Source: Melioribacteraceae bacterium
GTDB lineage: Bacteria > Bacteroidota > Ignavibacteria > Ignavibacteriales > Melioribacteraceae
DNA length: 43,292 nucleotides
Reading direction: 5' to 3'
NCBI GenBank assembly: GCA_027013735.1
Contig: JALWGH010000117.1
Coordinates: 1 to 43,292 of the forward strand
The notes beneath the pieces are model-generated. The model searched no databases. It was not told the origin of the DNA and saw only the letters and a program-made list of their open reading frames with translations. Numbering within the stretch: the stretch's first letter is position 1; each line of letters starts with the position of its first letter. The position numbers and the translations under genes are program-made. This document shows, in pieces, positions 1-43,292 of this stretch.

Positions 1-1018
1 GAAAAATTCTTGGAGCGAAAAGCCGTGGGCGCCGAATGTTCCTTGGAGGAATTATCTTTCCGAAAAGAATAAGAAAATTGCAGCTGCAAATAAGAAGCGA
101 ATTCACAAGGCGGTTGCGGAATCCTTTGAAAGCGTTGATGTTAACGATTACGCTTACATCGATGGCAAGGTGGCGAAAAAATCAATTGCGGATTTGAAGA
201 AGCTGAAAAAAACCGGCAAGCCTTTCTTTTTGGCGGTTGGTTTTAGAAAGCCACATTTGCCCTACAATCATCCTAAAAAATATTGGGATATGTACGAAGG
301 GAAAAATATTCCGCCGGCGGACAACCCTTACCCGCCTAAAGACGCTCCGGCGGTTTCGATTCACAATTCCTTTGAACTTAGGGTTTACACGGATATTCTG
401 GACACGGGGAAAATTCCCGACTCCAAAGCCAAACAGTTAAAACGAGCTTATTACGCTTGCGTTACTTACGTGGACAAGCTGATCGGAGAGGTAATCGATT
501 CGCTAAAAAGTCTCGGGCTTTACGACAACACAATTATTGTTCTAATCGGAGACCACGGCTACCAGTTGGGCGAGCATACGATGTGGACAAAACACAGCAA
601 CTACGAGCTTTCGCTGAGGGCGCCAATGTTGTTCCGCGTGCCGGGAATGAAGAAAAATGCAGTGGTTAAAAGTTTGGCGGAATTTGTGGATATTTACCCC
701 ACGCTTTGCGAGTTGACCGGACTCAAGATTCCCAAGACCGTTGAGGGCAAAAGTTTTGCTCCGCTTTTAACCGGAGAGAAAAACAAAATTACCGAGGCGG
801 TCTTTAGTCGGTTTAAAGATGGCGAGTCCGTTAGAACAGAGCGTTACCTTTACACAGAATACCGGGACAAGAACGAAAAACTTTACGCAAAAATGCTTTA
901 CGACCACCAAAAAGATCCGGAAGAAAATGTTAATGTGGTTAACCGTCCCGAGTACAAAAAAGTTGTTTCCAAATTGGCGAAATTGTTAGAAGAACAGAGA
1001 AAGAGATTTTATCGTTAA
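1..1018 (+). CDS. Sulfatase, iduronate-2-sulfatase-like (5' partial)
   Basis: The reading frame is open from the left edge (codons begin at base 2) and gives 338 residues up to the TAA. A GTG at 170 could be taken as a start, but the frame continues upstream with sulfatase-like sequence, so this is the C-terminal two thirds of a truncated gene. Visible family marks are the 'FFLAVGFRKPHLPY' block, 'GDHGYQLGEH' (metal and substrate site of S1 sulfatases), 'WTKHSNYE' and 'EFVDIYPTLCELTGL'. These match the iduronate-2-sulfatase-like group and closely resemble the sulfatases at 4,659 and 8,050. The C-x-P-x-R active-site motif lies outside the window. It would hydrolyse a sulfate ester on a polysaccharide, probably in the periplasm or outside the cell. 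It is the first visible gene of the sulfatase/glycosidase run. The family call is firm; the substrate is unknown. Confidence 0.9.
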   Translation, partial: KNSWSEKPWAPNVPWRNYLSEKNKKIAAANKKRIHKAVAESFESVDVNDYAYIDGKVAKKSIADLKKLKKTGKPFFLAVGFRKPHLPYNHPKKYWDMYEGKNIPPADNPYPPKDAPAVSIHNSFELRVYTDILDTGKIPDSKAKQLKRAYYACVTYVDKLIGEVIDSLKSLGLYDNTIIVLIGDHGYQLGEHTMWTKHSNYELSLRAPMLFRVPGMKKNAVVKSLAEFVDIYPTLCELTGLKIPKTVEGKSFAPLLTGEKNKITEAVFSRFKDGESVRTERYLYTEYRDKNEKLYAKMLYDHQKDPEENVNVVNRPEYKKVVSKLAKLLEEQRKRFYR

Positions 1019-1072
1019 GTTGTACCCGGGAATTAATGTAAAATGAAGTACTTAAAAATGTTTGAGGCACAG

Positions 1073-3136
1073 ATGAAATTAAAAACGATTTTCTTGGTTT
1101 TCTTTGCTCTTAGCTTTTTGGCATTCGGGCAAAATAATATTTTGCTAAACCCCGATTTTGAAAACGGGAGCGAAAATTGGAATGCTAAAAATTGCGACAT
1201 CACTGTTGTGGACACTATTTCACAATCAGGTTTGAAATCGTTGTTGATTTCGAACAGGAAGAAAACCTTCAGCGGTGCTTACCAAGTTATTACCGACAGC
1301 TTAAAATACAACGGTTACGGTAAGTACGTTGTCCAAGGATATTTCAGAACGGAAAGCGGCGAGGACACCGCTAAAATTAAAATCCGTTTGACTATTGACG
1401 GAGAAAAGAAAAACATTGTTGCCAAGGCTTACGTAAACGACAAAGATTGGAGCGAGATTAAAGACACTCTTACCCTTGATTGGCAGGGAGGCGATTTAAC
1501 CGAAGGCTCGATTTTCTTACAAACTCAAAATAATCTTTCGCTTAATTATTTTGCCGACAATCTTTCGCTTGTCCCTTACGACGTAAGCGGCGGAATAAAA
1601 GACTCAACCGGCGGTGGCGGGGACACGCTCGACGCTCCCATTGCACCTCGGGATTATGCGCAAGCATTAGGAAAAGGTTTTGACGTAAACTGGACAAAAA
1701 CCGCTTCGCAGGCTTCCTATTACAGCGTGGAGCTTTTGAAGCAAATTAAAGCAAAGGGTTTCAGGCATATCCGGCTCAGAACAAATTCTGAATCTCCCAC
1801 TGATTTTATTACTCTTTCCGCTCCGATTGTGAAAGACTGTCTGGATAACGGGATGTTCCCGATTCTTGCCTTTGGCGGGCAGATGCTGGAGGAGAAGCCG
1901 GACTCTACTAACATTGCTAATTTCGTAAAATGGTGGCAGACGGTAGCGGAATATTACAAAAATTACAGTCACAGAGTAACGTTCGATTTGCTTATTGAAA
2001 TTTCCGGCGAGCTTAAAGAAGAGCCGGAAACGTTAAACGAGATTTACGAGAAAACCGTCTCGGCAATCAGGGAAAGCAATCCTACTCGAATAATTATTCT
2101 TAGTCCGCGCGATTTGTCCAATCCTTTCAATTTGCACGAGCTTAAAATTCCGAGTAAAGCAAATGGTTATTTGATGTGGGAATGGCATTTTTACGCTGCG
2201 GGTCCGAGCAAAACGAACCAGAAAAAGCTGTGGACAACAGGCACGCCGGCGGAAAGAAAATTAATTACGGACAAAATAGATTCAGCCCTTGCGTGGGAAA
2301 AACGAACGGGTTTTCCTTCGTGGGTTGGCGCTTGGATGCCCGGGAATTACAACGGTGCAAATGAGTACACCGTACCGGAACAAACCGTATTTGCTTCTTT
2401 CTTAGCGCGGGAGCTCGACAAAGCAAATGTTCCTTGGGCTTTGAACGCAATTCAGCATTTCAATAATTATTTGGATGGTTCTCTTGAATGGAATCAGGAA
2501 CGCCGTCCGGTTTTAGACGCCGTTTTGAAACCGACGGAAGTTGCTTTTTACGGAGATTCAAATTACGGCGGAACGTCGGTGAGGTTAAAGCCCGGGGAAT
2601 ACGACAAGGGAGTGCTAGACACTCTTGGTTTGATTGGGAATGTTAAGTCGGTAATGGTGCCGGCGGATTTCAAAGTGCATTTTTACGAAGGCGAGAATTT
2701 TGACGGTAACGAGAAAGTTGTTAGTATGACTAACCCGGACGTATTTAGTCAGCCTTTTAATTTCCAATCCGTTAAAATTGAATTTGATTCTACTTTCACC
2801 GATGTTAAAGAAAACGGATTGGTGAAAAATATTCCGAGCAAGTTTGAACTGTTTCAAAATTATCCTAATCCGTTTTCCGCCAATGGCGGGCCGAGCGGAG
2901 CGATAACAACGATAAGGTATTTGGTCCCTGTTGTAGGGACAGCTCATGAGCTGTCCCTACGTCTGACCATTTACGACATTTTAGGTCGTAAGGTTGCAAC
3001 GCTTGTTAACGAAAAACAAACGCCGGGGAATTATTCCGTGCAATTTAACGCAAGCAATTTACCCAGCGGAATTTATTTCTACAGATTGCAAGCTGACGGA
3101 TTTTCCAAAACGATGAAAATGATTTTACTTAAATAA
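1073..3136 (+). CDS. Secreted GH5-like protein with CBM, beta/gamma-crystallin domain and T9SS tail
   Basis: The ATG at 1,073 is preferred over 1,043 because GAGG lies 5 bases upstream and the protein then begins directly with a signal peptide (MKLKTIFLVFFALSFLAFGQ). The 687 residues read: signal peptide; a CBM4/9-like jelly-roll module (about 20-168, 'LNPDFENGSENWN'); a GH5-like TIM barrel (about 190-480, with 'MWEWHFYAAGP'); a beta/gamma-crystallin Greek-key domain (about 488-570, 'VAFYGDSNYGG', 'FYEGENFDG'); and a T9SS C-terminal sorting domain (about 590-687). Where typical GH5 enzymes have the nucleophile (GEF), this protein reads 'VGAWMPG'. The usual NEP acid/base motif is replaced by 'LIEISGEL'. 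It may be a divergent enzyme or a glycan-binding protein. A palindromic repeat lies in frame in the sorting domain at 2,933-2,960. Confidence 0.8.
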   Translation: MKLKTIFLVFFALSFLAFGQNNILLNPDFENGSENWNAKNCDITVVDTISQSGLKSLLISNRKKTFSGAYQVITDSLKYNGYGKYVVQGYFRTESGEDTAKIKIRLTIDGEKKNIVAKAYVNDKDWSEIKDTLTLDWQGGDLTEGSIFLQTQNNLSLNYFADNLSLVPYDVSGGIKDSTGGGGDTLDAPIAPRDYAQALGKGFDVNWTKTASQASYYSVELLKQIKAKGFRHIRLRTNSESPTDFITLSAPIVKDCLDNGMFPILAFGGQMLEEKPDSTNIANFVKWWQTVAEYYKNYSHRVTFDLLIEISGELKEEPETLNEIYEKTVSAIRESNPTRIIILSPRDLSNPFNLHELKIPSKANGYLMWEWHFYAAGPSKTNQKKLWTTGTPAERKLITDKIDSALAWEKRTGFPSWVGAWMPGNYNGANEYTVPEQTVFASFLARELDKANVPWALNAIQHFNNYLDGSLEWNQERRPVLDAVLKPTEVAFYGDSNYGGTSVRLKPGEYDKGVLDTLGLIGNVKSVMVPADFKVHFYEGENFDGNEKVVSMTNPDVFSQPFNFQSVKIEFDSTFTDVKENGLVKNIPSKFELFQNYPNPFSANGGPSGAITTIRYLVPVVGTAHELSLRLTIYDILGRKVATLVNEKQTPGNYSVQFNASNLPSGIYFYRLQADGFSKTMKMILLK
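2933..2960. repeat. In-frame palindromic element, copy 1
   Basis: This is a perfect 28-bp palindrome: arm GTAGGGACAGCTCA followed directly by its reverse complement. It lies in the sorting-domain coding region of the GH5-like gene and is read in frame as VGTAHELSLR. Copies occur at the matching place and in the same frame at 7,835 and 40,294. Confidence 0.9.
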
Positions 3137-3174
3137 GTTCAAAATTTGAATTGTTCAATTTTTGGAGAAAAATA

Positions 3175-4620
3175 ATGAGCAGATTAAAAAATATTTTCGG
3201 AGTCTCTTTAATTGTTTTTCTGATTTTCGCCTTTGCTTCTTTCGGGCAAAAGAAAATGAATGTTGTTTTCATTTTAATTGATGACTTGGGCTGGAAAGAC
3301 CTTTCGTGTCAAGGTTCTCAGGTTTACGAAACGCCCAACATCGACAAGTTAGCCGAAACCGGAATGAGATTCGAGCAGGCATACACGGCGCATCCCCGTT
3401 GTGCTCCGGCAAGGTACGCATTTATTACAGGCAGGTATCCGGCAAGGGTTCATTTGCCGGGAGATTGGAAATGGGACGGCACGGAATACACAATGGCGCA
3501 AGCATTCCACGACGCCGGTTACAAAACTTTCTTTGCAGGTAAATGGCACATTGCCAAAGGGGATGTTTTCCCTCAGGATGTCGGTTTTGACATTAACATT
3601 GCAGGCGGATATGCAGGCGCTCCGGGAACGTATTTTTATCCTTACCACAAAGGAAAAAAGTTAAAAAAGAAAGACATTCACGGCTTGGAGAACGGCAAGA
3701 AGGGAGAATATTTGCCAGACAGGCTAACCGACGAAACGATTAAATTTATTAAAGCTAACAAAGACAAGCATTTCTTGGTTTACCTCTCTCACTATTCCGT
3801 TCACACGCCGTTCGAGGCGAAAGAAAAGTACATTAAGTATTACAAAGAAAAAATCAAACACATTAAATTTAAGGGACCTGAATTTATTCCCGAAGGAACC
3901 GGTTACACAAAGTGCTGGCAGAACAATCCGATTTATGCGGCAATGATTCAAAGTGTGGACGAGAGCGTCGGCAGAATAATGAAAACGCTCGACGAGCTAC
4001 ACCTTTCGGACAAAACCATTGTTGTTTTTACTTCCGACCACGGGGGACTTTCCAATAAGGGCTACAACTACAGACCTCTTGCAACTTCCAATTTGCCTTT
4101 GAGAGCAGGCAAGGGACACAGTTACGAAGGCGGGCTTAGAATCCCCTTTATTATTAAGTGGCCCGGCGTAACTGTTCCGGGAAGCAAAACCAATTACCCG
4201 ATTATCGGAATGGACATTTACCCGACTTTAGTTGAAGCCGCGGGAATTAAATGGAAAAAACATCCTAAGATTGACGGAGTTAGTTTTGTGCCGGCTATTA
4301 AGGGCGAAGTAAAGGAGAACAAGTCAAGATATTTCTTCTGGCACTCGCCGCTTGCAAGACCTTACAGCACAGGCGACATTAACGTTTCCACAGTAAGGCA
4401 CGGGGATTACAAACTGCTCGATTTCTACGACGCACGCCGGAAAGAGCTTTACAACATTGCGAAAGATTTGGGCGAGCACAATGATTTGTTCAACCAAAAA
4501 CCGCAAATAGCTTCACAGCTTTACAAAGCCCTTGTTCGTTGGCGTAAGGACGTGCACGCTTATTTTGACAAATCCAAAATAAGAGAAAAGTGGAAACAGA
4601 AAAAACACAATAAAGAATAA
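3175..4620 (+). CDS. Secreted arylsulfatase-type S1 sulfatase
   Basis: The start is taken as the ATG at 3,175, preceded by TTTGGAGAAAAATA. A TTG at 3,151 is in frame but has no ribosome site. The 481-residue protein has a signal peptide (MSRLKNIFGVSLIVFLIFAF...), then 'NVVFILIDDLGWKDLSCQG' with the metal-binding Asp pair. The formylglycine motif is C-A-P-A-R with Cys76, followed by 'ITGRYPAR'. 'FAGKWHIAKG' and 'FTSDHGG' complete the S1 sulfatase signature. The Cys must be oxidised to formylglycine for activity, and no maturase gene is visible here. The gene follows the GH5-like gene by 38 bases and precedes another sulfatase by 38 bases, so co-transcription is likely. The exact sulfate position attacked cannot be read from sequence. 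Confidence 0.93.
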   Translation: MSRLKNIFGVSLIVFLIFAFASFGQKKMNVVFILIDDLGWKDLSCQGSQVYETPNIDKLAETGMRFEQAYTAHPRCAPARYAFITGRYPARVHLPGDWKWDGTEYTMAQAFHDAGYKTFFAGKWHIAKGDVFPQDVGFDINIAGGYAGAPGTYFYPYHKGKKLKKKDIHGLENGKKGEYLPDRLTDETIKFIKANKDKHFLVYLSHYSVHTPFEAKEKYIKYYKEKIKHIKFKGPEFIPEGTGYTKCWQNNPIYAAMIQSVDESVGRIMKTLDELHLSDKTIVVFTSDHGGLSNKGYNYRPLATSNLPLRAGKGHSYEGGLRIPFIIKWPGVTVPGSKTNYPIIGMDIYPTLVEAAGIKWKKHPKIDGVSFVPAIKGEVKENKSRYFFWHSPLARPYSTGDINVSTVRHGDYKLLDFYDARRKELYNIAKDLGEHNDLFNQKPQIASQLYKALVRWRKDVHAYFDKSKIREKWKQKKHNKE

Positions 4621-4658
4621 GAATTAAATTTTTAATTAAAGAAGGAAGCGGACAAATT

Positions 4659-6122
4659 ATGAACCTACTAAAAAAATCTTTGTTTTTAATTGCTCTGGCA
4701 AGCCTTATTTTAATGGGCTGCAAGCCAAAAGCTGAAGAGACGCAGCAAAAAAAGATGAACGTTCTCTTCATCGCTGTGGACGATCTTAAACCTCTCTTAG
4801 GTTGTTACGGGGACACAATTGTAGTTTCACCGAACATTGACAAACTTGGGGAAGAAGGCACGGTTTTCTTGAATAACCACACTCAGCAGGCTGTTTGCGC
4901 TCCTTCCAGAGCAAGTTTGCTGACAGGCTGGCGCCCGGACAGAACGGAGGTGTGGAATTTACACACTTTGATTCGCGATAAAAATCCGAACGTTGTAACT
5001 CTGCCGCAATATTTCAAACAAAACGGTTACCAAACCGCCGCAAGAGGAAAGGTTTTCGATTTGCGTTCCGTTGATAAGTTCCACGATAAACGCTCGTGGA
5101 CTTACCCGTACGAGTATCCCACGAAAAGCCGTTGGATTGGGACGAAGGAAAGATTGTTCGCGCAATGCGTGGATTTACCGGACTCCGATTTCATCGACGG
5201 AAACATTGAAGAACAAAGCGTTAAACTCTTGGAGAAGATGGCAAAAAGCAAAAAGCCGTTTTTCTTAGCCGTGGGCTTTAAGAAACCGCATCTGCCTTTT
5301 GTAGCTCCCAAGAAATGTTGGGATTTGTACGACAGGAGCAAATTGCCGTTGGCAAAGTTCAGGAAGCACGCAAAGAACGCGCCGGAATTTGCTTTCCAGC
5401 CCGGTTGGGAACTGCGCCACGGTTACGACCACGTGCCTCAAAAAGGTCCGTTGCCGATACCAATGCAAAAAGAGTTAATTCACGGCTACTACGCTTGCGT
5501 TTCTCACGTGGATGAGCAAATTGGGAAATTGCTGAAAAAACTTGACGAATTGGGCTTAAAAGACAATACGATTATTGTCCTTTGGGGTGATCACGGATGG
5601 CATTTGGGCGACCATCTTATGTGGTGCAAACACACTAATTTTGAACAGGCTACTCGTTCACCCTTGATTATTGTTGACCCGAGAATAAAAGGGGGAAAGA
5701 AAGCAAGCTCACCGACGGAATTCGTGGACGTTTTTCCAACTTTGTGCGAGCTTACGGGGCTTAAAGTCCCAAGCGGTTTGGACGGTAAAAGTTTGGTCCC
5801 GATTCTTAAAAATCCGAAGGTAAAAATAAAAGATTACGCCGTTAGTCAATTCCACAGGATTGCTTACGGCAAGCGGGTGGAAGGTTACACACTCAGGACT
5901 GACCATTACAGATACACCGTTTGGGTGCCTCTTAAAGTTCGTAAAGGAGCTAAGTTCAAAGAATCCGAAATTGTGGCAGCGGAACTTTACGATTACGTAA
6001 AAGACCCGTTGGAAACAGTTAATCATTTTAACGAACCGGCGTACAAAAAAATTCAGGCAAGACTGCAACAATATATGCGGGAGTATTTCAAAAATCGGAA
6101 AATAAATAAGAAAGAAAAATGA
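4659..6122 (+). CDS. Lipoprotein sulfatase, iduronate-2-sulfatase-like
   Basis: The 487-residue product begins with a lipoprotein signal (lipobox LMGC, Cys21), so it is probably anchored in a membrane, unlike its soluble neighbours. The S1 sulfatase core follows: 'NVLFIAVDDLKPLLGCYGD', C-A-P-S-R with Cys80 as formylglycine precursor, 'LLTGWRPDRT', 'FFLAVGFKKPHLPF', 'WGDHGWHLGDH', 'WCKHTNFEQATR' and 'EFVDVFPTLCELTGL'. It resembles iduronate-2-sulfatases and is closely similar to the first gene and to the gene at 8,050, suggesting local duplication. A GAAGGAAG ribosome site precedes the ATG. Its stop codon overlaps the next start by 4 bases (ATGA), which points to translational coupling with the GH10 gene. 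Confidence 0.93.
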   Translation: MNLLKKSLFLIALASLILMGCKPKAEETQQKKMNVLFIAVDDLKPLLGCYGDTIVVSPNIDKLGEEGTVFLNNHTQQAVCAPSRASLLTGWRPDRTEVWNLHTLIRDKNPNVVTLPQYFKQNGYQTAARGKVFDLRSVDKFHDKRSWTYPYEYPTKSRWIGTKERLFAQCVDLPDSDFIDGNIEEQSVKLLEKMAKSKKPFFLAVGFKKPHLPFVAPKKCWDLYDRSKLPLAKFRKHAKNAPEFAFQPGWELRHGYDHVPQKGPLPIPMQKELIHGYYACVSHVDEQIGKLLKKLDELGLKDNTIIVLWGDHGWHLGDHLMWCKHTNFEQATRSPLIIVDPRIKGGKKASSPTEFVDVFPTLCELTGLKVPSGLDGKSLVPILKNPKVKIKDYAVSQFHRIAYGKRVEGYTLRTDHYRYTVWVPLKVRKGAKFKESEIVAAELYDYVKDPLETVNHFNEPAYKKIQARLQQYMREYFKNRKINKKEK

Positions 6123-8038
6123 AACGAGTATTAAAAATAATTTTTCTGACGTTTGTTTTTACGTCAGCATCTTTAGCTCAAACAAACTTAGTTACTAACC
6201 CCGGATTTGAAGACAGCGTTAACATCGGTTGGCGACTGAACGCTTGGGGCGGAGCTGCAGGAAGATTATTTAACGAAACGGGAGACAACGTAATTTCGGG
6301 AAATATTTCCGCCAAAGTAATTGTGGACACAACGGGGGACAAGGTTGAAAAAGTATCCTTAATGACGGACACTATTAAGAACGTTCCCGACGGCGAGCTT
6401 ATTTTAACAGTTCTCGCAAGAACGGAAACAAAAGAAAATTTACCTTTCAAACTTTCGCTTAAATGTGTAAGTGAGGACGGACAAAGAAAATGGTACGGTG
6501 GCGAGCAAATTCTTCTTTCCACTACGCCTCAAAAAGTTACTTTCATTGTTTCGCCCGATTCAAAATACAGGGCAAACATTTTTGTGAGGCTTTCTTGCGG
6601 CTTGGAAAAAGGGACTTACATTTTTGACGATGTCTTTTTCGGAAAGAATGAAGACGTTCATCCGCCCGTGCCGGAAGGAAGAAGGTTGAGGGAAATTGTT
6701 GCGGACAAGTACCCTGAAGGCAACGTTTACATCGGCGGAGCTTCGCAAAGCGCTTATTGGGGAACGTTTTCGGAAGAGATTCTTAACAGGGAGTTTAGTT
6801 ACATTACTCCCGCTAACGATTTCAAGCAAACGTACGTTCATCCCGAGCCGGGTGTCTTTCGCTGGGCAACTCCCGACGGCTGGGTGCAAAAGGCAAAAGC
6901 TAACGGACAAGTTATTAGAATGCATTCTCCGATTGGTCCACAATGTTCCAAATGGGCAAAGGAAGATTCAAGAACTCCCGAAGAACTCTCCCAAAATTTA
7001 ACCGAGTACGTTACAGCCCTTTGCCAGCATTACAACAACGAGTCTAATATTTTGTGGATGGATGTGGTAAACGAAACGATTGACGCTAATACCGGCGAGT
7101 GGAAAGGTCCAAAACCCGGCACGGATTCGTGGGAAAATCCTTGGACGATTATTGGTTTCGACACCACTTACTCCGAGACGTTCCAACCGCCTCTCTACAT
7201 TAAAATGGCTTTTGAACTTGCAAACAAGTACGCTCCGAACATTAAACAAATAATTAATCAGCACGGCTCGATGAACGACGCTGCTTGGGACAAGGTTAAA
7301 AAGTTAGTAACTTATTTGCGCGATAATGGTTTGAGAGTTGACGGCATTGGATTTCAAGCTCACGTGGACGCAGGTTGGGAAAAGGAAAATAACGACAGCG
7401 GAGTAAATAACCTGACGGCTCTCGGCAATTTAATTGAGTGGGCGCATTCGCATAATTTGGAATTTCACATAACTGAGAATAATGTTTACTTAAGAGGTGA
7501 AAACGTTGGCGATTGGGAAAAACAAGCCGAGACGTTTAGAGCGATTCTTTCCACGGTTTTGGCTCACAGAAGCACCGGTGTGGTAACTTGGAACACTTGG
7601 ATGATTAGAGACTCCGACGGTAAGGCAAGCGATAGGACTCCCACGCTCTTTTTTGCCGACGGAAGTCCCAAACCGGCTTATTACGCCGTTCAAGATGTTT
7701 TGGAAAATCCGGTAAGCGTGAATGAGTCTTCGGACAAAATTCCAACAAGGTTTGTCTTGGAACAAAATTACCCGAATCCTTTCTCCGCCGGTGGCGGGGC
7801 AACGACTACAATTAAATATTCAATTCCTTCCATTGTAGGGACAGCTCATGAGCTGTCCCTACAGTTAACCGTTTACGATGTGTTGGGTCGTAAAATTGCA
7901 ACGCTTGTAAACGGCTACAAAGCACCGGGGAATTACCAAATAACATTTAACGCAAAAAACTTACCGAGCGGTACTTATTTTTACCGCTTAAAAGCCGGCG
8001 ACTTTTCGGTAACGAAAAAAATGATTTTACTTAAGTAA
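6119..8038 (+). CDS. Secreted GH10 endo-xylanase-type enzyme with CBM and T9SS tail
   Basis: The 639-residue protein has a signal peptide (1-20), a CBM4/9-like module (about 21-180, 'LVTNPGFEDS', 'YIFDDVFF'), a GH10 barrel (about 190-545) and a T9SS sorting domain (about 560-639, 'NYPNPFSAGGG', 'KKMILLK'). Catalytic residues are recognisable: acid/base Glu319 in 'DVVNET' and nucleophile Glu453 in 'HITENN', with 'TPANDFKQTYVHPEPGVFRW' as the usual GH10 N-terminal block. The family hydrolyses internal beta-1,4-xylosidic bonds, so the cluster may target a xylan-containing sulfated glycan; this substrate is inferred. It starts inside the stop codon of the preceding sulfatase gene. The sorting domain carries a palindromic repeat copy at 7,835. 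Confidence 0.93.
   Translation: MKRVLKIIFLTFVFTSASLAQTNLVTNPGFEDSVNIGWRLNAWGGAAGRLFNETGDNVISGNISAKVIVDTTGDKVEKVSLMTDTIKNVPDGELILTVLARTETKENLPFKLSLKCVSEDGQRKWYGGEQILLSTTPQKVTFIVSPDSKYRANIFVRLSCGLEKGTYIFDDVFFGKNEDVHPPVPEGRRLREIVADKYPEGNVYIGGASQSAYWGTFSEEILNREFSYITPANDFKQTYVHPEPGVFRWATPDGWVQKAKANGQVIRMHSPIGPQCSKWAKEDSRTPEELSQNLTEYVTALCQHYNNESNILWMDVVNETIDANTGEWKGPKPGTDSWENPWTIIGFDTTYSETFQPPLYIKMAFELANKYAPNIKQIINQHGSMNDAAWDKVKKLVTYLRDNGLRVDGIGFQAHVDAGWEKENNDSGVNNLTALGNLIEWAHSHNLEFHITENNVYLRGENVGDWEKQAETFRAILSTVLAHRSTGVVTWNTWMIRDSDGKASDRTPTLFFADGSPKPAYYAVQDVLENPVSVNESSDKIPTRFVLEQNYPNPFSAGGGATTTIKYSIPSIVGTAHELSLQLTVYDVLGRKIATLVNGYKAPGNYQITFNAKNLPSGTYFYRLKAGDFSVTKKMILLK
7835..7862. repeat. In-frame palindromic element, copy 2
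   Basis: The 28-bp sequence is identical to copy 1 and extends to a 30-bp palindrome (7,834-7,863) because flanking T and A also pair. It sits in the sorting-domain region of the GH10 gene and reads VGTAHELSLQ, the same frame as the other copies. Confidence 0.9.
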
Positions 8039-8049
8039 TGGGATAAGAA

Positions 8050-10251
8050 ATGACTCATTTAAATAAAATGTTTAAGTTTTTAATAGTTTCTTTTTTGTTT
8101 GTTGCGGGGGCACTCCAAGCTCAACCGGCGAGCAAAAAAAATGTTTTGTTTATTGCCATTGACGATTTAAAGCCCAATCTCGGCTGTTACGGCGATTCGC
8201 TTGCGCTTTCGCCTAATATTGACAGGCTTGCCGAGCAGGCGTCGGTATTCGCTAACAACCAATGCCAGCAAGCTATTTGCGGTCCCTCCCGGGCAAGTCT
8301 TTTAACCGGTTGGCGCCCGGACAAAACACAGATTTGGGATCTTCACACTTTAATAAGAGACAAAAATCCCGATGTTGTAACCCTCCCGCAGTATTTTAAA
8401 AATAACGGTTACGAGACGGCTGCCACGGGCAAAGTTTTTGACCCGAGGTCTGTTGACAGCGGTCATGATACAGCTTCGTGGTCGATCCCTTACGTTTTAG
8501 TTACAGCAAAGCGTTGGCAGGTTTCTACGGGGCGTCCCTCGACGGAAAGCGCAGATTTGCCCGACAGCGATTACGTTGACGGAAAAATTGCCCGTGTTGG
8601 GATGCAGTTGTTGGAAAAGGTTGCCAAAGGGGACAAGCCCTTTTTCGTTGCCGTAGGATTCAAGAAACCTCATCTGCCCTTTGTAGCACCAAAAAAATAC
8701 TGGGACTTGTACAATCGCGATAGCATTCAAATCAATCCGTTTCAGAAACATGCGAAAAATTCTCCTGATTACGTTTACACTAAAAGCGGGGAGTTTCGCA
8801 GTTACGACGATGTGCCTGACGAAGGCGAGATTCCTGTTGACGTTCAGAAAAGAGCGATTCACGGTTACTACGCGTGTGTTTCCTTTGTGGATGCTCAAGT
8901 ACAAAAAGTAATTGCCAAACTCGATTCTTTGGGATTGAGAAAGAACACGGTAATTATTATTTGGGGAGATCACGGCTGGCATTTGGGCGACCACGCACAA
9001 TGGGCAAAGCACACGAATTTTGAGCAAGCAACGCGGGCGCCGATGATTATTGTTGATCCCGACTATCCTCAAAAAAGATACGTTACAACCCCAACGGAGT
9101 TTGTGGATATTTATCCTACCTTGTGCGATTTGGTCGGTCTGCCTATTCCCAAAGGTTTAGCGGGGGTTTCTTTGAAACCGATAATAAGCGGGCAGTCAAA
9201 CAGGGTTAAAGATTACGCAATGAGCCAGTACAAAAAAAGCAAATACGAAGGCTACACTATTCGTACGGACAGGTACCGCTACACCGAATGGCTGCCGGTG
9301 GAATACAGGGAAGGAACTCTGCCTTACAGCGAGAACATCATCGTGGATAGGGAACTTTACGATTACAAAATTGACCCGCGGGAAACGTACTGCTTTGTTT
9401 TCGATTCGGCTTACCAAAGGGTGGTTGATTCCTTGCACTCATTTCTTTCGTATTTTTTAATTCATCAATTTGACAACGGAAAACCTCCCGAAGATACTCT
9501 CGGTAATTTAATTTTAAATCCCGATTTTGAAAACGGATTGGAAAGTTGGAAGGAAAGGGCGTGCAAATTAAGTGTTGAAACAACTATAGTTCAAAACGGT
9601 GCGAAGGCAGTTAAGGTTTACGATAGAACCTCCTCCTGGGGTGGCCCGTCGCAAATAATTACCGACGGGCTTTCCCGAGCCGGCAAGGGAAAGTATTTGT
9701 TCTCAGGGTATTTCCGTTCCGCATCTTTGAAAGACTCCGCAAAAGCGGTAATTAGAATAAAGGCGGGCGGTGAAACAAATTATTTTCATTTGTCGGCTGA
9801 AATTGATTCGGTGGGATGGACTCATCTTGCCGATACGCTTATGCTTACTTGGAACGGTTCTCTTGAAGCAGTCCGTTTGGCTCTTCAAACAATCGAGCAT
9901 CAAGACATTACGTTTTACGTGGACAATCTCTCCCTGAGGAAAGACACGACAATTACTTCGGTGGAAGACAATGGCGGGGAAATTCTGCCGTCAAAATTTT
10001 CATTAAAGAGTTACCCTAATCCTTTTAACCCCGTTGCTACGATTTCTTTTTCGCTTCCGGTTAATAGCAGAGTTACGTTGAACGTTTACGACGTACTTGG
10101 GCGGAAGGTTGCGTCGTTGGTTAACGGAAGAAAACAAGCAGGAAATTACAGCGTGAAGTTTAATGCTTCTTCACTAACGAGCGGTGTTTACGTTTGCAGA
10201 TTACGAACGGAGAGGTATTCCAAAGCATTGAAAATTTTGTTAGTGAAATAA
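8050..10251 (+). CDS. Sulfatase fused to CBM and T9SS sorting domain
   Basis: This 733-residue protein is about 250 residues longer than its sulfatase paralogues. After a signal peptide (about 1-24) it has an S1 sulfatase domain (about 29-470): 'NVLFIAIDDLKPNLGCYGD', formylglycine motif C-G-P-S-R at Cys77, 'WGDHGWHLGDH', 'WAKHTNFEQATR'. A CBM4/9-like module follows (about 490-630, 'LILNPDFENGLESW', 'FYVDNLSL'), very like the module of the GH5-like protein. A T9SS sorting domain ends it ('SYPNPFNPVATISFSLP'). This sorting domain lacks the palindromic insert found in three others and serves as a natural comparison. The fusion implies a sulfatase held at its glycan outside the cell. It starts 12 bases after the GH10 stop. 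Confidence 0.92.
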   Translation: MTHLNKMFKFLIVSFLFVAGALQAQPASKKNVLFIAIDDLKPNLGCYGDSLALSPNIDRLAEQASVFANNQCQQAICGPSRASLLTGWRPDKTQIWDLHTLIRDKNPDVVTLPQYFKNNGYETAATGKVFDPRSVDSGHDTASWSIPYVLVTAKRWQVSTGRPSTESADLPDSDYVDGKIARVGMQLLEKVAKGDKPFFVAVGFKKPHLPFVAPKKYWDLYNRDSIQINPFQKHAKNSPDYVYTKSGEFRSYDDVPDEGEIPVDVQKRAIHGYYACVSFVDAQVQKVIAKLDSLGLRKNTVIIIWGDHGWHLGDHAQWAKHTNFEQATRAPMIIVDPDYPQKRYVTTPTEFVDIYPTLCDLVGLPIPKGLAGVSLKPIISGQSNRVKDYAMSQYKKSKYEGYTIRTDRYRYTEWLPVEYREGTLPYSENIIVDRELYDYKIDPRETYCFVFDSAYQRVVDSLHSFLSYFLIHQFDNGKPPEDTLGNLILNPDFENGLESWKERACKLSVETTIVQNGAKAVKVYDRTSSWGGPSQIITDGLSRAGKGKYLFSGYFRSASLKDSAKAVIRIKAGGETNYFHLSAEIDSVGWTHLADTLMLTWNGSLEAVRLALQTIEHQDITFYVDNLSLRKDTTITSVEDNGGEILPSKFSLKSYPNPFNPVATISFSLPVNSRVTLNVYDVLGRKVASLVNGRKQAGNYSVKFNASSLTSGVYVCRLRTERYSKALKILLVK

Positions 10252-10277
10252 ACAAGCCCCTCTTATTATTTTAGGAA

Positions 10278-10294
10278 AGCAGTCGAACACTGCT
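10278..10294. repeat. Short hairpin in the only large gap of the cluster
   Basis: AGCAGT and ACTGCT form a 6-bp stem around CGAAC in the 64-base gap between the sulfatase-CBM gene and the DUF4380-like gene. There is no T-tract, so it is not a typical terminator. It may be an RNA processing or regulatory hairpin, or part of another palindromic repeat. Confidence 0.4.
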
Positions 10295-10315
10295 ACATAA
10301 AAATCCCACCAATCT

Positions 10316-11398
10316 ATGAGTTCGAAAAAAGTAAAAAAGTTGTCTCTAATTTTTTTGTCCCTTTTTCCAATCGCAATTTTGGTTTATCCGCATTTTTTTA
10401 ACGGGGAAACAGAAATGAATTTTGCCAAAACTTCCGGCGGTAATATTATTACACTTAGGAATGACCATTCGACCCTGAAAATACTGCCCGATCTCGGTGC
10501 GGCGGTTGTTTCGTTCAATAAAGACGGCGGGAAAAACATTCTTAAAACCGACACTTCTGTTTGGAATCACAAATTTAACAAACCGGTTGACAAATTGTTG
10601 ATGAACGAGTTACTGCCTATTTACGGGCACACTGTTTGGCTTGGTCCGCAAAGCCGTTGGTGGAGTGTACAAAACGAGTATCCCGATTTGAAAAATAAAA
10701 ATGTTCACTGGCCTCCCGATCCTTATTGGATTTACGGAAAGTACGAAATACTAAAACGAACGAAGGACGAAGCGATTTTAATTAGCCCCGTTAGTAAATT
10801 TACCGGAATGCGATTCGTAAAAAAGATTAGAATCTCGGACGAAGGGAAAGCTCTCTTTGAAGTTGAAGCGGAAAATTGCAGAAAGGAAAATTTTAAATGG
10901 GATTTGTGGTTAAACACTCGGCTCGACGGCTACAGCCGGGTTTTCGTTCCGGTAACAAGCGAAAAAAACGTTCGAGTGAAGTACCGCGACAATGTGCATT
11001 TCGACAAAATGCCGTTCAAAGTTGAGGAGGGATTTTTCCGTTTTGAAACAAGGAAGCCTTCTCGGGGCAAAGAGAAGATTGACGGCAAGGCATTTATTTA
11101 TCCCGCTTACGGAAAGATGTTTGCGTTTGCGGATTCGCAAATGTTTGTAATACATTTCAAACTTTTCCTCGTCTCGGGCATTCATCCCGAGCAAGGGTTA
11201 GTGGAAATTTACAACAGCGTCTCAAAAGACGGAAATGCTTTGGCTGAATTGGAATATCATACGCCTTACCAAACTATTCGTCCGGGCGGTAAAATAAAAT
11301 CGTCCGAAGAATGGGAAATAATAAATTACAGAAACGGCGACAGCGTTGAAGAACAGATTGAGTTTATTAATTATTACAATAAATTGAACGAAAGGTAA
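10316..11398 (+). CDS. DUF4380-like (galactose-mutarotase-fold) protein
   Basis: The 360-residue protein has an N-terminal hydrophobic segment (about 9-27) that is a signal peptide or anchor. The rest is a beta-rich domain with 'LKILPDLGAAVVSFNKDGGKN', 'GHTVWLGPQ', 'WPPDPYWIYG', 'KKIRISDEGKALFEVEAE' and 'LWLNTRLDG'. These patterns resemble the DUF4380 / aldose-1-epimerase-like fold. Such proteins sit near glycoside hydrolases, but their reaction is not established. It is on the same strand and 17 bases from the next sulfatase, so it belongs to the same unit. No clear ribosome site precedes the ATG. The function may be handling or sensing of a released sugar; this is inference from context. 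Confidence 0.65.
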   Translation: MSSKKVKKLSLIFLSLFPIAILVYPHFFNGETEMNFAKTSGGNIITLRNDHSTLKILPDLGAAVVSFNKDGGKNILKTDTSVWNHKFNKPVDKLLMNELLPIYGHTVWLGPQSRWWSVQNEYPDLKNKNVHWPPDPYWIYGKYEILKRTKDEAILISPVSKFTGMRFVKKIRISDEGKALFEVEAENCRKENFKWDLWLNTRLDGYSRVFVPVTSEKNVRVKYRDNVHFDKMPFKVEEGFFRFETRKPSRGKEKIDGKAFIYPAYGKMFAFADSQMFVIHFKLFLVSGIHPEQGLVEIYNSVSKDGNALAELEYHTPYQTIRPGGKIKSSEEWEIINYRNGDSVEEQIEFINYYNKLNER

Positions 11399-11415
11399 TT
11401 TAAGGAAAAAAGAAA

Positions 11416-13248
11416 ATGCGGCTCTTAGTTAAAACATTTGTGTTGGCTTTGTTTGTTTTTTCATCCGTTTTGTTCGGTCAAAAAAAAGGAAATGCAAGAC
11501 CGAATATTTTGTGGGTTGTTAGCGAGGACAACACCACGCTACTCGGCTGTTACGGAGACCCCAACGGTCGCACGCCGAACTTGGACAAATTGGCTTCCGA
11601 AGGCATTCAGTACAACAACGCTTTTGCCAACGCTCCGGTTTGCGCTCCGGCGCGCTACACGATTATTACCGGTACGTACGCAAGCTCCTACGGCACAATA
11701 AATATGAGAAGCAAGTTGCCCATTCCGGACAGCGTAAAATTTTTTCCGAGCTTACTACGCAAAGCCGGCTATTACGTGGCAAATAATCACAAGGAAGATT
11801 ACAACACCGTTTACGATTCAAAAGAGATTTGGGACGAATCAAGTCCGAAAGCCACGTGGGAAAAGAGGAAGCCGGGACAACCGTTTTTTGCCGTCTTTAA
11901 TTTTAACATTACGCACGAGCACGTTTTATTCAAAAGCGATTCAATTACAAAAACGGACCCGGCAAAAGTTTCTTTAATGCCTTATCACCCGGACACAAAA
12001 ACTTTCCGGCACGATTACGCGCAGTATTACGACAGAGTTTCTCAAATGGACAAACAGATCGGTAATTTGCTTAAGAAACTTAAAGATCAAGGTTTGTACG
12101 AGAGCACAATTATTTTTTACTACGGAGACAACGGCGGAATTTTACCCGGCAGTAAGAGATTCCTGAACGAACCGGGCACGCACGTGCCGATGATTGTAAG
12201 AATACCGGAAAAGTTTAAATACCTTTTCGACGAAAAGCGCGGGACAAAAAGCAATCGTTTGGTGAGTTTTGTCGATCTTGCTCCAACGGTTTTGAGTTTG
12301 TGCGGCGTGAAAATTCCTTCGTACATGCAAGGCAAAGCTTTTCTCGGAGCTCAAAAAGCCCCGCCGAAAAAATACGTTTTTATGTACAAGCAAAGAATGG
12401 ACGAAAGATTTGATTTCGTAAGAGCAGTGCGGAGCGAACGCTTTCGCTACGTTCGTAATTTTATGCCTTTCCTACCGCGCGGGCAGCACATCGAATATCT
12501 GTGGCGGATTCCCTCAATGCAAGAATGGTACGCGCTTTACAAAGCAGGAAAGTTAAACAAGATGCAGTCGGGGTTTTTTAAGCCTAGCCCTTGCGAAGAA
12601 TTGTACGATTTACAAAGCGACCCGAATGGCGTGATTAACGTTGCACAAGATCCAAAGTACTCTAAAGCGCTTAAGGAAATGAGAAAAGCTCTTTACGGTT
12701 GGATGATTAAAACAAGGGATGCCGGTTTCATTCCCGAAGCGGAGGTGGTGCGGATTGCTCAAAAGACAACCCCGAGAGAATTTACGAAAAGTAAAATTTA
12801 CGATGTTGAAAAATTTCTTGCTGAAACAGATGCTCTAAACGGTTGCAATGGAAACACTCCGGATGAAATTAAAAAATTGTTAAGGAGTAAAAATTTCATC
12901 GAGCGGTATTGGGCATTGGTTGGTGCTCTTACTATTAAAGAAAAAGTACTCCCCTTGAAAAATGAAATTAAAACTTTGCTGACCGATTCTTACCCGAGCG
13001 TGAGAATTTTAGCAGCCGAAGTTTCTTTTAAACTCGGAGAAAAAAAAGAAGCTGTGGCGGTTTTGAAAAAATCACTTGAGAGTCCGGAAGAAACGGTTAG
13101 ATTAACCGCAGTTAATTCCGTTGAAAGATTAGGCAAAGGAGCAGAGCTTTTCAAAACGGAGTTGAACAATTTGTTAAACGATCCTTACCGTAATGTAGTC
13201 AAAGTTGCTAAATGGACTTTGCTGAAATTGAAAAAAGAACAAAAATAA
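11416..13248 (+). CDS. Sulfatase with C-terminal HEAT-like repeats, heparan-N-sulfatase-like
   Basis: The 610-residue product has a signal peptide (about 1-21), then an S1 sulfatase domain: 'PNILWVVSEDNTTLLGCYGD', formylglycine motif C-A-P-A-R at Cys76, 'IITGTYASSYGT', 'FYYGDNGG' and 'HVPMIVRIPEK'. The 'SEDN' variant of the metal site and the overall order resemble the N-sulfoglucosamine sulfohydrolase group. About residues 500-610 form an alpha-helical tail with repeated 'LL.D.YPSVRILAAEVSFKLG' and 'LNDPYRNVVKVAKWTLLKL' units, consistent with HEAT-like repeats. AAGGAAAAA precedes the ATG. It lies between the DUF4380-like gene and the GH3 gene with short gaps, so it is in the operon. The N-sulfatase assignment is only by resemblance. 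Confidence 0.9.
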   Translation: MRLLVKTFVLALFVFSSVLFGQKKGNARPNILWVVSEDNTTLLGCYGDPNGRTPNLDKLASEGIQYNNAFANAPVCAPARYTIITGTYASSYGTINMRSKLPIPDSVKFFPSLLRKAGYYVANNHKEDYNTVYDSKEIWDESSPKATWEKRKPGQPFFAVFNFNITHEHVLFKSDSITKTDPAKVSLMPYHPDTKTFRHDYAQYYDRVSQMDKQIGNLLKKLKDQGLYESTIIFYYGDNGGILPGSKRFLNEPGTHVPMIVRIPEKFKYLFDEKRGTKSNRLVSFVDLAPTVLSLCGVKIPSYMQGKAFLGAQKAPPKKYVFMYKQRMDERFDFVRAVRSERFRYVRNFMPFLPRGQHIEYLWRIPSMQEWYALYKAGKLNKMQSGFFKPSPCEELYDLQSDPNGVINVAQDPKYSKALKEMRKALYGWMIKTRDAGFIPEAEVVRIAQKTTPREFTKSKIYDVEKFLAETDALNGCNGNTPDEIKKLLRSKNFIERYWALVGALTIKEKVLPLKNEIKTLLTDSYPSVRILAAEVSFKLGEKKEAVAVLKKSLESPEETVRLTAVNSVERLGKGAELFKTELNNLLNDPYRNVVKVAKWTLLKLKKEQK

Positions 13249-13270
13249 TGTTTCTCAGAAAGGAATTTCA

Positions 13271-15556
13271 ATGAGGAAATTTTTGCTAAAGGTTTTTGTT
13301 ATTGCGTTTTTTTTCTCGCTAAGCTTTTACCTCGAAGCTCAAACACCTATTTACAAAAACCCTAAGTTTACAATTAACGAAAGGGTGAAAGACCTTTTGA
13401 GCAGAATGACGCTGGAGGAAAAGATTGGGCAGATGTGTCAGTTTGTCGGACCCAATCACATTAAGCAGGCGCGCAAGGAAAAGGGCAAGGACAAAAACGT
13501 TGACGCGTGGGGAATGTATCCGGGGCTCTCGATTGCCGATTTGGAAAGAATGGTTACGAAGGGAGAGATTGGCTCTTTTCTCCACGTTACCACGGCGGAA
13601 GAAACAAATCACATTCAAAAGTTAGCAATGCAAAGCCGGTTGCAGATTCCGGTTCTTTTTGGCGACGACGCAATTCACGGTGTTGGATTAACAAAGGGAG
13701 CAACGGTTTACCCCGTTCCCATTTCGATTGCCGCTTCGTTTGACACTGCGCTGGCAAGACGGATTGCAGCGGAAACGGCGGAAGAGCTTTATTCCATTGG
13801 GGTTCGCTGGACTTTTGCCCCGAACGTGGACGTAGCCCGGGATGCGCGCTGGGGACGAGTCGGAGAAACCTTTGGTGAAGACCCGCTGCTCGTTTCCAAA
13901 ATGGGAGTCGGTTTTGTTAAGGGATTTCAGAACGGTAAGCACAAAGTTTTAGCTTGTGCCAAACATCTTGTTGCAGGAGGTGAGCCGATTAATGGAATCA
14001 ACGGTGCTCCTACGGATATTTCCGAAAGAACGTTGCGCGAAATATTTTTCCCTTCTTTCAAAGCCGCAGCGGAAGCGGGAGTGGCTACCGTAATGGCAGC
14101 ACACAACGAGTTGAACGGCATCCCGTGCCATTCAAACAAATGGCTGTTCGATTTGCTGCGTAAGGATTTCGGTTTTAAAGGATTTGTTGTTAGCGACTGG
14201 ATGGACATCGAGCGTATTTACACGAGGCACAAAGCGGCAAGCAGTCTTGAGGGAGCCGCTATGCTTGCGGTAAATGCGGGCATCGATATGCACATGCACG
14301 GACCAAAATTTTTTGATTGGGTTCTACACTTAGTTAAGACCGGTAAAATTTCGCAAGAGAGAATAGACAAAGCCGTAGAAAGAATTTTAAGAGCGAAATT
14401 CGAATTGGGACTTTTTGAAAATCCTTTTGTTGATGTTAATTCTCAGAAAAAAATTCTTTTCAGTGCAAAGCACAGGCAAACCGCACTGAAAGCTGCTCGC
14501 GAGTCGATTGTGCTGTTGAAAAACAACGGAATGCTTCCTCTCGACAAATCGAAATACGAAAAGATTTTAATTACGGGACCGAACGCCGATAATCAAACAA
14601 TATTGGGCGATTGGGCGGTTCGTCAGCCCGGCGCAAATGTTGTTACCGTAGCGGAAGGGCTTAAGAAATTTTTAAGAAACAAGGTGAAGTATTTCGATTG
14701 CGGGAATAGCGTTAAGCACATTGAGAAATCGAAAATAACGAAAGCGAAAGAGCTGGCTAAAAAATCGGATTTGGTGATTCTTGTTCTTGGGGAAAATCCT
14801 TTGCGTTATTTACCTAATGAAAAAACCGACGGCGAGAACGTTGACAGAAGTAAGATTGATTTACCCGGCAATCAACTTGAATTGGTAAAAGAGATTCACA
14901 AAACAGGCAAGCCGATTATTGTGATTTTAATTAACGGGCGCCCGCTGGGGGTGGAATGGATTTCGAAAAATGTTTCGGCGTTAATTGAAGCCTTTGAACC
15001 GGGAGCGCTCGGCGGTTTGGGTCTGGCTGAAATTCTACTTGGTAAAGTTAACCCGAGCGGAAAGTTACCGATTACAATTCCGCGTAGTGTGGGGCAGATT
15101 GTTAACGTTTACAATCACAAGCCCTCGCAGTTTGTGCGCGGTTACGTGGATGCAAATTACAAACCGCTCTACGAATTCGGCTACGGGCTCAGCTACACGA
15201 AATTTAAGTTTGAAAATCTAAAGATTGTTCCGCGCTCAATAAACAAAGGCGATTCGGCGAAAGTTTCGGTTTGGGTTTACAATACCGGAGACCGTGCCGG
15301 AGCGGAGGTGGTTCAACTTTATGTGCGCGACGATTTTTCTTCGGTTACCCGCCCGGTAAAAGAGTTAAAGGGATTTGAGAGAATTTTTCTGAAGCCGGGT
15401 GAAAAGAAACGCATTGAGTTTTTAATTACGCCTGACGATCTTTCTTTTTACAATGCGGAAATGAAACACGTAGTTGAACCCGGGACGTTTACAATAATGG
15501 TTGGAAATTCTTCGAGAGATCAAGATTTAATTAAAACAAAACTTTCAGTTAAATAA
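13271..15556 (+). CDS. bglX: GH3 beta-glycosidase, BglX-like
   Basis: The 761-residue protein has a signal peptide (about 1-23), 'RVKDLLSRMTLEEKIGQM', and the two-domain GH3 core. The catalytic nucleophile is Asp309 in 'FVVSDWMD', and 'CAKHLVAGGE' gives the substrate-binding KH. 'DARWGRVGETFGEDP' is typical of periplasmic beta-glucosidases such as BglX. The second domain ('SIVLLKNNGMLPLDK', 'PLYEFGYGLSYTKF') is followed by a fibronectin-III-like domain (about 650-761). Length and order fit full-length GH3 enzymes. It would release terminal sugars (glucose or xylose) from oligosaccharides made by the GH10 or GH5-like proteins. It follows the sulfatase by 22 bases, with an AAAGGAA ribosome site. 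Specificity between glucosidase and xylosidase cannot be settled. Confidence 0.9.
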   Translation: MRKFLLKVFVIAFFFSLSFYLEAQTPIYKNPKFTINERVKDLLSRMTLEEKIGQMCQFVGPNHIKQARKEKGKDKNVDAWGMYPGLSIADLERMVTKGEIGSFLHVTTAEETNHIQKLAMQSRLQIPVLFGDDAIHGVGLTKGATVYPVPISIAASFDTALARRIAAETAEELYSIGVRWTFAPNVDVARDARWGRVGETFGEDPLLVSKMGVGFVKGFQNGKHKVLACAKHLVAGGEPINGINGAPTDISERTLREIFFPSFKAAAEAGVATVMAAHNELNGIPCHSNKWLFDLLRKDFGFKGFVVSDWMDIERIYTRHKAASSLEGAAMLAVNAGIDMHMHGPKFFDWVLHLVKTGKISQERIDKAVERILRAKFELGLFENPFVDVNSQKKILFSAKHRQTALKAARESIVLLKNNGMLPLDKSKYEKILITGPNADNQTILGDWAVRQPGANVVTVAEGLKKFLRNKVKYFDCGNSVKHIEKSKITKAKELAKKSDLVILVLGENPLRYLPNEKTDGENVDRSKIDLPGNQLELVKEIHKTGKPIIVILINGRPLGVEWISKNVSALIEAFEPGALGGLGLAEILLGKVNPSGKLPITIPRSVGQIVNVYNHKPSQFVRGYVDANYKPLYEFGYGLSYTKFKFENLKIVPRSINKGDSAKVSVWVYNTGDRAGAEVVQLYVRDDFSSVTRPVKELKGFERIFLKPGEKKRIEFLITPDDLSFYNAEMKHVVEPGTFTIMVGNSSRDQDLIKTKLSVK

Positions 15557-15573
15557 TTAGCGGAGTATTTAAA

Positions 15574-17091
15574 ATGAACAAAAAATATTTAAACATTTTT
15601 GCTCTTATTGCGGTCGGAATAATGGCTGTTGCCATTTCCGGTTTTGTGATTCTTTCTCACGACGGAGGTAAAAAAGATTCACAACAAAGTAAGGTGCAGG
15701 AAAAGAAGAACATCGTTTTTATTTTAAGCGACGATCACCGTTACGACGCAGTGAGTTTTATGCACTTTAATTCTTTTTTGAAAACTCCCAATCTCGATAA
15801 AATGGCTACCGAGGGAGTGAATTTCAAAAATGCTTTTGTTTCAACATCTCTTTGTTCGCCGAGTCGTGCAACAATACTAACGGGAATGTACGCGCACCAG
15901 CACGGGGTTGTGGACAATATGTCCCCCGTTCGAAGTAATCTTACTTACTTCCCGCAATATTTGCAAAAGCTCGGTTACGAAACAGCCTTCATCGGCAAGT
16001 GGCACATGGGAGAAATGAAAGGGGACGCAAGTCCGCGAAAAGGTTTTGACAAATGGATTAGCTTCAAAGGGCAGGGCGTTTACTACAATCCCGAATTTAA
16101 CATTGACGGAAAGAAAGTAAAGAGGAAAGGTTACATTACGGACATCCTGACGGATTACGCTATTAACTGGATTAACAAAAAAAGGGACAAACCGTTTTTC
16201 CTTTATCTTTCCCACAAAGCTATTCACGCTTTATTCCGCCCCGCAAGGCAGGATTCCAACAAATTTGAAAATGAAAAAGTGCCTCATCCTGCAAGCATGG
16301 CGGACACTCCCGAAAATTACAAAGGCAAACCACGCTGGGTCAAATTGCAAAGGAACAGTTGGCACGGAGTTGACTATATGTACTACGGCGAGTACGATTT
16401 CGATTCTTTTTACAAAAGATATTGTGAAACATTGTTGAGCTTGGACAGAAACATCGGCAGATTGTTAGACGACATTAAGAAGAAGGGACTGGAGAAAAAT
16501 ACAATTATTTTCTACATGGGCGATAACGGGTTTGTCTTTGGCGAGCACGGTTTAATAGACAAACGCCACATGTACGAAGAATCAATTAGAGTTCCTTTGT
16601 TTGCCTATGCGCCGGGATTGATTAAACCAAGAGTTGTTACACAAATGATTCAGAACATTGATATTGCTCCCACCATTCTGGACATTGCCGGAATTAAGAA
16701 GATGCCGAAGCAAATGGTTGGAATGTCCTTCTACCCGTTGATGAAAGGTGAACCCGTTAAATGGCGGAAGGAAATTTTTTACGAATATTATTGGGAAAGA
16801 GCTTTCCCGCAAACCCCCACGACTTTCGGCGTAAGAACGGACAGGTACAAATACATCTTTTACCACGGCGTTTGGGACACAAACGAGTTGTACGATCTTC
16901 AAAACGACCCGCACGAAATGCACAATCTTATTAACGATAAGAAATACGCCGGTTTGGTAAACAAGTTGGAAGACGATTTGTTTAATTGGCTTGATTCTAC
17001 AAAGGGAATGTACATCCCCTTGCGCCGAGGTCCTGACTACATTAAGAACAAACGCGGTCCAAAGAAAGAGTGCAAATTTCTTTACCCGTAA
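15574..17091 (+). CDS. Membrane-anchored or exported S1 sulfatase, last gene of the cluster
   Basis: The 505-residue protein has an N-terminal hydrophobic segment (about 7-28) without a clear lipobox. The S1 sulfatase core follows: 'NIVFILSDDHRYDAVSF', formylglycine motif C-S-P-S-R at Cys94, 'ILTGMYAHQHGV', 'FIGKWHMG', 'FYMGDNGFVFGEHG' and 'ELYDLQNDPHEMHNLI'. The 'MYAHQHGV.DN' block resembles N-acetylglucosamine-6-sulfatase and related S1 groups, so its specificity should differ from the iduronate-type paralogues upstream. It starts 17 bases after the GH3 stop, with CGGAG before the ATG. A strong terminator 72 bases downstream closes the unit. Confidence 0.92.
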   Translation: MNKKYLNIFALIAVGIMAVAISGFVILSHDGGKKDSQQSKVQEKKNIVFILSDDHRYDAVSFMHFNSFLKTPNLDKMATEGVNFKNAFVSTSLCSPSRATILTGMYAHQHGVVDNMSPVRSNLTYFPQYLQKLGYETAFIGKWHMGEMKGDASPRKGFDKWISFKGQGVYYNPEFNIDGKKVKRKGYITDILTDYAINWINKKRDKPFFLYLSHKAIHALFRPARQDSNKFENEKVPHPASMADTPENYKGKPRWVKLQRNSWHGVDYMYYGEYDFDSFYKRYCETLLSLDRNIGRLLDDIKKKGLEKNTIIFYMGDNGFVFGEHGLIDKRHMYEESIRVPLFAYAPGLIKPRVVTQMIQNIDIAPTILDIAGIKKMPKQMVGMSFYPLMKGEPVKWRKEIFYEYYWERAFPQTPTTFGVRTDRYKYIFYHGVWDTNELYDLQNDPHEMHNLINDKKYAGLVNKLEDDLFNWLDSTKGMYIPLRRGPDYIKNKRGPKKECKFLYP

Positions 17092-17162
17092 AGCTCCGAA
17101 AGCAGCAGAGCCCGACCAAATAGGAGCAAGGCGTTAGTCAATTTTAGGAATACAGAATTGTT

Positions 17163-17194
17163 GAAATCCCGTGTGATGCGGGATTTCGTTTTTT
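17163..17194 (+). terminator. Rho-independent terminator of the sulfatase cluster
   Basis: GAAATCCCG (17,163-17,171) and CGGGATTTC (17,179-17,187) form a perfect 9-bp stem around TGTGATG, followed by GTTTTTT. It lies 71 bases after the last sulfatase stop and 30 bases short of the convergent regulator's stop, so it may help insulate both. Confidence 0.88.
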
Positions 17195-17224
17195 AAATCG
17201 AGGGGTTGAACCGATTTGAGTTTT

Positions 17225-18445
17225 TTACCAAATCGGAAGTTTGTTCGGGGAAATGGGGCGCATGTATTCGATGCTTGTCTTGAATGCAGTCCGGGAATAA
17301 CCTCTGGATTCGAAAAGGACGTCGAAGTATTCGGGCATGTAGCCGAATTTTTTCTTCATCATTTCTTCGAGATTGTTCAAGTTGTTTTCGTCGAGCATGT
17401 ATTGCGTTGCAACTGAAATGCCCGCCTCGAAGAAAGAAATGAAAAGGTAAATTGTGTTTTTGTTTGGTCCAGGGATTTTTCTGAAAAGACAATAGTCGAT
17501 GTGCTCAAGTCCGGGTTCGCCGGATTGTCTGAAAGTAAGCGTTGTGTCTTTTTCGCGAAAACGGATGTACATATTATCAGGGTCGGAGCTGTATTCGGTT
17601 AGTGTGTCTCTCAACAAATATCGCAAGAAATGTAAACTTCTGAAAGAGCCGAGAAAAATAATGTCGTTCTCCAGCAAATCCGTAGCGGAAAGTTCGGACG
17701 AAGCTTTGAGAATAAGTTTGTCTTTGGCTTTAAGAATTTTAACTAAAATGGGAATCGTTGAAATGTCTATTTTGGGAAAGAAGGGGTAAGGGGTTATTCC
17801 GATTATTTTTTTGTCCGGATGTGCCGCTTTGTATTGTTCGAATTCTTCCTTCGTATTGACGTAGTGCTTTCTTACAATTGTTTCCTCGCCGTCGAGGATT
17901 TCGAGAAAGAATAAGTCGTTGCCCAAAACTATTAGCTTGGGATTTGGTGATTCGGTAATGTTCAACCAGACGGGGTTGTTGACAATATCTGAGGAAGTAG
18001 ATTTCAAAATAGAAAGTTTAATGGAAGAGTAAAATGCAATGCCTGCCAATAGAACCACCAGCCCAACAAGCGACCAGACAATTTTTTTGTTGTACATTCC
18101 CATTACTTTTCTAACTTTTGACGTAGCCGGCACAAATTCGAGTTTGTAATGTCCTTTCGGGATTTTTATTCTGTACTTGTCTTCTTTTCCTTCGTTAGCG
18201 TAGAAATGGTCGAGTTTTTTTCTGAGGTTGCTGGCGTAAACACGGACGGACGAGTCCTCTGCCGGGTTGAAATCCGTGCCTTTGTTAAAAACGTTGATTG
18301 CAATGGTTATTTCTTTCGGGTCTTCGTTTCGCAGGGAAGCTTCGAATAAGTAGGTGAGCAACTTTTTGTAAGTGTCCGAAGATTTGAATCCCTCGGATTC
18401 GAGAATGTTTTCTAATATTTTTCTTTTAGCCTCTTCGGAAAGCAT
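17225..18445 (-). CDS. Membrane-anchored winged-helix (ToxR-like) regulator
   Basis: The 406-residue protein has an N-terminal cytoplasmic domain (about 1-110) with 'ILESEGFKSSDTYKKLLTYL' and 'SSVRVYASNLRKKLDHFY ... YRIKIPKGHYKLEF'. This follows the layout of the OmpR/PhoB-type winged helix ('R..Y...LRKKL', then a hairpin ending in 'KG.Y.LEF') seen in many one-component membrane regulators. One transmembrane helix follows (about 120-143, 'VWSLVGLVVLLAGIAFY'). The 260-residue C-terminal part, probably periplasmic, matches no family I recognise. It is convergent with the sulfatase cluster and may sense a breakdown product and control it; this is inferred from position. A candidate promoter lies just upstream (18,471-18,502). 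Confidence 0.75.
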   Translation of the reverse strand: MLSEEAKRKILENILESEGFKSSDTYKKLLTYLFEASLRNEDPKEITIAINVFNKGTDFNPAEDSSVRVYASNLRKKLDHFYANEGKEDKYRIKIPKGHYKLEFVPATSKVRKVMGMYNKKIVWSLVGLVVLLAGIAFYSSIKLSILKSTSSDIVNNPVWLNITESPNPKLIVLGNDLFFLEILDGEETIVRKHYVNTKEEFEQYKAAHPDKKIIGITPYPFFPKIDISTIPILVKILKAKDKLILKASSELSATDLLENDIIFLGSFRSLHFLRYLLRDTLTEYSSDPDNMYIRFREKDTTLTFRQSGEPGLEHIDYCLFRKIPGPNKNTIYLFISFFEAGISVATQYMLDENNLNNLEEMMKKKFGYMPEYFDVLFESRGYSRTAFKTSIEYMRPISPNKLPIW

Positions 18446-18470
18446 TTTTAATCTTAGTTTTTTAAGTTTC

Positions 18471-18502
18471 TTAATTTAATCATTTCTGCCGTATTTCACA
18501 AA
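18471..18502 (-). promoter_or_regulatory. Candidate promoter of the membrane regulator
   Basis: On the - strand, TTTG (18,502-18,499) is followed after 20 bases by TAAATTAA (18,478-18,471). This is a partial match to the Bacteroidetes TTTG / TAnnTTTG promoter and ends 26 bases before the ATG. AT-rich sequence makes chance matches common. Confidence 0.28.
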
Positions 18503-18581
18503 GAAAGAGCACGGTGACACAAGTTTAAATTTGGTGGCAAAAGATTTCTTGATGATTTTCTCATCTGACTTTTTGTTGTTT

Positions 18582-18615
18582 TTGTCATTTGCTCCGCCGC
18601 TGGCGGAGCGTCATT
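18582..18615. repeat. GTCATT-flanked hairpin, copy A
   Basis: GTCATT precedes and follows an 8-bp stem GCTCCGCC / GGCGGAGC with a 3-base loop. A second copy with the same plan is at 23,051-23,086 in direct orientation. Confidence 0.6.
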
Positions 18616-18680
18616 AACGAGTTCTCGGAAGACGCTTCCGGATAATTGGATGACAGGGTTTAATTACTAAGTAACAATTA

Positions 18681-18775
18681 TTTTTCTCTGTTCACTGTTA
18701 TTTGTTCTCTTCTTGCGTCTTACCTCTCGCGTCTTACGAAAACATTTCTTATTTCTCGTTTCTTCTTTCTTATTT
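18681..18775 (-). repeat. Modular repeat, left copy (inverted)
   Basis: Read on the - strand, this stretch shares a perfect 32-base block (18,744-18,775) with 22,905-22,936. Later shared words are GTAAGACGC-type and AACARATAACAGTGARCAGAG. The two copies are in opposite orientation and bracket the cytochrome operon. Confidence 0.8.
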
Positions 18776-18781
18776 TACAAC

Positions 18782-21043
18782 CTATTTTGAGCCCGTACCG
18801 AACAGTTTTGTAATCTTTTCCGAAAGCTTTTTTGCTTTATCGGTCAAATGATTTTTTAAATAGAAGTTTAACAAATTTTCGTAATGCGAATAGTTGTTAG
18901 GCTCTTTGTTTATTGCAATTTTCAAATACTTTTCCGCAAGATTTTTTTTGTTTTGAAAATCGTAAATCATTGCAATGTTGTAATCAATACGTCCGTTGGT
19001 TTTTAATAATTTGCTTGCTTTAATCAAATAATTAAGAGCTTTTTCGTATTTTCTGTTTTCCGCCAAAACAAGTCCGTAGCTGTAAAGCGTTTCGCCGTCA
19101 GCGGGATTTTCGGTTACGTACTCCGCAAGAATTTTTTCCGCTTTTTGCGGCTCTCCGATTGCGTCGTAAAGATGGGCTAAGTTTATTTTAGCGACGTTCA
19201 ACTTGTTGTCTTCTTTAATTGCCTCCAAGTACAATTTCTCTGCTTCGGCAAATTTGCCCGAGCTGTAGTAGAAATTAGCAAGGTTAAATTTCCCGCTGGG
19301 GAAATCCGAATTGTACTTTAGAATTTTAAATTCTTCGGCAAGAGCCTTTTTGTAAGATTTAACAAACTTACGCGGCATCTTGTTTGTGTCGAGCACGCCG
19401 ATTTTATTAATTACCTCGTGGCGAATTCCCTTTACGGGATCGGAAGTTAGTGAGAGCAATTGTGCGAGGTCTCTTTCGTTTCGGACGTCCTTTCTTCTGA
19501 TTGCTGCAATCCGTAAAGGTATTTCGGAGGCATTCAAATAATTGTTAATGAGGCTGTCGTTACTTTTGCTTTCGCTAAGATGTTCAATTGCAATGCCGCG
19601 GATGCTTGCAGGGTACAAAGTGTTTCCAATCATTGAGGTTAAAAGCCGGTCTGTGTTTTTCTTCCCTTTTTCAGCGTCAAAAAAAGCCTCGCCGTATTGG
19701 AATGGGCGGCTATTACCGTACCACTTTTCAATGTAGCTTTCAGCCCATTGCGGGGATTTGTCCGCGTGGCATTGATTGCAAGCATTGGGCACGCCCATTT
19801 TAATTGTCAAATCGGGACGGGGAATTCTGAAGCTGTGGTCGCGGCGGAAATCCACGCCCATATAATTTCTGCCGGGCATGTGGCAATTAATACATTTTGT
19901 TCCCGAGCCGACTTCGTATTTAATTCCCATATCGGAAACAACCGGTTGTCCTTTGCTTCCCTCCGGCTTGTGGAACGTGTGGCGCGGAGTGTCGTAATCT
20001 TCTTTTTTGTGGCATTGCAGGCAGAGGGCGTTTCCATCGTAAAGCAATTTGCCGGAGTGAACGTTGTGGCAGTCGTTGCATTTTACGTCGTTGAGGTACA
20101 TTCTGCTTTGTGTAAAAGAAGCGTAAACGTAATCTTCGTCTTTAATTTGACCGTCAATAAACCAACTCGGTTCTTGAGGGAAAGAGGGGATTACGTGTTG
20201 GTAAATATTTTTAGCTTCGGGTAGGTTGTCGCTCAGCGCCGCTCTTCTTGAGTGGCATCTCGCAGCGCACATGTCAACGTATTCTTTGTTGTCTATTCCG
20301 CTTGTTTTAACCACAAGTCCGTAATTGTCAATTTCCTTTTGGGCGTAGGCGGGTAGTTTTGTCCATTCCAAATGTTTTGAGCCGGGACCGTGGCAGGCTT
20401 CGCAACTAACGTTTATTTCAGAGTAAGTGGTGTTGTAAGAATCGGTTTTGAGGTCGTAATTCTTTTTGACATTTGTGGAATGGCAATCGGCGCACATCGA
20501 GTTCCAATTCTGAGCTTGATTTGTCCAGAACAGCCAATCTTTGTAATCGACGTTTTCGTTTTTGTAAATTGAATCCGGCATGTAATACCAGTTGCTGTCT
20601 TTGCTGTTCCAAGTTAGCGAGAGGGTTTGCAAACGTCCTTTGGGAAAACGTATTAAATATTGTTGCAAGGGGTAATGCCCGAATACGTGGCTGATTTGAA
20701 ACTCGTGCATTTTTCCGTCTTTGCCGGTAGTGTAAACGAAAAACTTTCCGTCCTTTTTGTAAAATTTTGCTTTGATTTTGCCGGAGGTGAAAGTTTGGTT
20801 GTTAAAATTTCCAAGCACGGTGGAATCGTTTGCAACGTTCATTGCCAAGTCGTGATCGGAGCCGACCCAGTCTTCGTATTCTTTGTGGTGGCAGGAAATA
20901 CATTTTTCCTTGCCTACGTAATGTGCTTTTGAGTTGTTGTTTGCGCTGTGAAAAAATATTTTTTTAACGGCAAAGAGAGGCACAATAATGATGATAAAGA
21001 GAATTAGAATTGTTTTTATTGTATCGTTATTTAGCTTTTTCAT
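18782..21043 (-). CDS. Octaheme c-type cytochrome with C-terminal TPR repeats
   Basis: The ATG at 21,043 is preferred to the in-frame TTG at 21,052, giving 753 residues. One N-terminal transmembrane segment ('ILILFIIIIVPLFAV') anchors an exported protein. Eight heme-binding sites are visible: seven CxxCH (CISCH, CADCH, CEACH, CNDCH, CLQCH, CINCH, CNQCH) and one unusual CxxxCH (CAARCH). The middle carries HEAT-like helices ('DPVKGIRHEVINKIG'), and the last 200 residues hold TPR-type repeats ('AEKLYLEAIKEDNKLNVAKINLAHLYDAIG'). It is the third gene of a unit with cytochrome b and Rieske genes, in the place of cytochrome c1, and probably takes electrons from the Rieske protein. The partner downstream is unknown. 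Confidence 0.88.
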   Translation of the reverse strand: MKKLNNDTIKTILILFIIIIVPLFAVKKIFFHSANNNSKAHYVGKEKCISCHHKEYEDWVGSDHDLAMNVANDSTVLGNFNNQTFTSGKIKAKFYKKDGKFFVYTTGKDGKMHEFQISHVFGHYPLQQYLIRFPKGRLQTLSLTWNSKDSNWYYMPDSIYKNENVDYKDWLFWTNQAQNWNSMCADCHSTNVKKNYDLKTDSYNTTYSEINVSCEACHGPGSKHLEWTKLPAYAQKEIDNYGLVVKTSGIDNKEYVDMCAARCHSRRAALSDNLPEAKNIYQHVIPSFPQEPSWFIDGQIKDEDYVYASFTQSRMYLNDVKCNDCHNVHSGKLLYDGNALCLQCHKKEDYDTPRHTFHKPEGSKGQPVVSDMGIKYEVGSGTKCINCHMPGRNYMGVDFRRDHSFRIPRPDLTIKMGVPNACNQCHADKSPQWAESYIEKWYGNSRPFQYGEAFFDAEKGKKNTDRLLTSMIGNTLYPASIRGIAIEHLSESKSNDSLINNYLNASEIPLRIAAIRRKDVRNERDLAQLLSLTSDPVKGIRHEVINKIGVLDTNKMPRKFVKSYKKALAEEFKILKYNSDFPSGKFNLANFYYSSGKFAEAEKLYLEAIKEDNKLNVAKINLAHLYDAIGEPQKAEKILAEYVTENPADGETLYSYGLVLAENRKYEKALNYLIKASKLLKTNGRIDYNIAMIYDFQNKKNLAEKYLKIAINKEPNNYSHYENLLNFYLKNHLTDKAKKLSEKITKLFGTGSK

Positions 21044-21070
21044 TATCGGCAAAATTAAATTGTTAAGGAG

Positions 21071-21496
21071 CTATTTTCTTCTGATTGAATGACCGAGATT
21101 CACAAGAATCTTTCCACGCTTGGTTATTTTTGTTTCGAATAAATCCAACGGGCGTGTTGCAGGCGGTTTAAGGTTAATTCCTTTTTCGTTGAAGATTGAA
21201 CCGTGGCAGGGACATTTGAATTCATCGCCCTTGAATTCAACCGTGCATCCGAGGTGGGTGCATTTGGTCGAAATGGCGGTTACTTTTCCGCTCTCATCTA
21301 TTGACAAATAAAATTTTTGAGCGGCAAAGGGGTAAATTTTCCCTTTGTCGTAGTCGGCTATGTTCCCGGCATCAAACCATTTTTTTGAAGCGTTTCCGGA
21401 AATTTTTTTGTAGCCAAGGACGTCAATAATTCCGTAGAAAAATTCCGCCACGGCGGGAATCAGTAAAAGATATTTTATTGCTTTTCTTCTGTTCAT
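21071..21496 (-). CDS. Rieske [2Fe-2S] protein
   Basis: The 141-residue protein has an N-terminal arginine pair and hydrophobic segment ('MNRRKAIKYLLLIPAVAEFFYG') typical of a Tat-exported or membrane-anchored Rieske subunit. The cluster ligands are complete: 'CTHLGC' and 'CPCHGSIF', about 17 residues apart, with 'PATRPLDLFETKI' as the usual C-terminal strand. It would carry electrons from quinol oxidised at cytochrome b to the multiheme cytochrome. The gene starts 10 bases after the cytochrome b stop and ends 27 bases before the cytochrome c ATG, so the three form an operon. Confidence 0.93.
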   Translation of the reverse strand: MNRRKAIKYLLLIPAVAEFFYGIIDVLGYKKISGNASKKWFDAGNIADYDKGKIYPFAAQKFYLSIDESGKVTAISTKCTHLGCTVEFKGDEFKCPCHGSIFNEKGINLKPPATRPLDLFETKITKRGKILVNLGHSIRRK

Positions 21497-21506
21497 TTTT
21501 GTTGCC

Positions 21507-22778
21507 TTAAAAAATTAGTCTCATTCCGTTTGCCCTTAAAAATGTTGTGGTAAGTCCCATTGTAATGTAGGATGTAAGAATCATTGTAATTATTGCCAAA
21601 GCGGTTTCGGTTTTGTTTGTCTTTTTGAAGCGGAGTAAATAAAAAACAAAACCACCGGCTGGCAGCAAGTAAGCAAGCAGAGGAATAATTCCGTTTACCA
21701 AAAGTACGGGTAAAGAGGTATTGTCTGCATTAAAAAGATATTCGAAGATTAAAATAAGTGTAAAGGAAAGCAGTGCCGCAAAAGCGGCTGAGTAAACAAT
21801 CGCTTGTTTTCCTTTATCCGAATAGAACCAGACTCCGATTTTTTCTTGCTCTATTTTTGTGCGGGATACGTAAATTAAGTAAAGTAAGATTGTAATCGGC
21901 GTTAGGAAAATTGTAAATATCGGATGTACGTTCAATAACATTTCTTGAACTCCGCTGAAATACCACGGGGCTTTAATGTCTGCCGGCGTAATTGCCGGAC
22001 TGGCTTTGCCCAACAGATGTGGCGGAAAGAAGAACGCAAGCAGCAGGACAAAAGCTAAAACGGAAAGGGCGGCAAGTAATTCCCGCGAAGTCAGCTCGGG
22101 ACTTGTTTTTACCTTTTCGGTGCTTTCCTTTGCCGGCAATGTGACGCCGGAATTTGCCCTTACAAGCCAGATGTGAATAACGATAAAAATAAAAATCGTT
22201 AACGGCAAAACGGCGGTGTGTAAATTGTAGAAAAAGAATAGTGTGTTTGCACCGACCTTACTTCCCCCTGCAATAAATTTGGCAATGGGGGCACCGATTA
22301 AAGGTAACATTTTTATTGTGTTTGTTAAAATTGTTATTGCCCAGTAAGAAAGTTGATCCCACGGCAGAGCGTAACCGGTAAAGTTGGATGAAAGAACCAG
22401 TGCAAATAAAACCAAGCCGTAGTAAAAATTTTTACTCCTCTCGTAATAAATTGAATTTGAATAAATAACCCGCACAAAGTGAAGAAATGACGTTACTAAA
22501 AAAATCATTGCACTCCAGTGGTGCGTTGCGTGCAGCAAAGTTCCGAAATAGGTTAATTTCTGAAGATTAACGATTGAATCGTACGCATTTTGTTGTGTGG
22601 GAATGTAGGAAAATCTCAGCAATGTTCCCGTTGAAACGAGAATAAGAAAAAGAAGAATATTAATTCCACCGAGACCGAAAGTTCGTGAAAATTTTAACGA
22701 ATCTTTCTTTACGGAGATTGGATGTAAGTGGAGAAGAAATTCAATTACGACATTTTTGCGGTTGTTTTTTTGAGCCAT
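21507..22778 (-). CDS. Cytochrome b of a bc-type complex
   Basis: The start is placed at the ATG at 22,778 (MAQKNNRK...). An earlier in-frame ATG at 22,976 would add a stretch translated from intergenic repeat. The 423 residues contain about eight or nine transmembrane helices, so the b6-like and subunit-IV-like parts are fused as in bc1-type proteins. Heme ligands are suggested by 'HATHHWSAMIF...FLHF' and 'NLHTAVLPLTIFIFIVIHIW', and 'NFTGYALPWDQLSYWA' is a conserved block. At the quinol site the usual PEWY reads 'APWYF', so the Glu is replaced by Pro. The first gene of the unit with Rieske and octaheme genes. Confidence 0.92.
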   Translation of the reverse strand: MAQKNNRKNVVIEFLLHLHPISVKKDSLKFSRTFGLGGINILLFLILVSTGTLLRFSYIPTQQNAYDSIVNLQKLTYFGTLLHATHHWSAMIFLVTSFLHFVRVIYSNSIYYERSKNFYYGLVLFALVLSSNFTGYALPWDQLSYWAITILTNTIKMLPLIGAPIAKFIAGGSKVGANTLFFFYNLHTAVLPLTIFIFIVIHIWLVRANSGVTLPAKESTEKVKTSPELTSRELLAALSVLAFVLLLAFFFPPHLLGKASPAITPADIKAPWYFSGVQEMLLNVHPIFTIFLTPITILLYLIYVSRTKIEQEKIGVWFYSDKGKQAIVYSAAFAALLSFTLILIFEYLFNADNTSLPVLLVNGIIPLLAYLLPAGGFVFYLLRFKKTNKTETALAIITMILTSYITMGLTTTFLRANGMRLIF

Positions 22779-22904
22779 CTGTTCCGAAATAAAATGTATT
22801 TGAAAAGTAAATATACTAATAATTAAGCACTTTGTTTGAGGGTGGGAGAAGGTGAGAGTGCTTCTGGCTTTCCGGTACAAGATTAAAATCAGTGGCAAAA
22901 ATTT

Positions 22905-23017
22905 AAATAAGAAAGAAGAAACGAGAAATAAGAAATTTCTTTTCGACAGAGGCGAGACGCTAGACGTAAGACGCAATTTCTCAGTGAATAGTGAACAGAT
23001 AACAGTGAGCAGAGAAA
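22905..23017 (+). repeat. Modular repeat, right copy
   Basis: It begins with the 32-base block (22,905-22,936) identical to the reverse complement of 18,744-18,775. It continues with short related words: GAGACGC/TAGACG/TAAGACGC, then CAGTGAATAGTGAACAGATA and CAGTGAGCAGAG. It lies upstream of the cytochrome operon. Confidence 0.8.
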
Positions 23018-23050
23018 AATTAAGATTGAGGGCTTGCTAAAAGGTGATTT

Positions 23051-23086
23051 GTCATTTGCCCCCGCCAACGTGGCGGGGACGTCATT
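23051..23086. repeat. GTCATT-flanked hairpin, copy B
   Basis: GTCATT flanks a 7-bp stem CCCCGCC / GGCGGGG with a 5-base loop. Copy A is at 18,582-18,615. Confidence 0.6.
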
Positions 23087-23109
23087 CATTGCGGTAAAAA
23101 TAAAAACAT

Positions 23110-23138
23110 AAAAAAGAGCTCCAGCGAAACGGCAGCTC
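23110..23138 (-). terminator. Orphan rho-independent terminator
   Basis: Read on the - strand, GAGCT-(G)-CC and GGAGCTC form a 7-bp stem with one bulged G around GTTTCGCT, followed directly by TTTTTTATGTTTTTA. No gene lies between it and the next terminator upstream at 23,341-23,371, so it may end a small untranslated transcript. Confidence 0.6.
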
Positions 23139-23340
23139 GGTAACCACGGGTTTTGACTTATGGATGTGGTTTTAGCAGGGAAAAAATCGTGACGAAAGGT
23201 TTAACAGGAAAGTCAACGAGAATTTATTACCAGCAAGTCTAAAATTGTATCGGTGCAACAACAACACATTTGGGTAAGCGAGCGGGATTTTCTGTGCCTA
23301 TTTCTGTGCCCGGAGAGAGAAAAAAATAAAAAATGTAATA

Positions 23341-23371
23341 AAAAAACCTTGTAACTTCTTGTTTTACAAGG
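23341..23371 (-). terminator. Terminator after the tRNA-like sequence
   Basis: On the - strand CCTTGTAA (23,371-23,364) and TTACAAGG (23,354-23,347) form a perfect 8-bp stem around a 9-base loop, followed by TTTTTT. It lies 11 bases after the tRNA-like sequence and would end the GIY-YIG / tRNA-like transcript. Confidence 0.85.
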
Positions 23372-23382
23372 GCTTATGATTG

Positions 23383-23457
23383 TGAGAGCGCCTGGGCTTG
23401 AACCAGGAACCCCTCCGACTGAAAGTCGGAGTGCTCTACCACTAAGCTTGTTGGCCT
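23383..23457 (-). pseudogene. Degenerate tRNA (Glu-UUC-like), acceptor stem broken
   Basis: The D arm (GCTT-AGTGGTA-GAGC), an anticodon arm with loop CTTTCAG (anticodon TTC, Glu), the T arm (CCTGG-TTCAAGC-CCAGG) and a 3' acceptor strand CGCTCTC-A are all present. The 5' acceptor strand is not: the bases where GAGAGCG should be read GGCCAAC or AGGCCAA and pair at only one or two positions. The anticodon stem is also 6 bp rather than 5. The T arm and 3' end nearly match the tRNA-Lys at 23,804. The first base adjoins the stop codon of the GIY-YIG gene. It is probably a tRNA remnant or an attachment-site scar; a functional tRNA is less likely. Confidence 0.6.
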
Positions 23458-23741
23458 CAGCTTGTTAACCGGTTGTTATTTTTAATTACCACTTTATGAT
23501 GATGTCTAATATATTCTACTGCTTTTTCGGGACTCTTTAAATTCTTTAATTTTCTCTCTAATCTCCGACCCTCTGATTTATTCTCAACTACACATGCCAC
23601 TTCTATTTCCCACGGAATGCCGTACTTCGTTGCTTTACTTCGTCCTTCGTTGTGTCGGCGGAGTCGTTCTCTCAGGTCTTTTGTCTCGCCAATGTAGTGT
23701 TTGCCTGTTTTTACGGATTTCAGGATGTAAACAAAATGCAT
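23457..23741 (-). CDS. GIY-YIG domain protein (UPF0213/YhbQ-like)
   Basis: The ATG at 23,741 gives 94 residues. The longer in-frame ORF that starts inside tRNA-Lys is rejected because it would translate a tRNA and its terminator. The sequence begins 'MHFVYILKSVKTGKHYIGETKDLRERLRRHNEG', with the GIY-YIG pair as VYI...HYIG and the catalytic-type Arg in 'LRERLRRHN'. 'PWEIEVACVVENKSEGRRLERKLK' holds the conserved Glu. Length fits the small single-domain family of structure-specific nuclease-like proteins, whose cellular role is poorly known. It lies between an intact tRNA-Lys and a broken tRNA that share a 3' end, which suggests it may have arrived with, or taken part in, a recombination event there. 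Confidence 0.82.
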   Translation of the reverse strand: MHFVYILKSVKTGKHYIGETKDLRERLRRHNEGRSKATKYGIPWEIEVACVVENKSEGRRLERKLKNLKSPEKAVEYIRHHHKVVIKNNNRLTS

Positions 23742-23765
23742 TTTGTTTGCCCTATTAAAATAAAA

Positions 23766-23793
23766 AACTCCGATTAAAAATTTAACCGGAGTT
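23766..23793 (-). terminator. Terminator of tRNA-Lys
   Basis: On the - strand ACTCCG (23,792-23,787) and CGGAGT (23,772-23,767) pair, and the stem can extend inward through GTTAA/TTAAT to about 10 bp with a 4-base loop. TTTTTTATTTT follows. It starts 11 bases after the tRNA. Confidence 0.85.
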
Positions 23794-23803
23794 ACTATTT
23801 TTG

Positions 23804-23875
23804 TGAGCGCGCCTGGGCTTGAACCAGGGACCCTCTGCTTAAAAGGCAGATGCTCTACCACTGAGCTACGCGCCC
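23804..23875 (-). tRNA. tRNA-Lys (anticodon UUU)
   Basis: The 72-base cloverleaf is complete: acceptor GGGCGCG / CGCGCTC with one G-U pair, D arm GCTC-AGTGGTA-GAGC, anticodon stem TCTGC/GCAGA with loop CTTTTAA (anticodon TTT), T arm CCTGG-TTCAAGC-CCAGG, discriminator A. CCA is not encoded. A terminator follows at once. Confidence 0.96.
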
Positions 23876-24136
23876 GTACTAAATAATTTTCTAAAAAAAG
23901 AACAATTCTAAAAATTAAGATTCAAAATATATTAATAAATTGTTAATAAAACAATATCCAAAAAACCTTTTCAAAATTTTTTACGGCTGAAAAACCCCTC
24001 TAAATTTGACAAGGAATCCTTTTTAAAAAAGTTTTAAAATATGTAAATTAATAGTCGGGTTTTTTGAATGGTGTTTTGGGCGGGATACGAAAAGGAGTTC
24101 AAATCCCTCCATTAGAAAATTTTATGGTAGGGAAAT

Positions 24137-26704
24137 ATGCTTAACCAATGGAATGTTTCTAAAAGGGTTTATTTGTGGACCTTTATCATCTCACTAATTC
24201 TTGTTGGTGGAATAATAGTTTATTTTGACCTACCATTACATTTTATTACTATTCTTATTCTGCCAATCTTAACAGCGTTACCCATATTCAAAGACAGAAC
24301 TTACCTCTACTTATTGATTCCCTATTTTGCGGTTGTAGTATTACTTGCTTTCTTTGTTTCGGTTTCTATTTACCATGCAATTATTACTGCCGTTATTCTT
24401 GCATTAACGTTGTTGGTTTTTGGTGAAATAAGCATTTCTTATTTTAATAAAATAAAGAGATTTGAAGAGGAGTTAAAAAGAGGCAAAGATGAGTTTGAAC
24501 GCCTACTTAATCACACTTATGATTGGGAATATTGGATTAAGCCGGACGGCTCGTTTGGTTATTCTTCTCCCTCGTGTGTTTACCAAACAGGTTACACAAA
24601 AGAAGAGTTTATCGCCGACAAAAACTTACTTGCCAAAATTGTTCATCCTGAAGATAAAGAAAAATTTAATGCCCATTGCAAAGAGCTCGACTCAAAAGAA
24701 CCCGGGAAAATAGAATTTAAGATAATTAAAAAAAGCGGTAAGATTAGGGTAATACGCCACACCTGCCAGCCTATCTACGATTCAAATGGTAAATTCATCG
24801 GAAGGAGAGCGACGAACAGAAATGCCACAGACCGCTGGTTAGCCGAGCAAAAATTGAAGGAGAACGAAGAAAAATACAGAAACATTTTTAACTCGCTTAT
24901 TGACGTTTACTACCGCACAACGATGGACGGTACTATTGAATTAGTCAGTCCTTCGGTTGAAAGAATAAGCGGTTACAAGCCGGAGTTTGTGATTGGGAAA
25001 AATGCTGCACTCTTTTACAAAGACAAGAAGGACAGGGAAAAGTTTTTAAAGAAAATTAAAGAAAAAGGGGCTCTTCAAAATTACGAAGTTAAATTTGTTG
25101 ACGCTAAAGGCGAAACAAAGATTTTGTCATTTAATAACAGATTGGTCAAAAACGAAAAAGGCGAACCGGTTGCAATAGAAGGAATTTTACGGGATGTCAC
25201 GGAACTTAAAAAGAAAGAGGAGGCGCTACGCAAAGCGGAATTCCTTGCTCAGGAATATCTTGACATCGCTAACGTAATGATTTTAGCCCTTGACAGGGAA
25301 GCTAACATTACTCTTATCAATCGCAAGGGTGCTGAAATATTAGGCGTTGACCAGAAAGAAATAATCGGTAAAAATTTTAACGATGTGTTTATTTCTCCCG
25401 AAGAAAGAAAAAAAGTAAAAGCCATCTACGAACAACTGATGAATGGAGAAATTGAACTTGCCGATGATTTTGAAAATACAATTACAGTTGGGGATAAAAA
25501 GAAAAGAATTAGTTGGAAGTCAACTTTCTTAAGGGACAAAGAAGGAAAAATAACAGGACTTTTAAGCTCGGGACTTGAAGTAACAAAGGAAAGAGAACTA
25601 CAGGAAGCCCTTGAACGCGAAAGGAATAAATATCGCACATTGTTCGAAAATAGTCTTGCGGGAGTTTACTTGGGCACTCTTGAGGGCGAAATATTGGAAT
25701 GCAACACGGCTCTTGCAAAAATGTTCGGCTACGACGACGCTGAGCAGATGAAGAAAGTTAATGTGGACTCTCTTTATTTTGACCCGAAAAAAAGAGAAGA
25801 AAACATTGCGAAAATTCTGGAAGAAAAAAGTTTGTTCTCCCATGAATTCAAATTGAAGAAAAGGGACGGAACGCCTTTGTGGATACTGGGAAATATTTCT
25901 TTAATAGAGAACAAATATCTCTTGGGCGCTTTGCTCGACATCACCGAGAGGAAGAAAATTGAAATTGAACTTGCGGAATCGGAAAAAGAACTGAGGGAAT
26001 TAAACGAGTCGAAGGACAGGTTTTTCAATATTATTGCGCACGACATTCGCTCTCCTTTCACGGCTCTACTGGGCTACACTCAATTGTTGCTCGATGAATA
26101 CGAGACCAGCAGTAAAGAAGAAATTGGCACCTACGTGGAGGCTTTGTCCCGAACGGCAAATAATATTTTTAAATTTATTGAGGAACTGCTTGAATGGTCG
26201 CGGGCTCAGTCCGGCCGTATTGTGCTTGAGCCGACCACACTTTCCTTACGCAACGAAGTCGAAAACATTGTTTATCTCAATAAAGACGTAGCGGCTCAAA
26301 AAAACGTAAGCATTGAAAATAATGTGCCCGAGGACATATTGGTTGTGTCCGATGAAAACGTTCTCACAACAACTTTACGAAATTTAATTTCCAACGCAAT
26401 TAAATTTACAAATGAAGAGGGACAAATAATTATCACTGCAAACAACAAACACGGAAAGATTGTTGTCAGTGTGAAAGACACGGGTGTTGGTATTTCGCGT
26501 GAGAACTTAAATAGCCTTTTCAAAGTCGGCTCTCATTTCTCCACACCGGGTACAAGGAAAGAAACAGGCTCAGGACTTGGCTTATTGCTTGTGAAAGAAT
26601 TACTCGAAAGGCAAGGCGGTAAAATTTGGGTGGAAAGCGAAGCCGGTAAGGGCAGTACGTTTTATTTTACACTTCCTTTAGCCGACGAAGAAGAAACAAA
26701 ATAA
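24137..26704 (+). CDS. Membrane multi-PAS sensor histidine kinase
   Basis: The 855-residue protein begins with about four transmembrane helices (about 15-110). It then has a series of about four PAS domains between about 120 and 615 ('WEYWIKPDGSFGYSSPSC', 'YYRTTMDGTIELVSPSVERISGY', 'LALDREANITLINRKGAEILG', 'GVYLGTLEGEILECNTALAKMFGY'), and a kinase core. The phosphorylated His is His635 in 'FNIIAHDIRSPFTALLGY'. The ATPase has its N box ('LISNAIKFTN'), G1 ('DTGVGIS') and G2 ('GSGLGLLLVKELL'). No response regulator is next to it, so it is an orphan kinase and its signal is unknown. GGTAGGGAAAT precedes the ATG. It is divergent from tRNA-Lys across a very AT-rich 261-base gap. Confidence 0.93.
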   Translation: MLNQWNVSKRVYLWTFIISLILVGGIIVYFDLPLHFITILILPILTALPIFKDRTYLYLLIPYFAVVVLLAFFVSVSIYHAIITAVILALTLLVFGEISISYFNKIKRFEEELKRGKDEFERLLNHTYDWEYWIKPDGSFGYSSPSCVYQTGYTKEEFIADKNLLAKIVHPEDKEKFNAHCKELDSKEPGKIEFKIIKKSGKIRVIRHTCQPIYDSNGKFIGRRATNRNATDRWLAEQKLKENEEKYRNIFNSLIDVYYRTTMDGTIELVSPSVERISGYKPEFVIGKNAALFYKDKKDREKFLKKIKEKGALQNYEVKFVDAKGETKILSFNNRLVKNEKGEPVAIEGILRDVTELKKKEEALRKAEFLAQEYLDIANVMILALDREANITLINRKGAEILGVDQKEIIGKNFNDVFISPEERKKVKAIYEQLMNGEIELADDFENTITVGDKKKRISWKSTFLRDKEGKITGLLSSGLEVTKERELQEALERERNKYRTLFENSLAGVYLGTLEGEILECNTALAKMFGYDDAEQMKKVNVDSLYFDPKKREENIAKILEEKSLFSHEFKLKKRDGTPLWILGNISLIENKYLLGALLDITERKKIEIELAESEKELRELNESKDRFFNIIAHDIRSPFTALLGYTQLLLDEYETSSKEEIGTYVEALSRTANNIFKFIEELLEWSRAQSGRIVLEPTTLSLRNEVENIVYLNKDVAAQKNVSIENNVPEDILVVSDENVLTTTLRNLISNAIKFTNEEGQIIITANNKHGKIVVSVKDTGVGISRENLNSLFKVGSHFSTPGTRKETGSGLGLLLVKELLERQGGKIWVESEAGKGSTFYFTLPLADEEETK

Positions 26705-26741
26705 ATGTCTGTTTCAAGATTGCCCGAGCTTCCTAATAAGT

Positions 26742-26888
26742 CTTTTGGATAGCTGGATGATTGCATAATTGGATCTTTTGTTTTTATAGTGCAGATTGAT
26801 TAGTCCTCCTTTCGGATTGTTCCGGAGAGTTGAACGTTTTCTCTTAGTCAAATCCATCCATTCCTCCAATCATCCACTCATCCAAGAG
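26742..26888. mobile_element. MITE-like GGAT-rich element, copy 1
   Basis: The left end (CTTTTGGATAGCTGGATGAT...) and the reverse complement of the right end (CTCTTGGATGAGTGGATGAT...) match at 25 of 34 positions, giving terminal inverted repeats around a 147-bp non-coding element. The ends also match those of the element at 30,260-30,378. No transposase is encoded. Confidence 0.65.
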
Positions 26889-26948
26889 AAACGGTTGGGC
26901 AAATGACCAAAAAGATTTCGGAACGTGGATTTAAATCCTGTACGAATT

Positions 26949-26986
26949 TTTAGTGCTAAGGCAATTTAGTATATTTGAACACTAAA
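26949..26986 (+). promoter_or_regulatory. Candidate promoter with three TTTAGT half-sites
   Basis: TATATTTG (26,970-26,977) matches the Bacteroidetes -7 element. TTTAGTG (26,949), TTTAGT (26,965) and the inverted CACTAAA (26,980-26,986) lie around it with their hexamers 16 bases apart. This suggests an operator for the M24 peptidase gene that starts at 27,021. No good -33 TTTG is present. Confidence 0.4.
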
Positions 26987-27020
26987 TAATAAATGACAAA
27001 CAAATTTGTCGAGGTGTAAA

Positions 27021-28211
27021 ATGTCAAAGCAAATGGTTTTGGAAAAAATTTCCCAAGCGGTGGAAATTCTTAAAGAACAAAACGTTGATATGTGGATGAC
27101 TTTTGTAAGGGAAACGGGCAACATAAAAGACCCGATGATGGAAATGATTGTCGGAACTAACGCTACGTGGGAATCGGCTTTTATTATTACCAAGGACGGA
27201 GACACGGACGCAATTGTAGGTTCACTTGAAGTGGCAAACATGGAAGCCGTCGGCACTTACAAAAATATTCACGGCTATTTGAAATCGGTTCAGGACACAC
27301 TACTCGAAGTTCTGAACAAATACAAACCGGAAAAAATAGCCGTCAATTATTCTCAGAATTCAAGTTTGGCGGACGGGCTCACTCACGGAATGTACTTGCA
27401 GTTAATGAAGTATTTGAATGGCACACCTTACGCCGAGAGATTAATTTCTTCGGAAGATATTGTTGCAGCATTGAGAGGGAGAAAATCTCCGACCGAATTG
27501 GAAATAATGAAAGAAGCAATTAGAGAAACGCTATTGATTTTCGACAAAGTTACCGAATTTTTACGCCCGGGAGTTTCGGAAAAAGAAGTTGCCGAGTACG
27601 TTAAAAATATTACGCGGGAAAAAGGATTCGGCTTTGCTTGGGAAGAAGAATACTGTCCTTCCGTTTTTACTGGTCCCGATACCGCCGGAGCGCACTCCGG
27701 TCCTACGGACAGAAAAGTGGAGCGTGGACACGTAATTAACATGGACTTCGGAATTAATTACAAAGGCTACTGCTCGGATTTGCAGCGCACTTGGTACGTA
27801 CTGAGGGAAGGCGAAACCGAACCGCCCGAAGAAGTAATGCGGGGATTCAACACTATTGTTAAGTCAATCGAAATGGCTGCCGAAGCAATTAAGCCGGGCA
27901 AACAAGCGTTTGAAATTGACGCAGTAGCCCGTAATTACATTGTAAGTATGGGCTACGAGGAATACCCGCACGGTTTGGGTCATCAGGTAGGAAGAGCCGC
28001 ACACGACGGCGGCGCTTTGCTTGCACCCAAATGGGAACGTTACGGAAATCTTCCCTACATGCGGCTGGAAGAAGGACAAGTCTTTACAATCGAACCGCGC
28101 CTTACGATTGAAGGCTACGGCATTGCCACAATTGAAGAAGAGGTGGTAATTAGGAAGGACGGTGTTGAATTCCTTTCGCCGCCGCAAAAGGAAATTTACT
28201 TGATTAAATAA
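27021..28211 (+). CDS. M24 family metallopeptidase (Xaa-Pro aminopeptidase-like)
   Basis: The ATG at 27,021 with GAGGTG just upstream is chosen over an earlier TTG, giving 396 residues without a signal peptide. The N-terminal half is a creatinase-type domain ('MWMTFVRETGNIKDPMM'). The C-terminal half is the pita-bread fold, with metal ligands in 'INMDFGINYKGYCSDLQRTW' (two Asp), 'YPHGLGHQVG' (His), 'FTIEPRLTIEGYG' (Glu) and 'ATIEEEVVI' (Glu). The family removes N-terminal residues before proline, or cleaves dipeptides, in the cytoplasm. It is a single gene with its own candidate promoter. Aminopeptidase versus prolidase activity cannot be separated here. Confidence 0.9.
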   Translation: MSKQMVLEKISQAVEILKEQNVDMWMTFVRETGNIKDPMMEMIVGTNATWESAFIITKDGDTDAIVGSLEVANMEAVGTYKNIHGYLKSVQDTLLEVLNKYKPEKIAVNYSQNSSLADGLTHGMYLQLMKYLNGTPYAERLISSEDIVAALRGRKSPTELEIMKEAIRETLLIFDKVTEFLRPGVSEKEVAEYVKNITREKGFGFAWEEEYCPSVFTGPDTAGAHSGPTDRKVERGHVINMDFGINYKGYCSDLQRTWYVLREGETEPPEEVMRGFNTIVKSIEMAAEAIKPGKQAFEIDAVARNYIVSMGYEEYPHGLGHQVGRAAHDGGALLAPKWERYGNLPYMRLEEGQVFTIEPRLTIEGYGIATIEEEVVIRKDGVEFLSPPQKEIYLIK

Positions 28212-28285
28212 AAACGTCTGCGCTCGGGGAAACGAGAAGCGAGGCGGTAATATCATTAAAATCTTAAGTTAACAGGAGAAACAAA

Positions 28286-30169
28286 ATGAAGAAAAAAATA
28301 ATCGGCGCTTTAACCGTTGCGCTCTTATTAGTTGCTTGTCAGGGGCAAAAGCAGAAAGCCGTTAGCCCGATGCAAGTAGTACCGGAAAAACCTCAACAGG
28401 GGCAAAACGTAACGGTGATTTACAATCCTTCCACTACGAATTTGAAAGATGCGAAACAAATTACTGCCACGGTTTACCAATTTAATTGGGAAGTTCAAGA
28501 CGCTCGTGACGTAATTTTAAAGAAGGACGGTGATGTTTGGAAGGGCGAATTCCCTGTTGCCAAAGATGTGTGTGGAATAATAATGAAATTTTCCGACGGC
28601 GACAAAACGGACAACAACAATAAAAAAGGTTACGTAATTCAGGTTTACGACAAAGACGGTAATAAAGTCAAGGGGCTGAAGGCGGGTTTGGCAACAGCTT
28701 ATTTGGGCTGGATTGAAAACCTTGGAATCGATTCCGACAGGAGCAAAGCGTACGAAATGTTCAAGGAAGCTTTTAAGGAAGAGCCTTCGATTAAGAGAGC
28801 TTACATCACAAAATATCTTCCGACTTTAATGCGTGAGGAAAAGGAAAATCCCCAGCAAAAACTTTCCGACGAGTTGGCAAAAGTGGAAAAATACAACAAC
28901 CTTACCGAAGACGAATACGCAATGCTCGTTGACCTTTACAGCCGACTGCAAAACGGCAAGAAGTTTACCAAATACCAGAAGGAAAGCATTGAAAAATATC
29001 CCAAGGGCGAGGTGGCTCAAAAAGCCGAATATCAAAAAATGCTTTCGAATCCTTCCATTAAAAACATTAAAAAGTTTAAGAAAGAATTTCCCGACAGCAA
29101 GTTTCTTGAAGGACTAACTTACAATGCCCTGCGCGCTTTTATTGACAAGAAAGATTTCAAAGGCGCTTACAATTTTATGAAGGAATTAAAAGAAGACATT
29201 CATCCGTTCTACTTCGGTTACGTCGTGGGCAAGATTCTCGATGCAAACGGGAATCTTAAGTTAGCGGAAAAAATCGCCAAGCTTGGTATTGAACGCGGGA
29301 AAGAACAAGCCTCGAAGCCGGACAGTGCCAAGCCAAAATCAATGACGCTTTCCGATTGGCATGAATCGAATAACTATTATTTGGGCAGAAATTATTCCGA
29401 GTACGCAAAAGTGCTTTACGATATGGGTAAAAAGAAAGAAGCGCTTAAAGCCGCTCAGAAGGCAATGGATTTAATTAAAAAAGATTACCGCGACCCGCAA
29501 GCCGTTAAACTTTACGTAAAACTTTTGGTTGAACAAAAACAATTTGCAAAGGCAAAGCAATTTCTCGAAGCGAGCGTTAAAGAAGGAACGGCAGACAGCG
29601 AAATGAAGGAGCTTCTTAAAAAGGCTTACACGGCTTTGAATAAGAGCGATGCCGGTTTTGATGCTTACTTAACCAAGCTCGAGAGCAAAGCCAACGCAAA
29701 AATGATTGAAGACCTCAAAAGCGAAATGATTGACCAACCTGCGCCCGATTTTACGCTTAAAGATTTGGAAGGAAAAGAAGTTAAACTTTCCGACCTTAAG
29801 GGTAAAATAGTTATTGTTGATTTTTGGGCTACTTGGTGCAATCCTTGTCTCAAATCCTTCCCTGGAATGAAAAAATTAGTTGGAAAATACAAGAACGACA
29901 AAGACGTGGCATTTTTGTTTGTGAACACTTGGGAAAGGGTTGACGACAAAGTTAAGAACGCCAAAGGATTTATTTCCAAGAACAACTATCCTTTCCACGT
30001 TTTAATTGACGCCGAAAATAAAGTGGTTTCCTCCTTTAAGGTACAGGGCATTCCCACTAAATTTATTCTCGGTAAAAACGGACACATCAGATTTAAGAGC
30101 GTTGGATTTGACGGCAGCACGGAAAAAATGGTGAGCGAAGTTTTCGCAATGATTGAGATGTTGAAGTAG
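28286..30169 (+). CDS. TlpA/ResA-like thioredoxin lipoprotein with helical repeats
   Basis: The 627-residue protein has a lipoprotein signal (MKKKIIGALTVALLLVAC, Cys18). A beta-rich N-terminal domain (about 25-125) resembles modules found in other Bacteroidetes TlpA-like proteins. A long helical middle (about 130-470) has TPR-like units ('YSEYAKVLYDMGKKKEALKAAQKAMDL'). The C-terminal domain (about 480-627) is a TlpA/AhpC-type thioredoxin: 'APDFTLKDLEGKEVKLSDLKGK', active site W-C-N-P-C, 'VQGIPTKFILGKNGHI' with the cis-proline. It probably acts as a periplasmic disulfide reductase, for example in cytochrome c maturation, but the large N-terminal part is unusual. AGGAG precedes the ATG, and a terminator follows. 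Confidence 0.88.
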   Translation: MKKKIIGALTVALLLVACQGQKQKAVSPMQVVPEKPQQGQNVTVIYNPSTTNLKDAKQITATVYQFNWEVQDARDVILKKDGDVWKGEFPVAKDVCGIIMKFSDGDKTDNNNKKGYVIQVYDKDGNKVKGLKAGLATAYLGWIENLGIDSDRSKAYEMFKEAFKEEPSIKRAYITKYLPTLMREEKENPQQKLSDELAKVEKYNNLTEDEYAMLVDLYSRLQNGKKFTKYQKESIEKYPKGEVAQKAEYQKMLSNPSIKNIKKFKKEFPDSKFLEGLTYNALRAFIDKKDFKGAYNFMKELKEDIHPFYFGYVVGKILDANGNLKLAEKIAKLGIERGKEQASKPDSAKPKSMTLSDWHESNNYYLGRNYSEYAKVLYDMGKKKEALKAAQKAMDLIKKDYRDPQAVKLYVKLLVEQKQFAKAKQFLEASVKEGTADSEMKELLKKAYTALNKSDAGFDAYLTKLESKANAKMIEDLKSEMIDQPAPDFTLKDLEGKEVKLSDLKGKIVIVDFWATWCNPCLKSFPGMKKLVGKYKNDKDVAFLFVNTWERVDDKVKNAKGFISKNNYPFHVLIDAENKVVSSFKVQGIPTKFILGKNGHIRFKSVGFDGSTEKMVSEVFAMIEMLK

Positions 30170-30202
30170 TATTCCTCCTTTTTGACGAGGTTGTTTAAAT
30201 AT

Positions 30203-30240
30203 CGGGAAGGCGAAATGTTGAGCCTTCCCGAGCGTTTTTC
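30203..30240 (+). terminator. Rho-independent terminator of the TlpA-like gene
   Basis: CGGGAAGGC (30,203-30,211) and GCCTTCCCG (30,222-30,230) form a perfect 9-bp stem with a 10-base loop, followed by AGCGTTTTTC. It is 33 bases after the stop codon. Confidence 0.88.
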
Positions 30241-30259
30241 ATTTCGTTCCCAACCGGAA

Positions 30260-30378
30260 TTTTTGCATTGTTGAATTGATGGATTATTGGATTTTTGTAG
30301 CATCGGCTGCTTTGCCTTCTCGCAGTTTGTTAGTGAATGAGGAACATCCAACCATCCACTTATCCAACCATCCAAAAG
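30260..30378. mobile_element. MITE-like GGAT-rich element, copy 2
   Basis: The left end (TTTTTGCATTGTTGAAT...) and the reverse complement of the right end (CTTTTGGATGGTTGGAT...) match at 27 of 38 positions. The element is about 119 bp, non-coding, and its ends resemble those of copy 1 at 26,742. It lies 30 bases beyond a terminator. Confidence 0.65.
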
Positions 30379-30455
30379 TTTAAAAATTATTCTCTGCTTT
30401 GTTTGTAAAAAAGTAGAATTTTCGATAATTTTATTTTGTTAAGCAGAGGATATTA

Positions 30456-30623
30456 TTGGGTAGAGAATTTTTAAAATATTTTGAAACAAAAATTTTACTG
30501 ACGAGGGAAAAAAGAAAAAATATAATATTAAATTCCTTTTCACATGTAGAAAAAACCTTAAAACAAAATACTTTAACGGTTTCACAACGATTAAAAAATT
30601 CACTTGCCGATGCAAGCATTTAA
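30456..30623 (+). CDS. Possible small protein (55 aa) upstream of the KilA-N gene
   Basis: A TTG start with AGAGGA 5 bases upstream opens 55 codons ending in TAA at 30,621. The product is rich in charged and helical residues ('GREFLKYFETKILLTREKRK', 'TLTVSQRLKNSLADASI'), with no signal peptide or transmembrane segment. A 55-codon open frame is longer than expected by chance in such AT-rich DNA. It ends 18 bases before the KilA-N start on the same strand, so the two could form a small operon. I recognise no family. The reverse-strand ORF at the same place is a shadow. Confidence 0.35.
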   Translation: MGREFLKYFETKILLTREKRKNIILNSFSHVEKTLKQNTLTVSQRLKNSLADASI

Positions 30624-30641
30624 AAATTTAGGCTACGAATT

Positions 30642-31481
30642 ATGAGTAAAAAAAGCAAAAAGATAACCGTACAAGGCAGTGAAATAACGGTATTTCAGAA
30701 TGATGATCTCGACTTCATTAGCCTTACGGATATGAGTTCAAATTTTAAAGAAGGAAGTAGCTTAATTGGTAAATGGATAACAAACAAAAATACACTTGAA
30801 TATCTTGGTATTTGGGAAAAAATCAATAACAAGAATTTTAATTACCCCGAATTCGGGGTAATTGAACGAGAAGCCGGGACCAATCGTTTCATAATGTCAG
30901 TAGGACAGTGGATAAAAAGGACTAATGCTATAGGACTAATTGTAAAAGCCGGCAGGTATGGCGGCACTTACGCTCACAAAGATATTGCTTTCCATTTTGC
31001 AATGTGGTTAAGTCCCGAGTTTCAAATTTATGTTGTAAAAGAATTTCAACGACTAAAAGAGCAAGAACAGGGACAACTTGAATGGAATGTAAAACGACAA
31101 CTTACTAAAATCAATTACCATATTCACACAGAAGCTATAAAAGAGAACTTAATACCTAAAAACTTAAGTAAAAAGCAAATAAACTTTGTTTATGCCAATG
31201 AAGCCGATGTGTTAAACGTTGCTCTCTTTGGAAAAACAGCCAAACAATGGCGAGAAGAAAACCCCGACAAAAAAGGCAATATCCGTGATTATGCTAATGT
31301 AACTCAATTAGTTTGTTTGGCAAATTTGGAAAATCTTAATGCAGTATTTATTAATGATGGTTTATCTCAAAGCGAACGATTGGTAAAACTCAATCAAATA
31401 GCCATTAGCCAAATGAAAATCTTGCTTGCCGATACCTCTAACAAAATGTTAAACCCTAAAAACGAGAATACTGGTGAGTAA
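30642..31481 (+). CDS. KilA-N domain protein
   Basis: The 279-residue protein has a KilA-N domain (about 8-140): 'ITVFQNDDLDFISLTDMSSNF', 'LIGKWITNKNTLEYLGIWE', 'GRYGGTYAHKDIAFHFAMWLSPEFQIYVVKEFQRLKE'. The domain is a DNA-binding fold common in phage and mobile-element proteins. The C-terminal half ('ADVLNVALFGKTAKQWREENP', 'LNAVFINDGLSQSERLVKLNQIAI') is the usual companion region of chromosomally encoded KilA-N proteins. The gene is more AT-rich in third positions than its neighbours and stands next to a MITE-like element, so it was probably acquired. No phage genes accompany it. A role as regulator or in defence is possible but not shown. Confidence 0.88.
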   Translation: MSKKSKKITVQGSEITVFQNDDLDFISLTDMSSNFKEGSSLIGKWITNKNTLEYLGIWEKINNKNFNYPEFGVIEREAGTNRFIMSVGQWIKRTNAIGLIVKAGRYGGTYAHKDIAFHFAMWLSPEFQIYVVKEFQRLKEQEQGQLEWNVKRQLTKINYHIHTEAIKENLIPKNLSKKQINFVYANEADVLNVALFGKTAKQWREENPDKKGNIRDYANVTQLVCLANLENLNAVFINDGLSQSERLVKLNQIAISQMKILLADTSNKMLNPKNENTGE

Positions 31482-31668
31482 TTATAAGCGATTAGGGGGT
31501 TTTATCCTCTTTTTTCCCTCTTGCCCTCTATTTATGGGACTTTCATATCTTTCAGCATGCCCTAAGTAAACATTCCTCAAATTTTATTCCCCTCACGCCT
31601 CTTTTTATTTTAAATTTTCGTAGATTTAAATTTTACTTGAAATAATTGTCTTAAAACTACGGAATCCA

Positions 31669-32247
31669 ATGAGTCATTTTCTTTATTCCATTGATGTTGA
31701 GGTTTTTCGGTTTCTGAACCAAGCAATTGCCAATCCGGTAACGGACAAATTTTTTACCTACATTACAATCTTAAATCACTGGGTAATTGCTTACGTTATT
31801 CTTATTGGAATTCTTTGGTTCAAAGGCGGACGACTTGGAAAACTCTCGGTGCTGGGAATTTTGCTAACTATTTTGGTCTCGGACCAGTTAAGCAGTCATT
31901 TGTTAAAAAATTTGTTCGAACGTGTTCGCCCGTGCAATGCATTGGAAAACGTGAGGATTTTAGTGCCATGCTTAGGCTCTTACTCGATGCCGTCATCGCA
32001 CGCGGTAAACAACTTTGCGGCAGCGGCGTTCTTCGGCGGACTTTACCCGAAGTACAAAACCGTTCTCTACTCAACCGCAACGCTGATTGCACTCTCACGT
32101 CCGATTGTCGGCGTTCATTATCCGTCCGATATTTTGGTTGGAGCTGTTATCGGCTGGATTGTTGGATTCTTGTTCTTTAAATTAACTCTTGAAATTTACG
32201 AAAGGTATTTGAATGAAAACAAAAGCAGAATTACAAAGGAAACTTGA
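31669..32247 (+). CDS. PAP2-family membrane phosphatase
   Basis: The 192-residue protein has about five transmembrane helices and the three-part PAP2 signature: 'KNLFERVRPC' (K-x6-RP), 'PSSHAVN' (PSxH) and 'SRPIVGVHYPSDI' (SR-x5-H-x3-D). Such enzymes dephosphorylate lipid phosphates such as undecaprenyl pyrophosphate or phosphatidic acid at the membrane. The stop codon is 35 bases inside the next gene, so the two are probably translated together, although the neighbour acts on nucleotides. Which lipid it uses is unknown. Confidence 0.9.
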   Translation: MSHFLYSIDVEVFRFLNQAIANPVTDKFFTYITILNHWVIAYVILIGILWFKGGRLGKLSVLGILLTILVSDQLSSHLLKNLFERVRPCNALENVRILVPCLGSYSMPSSHAVNNFAAAAFFGGLYPKYKTVLYSTATLIALSRPIVGVHYPSDILVGAVIGWIVGFLFFKLTLEIYERYLNENKSRITKET

Positions 32248-33004
32248 AATAGCCAAAGATTGGCTGCCCCGTTACACCGGCACGGAAATAGACGATTTCG
32301 GCGATTACCTGTTGTTAACCAACTTCCAGAATTACGTTGAAAAATTTGCCGAAAAATTTAATTGTAACATTAACGGTTTAAACAGACCAATGCCCTCGGC
32401 AACAAACTCTTCAGGGCTTTCAATAATTAACTTCGGAATAGGTTCGGCAAATGCGGCAACGATAATGGATTTGCTGGCGGCAAAAAATCCGAAAGGGGTT
32501 TTGTTTCTCGGCAAATGCGGGGGACTAAAAAAGTCAACAGAAATAGGACATTTCATTCTTCCCATTGCCGCTATTCGAGGAGAAGGAACGAGCAACGACT
32601 ACTACCCGCCGGAAGTTCCCGCTCTGCCTTCATTTAAATTGCACAAATTCGTTTCAAACAAAATTACGGCGCGACAAATGGAATACCGCACCGGCGTGGT
32701 TTACACAACCAACAGACGGCTCTGGGAGTGGGACGAATCATTTAAAAAATATCTCAGAAAAATCGGCGCAATCGGAATAGACATGGAAACCGCTACTTTG
32801 TTCATCGTGGGTTACGCAAACGAAATTGCCCGAGGCGCCTTGCTGCTTGTTTCCGACCTGCCGATGATTCCCGAAGGCGTTAAGACGGAAAAGTCGGACA
32901 GATACGTTACAAAAAAATTTGTTGACCTGCACCTTGAAATCGGCATTGAGGCAATGACGGAAATCGGGACGAAAGGTGAGAAGATTAAGCATTTCCAATA
33001 TTGA
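32213..33004 (+). CDS. amn: AMP nucleosidase, short form
   Basis: The 263-residue protein resembles the short AMP nucleosidases of Bacteroidetes: 'IINFGIGSANAATIMDLLA', 'GVLFLGKCGGLKKSTEIGHFILP', 'AIRGEGTSNDYYPPEVPALPSF' and 'IGIDMETATLFIVGYAN', the last holding the nucleosidase-type Glu (MET). The enzyme cleaves AMP to adenine and ribose 5-phosphate in the cytoplasm and belongs to the purine-nucleoside-phosphorylase fold. It lacks the N-terminal regulatory domain of the long Escherichia coli form. It overlaps the PAP2 gene by 35 bases in another frame. Confidence 0.9.
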   Translation: MKTKAELQRKLEIAKDWLPRYTGTEIDDFGDYLLLTNFQNYVEKFAEKFNCNINGLNRPMPSATNSSGLSIINFGIGSANAATIMDLLAAKNPKGVLFLGKCGGLKKSTEIGHFILPIAAIRGEGTSNDYYPPEVPALPSFKLHKFVSNKITARQMEYRTGVVYTTNRRLWEWDESFKKYLRKIGAIGIDMETATLFIVGYANEIARGALLLVSDLPMIPEGVKTEKSDRYVTKKFVDLHLEIGIEAMTEIGTKGEKIKHFQY

Positions 33005-33132
33005 TTGGTACGATTGTTGAACTTTTAATTTTACAATTTGTTTTCAATGATTGTTTTTCGTTTCGGAAAAACGCTTTTGTTTTCAAATATCTCTGATTAG
33101 AGTAGTAAATAGTAAACACTTGAGGTAATAAA

Positions 33133-33549
33133 ATGAACAGGAAAATATTTTTCACAATTTTGTTTTTAGTTTTTGGGAACCTGCTTTTTGCCCAACAAAC
33201 TTCACCCGTTTCGACATTGAAAAATTTGTTTCAAAATGTGAAAGGGCATCAATGCGAAAAGGCTGCGGCGTTAATTCTTTACAAAGGCGCAGACGAAAAG
33301 CGTAATTTGAAAGATTCCTTTAATTACAAAAATGCCGACGAGAAGAAAAGGGTTAACCGCATTTGCAGGCGCATCTCAAAATATTTGAAGATTTCGGATT
33401 CTTACTCAATTGAAAACTCGGTTACGCACAATCGGCAAACAGGGAAATACGTTGTGGCGGTAGTTTTCAAAAGCGGTACCCAAGCGTTGAACATTAACTT
33501 TGAATTTGTTAAGTCCGGCGAAAAGTTTTTGCTCTCCGACATTAAGTAA
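33133..33549 (+). CDS. Small secreted protein, DUF4878-like
   Basis: The 138-residue protein has a clear signal peptide (MNRKIFFTILFLVFGNLLFAQ). The mature part ('PVSTLKNLFQNVKGHQCEKAAALI ... VVAVVFKSGTQALNINFEFVKSGEKFLLSDI') looks like a small NTF2-like or DUF4878-type fold, where a helix pair is followed by a curved sheet. I do not recognise a function. TGAGGT precedes the ATG. It stands alone in orientation with truA, which begins 20 bases after its stop. Confidence 0.7.
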   Translation: MNRKIFFTILFLVFGNLLFAQQTSPVSTLKNLFQNVKGHQCEKAAALILYKGADEKRNLKDSFNYKNADEKKRVNRICRRISKYLKISDSYSIENSVTHNRQTGKYVVAVVFKSGTQALNINFEFVKSGEKFLLSDIK

Positions 33550-33569
33550 AAAATGTGCGGAGCCGTGAT

Positions 33570-34328
33570 TTGAAGAACTACAAATTCATTGTTCAATACG
33601 ACGGAACAAATTACTCGGGCTGGCAGTTGCAGAAAAACGCTCCGTCGGTTCAGTGGGAAATTCAAAAGGCTGTAAAGATCATCCTTAAAAAAGAAATTAA
33701 TTTAATTGCTTCCGGCAGAACCGACGCCGGTGTCCACGCTTTGGGGCAAACCGTGAATTTTAAAACCGACGGAGAGATTGACTTATTCAAGTTCAAACAT
33801 TCGTTGAACGCTCTTCTGCCACGGGATATTGCCGTAAAGGAAATTTCCGAAGCTCCTCTTGAATTTCACGCCAGATTTGACGCAAAATCGAGAGTTTATT
33901 TTTACTTATTCAGCTTTGGCAAATCACCTTTCTATTTTAAATTCTCTTCTCTCAACAAACGCTTGGCAAACTTTGACTTTGAGCGCCTTAATGAAATAAG
34001 CACCTTTTTGTTGGGGAAAAGGGATTTCTCTTCGTTTGCAAAAAACAAAACCGAAACGGAAAATAAAGTTTGTAATTTGAAAAATATTCGTTGGAGAAAG
34101 AGCGGGGATTTTGCTTTCGTTTTTGTAGAGGCAAACAGATTTTTACACGGCATGGTCCGGGCGTTGTTAGGAACTATTCTTGCAGCTTACGGGCAGGAAA
34201 ATCCGGGCAAATTTCTCGAAGACATTTTAACTGCCGGCACGAGGGAAGCCGCAGGGCAAGCCGTGGAAGCAAAGGGACTTTTTCTCTACAAAGTTAAATA
34301 TTCCGAGAGCAAACAATTTACTGATTGA
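33570..34328 (+). CDS. truA: tRNA pseudouridine synthase A
   Basis: The TTG at 33,570 is chosen because GGAG lies 7 bases upstream and the protein then starts 'MKNYKFIVQYDGTNYSGWQ', as TruA proteins usually do; an in-frame GTG at 33,555 adds five residues without a ribosome site. The 252 residues contain the catalytic Asp in 'SGRTDAGVHALGQ', 'FHARFDAKSRVYFY' and 'FLHGMVRALLGTILAAY'. The enzyme converts uridines 38-40 in the anticodon stem-loop of tRNAs to pseudouridine. The 3' end overlaps the convergent YgfK-like gene by 11 bases. Confidence 0.94.
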   Translation: MKNYKFIVQYDGTNYSGWQLQKNAPSVQWEIQKAVKIILKKEINLIASGRTDAGVHALGQTVNFKTDGEIDLFKFKHSLNALLPRDIAVKEISEAPLEFHARFDAKSRVYFYLFSFGKSPFYFKFSSLNKRLANFDFERLNEISTFLLGKRDFSSFAKNKTETENKVCNLKNIRWRKSGDFAFVFVEANRFLHGMVRALLGTILAAYGQENPGKFLEDILTAGTREAAGQAVEAKGLFLYKVKYSESKQFTD

Positions 34329-37300
34329 ACAAAGGTAACTCGTTTAAATTTTTCCAGAGGAAAAACATTTCCGCCGCTTTCCTGAAGCTGATTTTCCCAA
34401 CAGGCAATTTTTCTCTAATTACCAATTTGTTAATAGCAAAAGAATTTCGCTCTAACTCGGCTTTCAAATTATTGTTTGAGAAAATAATTGAATCGTCCGT
34501 TACAATCAGCCTTGTTAAATTGTTGTTGCTCTTGAAAAACAACTGATTGTCCTGAAGGAAGTAGCCGGTCTCTTCGGAATTAAATGTTTCCAACGTGAGG
34601 AAGAATTTCGGCTTTGTTTTGTAAGGCGCTCCGTTTGTGGGGCAAAACGTTGCGCAGTTACCACACTCGTTACAAAAGTCCCCGATGTTTATTATTTGGT
34701 GTGTTTGGCCAATCGTAAAAGTTTCGTACTCAACGGTTTGCATTTTCTCGTCGATTATGTTCACGACCGGGTAATCGATTTCGAATCTTTCGCAATCAAA
34801 CGGAACGTTAGCCAAATTGGGGCAGACGGTTGTGCAAATGTTACAGACGTCGTCGCAGAAGAGACAACGGCTTGCCTCCTCCATTGCTTCTTCTTCCGAA
34901 AGCAAAGGCTGGACGGGTTCGAACGTGAACCGCTTTTCTTCCGGTATTTTAGGATTTGCTTTTCCGTAATCCCTTCGGGAAAGTTTTTGCTGAAACTCAA
35001 GCTCGCTCAACTTCGGTTCTACTTTCCTTAAGGAGATGTTCAATTTCCGTTCAATTCTTTTTAGGATTTCATCAGCGGTTTTCTTGCCGTCCGCAATTGC
35101 ATTTATTAAGGAATCGGCGCCTCGCAGAACGTCCCCGCCTGCAAAGACGTTTTTAATCTGCGTTTCGTTTGAGCCTTGTTTAACTTTAATTGTTTCTTCT
35201 AGAAAGAATTCGAGCGATACGTTCTGCCCGATTGCGGAAATTACGGCATCTGCTTCAATGCGGAATTCCTTGCCGGGAATAAGTTCGGGACGTCTCCTTC
35301 CGCTTTCGTCCTTCTCGCCTAATTTCGTTTTTCCAGCCACCAATGTAAGCTTGTTATTGTGTCTTTCAATTTTCAGAGGAACGGCAAGCTCAATAATATC
35401 AATGCCTTCCTCTTCCATCTCTTCGATTTCCTCCCAGCCACAGGGCATTTCCTTTTTGCTCCGGCGGTAGAGTACTGTTACTTCCCCGTCTTTTCCTACA
35501 AGCCTCTTTGCCGTTCGTGCAGCGTCAACGGCGGACAATCCCCCGCCGATTATTATTACTTTTCTCCAGTCGAAGTTTGCGCTTCCCGTCCTTGTCTCTT
35601 TGAGAAATTTAATTTGGTCAAAAACGCCGGGTAAGTCTTCCCCTTCGATGTTTAACCTTTTTCCCTTGGGCGCTCCCACCGAAATGAAGACGAAGTCATT
35701 TTCTTCCTTTAGTTTTAAAAACTTTTCTTTGTCAATTTGAAAATCGAAATTGAATTTGACGCCCAATTTTTCGATGTTTCGAACATCCTGTTCAATCAGG
35801 GTATCGTCAATACGGAAAACGGGAATTGCGTTTGCAGCCATTCCGCCCGCGCGGGAAGTTGCTTCGTAAACATTGACGTCAACACCTTCGAGCTCAAGGA
35901 AATAAGCTGCTGAAAGTCCGGCGGGGCCTGCACCGATTACAGCACATTTAATTCCCAAAGAGGGTTTCGGCGTTAAATTGAAATTTGACGATTCCTTTTC
36001 CGCAACGAATCTTTTTATCTCCCTTATCTGCAAAGGGGAATCGTAATTTATTCTTGTGCACTTGGACTGGCATAAATGGTCACAAACCATTCCGGTAACG
36101 TTGGGCAAAGGATTTGTTTTTATTATTACCGAGTAAGCTTTTTGGAAATCCCCTATCGAAGTGTAGTACATATATTCGGGCACGTCCTGCGAAATTGCGC
36201 AAGTGTTAATACAAGGTGCGTGAATGCAGTCGAAAGGTGTTAATTCCCTGTTAGTTTTAATGCTTTCGTAGTTAAACGATTTTTTAGAGTAACGTTTTTC
36301 CTGCAGAACTTGCCCGGCGTACTCGTTTAAATTTTTCAGCCCTGCTTTTTTAACATCTGTTTCATTTGTGCCGGAGAGAATAAAATCTTCAAGTGAGTTT
36401 GCCCCTTTATTTTCAAGGGCTTTGCCGAGTTCTTCAAAATACTGTGGTAATCTTGCGTAGCCGCCCGGTTTAAGTAAATCCGAGCAAACCGTTACCGGTT
36501 TTAAGTTACATTTTAAAATTTTAGAAATGTTAAAGGCGTCTGCGCCGGCGGAAAAAGAGATGTCCAAATTCCCGTCGAAATAATTTTGCAATTTGTTTGC
36601 AAGGTTAATGCTAATGGGGTGTAATGCTCTTCCGCTCATGTAAACCATTTCTTCCGAATCGGGCAAATCCTTGGTGTTATTGATTGATTCCAGTGTGTTG
36701 GTGAGTTTAAGCCCGAACTCCACTCCGTTTTCCTTTGCTGCGGATTGTAAATTTTCAATTATTTTCACTGCGTCGTCAAACTTTAAATCGTGCTCAAAAG
36801 CAACGGGCGGGACTACAGTATCGTATTCCAAATATTCATTTAGTATTTCATGGACTCTCGCTTCACCCAATAATGTCGGGTTTAATTTAATTGTGGTGTG
36901 AAGTTTCCTTTCTTCAATTAAATATTTAGCAATGCTTTCAATTTCATCCGGCGGGCAGCCGTGCATTGTGGAAAGCGTGATGTTGTCGGAAATTCTACCT
37001 GGAATATTTAAATCTTTGACGCGCGGGTAAAACTCTGAAATGATTTCAATTTTTTCATTCAATTCTTCCTTGCAATTTTCAGCTTTGTCAAGGAACCATT
37101 GGACGTTGGGCGAAAGAATTCCTTTCAAATCGTAACCGACGCTCAAGTTAAAAATAAAACCTGCTTCCTCCGGTGTGCCGATGTTCAGAATATCCTTCAA
37201 AATGTGAATGACAATCCAAGCGTTTAAATATTCATTGAACGAATCTTTTATTTTCAACTCCTGCGACCACTCGCAGTTGTACCCTTCGTCGTACATTTCA

Positions 37301-37596
37301 ATGCAGGGTTTGGCAACGTCAAGCTCGTCAAGGGTTTGAACGGTTTTAAGCTCGATGTACCTTGCCCCCATTAGCCAAGAAAGCACAATGTTTTGAGCCA
37401 TCTGAGTTTGGGGACCGGCAGCAACTCCAACCGGAGTTTCAAGCAATTGTCCGTATCTGTAAATTCTAAAAGGGTCATCCTTTTGGGGACGGAAAAACAA
37501 TTCTTTGTGAATGCCGAAAATTTTTCCTCTTTCAAGATCGGCTAAAATCCAATTTAACAATTTTTCAACGGGATAAGTGTAAAGCCTGTCACTCAT
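34318..37596 (-). CDS. ygfK: YgfK-like selenate-reductase-type flavo-iron-sulfur protein
   Basis: The 1,092-residue protein has an N-terminal dihydroorotate-dehydrogenase-like barrel (about 1-430, 'ETPVGVAAGPQTQMAQNI'), then a glutamate-synthase small-subunit-like part. This has an N-terminal iron-sulfur region ('CIHAPCINTC', 'CDHLCQSKC'), an FAD site ('AVIGAGPAGLSAAYFLE') and an NAD site ('IIGGGLSAVDAARTAKR'). Ferredoxin-like Cys clusters close it ('CLFCDDVCNICTTVCPN', 'CNECGNCATFCP'). This order matches YgfK, named as a putative selenate reductase subunit and tied to selenium-dependent molybdenum hydroxylases and purine degradation. The XdhC gene lies 67 bases upstream on the same strand. 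The hydroxylase itself is not in the window. Confidence 0.88.
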   Translation of the reverse strand: MSDRLYTYPVEKLLNWILADLERGKIFGIHKELFFRPQKDDPFRIYRYGQLLETPVGVAAGPQTQMAQNIVLSWLMGARYIELKTVQTLDELDVAKPCIEMYDEGYNCEWSQELKIKDSFNEYLNAWIVIHILKDILNIGTPEEAGFIFNLSVGYDLKGILSPNVQWFLDKAENCKEELNEKIEIISEFYPRVKDLNIPGRISDNITLSTMHGCPPDEIESIAKYLIEERKLHTTIKLNPTLLGEARVHEILNEYLEYDTVVPPVAFEHDLKFDDAVKIIENLQSAAKENGVEFGLKLTNTLESINNTKDLPDSEEMVYMSGRALHPISINLANKLQNYFDGNLDISFSAGADAFNISKILKCNLKPVTVCSDLLKPGGYARLPQYFEELGKALENKGANSLEDFILSGTNETDVKKAGLKNLNEYAGQVLQEKRYSKKSFNYESIKTNRELTPFDCIHAPCINTCAISQDVPEYMYYTSIGDFQKAYSVIIKTNPLPNVTGMVCDHLCQSKCTRINYDSPLQIREIKRFVAEKESSNFNLTPKPSLGIKCAVIGAGPAGLSAAYFLELEGVDVNVYEATSRAGGMAANAIPVFRIDDTLIEQDVRNIEKLGVKFNFDFQIDKEKFLKLKEENDFVFISVGAPKGKRLNIEGEDLPGVFDQIKFLKETRTGSANFDWRKVIIIGGGLSAVDAARTAKRLVGKDGEVTVLYRRSKKEMPCGWEEIEEMEEEGIDIIELAVPLKIERHNNKLTLVAGKTKLGEKDESGRRRPELIPGKEFRIEADAVISAIGQNVSLEFFLEETIKVKQGSNETQIKNVFAGGDVLRGADSLINAIADGKKTADEILKRIERKLNISLRKVEPKLSELEFQQKLSRRDYGKANPKIPEEKRFTFEPVQPLLSEEEAMEEASRCLFCDDVCNICTTVCPNLANVPFDCERFEIDYPVVNIIDEKMQTVEYETFTIGQTHQIINIGDFCNECGNCATFCPTNGAPYKTKPKFFLTLETFNSEETGYFLQDNQLFFKSNNNLTRLIVTDDSIIFSNNNLKAELERNSFAINKLVIREKLPVGKISFRKAAEMFFLWKNLNELPLFNQ

Positions 37597-37663
37597 AGTT
37601 AATTCAATATTAGTTAGAAAATAAATTTTAAAATACGAAAAATATTTCCGAATAGGAGAAAAA

Positions 37664-38623
37664 TCACTTTTGATTTTTTACTTTAATAATTTCGGCGGCG
37701 ATGCTGACGGCAATTTCCTCGGGGGTTTCGGAGGCAATGTCCAAGCCAATAGGGGAGTGGACTTTTTCAAGCAATTGTTCTTCGACTCCTTCTTTTTTCA
37801 GTGCGTCAAAAATCATTTTAATTTTTCTTTTGCTTCCCATTGTCCCGATGTACTTCACTTTTTTGTTAATTACGGATTTCAACGCTGTTTTGTCTCCCAC
37901 GTGAGCGGCGGTAACAATAACCACGTAGGAATATTCGCTTTCGGGGATAAACCGCCCGACGTTCTCGTAAGCTGTAATTATTTTATTATCCGCTACTTCG
38001 TTTTGCTCCATTGTAAAAACGTCATTCCTGTGGTCGAAAACGACAACTCTGAAATTTAAAAATTTCATTAATCTCGAAAGAGCCAAGCCGACGTGTCCAC
38101 CGCCAACGATGTAAACGGTTTCTTTAATTCCGATTGGTTCAAAATATTTGAACTCACCATTTTCAAAAATTTCAAATTCCGCAGAATACTTTAGTTCGGC
38201 AGCTTCCGTTACGCTAAGTCCTTCTTGGTCAATAATAATAAGCTTAGGAGAGGCATCCTTGTAAGCGTCAATAATTTCGGTAACTTTAGGCAGGTCATCC
38301 TTGTTTAAGAGTATTAAAATTATTGTTTGTGTGCCTCCGCAAACCAAGCCGCTTTTTTCTCCTTCCGAATCGGGGTCATGGTGAAGTGTTTTCAACTCAC
38401 TTCTTTGTCTTTTTTCAAACAGTGCTTGTGCCTCGCGAATCATTTTGAACTCAAGCACACCGCCGCCGACCGTTCCTTTAATTTCTCCGGTGCTGTTTAC
38501 CGCCATTAAAAAGCCCTGTCTGCCGGGGGAAGATTCCGAGGAGTCCGCCACGACCAAGATTGTCACTTCTCCGGCATTTTCCAATTCGTTTTTTACAAAT
38601 TTCCAGATGTCAAGTTTATTCAT
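37664..38623 (-). CDS. xdhC: XdhC/CoxI family molybdenum-cofactor insertion protein
   Basis: The 319-residue protein has the XdhC N-terminal domain ('VTILVVADSSESSPGRQGFLMAV', 'GTVGGGVLEFKMI', 'LVCGGTQTIILI') and the C-terminal Rossmann domain ('VYIVGGGHVGLALSRLMKFLNF', 'VVIVTAAHVGDKTAL', 'YIGTMGSKRK', 'HSPIGLDIASETPEEIAVSIAAEI'). Such proteins bind and sulfurate the molybdenum cofactor for xanthine dehydrogenase-type enzymes. It is followed by the YgfK-like gene, which supports a molybdenum hydroxylase role for the pair. Confidence 0.93.
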   Translation of the reverse strand: MNKLDIWKFVKNELENAGEVTILVVADSSESSPGRQGFLMAVNSTGEIKGTVGGGVLEFKMIREAQALFEKRQRSELKTLHHDPDSEGEKSGLVCGGTQTIILILLNKDDLPKVTEIIDAYKDASPKLIIIDQEGLSVTEAAELKYSAEFEIFENGEFKYFEPIGIKETVYIVGGGHVGLALSRLMKFLNFRVVVFDHRNDVFTMEQNEVADNKIITAYENVGRFIPESEYSYVVIVTAAHVGDKTALKSVINKKVKYIGTMGSKRKIKMIFDALKKEGVEEQLLEKVHSPIGLDIASETPEEIAVSIAAEIIKVKNQK

Positions 38624-38712
38624 TCAAACCTTCAATTTTTCAACTACTTAAAAAAATAAATTTAAGTTCCTTAACGTTCAAACTCAAATTACTCAATTAA
38701 AAATAAAATCTG

Positions 38713-38720
38713 TAAGTTTG
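38713..38720 (+). promoter_or_regulatory. Candidate -7 element for the EEP-family gene
   Basis: TAAGTTTG matches TAnnTTTG and lies 34 bases before the ATG at 38,755. No TTTG or TTG is found at the expected -33 distance, so support is weak. Confidence 0.25.
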
Positions 38721-38754
38721 AAAACCATTTGAAAAAAGATTTAACGAAGACAAA

Positions 38755-40497
38755 ATGTTCAAGACGTTCTTAATATTTCTGATTGCTCTTTTCCCGATTT
38801 ATTCACAAACTACGCAAATTGTTTTGGATGAAAATTTTGACGACTGGGAAAACGCCGTTACGTTTAACGATAATACGGGTGACGGTGTTGGAAATATTGA
38901 TTTTACAAAACTCTCAATTGCCAACGATGACAGGTTTGTTTATTTTTTAATTGGAAACGCAAGTGAAATAAATCTTCAGAGTAACAACAGTATTACTTTC
39001 TTTATTGACACAGACAATAATGTTCAAACAGGATATCAAGTAAATGGCATTGGCGCGGAATTATCTTACACCTTTGGCGCCCGCACAGGAACGTTTTACC
39101 ACAATGGAAGTGAATCAAGAATTTCACAAAGTGAAATCGGTTTGATTTCATCTCCTACTGTCTCGTCAAAGACTTTTGAATTACTAATGAATAGAAACGC
39201 CGAAATTGACGGCAATAAATTGTTTGTTTCAAATACTATTAAAGTCGTGCTCACTGACAACGTTACCGGAGGCGACGCATTGCCTAATTCCGGTGGCGGT
39301 GTGGAATATGTAATAACGGACAATCATTACGTAGCGCATCAATATTCAATTGCAAAGCGAGATACTTCGCTACTCAGAATTGCAGCTTACAATGTTTGGA
39401 GAGACCATCTTTTCGATGAGTCGGTAAGAGAAAATTTTACGAGAATCCTTAACGCTGTTTCCCCTGATATTATTAGCTTTGGAGAGATTTACAAACATAC
39501 GGGCGCTGAAACAGCAGAATTACTTTCCCAAATGTTGCCCGGTACCAAATGGTATTACGGCACAAATCAAAGCGACGTTCACCTTGTAAGCCGTTTCCCT
39601 ATTTTGAGCAGTACGCCAATCGACGGCAACGCCGCTTTTGTTGTTGACTTAACCCGGAAATACAACACTAAAATGTTAGTAATCATTGCGCATCCTCCCT
39701 GCTGTGGTAATGATGATTCGAGGCAAAAAGAAATCGACCACATTATGGCTTACATCCGCGATGCAGGTTTGGAGAAAAACACTCCTATTGTTATTGCAGG
39801 TGATATGAACTTTGTAGGAAAAGCACAACAAGTAAAAACACTTTTAACGGGAGACATCGTTAACGAAGATACTTACGGAAAAGACTTCACTCCCGATTGG
39901 GACGGAACGGCTTTGGACGATACAAAGCCTTTAACAATAGGCTACCCTGCTACTTTTACGTGGTACTCAGAAAAAAGCAATTACAGCCCGGGCAGATTGG
40001 ATTATCTTGTTTACACCGGCTCGGTAATGAAATTGAAAAATTCGTTTGTGCTTTTTACTCCCGGAATGGAAGCGGACAGTTTAACCAAATATGATTTGGA
40101 GAAAGAAGATGCAACAATTGCTTCCGACCACCTGCCGATTGTCGGTGATTTTAAATTGGACGTTTCCACTAAAGCTGAAAACAATAATGTTCATCCGGCA
40201 ACATTTGAATTATTCCAGAATTACCCGAATCCGTTTGGTGAGGCTGTTCCTTCGGGTGGTGTAATAACGACAATCAAATATTCAATTCCAACTGTAGGGA
40301 CAGCTCACGAGCTGTCCGTACGGTTAGTTGTTTACGACATTTTAGGTCGTAAGATTGCAACTCTTGTTAACGAAAGACAGGCGGCTGGTGTTCACTCGGT
40401 TCAATTCAATGCCAAGGAATTACCCTCAGGAGTTTACTTTTACAAATTGCAGTACGGACAATATTTTAAAATTAGAAAGATGGTTTTACTGAAGTAA
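38755..40497 (+). CDS. T9SS-secreted endonuclease/exonuclease/phosphatase-family protein
   Basis: The 580-residue protein has a signal peptide (about 1-18). An N-terminal CBM9- or DOMON-like domain follows (about 20-195, 'VLDENFDDWENAVTFNDNTGDG', 'ANDDRFVYFLIGN'). The EEP catalytic domain (about 208-485) has 'AAYNVWRD', 'ISFGEIYKH', 'IAGDMNFVG', 'GRLDYLVYT' and 'ASDHLPIVGDF', the metal- and phosphate-binding residues. A T9SS sorting domain ends it ('NYPNPFGEAVPSGG', 'KMVLLK'). It could be an extracellular nuclease or phosphodiesterase that releases phosphate or nucleosides; the substrate is unknown. The third copy of the palindromic element lies in its sorting domain at 40,294. The 3' end overlaps the convergent GH2 gene by 26 bases. 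Confidence 0.87.
   Translation: MFKTFLIFLIALFPIYSQTTQIVLDENFDDWENAVTFNDNTGDGVGNIDFTKLSIANDDRFVYFLIGNASEINLQSNNSITFFIDTDNNVQTGYQVNGIGAELSYTFGARTGTFYHNGSESRISQSEIGLISSPTVSSKTFELLMNRNAEIDGNKLFVSNTIKVVLTDNVTGGDALPNSGGGVEYVITDNHYVAHQYSIAKRDTSLLRIAAYNVWRDHLFDESVRENFTRILNAVSPDIISFGEIYKHTGAETAELLSQMLPGTKWYYGTNQSDVHLVSRFPILSSTPIDGNAAFVVDLTRKYNTKMLVIIAHPPCCGNDDSRQKEIDHIMAYIRDAGLEKNTPIVIAGDMNFVGKAQQVKTLLTGDIVNEDTYGKDFTPDWDGTALDDTKPLTIGYPATFTWYSEKSNYSPGRLDYLVYTGSVMKLKNSFVLFTPGMEADSLTKYDLEKEDATIASDHLPIVGDFKLDVSTKAENNNVHPATFELFQNYPNPFGEAVPSGGVITTIKYSIPTVGTAHELSVRLVVYDILGRKIATLVNERQAAGVHSVQFNAKELPSGVYFYKLQYGQYFKIRKMVLLK
40294..40321. repeat. In-frame palindromic element, copy 3 (degenerate)
   Basis: It differs from copies 1 and 2 at two bases, one near the centre (CGAG for TGAG) and one in the right arm (CCGTAC for CCCTAC). 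It reads VGTAHELSVR in the same frame as the other copies. Confidence 0.85.
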
Positions 40498-43063
40498 CGT
40501 TTAACGGCTTGTGTAAATAGGAATCGTAGAGAGAATAAATTTTAATGTCGCGTTTGGGAAAGAAATTTTTGTTTTTGATTTTGTAATTCAGTTTTACAGG
40601 AATGCCTGGAATTAAGTCAAAGAAATTCTTTGTGAAAAAACCTTTGCCGTCTTCCGTCGAGAGGAAAACGCTTTTGGCTAATTTGTTGCTTGTAAAAGTT
40701 AATTGAAAACCGTTGGGAATTTTAACTGCGGAAGATTCAATTGCAGGATTTTGAAGGTTTAAGTGTTTAGGCTTTACAAAGAAGAAATTTTTTTTTGCAA
40801 TTTCCAAATTGTTGTTGAATAAAGAAATTCTTAAAACAATATTTGAAAAATCTGCCCCTCTTAGAAAGTCCTTTGTTTTAAGGGTTAAATAAACCTTGCT
40901 GGTGTTTGGCTCAATAATAACGGGCTTTTTCATTTCTCCTAACAACTTGCCGTTAAAATCAAACAGTTTTAACGAAAGAGTTGAGGGCAGGCTTTTTAAT
41001 TTGTCTGACACAATGAATAATTTCAGATTATCATCCTTCATAACAGGTGAAATTAAAACCGGCTTGTAAAGCTGTTGTGCTTTGTAATGCAAAGCTTTCC
41101 ATTTACCGTAGTAATCAATGCTCGACCACGAAGTTACGGGGTAGCAATCGTTTAACTGCCAATAGAGAGTTCCCATACAAAAAGGCATTGCACGACGGTG
41201 TGCTTCAATTGCGGTTCCTATTCCGTAAGCTTGCAACACTTGGCTAACGTACAAATACGCTTCAAAATCTTTCGGCCAATTGAAATACCATTTAATGTAT
41301 TTGTCAATTACGGGATAACCAATCCTGTGCTTTTGGTGCAGCAACATTACTTCCGAATGGATGTCCCAATCGGAAGGTTTCGTAAATTTTTTAATCGAAC
41401 TCATCTCGGGGCAACTTTGAAAACCGTACTCGCTCATAAATCTGCCGATGTACCTTGACTTGTTAAAGTTTTCGAACGGTTGCTGACCGTGCCAAACACC
41501 CCAATAATGCACGTCCCCGCCGGACTTAAGCGGGTAGCCCCAACCGAACAATGGCGACGAGGGCCAATATGCTCGTCCCGAGTCGTATTGCTCGACAACG
41601 GAGGGCAGCAATTCTTCAAAGAGTTTAACGTAATCGCCGTAAAGCTTTTTTCTTTCTCCCTTTGAATATTGTTTTTGCCAGCCCCAGTCACGCCAACCTT
41701 GACTGACTTCATTATTCCCGCACCAAAGCGCAATACAGGGATGATTCCTCAAACGGACTACATTGTCAATTGCTTCCTGCTTTACGTTGTCTAGGAATTC
41801 TTTGTCCCCCGGATACATTGAGCAGGCAAACATAAAATCCTGCCACACAAGAATTCCGTTTTCGTCACAAAGGTCGTAGAACAAATCCTTTTCGTAAATG
41901 CCACCGCCCCAAACTCTTAGCATATTCATGTTGGCGGCTTTTGCCTGCTTAACAATGTACTCGTAATTCTTTTTGGTGGGACGGTTCAGGAACATGTCTT
42001 GCGGAATGTAGTTTGCCCCTTTGGCAAAAACGGGTACGCCGTTTATTTCGAAGTAAAACGACTTGCCGAGAGAATCAGGCTTTTGTACGAGCTTTAAAGT
42101 GCGTAAGCCTGTCTGGCTTTTGACTTCGTCAATCTTATTTCCTGCGTAAATTAAAGTTGAGACAAATTTGTAAAGAAAGGCTTCGCCCAAGCCGTTTGTC
42201 CACCAAAGTTTGGGTTTGTTAATTTCAAAAGGAAAGCGAATTTCATTATTCCCTTGTTTGAGAATTACTATTTTGTTTTTCCCAGCGTTGTTTGTCAGGC
42301 ATTTTAAATTCAGCTTTGCGGTTATTTCAGCGTCCGCTTCAATTTGGTAAACAAAATCAAGAACAGCCTTCTCCCTTGAAATTTCTTTTTGTACAATCCA
42401 AACGTTTTTGATTCTCGCAACCTGCCAAGCTGTTAATTCGACTGGTCTCCAAACACCTTCGGTTACAAAGACGGGTCCCCAATCCCAGCCGAAATGGTAA
42501 GCCGGCTTACGCACGTAAGCGTAATCTGTCATTAAAGGAATCTTAACTTCCTTTTTGATTTTTTCTATTACTTTAAGCGGCGAGCGAAAAACAATTTTTA
42601 ATTTATTGTTTCTTGACCTCAATAATTTCTTTACAGGAAGTTTCCACTCCCTGAAAAAATTATTTGCTGTTAAAACGAGAGAATCGTTTAGAAATATTTT
42701 TGCAAAAGTGTCCAGTCCTTTAAAATTCAATTCGAGATTTTTCAGCTTGTAAATATTTCTGGGAACATCAAACGTTGTTTGGTAAATCCAGTCTCTCTTT
42801 CCAATCCATTGGAGTTTTGTTTCGTTAAGTCTGTAATAGGGCGGAGGAATCATTTTATTTTTTAACAAATCCATTTGAATGGAGCCTGGGAAGTAAGCCT
42901 TACCTTTGAGTGAATCGTCTGTTGAACTAAAGTGCCATTGGTCTTTTGTTAAGTCAATAGTTCTCTTCGGACTGTAAAAATCACAAGAATGGTAAAGCAA
43001 AATAAATGTAAGTAAAAGGAAGAAAGAAAATAATTTAAACAAATATTGTTTTTGAAATATCAT
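40472..43063 (-). CDS. Lipoprotein GH2 beta-mannosidase
   Basis: The 863-residue protein has a lipoprotein-type signal (hydrophobic segment ending LLYHSC, Cys27). It then has the GH2 beta-mannosidase layout: a sugar-binding domain ('WIYQTTFDV', 'AYHFGWDWGPVFV'), a beta-sandwich, and a TIM barrel ('GVPVFAKGANYIPQDMFLNR', 'MLRVWGGGIYE'). The acid/base is Glu452 in 'WCGNNEVSQGW' and the nucleophile Glu545 in 'FMSEYGFQS'. 'FCMGTLYWQLNDCYPVTSWSSIDYYGKWKALHY' is characteristic of the family. It releases terminal beta-mannose from oligosaccharides, probably at the periplasmic face. It stands apart from the sulfatase cluster and may belong with the genes beyond the right edge. Confidence 0.93.
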   Translation of the reverse strand: MIFQKQYLFKLFSFFLLLTFILLYHSCDFYSPKRTIDLTKDQWHFSSTDDSLKGKAYFPGSIQMDLLKNKMIPPPYYRLNETKLQWIGKRDWIYQTTFDVPRNIYKLKNLELNFKGLDTFAKIFLNDSLVLTANNFFREWKLPVKKLLRSRNNKLKIVFRSPLKVIEKIKKEVKIPLMTDYAYVRKPAYHFGWDWGPVFVTEGVWRPVELTAWQVARIKNVWIVQKEISREKAVLDFVYQIEADAEITAKLNLKCLTNNAGKNKIVILKQGNNEIRFPFEINKPKLWWTNGLGEAFLYKFVSTLIYAGNKIDEVKSQTGLRTLKLVQKPDSLGKSFYFEINGVPVFAKGANYIPQDMFLNRPTKKNYEYIVKQAKAANMNMLRVWGGGIYEKDLFYDLCDENGILVWQDFMFACSMYPGDKEFLDNVKQEAIDNVVRLRNHPCIALWCGNNEVSQGWRDWGWQKQYSKGERKKLYGDYVKLFEELLPSVVEQYDSGRAYWPSSPLFGWGYPLKSGGDVHYWGVWHGQQPFENFNKSRYIGRFMSEYGFQSCPEMSSIKKFTKPSDWDIHSEVMLLHQKHRIGYPVIDKYIKWYFNWPKDFEAYLYVSQVLQAYGIGTAIEAHRRAMPFCMGTLYWQLNDCYPVTSWSSIDYYGKWKALHYKAQQLYKPVLISPVMKDDNLKLFIVSDKLKSLPSTLSLKLFDFNGKLLGEMKKPVIIEPNTSKVYLTLKTKDFLRGADFSNIVLRISLFNNNLEIAKKNFFFVKPKHLNLQNPAIESSAVKIPNGFQLTFTSNKLAKSVFLSTEDGKGFFTKNFFDLIPGIPVKLNYKIKNKNFFPKRDIKIYSLYDSYLHKPLNVTSVKPSF

Positions 43064-43109
43064 CTTTTGTTTACGTTAGTTAACAAACACTAACATTAGA
43101 TCAGGAAAT

Positions 43110-43137
43110 GGAGCCGGGACTTAATTTACCCGGCTCC
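43110..43137 (-). terminator. Hairpin after the last T9SS gene
   Basis: GGAGCCGGG (43,110-43,118) and CCCGGCTCC (43,129-43,137) form a perfect 9-bp stem with a 10-base loop, 13 bases after the stop codon of the - strand gene. The tail on that strand (ATTTCCTGAT) is poor in T, so termination may be inefficient or Rho-assisted. Confidence 0.55.
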
Positions 43138-43150
43138 CGAATCTCTAAAG

Positions 43151-43292
43151 TTACTTCAGCAATACCATTTTCCTGACAAGTACATTTGTACCTGCTTTGA
43201 GTTTGTAAAAATAAACACCGGACGGCAAATTGCCGGCATTGAATTTTACAGAGTAATTTCCGGGACTTTGTCTCTCGTTTACTAATGATGTG
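43151..43292 (-). CDS. T9SS cargo protein, C-terminal end only (5' partial)
   Basis: The last 46 codons of a - strand gene run off the right edge. They encode the end of a T9SS sorting domain: 'TSLVNERQSPGNYSVKFNAG', then 'NLPSGVYFYKLKAG' and 'VRKMVLLK' before the TAA. The same pattern ends the GH5-like, GH10, sulfatase-CBM and EEP-family proteins. The catalytic part is outside the window. The gene lies 87 bases upstream of the GH2 start on the same strand, so they may be co-transcribed, though a hairpin separates them. Confidence 0.85.
   Translation of the reverse strand, partial: TSLVNERQSPGNYSVKFNAGNLPSGVYFYKLKAGTNVLVRKMVLLK

Follow-up and report, generated by a model that had tools for sequence, protein, structure and literature searches.

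Polysaccharide utilisation loci of Bacteroidota are recognised via the susCD pair, as described in PMC5698469, and one survey states that susCD was 'scarcely detected' in the CAZyme clusters of Ignavibacteriales (PMC10576277). A TonB-dependent receptor (TBDT) with another kind of lid is reported for the vitamin B12 importers BtuB-BtuG, in which the lid is a beta-propeller of a fold unrelated to SusD (PMC10404256). For the alginate lyase BcAlyPL6, the C-terminal domain is reported to position the substrate and to have weak lyase activity, with most of the affinity in the other domain (PMC8618178).

Here we describe a sulfatase-rich locus of a Melioribacteraceae bacterium (Ignavibacteria; Ignavibacteriota) in which a TBDT that is not of the SusC type is followed by a T9SS-tailed beta-helix protein. 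Such an unusual importer partner may explain the use of complex sugars by bacteria without the usual importers. Our literature search found no title or abstract opening that described a TBDT/beta-helix pair, and it found nothing on Ignavibacteria sulfatases in polysaccharide utilization.

Gene content of the window

The window (the whole stretch of DNA analysed, 43,292 bp) is the entire contig C117 of a 3.12-Mb genome (G000; 356 contigs, 97.7% complete), and its left end falls within a truncated sulfatase gene. We found ten genes at positions 2-17091, all on the + strand and separated by intergenic gaps of -4 to 64 bp:

2-1018, + strand: sulfatase, C-terminal part, iduronate-2-sulfatase-like (PF00884 and SGSH_C)
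1043-3136, + strand: CBM4_9, GH5 and T9SS type A tail (Pfam; TIGR04183)
3151-4620, + strand: sulfatase, S1_16-like, motif CAPAR (PF00884)
4659-6122, + strand: sulfatase, iduronate-2-sulfatase-like, lipobox LMGC, motif CAPSR (PF00884)
6119-8038, + strand: GH10 with N-terminal extension and T9SS tail (PF00331, 146.5 bits)
8050-10251, + strand: sulfatase, iduronate-2-sulfatase-like, with CBM4_9 and T9SS tail, motif CGPSR (Pfam; TIGR04183)
10316-11398, + strand: DUF4380 protein (PF14315, 240 bits)
11416-13248, + strand: sulfatase, S1_8-like, with C-terminal HEAT-like repeats, motif CAPAR (PF00884; HEAT matches weak)
13271-15556, + strand: GH3, beta-xylosidase/beta-glucosidase-like (Pfam; every NCBIfam match under its cut-off)
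15574-17091, + strand: sulfatase, GlcNAc-6-sulfatase (5g2v/7p24)-like, motif CSPSR, final gene of the cluster (PF00884)

In the Pfam scan, PF00884 matched six of the ten ORFs, the edge-truncated one included, so the six-sulfatase cluster described by the first-pass annotation stands for the window; Pfam also confirmed the GH5-like, GH10, GH3 and DUF4380 genes that it had listed. At least four sulfatase types are present, as it had proposed (iduronate-2-sulfatase/6hhm-like, S1_16-like, S1_8-like with HEAT repeats and GlcNAc-6-sulfatase-like), the S1 subfamily labels being those of the nearest solved relatives. These relatives are 9fo1, a k-carrageenan sulfatase of S1_16, for 3151-4620 (355 bits); 9bba, of S1_8C, for 11416-13248 (349 bits); and 6hhm (281 bits) and 5fql (246 bits) for 8050-10251, which is 56% identical to the sulfatase at 4659-6122. 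Among the glycosidases, the GH5 protein is closest to the solved Endoglucanase H (51.6 bits), and the GH10 protein reaches just 77 bits against a solved xylanase; its segments VVNE and ITEN hold what we take to be both expected glutamates. The AlphaFold2 model of the DUF4380 protein is of low quality (pLDDT 44.8).

TIGR04183 sorting domains score above the cut-off in three window proteins, the GH5, the GH10 and the 8050-10251 sulfatase (P0002, P0005 and P0006), in line with the earlier proposal of partial export by the T9SS; P0012, P0014 and P0017, described below or encoded beyond the window, also exceed it. No SusC or SusD was found among the scanned window proteins, in agreement with the first reading.

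Right after the cluster, genes on the opposite strand (17225-22976, -) encode a cytochrome b, a Rieske protein, a TPR-repeat-containing multihaem c-type cytochrome and a 406-aa protein that matches no Pfam family. A KilA-N domain protein is encoded at 30642-31481 (+); this domain is chiefly associated with phages and with large DNA viruses.

Extension of the cluster beyond the window

Contig C325 (6,555 bp, reversed) shares 146 bp with the start of the window (4 mismatches), and C308 (21,991 bp, reversed) shares 138 bp with C325 (1 mismatch). Both overlaps fall inside a gene, one a sulfatase and the other a GH94, and the halves fit. C325 carries the N-terminal part of the cut sulfatase (with CGASR), two further sulfatase genes, one GH9 gene and the C-terminal portion of the GH94. 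C308 carries the N-terminal part of this GH94, a CE4+GDSL protein with a T9SS tail, a GPH/MFS_2 symporter, a cellobiose phosphorylase, a GH5-like T9SS protein, a GH29, the T9SS beta-helix protein P0012 and the TBDT P0011.

Joined through these overlaps, the cluster would comprise 21 genes on one strand (39,159 bp; gaps within contigs of -17 to 120 bp), with eight sulfatases and two GH94 enzymes. The order is TBDT, T9SS beta-helix, GH29, GH5-like, GH94 (cellobiose phosphorylase), GPH symporter, CE4+GDSL, GH94 (chitobiose-phosphorylase-like), GH9, three sulfatases, GH5, two sulfatases, GH10, sulfatase, DUF4380, sulfatase, GH3 and sulfatase. The first GH94 scores 1374 bits to 3qde; the second scores 538 bits to the diacetylchitobiose phosphorylase 8bou vs 320 to cellobiose phosphorylase, as judged from its N-terminal 544 aa only. 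The symporter scores 409.8 bits for TIGR00792 (cut-off 231). All nine PF00884 matches of the genome, representing eight genes of which one is split across contigs, lie inside the cluster. The probable reading is a complete polysaccharide utilisation locus with the window cluster as its 3' half.

Six was right for the window and incomplete as a total, which is eight across three contigs, because the window is a whole contig starting inside a cut gene. The apparent absence of a transporter and of an uptake route was likewise an artefact of the contig edge: the TBDT, its beta-helix partner and the GPH symporter are on the adjoining contigs. Extending leftward also added two GH94, GH9, GH29 and GH5-like enzymes, and revealed neither SusCD homologues nor a dedicated maturase beside the window.

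The GC content of the cluster (0.42-0.435 vs 0.40-0.42 elsewhere) differs too little to serve as evidence for a recent acquisition, although the sulfatases and the beta-helix are missing from the two other genomes of the genus (see below). The gene 304 bp upstream of the TBDT gene (C308:16102-19365, -) encodes a T9SS protein of 1,087 aa whose adhesive domain is ice-binding-like.

A TBDT with a beta-helix neighbour

The TBDT P0011 scores 361.8 bits for TIGR01782 (cut-off 310) and 71.8 bits for the SusC/RagA model TIGR04056, far under its cut-off of 368.25. The adjoining gene encodes P0012, a parallel beta-helix protein with a T9SS tail and, as judged by eye, a signal peptide; it has no SusD Pfam match, nor any Pfam family match apart from the tail. 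A SusCD pair just outside the window is thus ruled out by the TBDT type and the beta-helix neighbour. PF07980 (SusD) has a single match in the genome, encoded on C197 beside a true SusC.

For the structure model of P0012 (pLDDT 87.3), the closest fold is that of the C-terminal domain in two-domain PL6 lyases (7dmk_B 426-747; Z 29.3, rmsd 2.5 over 295 residues). PL6 C-terminal domains score Z 29.3, 23.2 and 22.8, other beta-helices 18.8 and below, and single-domain PL6 enzymes 12.2-15.8. A sequence profile of the beta-helix family finds the same PL6 C-terminal domain (E 1.4e-12), and a plain Foldseek search with the P0012 model returned chiefly matches of Ig-like structures to its T9SS tail. 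The family has invariant N and H residues. P0012 matches neither DUF5123 nor DUF4957, each of which is matched by 1 of 32 family members at E 5e-4.

Conservation and pairing in other genomes

In a relative from another genus, Melioribacteraceae bacterium MAG10 (G015), a single contig (JAEINS010000023.1) holds reciprocal best matches of the TBDT, the beta-helix, the GH10, the DUF4380 protein and each of the eight sulfatases. For the window these share 65% (3151-4620), 59% (4659-6122), 54% (GH10), 47% (8050-10251), 47% (DUF4380), 35% (11416-13248) and 33% (15574-17091; 207 bits) identity, and the truncated sulfatase has its top match there at 54-56%. No match at 1e-20 was found in the MAG10 cluster for GH94, GH9, GH5, GH3 or GH29, including the window GH5 and GH3; the cellobiose phosphorylase, the chitobiose-phosphorylase-like GH94, the GH9, two GH5-type enzymes, the GH3, the GH29 and the CE4+GDSL protein are present in the locus studied here and not in that of MAG10, and GH10 is the sole conserved backbone glycosidase. 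MAG10 also has a 1,302-aa ORF with a sulfatase motif plus much other sequence (G015:C26:29752-33660, -).

The beta-helix family occurs in 47 of 112 related genomes, with up to 11 matches each. The other 65 have no match at 1e-10; among them are both other genomes of the genus, which also have no Pfam sulfatases at 1e-25.

One scan of the species-genome collection gave 52 loci with 57 beta-helix genes. Directly behind a P0011-type TBDT stand 43 of the 57; seven lie at a contig edge and seven have another neighbour or none, so that 43 of the 50 with an upstream neighbour in view follow the TBDT. Four of the seven exceptions belong to one tandem array headed by a TBDT. As a control, only 2 of 265 other genes (at least 250 aa, from the 52 loci) directly follow such a TBDT. 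In the 30 best loci of relatives, one per genome and with our genome and MAG10 included, all 30 beta-helix genes follow the TBDT. TIGR01782 matched 16 of 16 aligned TBDTs at 1e-20 (the curated cut-off was checked for P0011).

The two proteins co-diverge: distances within one family correlate with those within the other (r 0.877 for 29 complete pairs), a value reached in 0 of 2000 permutations. Species relatedness contributes to this correlation. The nearest neighbour is the same in both families for 19 of the 29 pairs and differs for 10. Three genomes have two complete pairs each, and these paralogous pairs (35-36% and 20-29% identity) are about as distant as pairs from different phyla.

Beside the pair lie genes for GH88 (5), sulfatase (5), CBM6 (3), GH28 (3) and GH94, GH43, GH9 and GH5 (2 each), counted among 79 genes from 35 of 51 loci with usable downstream genes; the MAG10 locus (L086) was left out deliberately. 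No SusD match was found in the relatives' loci by phmmer with one SusD or among the top 25 Pfam families of the 79 neighbours. We conclude that the TBDT/beta-helix pair, which occurs in more than one phylum, serves as a general module for glycan uptake at the position that SusCD would occupy.

Some family members are arranged differently. On one Cloacimonadota contig (L108:3557-14803) there are five genes of the beta-helix family, of which one follows a TBDT and the other four stand in tandem. Double-length members of about 1,000-1,100 aa occur at L111:8270-11569 and L161:1-2940 (-), and in the genome of the latter (G076) two family matches lie within a single open frame.

Sulfatase maturation

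All eight cluster sulfatases have PF00884 and the Cys-type motif C-x-[PA]-[STA]-R, and 17 ORFs on the MAG10 contig have the Cys-type motif. The anSME model TIGR03942 had no match in our genome at 1e-3, and its best score in MAG10 was 30.6 bits against a cut-off of 349. The catalytic cysteine pair of FGE, at what we take to be its position and with a motif pattern used without a positive-control genome, is absent from both PF03781 proteins of our 97.7% complete genome and from the four in MAG10. This observation refers to C226 and C294 in our genome, and to MAG10.

An anSME exceeds the cut-off in 11 of the 112 relatives, all 11 of which have a PF00884 match. The two genomes richest in PF00884 matches, by counts from which no LtaS-like proteins were removed and for which 18 of 31 sulfatase candidates of MAG10 were scored, are ours and MAG10, and neither has a recognised anSME or an FGE with the cysteine pair. 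Since one relative (G027) holds a fragment of an anSME match, assembly gaps may hide an anSME. Possible explanations for the absent maturase are gaps in our genome, divergence beyond the models, or enzymes that are active unmodified.

A third formylglycine-forming system is suspected in E. coli, according to PMC8379841, and sulfatase-rich genomes without a recognised maturase bear on that question. Activity of the unmodified enzyme is reported for a choline sulfatase (PMC6189696).

Proposed uptake and degradation route

We consider it rather probable that these genes form a complete, SusD-free utilisation locus of 21 genes with a degradation route from surface to cytoplasm. The T9SS-tailed GH10, GH5 and CBM-bearing sulfatase would be exported and open the sulfated polymer at the cell surface, and the beta-helix, exported by the same system, would capture or position oligosaccharides for the non-SusC TBDT, which would import them. 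The other sulfatases, GH3, GH9 and GH29 would finish the oligosaccharides at the membrane or in the periplasm, disaccharides would enter through the GPH symporter, and the two GH94 enzymes, at whose starts we saw no signal peptide by eye, would phosphorolyse them in the cytoplasm. The genes may be co-regulated, and by analogy the beta-helix may play a SusD-like capture or lid role; binding of glycan by it is not assured, because most of the affinity of BcAlyPL6 is outside the homologous domain.

The sulfatase diversity suggests a sulfated, heterogeneous glycan, as the first-pass annotation had reasoned. Cyanobacterial or algal matrix glycans are candidates. On the enzyme content, the likeliest substrate would be a sulfated beta-1,4-linked xylan/glucan-type heteroglycan that carries fucose and acetyl groups and comes from algae or cyanobacteria; because GH10 alone among the backbone glycosidases is conserved in MAG10, the substrates of the two genera may differ and this assignment is weak.

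The three contigs are placed side by side from their overlaps. A standalone sulfatase cluster, with the TBDT in a different locus that has a repeated end in common with it, would account for the overlap mismatches (1 and 4) in an assembly of 356 contigs, yet we regard it as very improbable: each overlap lies within one gene whose halves match one family with the frame continuing, C308 is the only near-identical partner of the C325 end in its own genome, and in MAG10 a single contig holds the TBDT pair together with the orthologues of genes from C325 and from C117. Uptake by a distant SusCD pair, the TBDT and beta-helix having some other role, is unlikely. It has the SusC/SusD pair on C197 in its favour, together with the carrageenan locus of Zobellia, which is reported to be without susCD and to use a distal pair (PMC5698469), but the five proteins scanned on the 10-kb C197 include no CAZyme, and the locus has a TBDT of its own that is conserved with its sulfatases in another genus.

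We give somewhat more weight, although still well short of an even chance, to the beta-helix being a surface polysaccharide lyase or hydrolase while the TBDT acts alone, as proteobacterial TIGR01782 receptors do. P0012 shares its fold with PL6 and other lyases, the invariant N and H residues would suit an enzyme, and the homologous BcAlyPL6 domain is reported to be weakly lyase-active (PMC8618178); the top matches of P0012 are nevertheless the C-terminal domains and not the single-domain PL6 enzymes. Moreover, one family pairs with one TBDT type beside very different enzymes, so an uptake partner fits better than a fixed activity. A broader form of the uptake-partner reading is tentative: the TIGR01782 TBDT and T9SS beta-helix could be a third kind of lidded TonB-dependent importer, replacing SusCD in Ignavibacteriota, Calditrichota, KSB1 and scattered Bacteroidota, together with sulfatases matured without anSME or FGE via the long-suspected third route.

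Comparison with known systems

The conserved pair is a marker for loci that would escape susCD-based searches and a concrete candidate complex. BtuB-BtuG provides the precedent for a lid that is not SusD; its substrate and fold differ, and the complex proposed here is inferred only. The match of P0012 in BcAlyPL6 and AlyGC is the C-terminal domain of these two-domain PL6 alginate lyases; unlike them, P0012 lacks the N-terminal PL6 domain and has a T9SS tail, and its gene is linked to that of a TBDT. The carrageenan regulon of Zobellia galactanivorans is similar in having a sulfatase-bearing locus reported to be without susCD, and differs in that uptake is ascribed to a distal susCD, whereas here a non-SusC TBDT heads the locus (PMC5698469). 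With the SusC/SusD-type loci of Bacteroidota, the locus shares co-directional genes for a TBDT, a surface partner, glycosidases, sulfatases and a symporter; here the TBDT is of the TIGR01782 type instead of SusC, and a T9SS-tailed beta-helix stands in place of the SusD lipoprotein.

Follow-up and report, generated by a model that had tools for sequence, protein, structure and literature searches.

On the minus strand between positions 22778 and 18782 of the window (the whole 43,292-nucleotide stretch of Melioribacteraceae contig JALWGH010000117.1 that was analysed), a cytochrome b, a Rieske protein and an octahaem–HEAT/TPR cytochrome are encoded in one tight operon (Table 1). We consider it rather likely that these genes specify a three-subunit, quinol-oxidising Rieske/cytochrome b complex in which the octahaem protein is the exit to acceptors other than O2. 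All three genes of the tight operon proposed in the initial annotation are present, separated by gaps of only 10 nt (cytochrome b–Rieske) and 27 nt (Rieske–octahaem). No mono- or dihaem protein resembling cytochrome c1 was found in the operon, where the octahaem is present instead. Inverted repeats at 18680-18775 and 22905-23020 were considered as the ends of a mobile element and rejected, as the same repeat is scattered over other contigs and a sister genome. Contamination of the contig was also rejected, a neighbouring gene being 92% identical within the same genus and ranking by kinship.

Table 1. Features of the cytochrome b–Rieske–octahaem operon, in window coordinates
Feature	Position	Strand	Remarks
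Cytochrome b, fused b6 + subunit-IV type	21507..22778	-	ATG 22778 to stop 21507, 423 aa
Qo-site motif (K)APWYF, replacing PEWY	21957..21974	-	Fully or almost fully conserved in orthologues
Rieske [2Fe-2S] protein, N-terminal anchor	21071..21496	-	141 aa; PF00355 4.6e-11
Octahaem cytochrome c, OcwA-like haem domain + HEAT-like + TPR repeats	18782..21043	-	ATG 21043
N-terminal transmembrane anchor of octahaem, replacing lipoprotein signal	20954..21037	-	Model helix 2-29
Haem 1 motif CISCH	20888..20902	-	
Beta-sheet domain separating haems 1 and 2, also seen in OcwA/MccA	20582..20803	-	Strands 40-113
Haem 2 motif CADCH	20480..20494	-	Aligned with open, substrate-binding haem 2 of OcwA
Haem 3 motif CEACH	20390..20404	-	
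Haem 4 motif CAARCH (CxxxCH)	20252..20269	-	CARCH in relatives
Block DGQIxxExYVxxSFxQSxM between haems 4 and 5	20099..20155	-	Near-invariant
Haem 5 motif CNDCH	20066..20080	-	OcwA haem 6
Haem 6 motif CLQCH	20009..20023	-	OcwA haem 7
Haem 7 motif CINCH	19880..19894	-	OcwA haem 8
Haem 8 motif CNQCH	19766..19780	-	OcwA haem 9 (His/Met in OcwA)
HEAT-like helical region	19400..19753	-	Helical in predicted model; relatives score as HEAT_2
C-terminal TPR array	18800..19372	-	PF14559 1.6e-14

The trio is more than a local oddity; it is a conserved set across phyla. With the octahaem as bait, the order cytochrome b–Rieske–octahaem was recovered in 70 of the 72 loci that had enough upstream sequence, spread over at least four phyla (Bacteroidota, Ignavibacteriota, Calditrichota and Desulfobacterota). 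No further conserved neighbour accompanies the trio at these loci, whose flanks are otherwise unrelated; sulfatase genes near some of them were dismissed as a weak link (0.9 signatures per 100 kb). When 297 Desulfobacterota genomes were searched from the cytochrome b side instead, Rieske and then octahaem followed in all six close matches with room, as they did in both intermediate matches with intact neighbours. Among 396 genomes of the phylum, this type of cytochrome b occurs only in the two that bear the operon (565-655 bits; next match 276). The hosts include many sediment Bacteroidota and Desulfobacterota, with Marinifilum, Labilibaculum, Carboxylicivirga and Marinilabilia among those in culture.

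The trees of the three proteins correlate (r 0.87, 0.81 and 0.90; no value as high in 1000 permutations), and all 76 operon octahaems fall in a single 85-row clade of the octahaem tree (SH-aLRT 99). Standalone octahaem–HEAT/TPR proteins from the same phylum share the haem domain, the invariant residues and the HEAT/TPR tail; unlike the operon octahaem, they have a lipoprotein anchor and no cytochrome b or Rieske gene nearby. The type of anchor thus varies with membership in the complex: a membrane anchor, with no cysteine before the first haem, in 75 of 75 operon octahaems, as against a lipobox in 27 of 29 standalone relatives. Conserved gene order, tree congruence and the operon-specific anchor together therefore mark the octahaem as a subunit, and the initial proposal that it replaces cytochrome c1/f is upheld by these observations across four phyla. 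We regard it as quite improbable that the octahaem is merely co-transcribed, an independent periplasmic cytochrome travelling with the cytochrome b–Rieske pair. Standalone lipoprotein forms are common, and four (L015, L016, L050 and L081) lie inside the operon clade, so the octahaem can exist without the complex; such independence is nevertheless hard to reconcile with the anchor difference, with a trio kept across phyla without any other neighbour and with congruent trees, and the operon offers no other c1/f candidate.

The window cytochrome b contains the Cytochrome_B domain (PF00033, 3e-39), and its helix-B/D haem-ligand histidines, H86/H100 and H187/H202 (spacing 14 and 15), are invariant in 28 orthologues. 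Its nearest named families are ExtP and ExtQ (NCBIfam, 201 and 27 bits); 201 bits is below the ExtP cut-off of 290, and all 28 orthologues match both ExtP (best 1e-84) and ExtQ. It is a single 423-aa polypeptide aligning to both rather than a split b6/subunit IV pair. The window protein has no cysteine at all, and therefore no covalent haem ci of the b6f kind; no cysteine is conserved in its orthologues. The (K)APWYF motif is also common to related Rieske/cytochrome b complexes with tri-haem partners. The adjoining Rieske gene encodes both cluster motifs, CTHLGC and CPCHGS, and lacks the C-terminal FxKSQxTY tail seen in relatives. Both proteins are unusually divergent in the window, with branch lengths of 1.1 (cytochrome b) and 1.35 (Rieske) against a median of 0.21 and alterations in 15 of 98 and 5 of 33 conserved columns, respectively, whereas the octahaem is unaffected; this copy may therefore be altered or under relaxed constraint. 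That the quinol part is decaying in this genome, as a step towards a standalone octahaem, would agree with this uneven acceleration and with the standalone descendants L015, L016 and L050 inside the operon clade, but the frames are open and every metal ligand of both proteins is intact, and we consider such decay unlikely.

The octahaem sequence contains eight c-haem motifs, seven CxxCH and one CxxxCH, compared with an average of 0.026 in shuffled sequences. Its haem domain was folded apart for Foldseek, the full-length search being swamped by TPR proteins, and OcwA was the sole significant match in the PDB (E 1.3e-13, TM 0.62/0.53), sharing both the overall fold and the beta domain that lies between the first two haems. 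In OcwA, haems 1, 3, 4, 6, 7 and 8 are bis-His, haem 9 is His/Met, and haems 2 and 5 are open (PMC6703420). Across 79 octahaem homologues exactly six additional histidines are invariant, and every one of them can be matched to OcwA in the alignment; nothing here corresponds to OcwA haem 5, leaving eight haems instead of nine. This pattern, read from the aligned sequences, agrees with OcwA/MccA-type ligation in which one haem is probably open. The core positions of the block between haems 4 and 5 are 92-100% conserved in the 79 operon and standalone homologues, and the block is a candidate for the pocket of that haem. No OcwA-type HH pair was found between haems 4 and 5. The active-site haem motif of the nitrite reductase NrfA is CxxCK, and the sulfite reductase MccA has a copper site that needs a cysteine beyond the haem motifs; all eight octahaem motifs end in CH, and no cysteine outside CxxCH is conserved in the 79 homologues. 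The initial annotation saw in the TPR extension a hint of a docking platform for other periplasmic proteins. A docking role specific to the complex is not supported, as the standalone lipoproteins share the HEAT/TPR tail and the repeats are therefore not diagnostic of the complex.

The initial annotation named a finding that would count against it, a standard bc complex encoded at another place in the genome. This was looked for and not found: the window genome has no second Rieske gene, no second cytochrome b and no NrfD marker of alternative complex III (PF03916, ActC/ActF-like). Its sole COX1-family match is a quinol NO reductase (qNOR). In the absence of an O2-reducing haem-copper oxidase, the acceptor here is not a haem-copper cytochrome oxidase, and cytochrome c oxidase was rejected as the sink, several other operon-bearing genomes also lacking an O2-type COX1. 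NrfA, which the window genome lacks, does not regularly accompany the operon; it is missing from six genomes and was rejected as an obligate partner. Contig C90 of the window genome carries a cluster of a porin, a 14-haem cytochrome and a haem-lipoprotein. The same type of porin occurs in three other operon-bearing genomes but is absent from the operon-bearing Bacteroidales, Calditrichota and Desulfobacterota examined; such a conduit, confined among operon genomes to Ignavibacteria, is thus not a general exit and was rejected as a universal partner.

Since the trio is conserved and its octahaem resembles a metal- and nitrite-reducing cytochrome, the octahaem is probably the route by which electrons leave the quinone pool for non-O2 acceptors. 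We infer complex formation, a Q-cycle, the direction of flow and the acceptor, and envision the following route. The APWY-type Qo site would oxidise quinol, presumably menaquinol, sending one electron back via the two b haems and the other by way of the mobile Rieske head to the OcwA-fold octahaem, which occupies the c1/f position and is tethered to the membrane by an N-terminal helix of its own. The haem chain would then deliver electrons to periplasmic redox partners and to non-O2 acceptors of low to mid potential, in this genome possibly via the porin–cytochrome cluster.

The OcwA-like haem domain, a new point, raises a reading beyond that of the initial annotation, in which the octahaem acts as the terminal reductase in its own right: a Q-cycle core would pass electrons straight into an OcwA/MccA-type enzyme, whose open haem 2 would reduce a small soluble acceptor such as nitrite, hydroxylamine, NO, or a sulfur or metal species. 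OcwA, the only significant fold match, is a terminal reductase active on nitrite as well as on metals (PMC6703420). The missing haem 5 and the six invariant histidines appear to leave haem 2 without a histidine, the invariant DGQI..E.Y..SF.QS block occupies in sequence order the position of the OcwA haem-2 HH, the standalone forms retain the same residues, and the window genome lacks both NrfA and O2-reducing haem-copper oxidases. Against this, ligation is read from sequence, and the invariant haem-domain methionines (142, 274, 354) could supply the ligand at this position; neither the OcwA-type HH nor the extra copper cysteine of MccA is present, and many operon-bearing genomes also encode NrfA. 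We therefore view this reading as possible but doubtful, and hold just as tentatively, if not a shade more so, that the module is a self-contained, energy-conserving quinol:acceptor reductase with an attached open-haem octahaem, moving between phyla as three genes. A reversed complex, working as a quinone reductase fed by periplasmic or extracellular donors, would have a parallel in multihaem quinone-reactive proteins of the CbcL/MtoC type, which have been proposed to be bidirectional (PMC6295460). However, the operon is not accompanied by any linked gene for lithotrophy. The cultured hosts named above are organotrophs, which also counts against reversal, and we deem it very improbable.

In many anaerobes, menaquinol is thought to feed multihaem cytochromes via quinol dehydrogenases that do not themselves conserve energy. 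If the favoured reading, with the octahaem as exit subunit, is true, this compact and widespread module would represent a proton-moving route to non-O2 acceptors. The older idea that early bc complexes had multihaem acceptors, as cited in PMC5317091, would also become testable in the laboratory.

Several known systems resemble parts of this module. OcwA of Thermincola (PDB 6I5B, PMC6703420) shares the haem-domain fold, the beta domain and the six bis-His positions, but has nine haems, two open sites and HH pairs, and works at the cell surface without a Rieske/cytochrome b partner or TPR repeats. MccA (PDB 4RKM) is presumed to have the same haems as the octahaem (those numbered 1-4 and 6-9 in OcwA), although its profile score against the octahaem is weak (4e-5) and its extra copper cysteine is not conserved here. 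The anammox complexes Kuste4569-4574 and Kustd1480-1485 likewise have a hexa- or octahaem cytochrome c in place of cytochrome f beside a b6f-like cytochrome b; they differ in a split cytochrome b, an additional NAD(P) reductase and, in one, an HAO-type subunit, and their c subunits have little similarity even to one another (PMC12954380). The Rieske/cytochrome b complex of Methanoperedens also directs quinol oxidation into a multihaem exit, but keeps a c1/f-like gene and has two pentahaem cytochromes and more subunits (PMC4683180). In the related phylum of Caldithrix abyssi, the Rieske/cytochrome b pair of the nap cluster also lacks c1, with a multihaem acceptor suggested (PMC5317091); unlike that pair, the trio in a C. 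abyssi MAG does not adjoin nap genes. The Geobacter ext cluster, linked to selenite, tellurite and Fe(III), combines the multihaem proteins ExtM/N with the Rieske protein ExtO, the cytochrome b ExtP, and ExtQ (PMC5877670), and thus holds the nearest named cytochrome b family together with a Rieske protein and multihaem cytochromes. ExtP and ExtQ are separate there and one polypeptide here; the ext cluster includes a porin and a rhodanese, both missing from the present module, and its multihaem proteins are 12- and 10-haem cytochromes, in place of which the module described here has a single octahaem–TPR partner.

Three consecutive minus-strand genes, separated by gaps of 10 nt (cytochrome b/Rieske) and 27 nt (Rieske/octahaem), confirm the tight operon proposed in the initial annotation. 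Its count of eight haems also held, as the octahaem protein carries seven CxxCH motifs and one CxxxCH, compared with a mean of 0.026 haem motifs in shuffled versions of the same protein; the CxxxCH reads CAARCH, with a one-residue insert, and CARCH in the nearest relative. Downstream lies a 406-aa protein (17225-18445) with no Pfam match, whose N-terminal part resembles a DNA-binding regulator domain.

Operon genes and neighbouring tRNA-associated features in the window
Feature	Coordinates	Strand	Remarks
Cytochrome b	22778-21507	minus	Pfam Cytochrome_B 3e-39
Rieske	21496-21071	minus	Pfam Rieske 5e-11
Octahaem c-type cytochrome	21043-18782	minus	Pfam Cytochrome_C554 3e-14, paired CXXCH, TPR 2e-14
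tRNA-Lys	23803-23875		
Partial second tRNA	23391-23448		Rfam tRNA 30.3 bits, model 9-63; tRNA-Lys lies some 350 nt away
GIY-YIG endonuclease ORF	23457-23861		Between partial tRNA and tRNA-Lys

With the haem domain of the octahaem as bait, 80 loci were recovered from GTDB species genomes, 8 of them cut by contig ends; Rieske and cytochrome b directly precede the octahaem, in the same order and strand, in 70 of the 72 with room upstream. Neighbour-gene clustering across all loci kept no further family beyond about a dozen loci; hence, the module is exactly three genes. Its hosts are Melioribacteraceae, Ignavibacteriaceae, Marinilabiliaceae/Marinifilaceae/Prolixibacteraceae, Calditrichota and Desulfobacterales. 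Since the octahaem bait could bias this result, cytochrome b served as a reverse bait on 297 Desulfobacterota genomes, giving seven matches of 589-656 bits, six with Rieske and octahaem alongside and the seventh lying where its contig ends. Of the intermediate group (378-398 bits), two likewise have an octahaem and a third is broken; at about 312-335 bits the partner is a tri-haem cytochrome in a different gene order. Among 396 genomes of the window's phylum, window-type cytochrome b is confined to the two operon-bearing ones. Another partner swap is seen at a Desulfobacterota locus (L203), where the gene after a related cytochrome b encodes a 362-aa protein with 7 haems. Some genomes, namely Bacteroidales SZUA-609 and Sunxiuqinia indica, hold two module copies (L056/L064 and L083/L087), with long cytochrome b branches in both SZUA-609 copies. 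Sulfatase genes lie beside octahaem genes, operon and standalone, in different phyla (L107, L108, L124-L126, L192, L194), a candidate association.

The three genes appear to have travelled together: their tree distances correlate pairwise at 0.87, 0.81 and 0.90, values reached in 0 of 1000 label permutations. In the octahaem tree (a quick tree, root not inferred, some branches long), all 76 operon members fall inside one 85-row clade (SH-aLRT 99), together with four standalone homologues; the remaining 25 standalone copies branch elsewhere. In operon octahaems the N-terminus forms a hydrophobic helix, and no Cys precedes haem 1 (75/75). The standalone leader ends at a lipobox-like Cys in 27 of 29, including one masked by the chosen start codon, and both exceptions (L015, L081) sit within the operon clade. 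The simplest reading is that the octahaem was recruited into the complex once, exchanging its anchor in the process, and later escaped several times; some escapees (L016, L050) regained the lipobox. The HEAT/TPR tail, whose TPRs the initial annotation read as a docking platform for other periplasmic proteins, also occurs in standalone homologues and is therefore a trait of the family rather than of the complex.

A profile of 79 haem domains, searched against the PDB, matched OcwA, the multihaem terminal reductase of Thermincola (6I5B, 3e-24), a multihaem cytochrome cf, c554, MccA and NrfA. OcwA was also the only significant structural match in the PDB (E 1.3e-13, TM 0.62) of an AlphaFold2 model of the haem domain alone (pLDDT 91). 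In OcwA, residues 75-156 form a beta domain that MccA also has, and the haems comprise six bis-His, one His/Met and two open, substrate-binding ones (2 and 5) (PMC6703420). The octahaem family likewise has such a domain, set between haems 1 and 2, but, unlike OcwA and like MccA, lacks an equivalent of haem 5. Exactly six extra His are invariant, each aligning with an OcwA His, so that one haem, probably haem 2, would by homology have no distal-side His. By sequence order, an invariant block, DGQI..E.YV..SF.QS.M, occupies the place of the OcwA His pair over haem 2. This haem is thus predicted to be open, although a conserved Met could occupy its distal site instead. The fold and the predicted open haem count in favour of the main rival explanation, in which the octahaem would act as terminal reductase in its own right and which we consider rather unlikely, if well short of negligible.

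We instead favour the octahaem as an electron relay. Most likely, menaquinol would be oxidised at Qo, with one electron recycled via the b haems while Rieske and then the octahaem would pass the other to periplasmic acceptors. In this scheme the operon, its conservation, the anchor and the fold are observations, whereas assembly of the three proteins, the Q-cycle, the direction of flow and the acceptor are inferred. The window genome has one Rieske, one cytochrome b, no NrfD protein and no NrfA. Its sole COX1-family gene is a quinol NO reductase, making a haem-copper cytochrome oxidase an unlikely sink; O2-reducing haem-copper oxidases are missing in several other operon genomes too. A cluster on another contig, C90 (L011, 811-4738), combines a 14-haem protein and a porin-like barrel with two other haem proteins, a c554-like tetrahaem and a lipoprotein bearing a CxxxxCH-type motif; it resembles an outer-membrane conduit and is a candidate extracellular electron route. 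The porin also occurs in three operon-bearing genomes (G003, G037, G464) and is absent from the Bacteroidales tested.

The window's octahaem is ordinary, unlike its cytochrome b and Rieske, whose end branches reach 1.1 and 1.35 (median 0.21) and in which 15/98 and 5/33 conserved columns are changed, the highest among aligned members; both keep every metal ligand. In the trees, this copy clusters with Bacteroidales L044, L045 and L048, apart from the two other intact Melioribacteraceae operons, and the operon is absent from two same-genus genomes. The contig is genuine. Synteny with the same-genus sister G072 is retained over 24434-34300 and breaks down in the stretch from 24434 to the tRNA-Lys at 23875, with the operon beyond the breakpoint; lateral gain is therefore likely. 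The tRNA pair with its endonuclease ORF is a possible tRNA-linked insertion site. An inverted intergenic repeat pair (18680-18775 and 22905-23020) flanks the operon; we rejected these repeats as transposon ends, since copies also turn up on two further contigs (C90, C39) and in G072, which marks a dispersed element.

The window cytochrome b is a single 423-aa chain. Its helix-D His spacing is 15, a cytochrome b6 trait, and it contains no Cys for haem ci. Whereas bc1 and b6f have PEWY at Qo, it has APWY, which is also found in relatives with tri-haem partners and is thus not peculiar to the octahaem complex. Its halves best match ExtP and ExtQ of the Geobacter selenite/tellurite cluster (PMC5877670). 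Within the open-access literature, the scope of our search, we found no account of this trio or its OcwA-like subunit. The kind itself is known, as the initial annotation had supposed: Rieske/cytochrome b pairs have multihaem partners in anammox bacteria (PMC12954380), Methanoperedens (PMC4683180) and Geobacter ext (PMC5877670), and have been noted without c1 in C. abyssi (PMC5317091).
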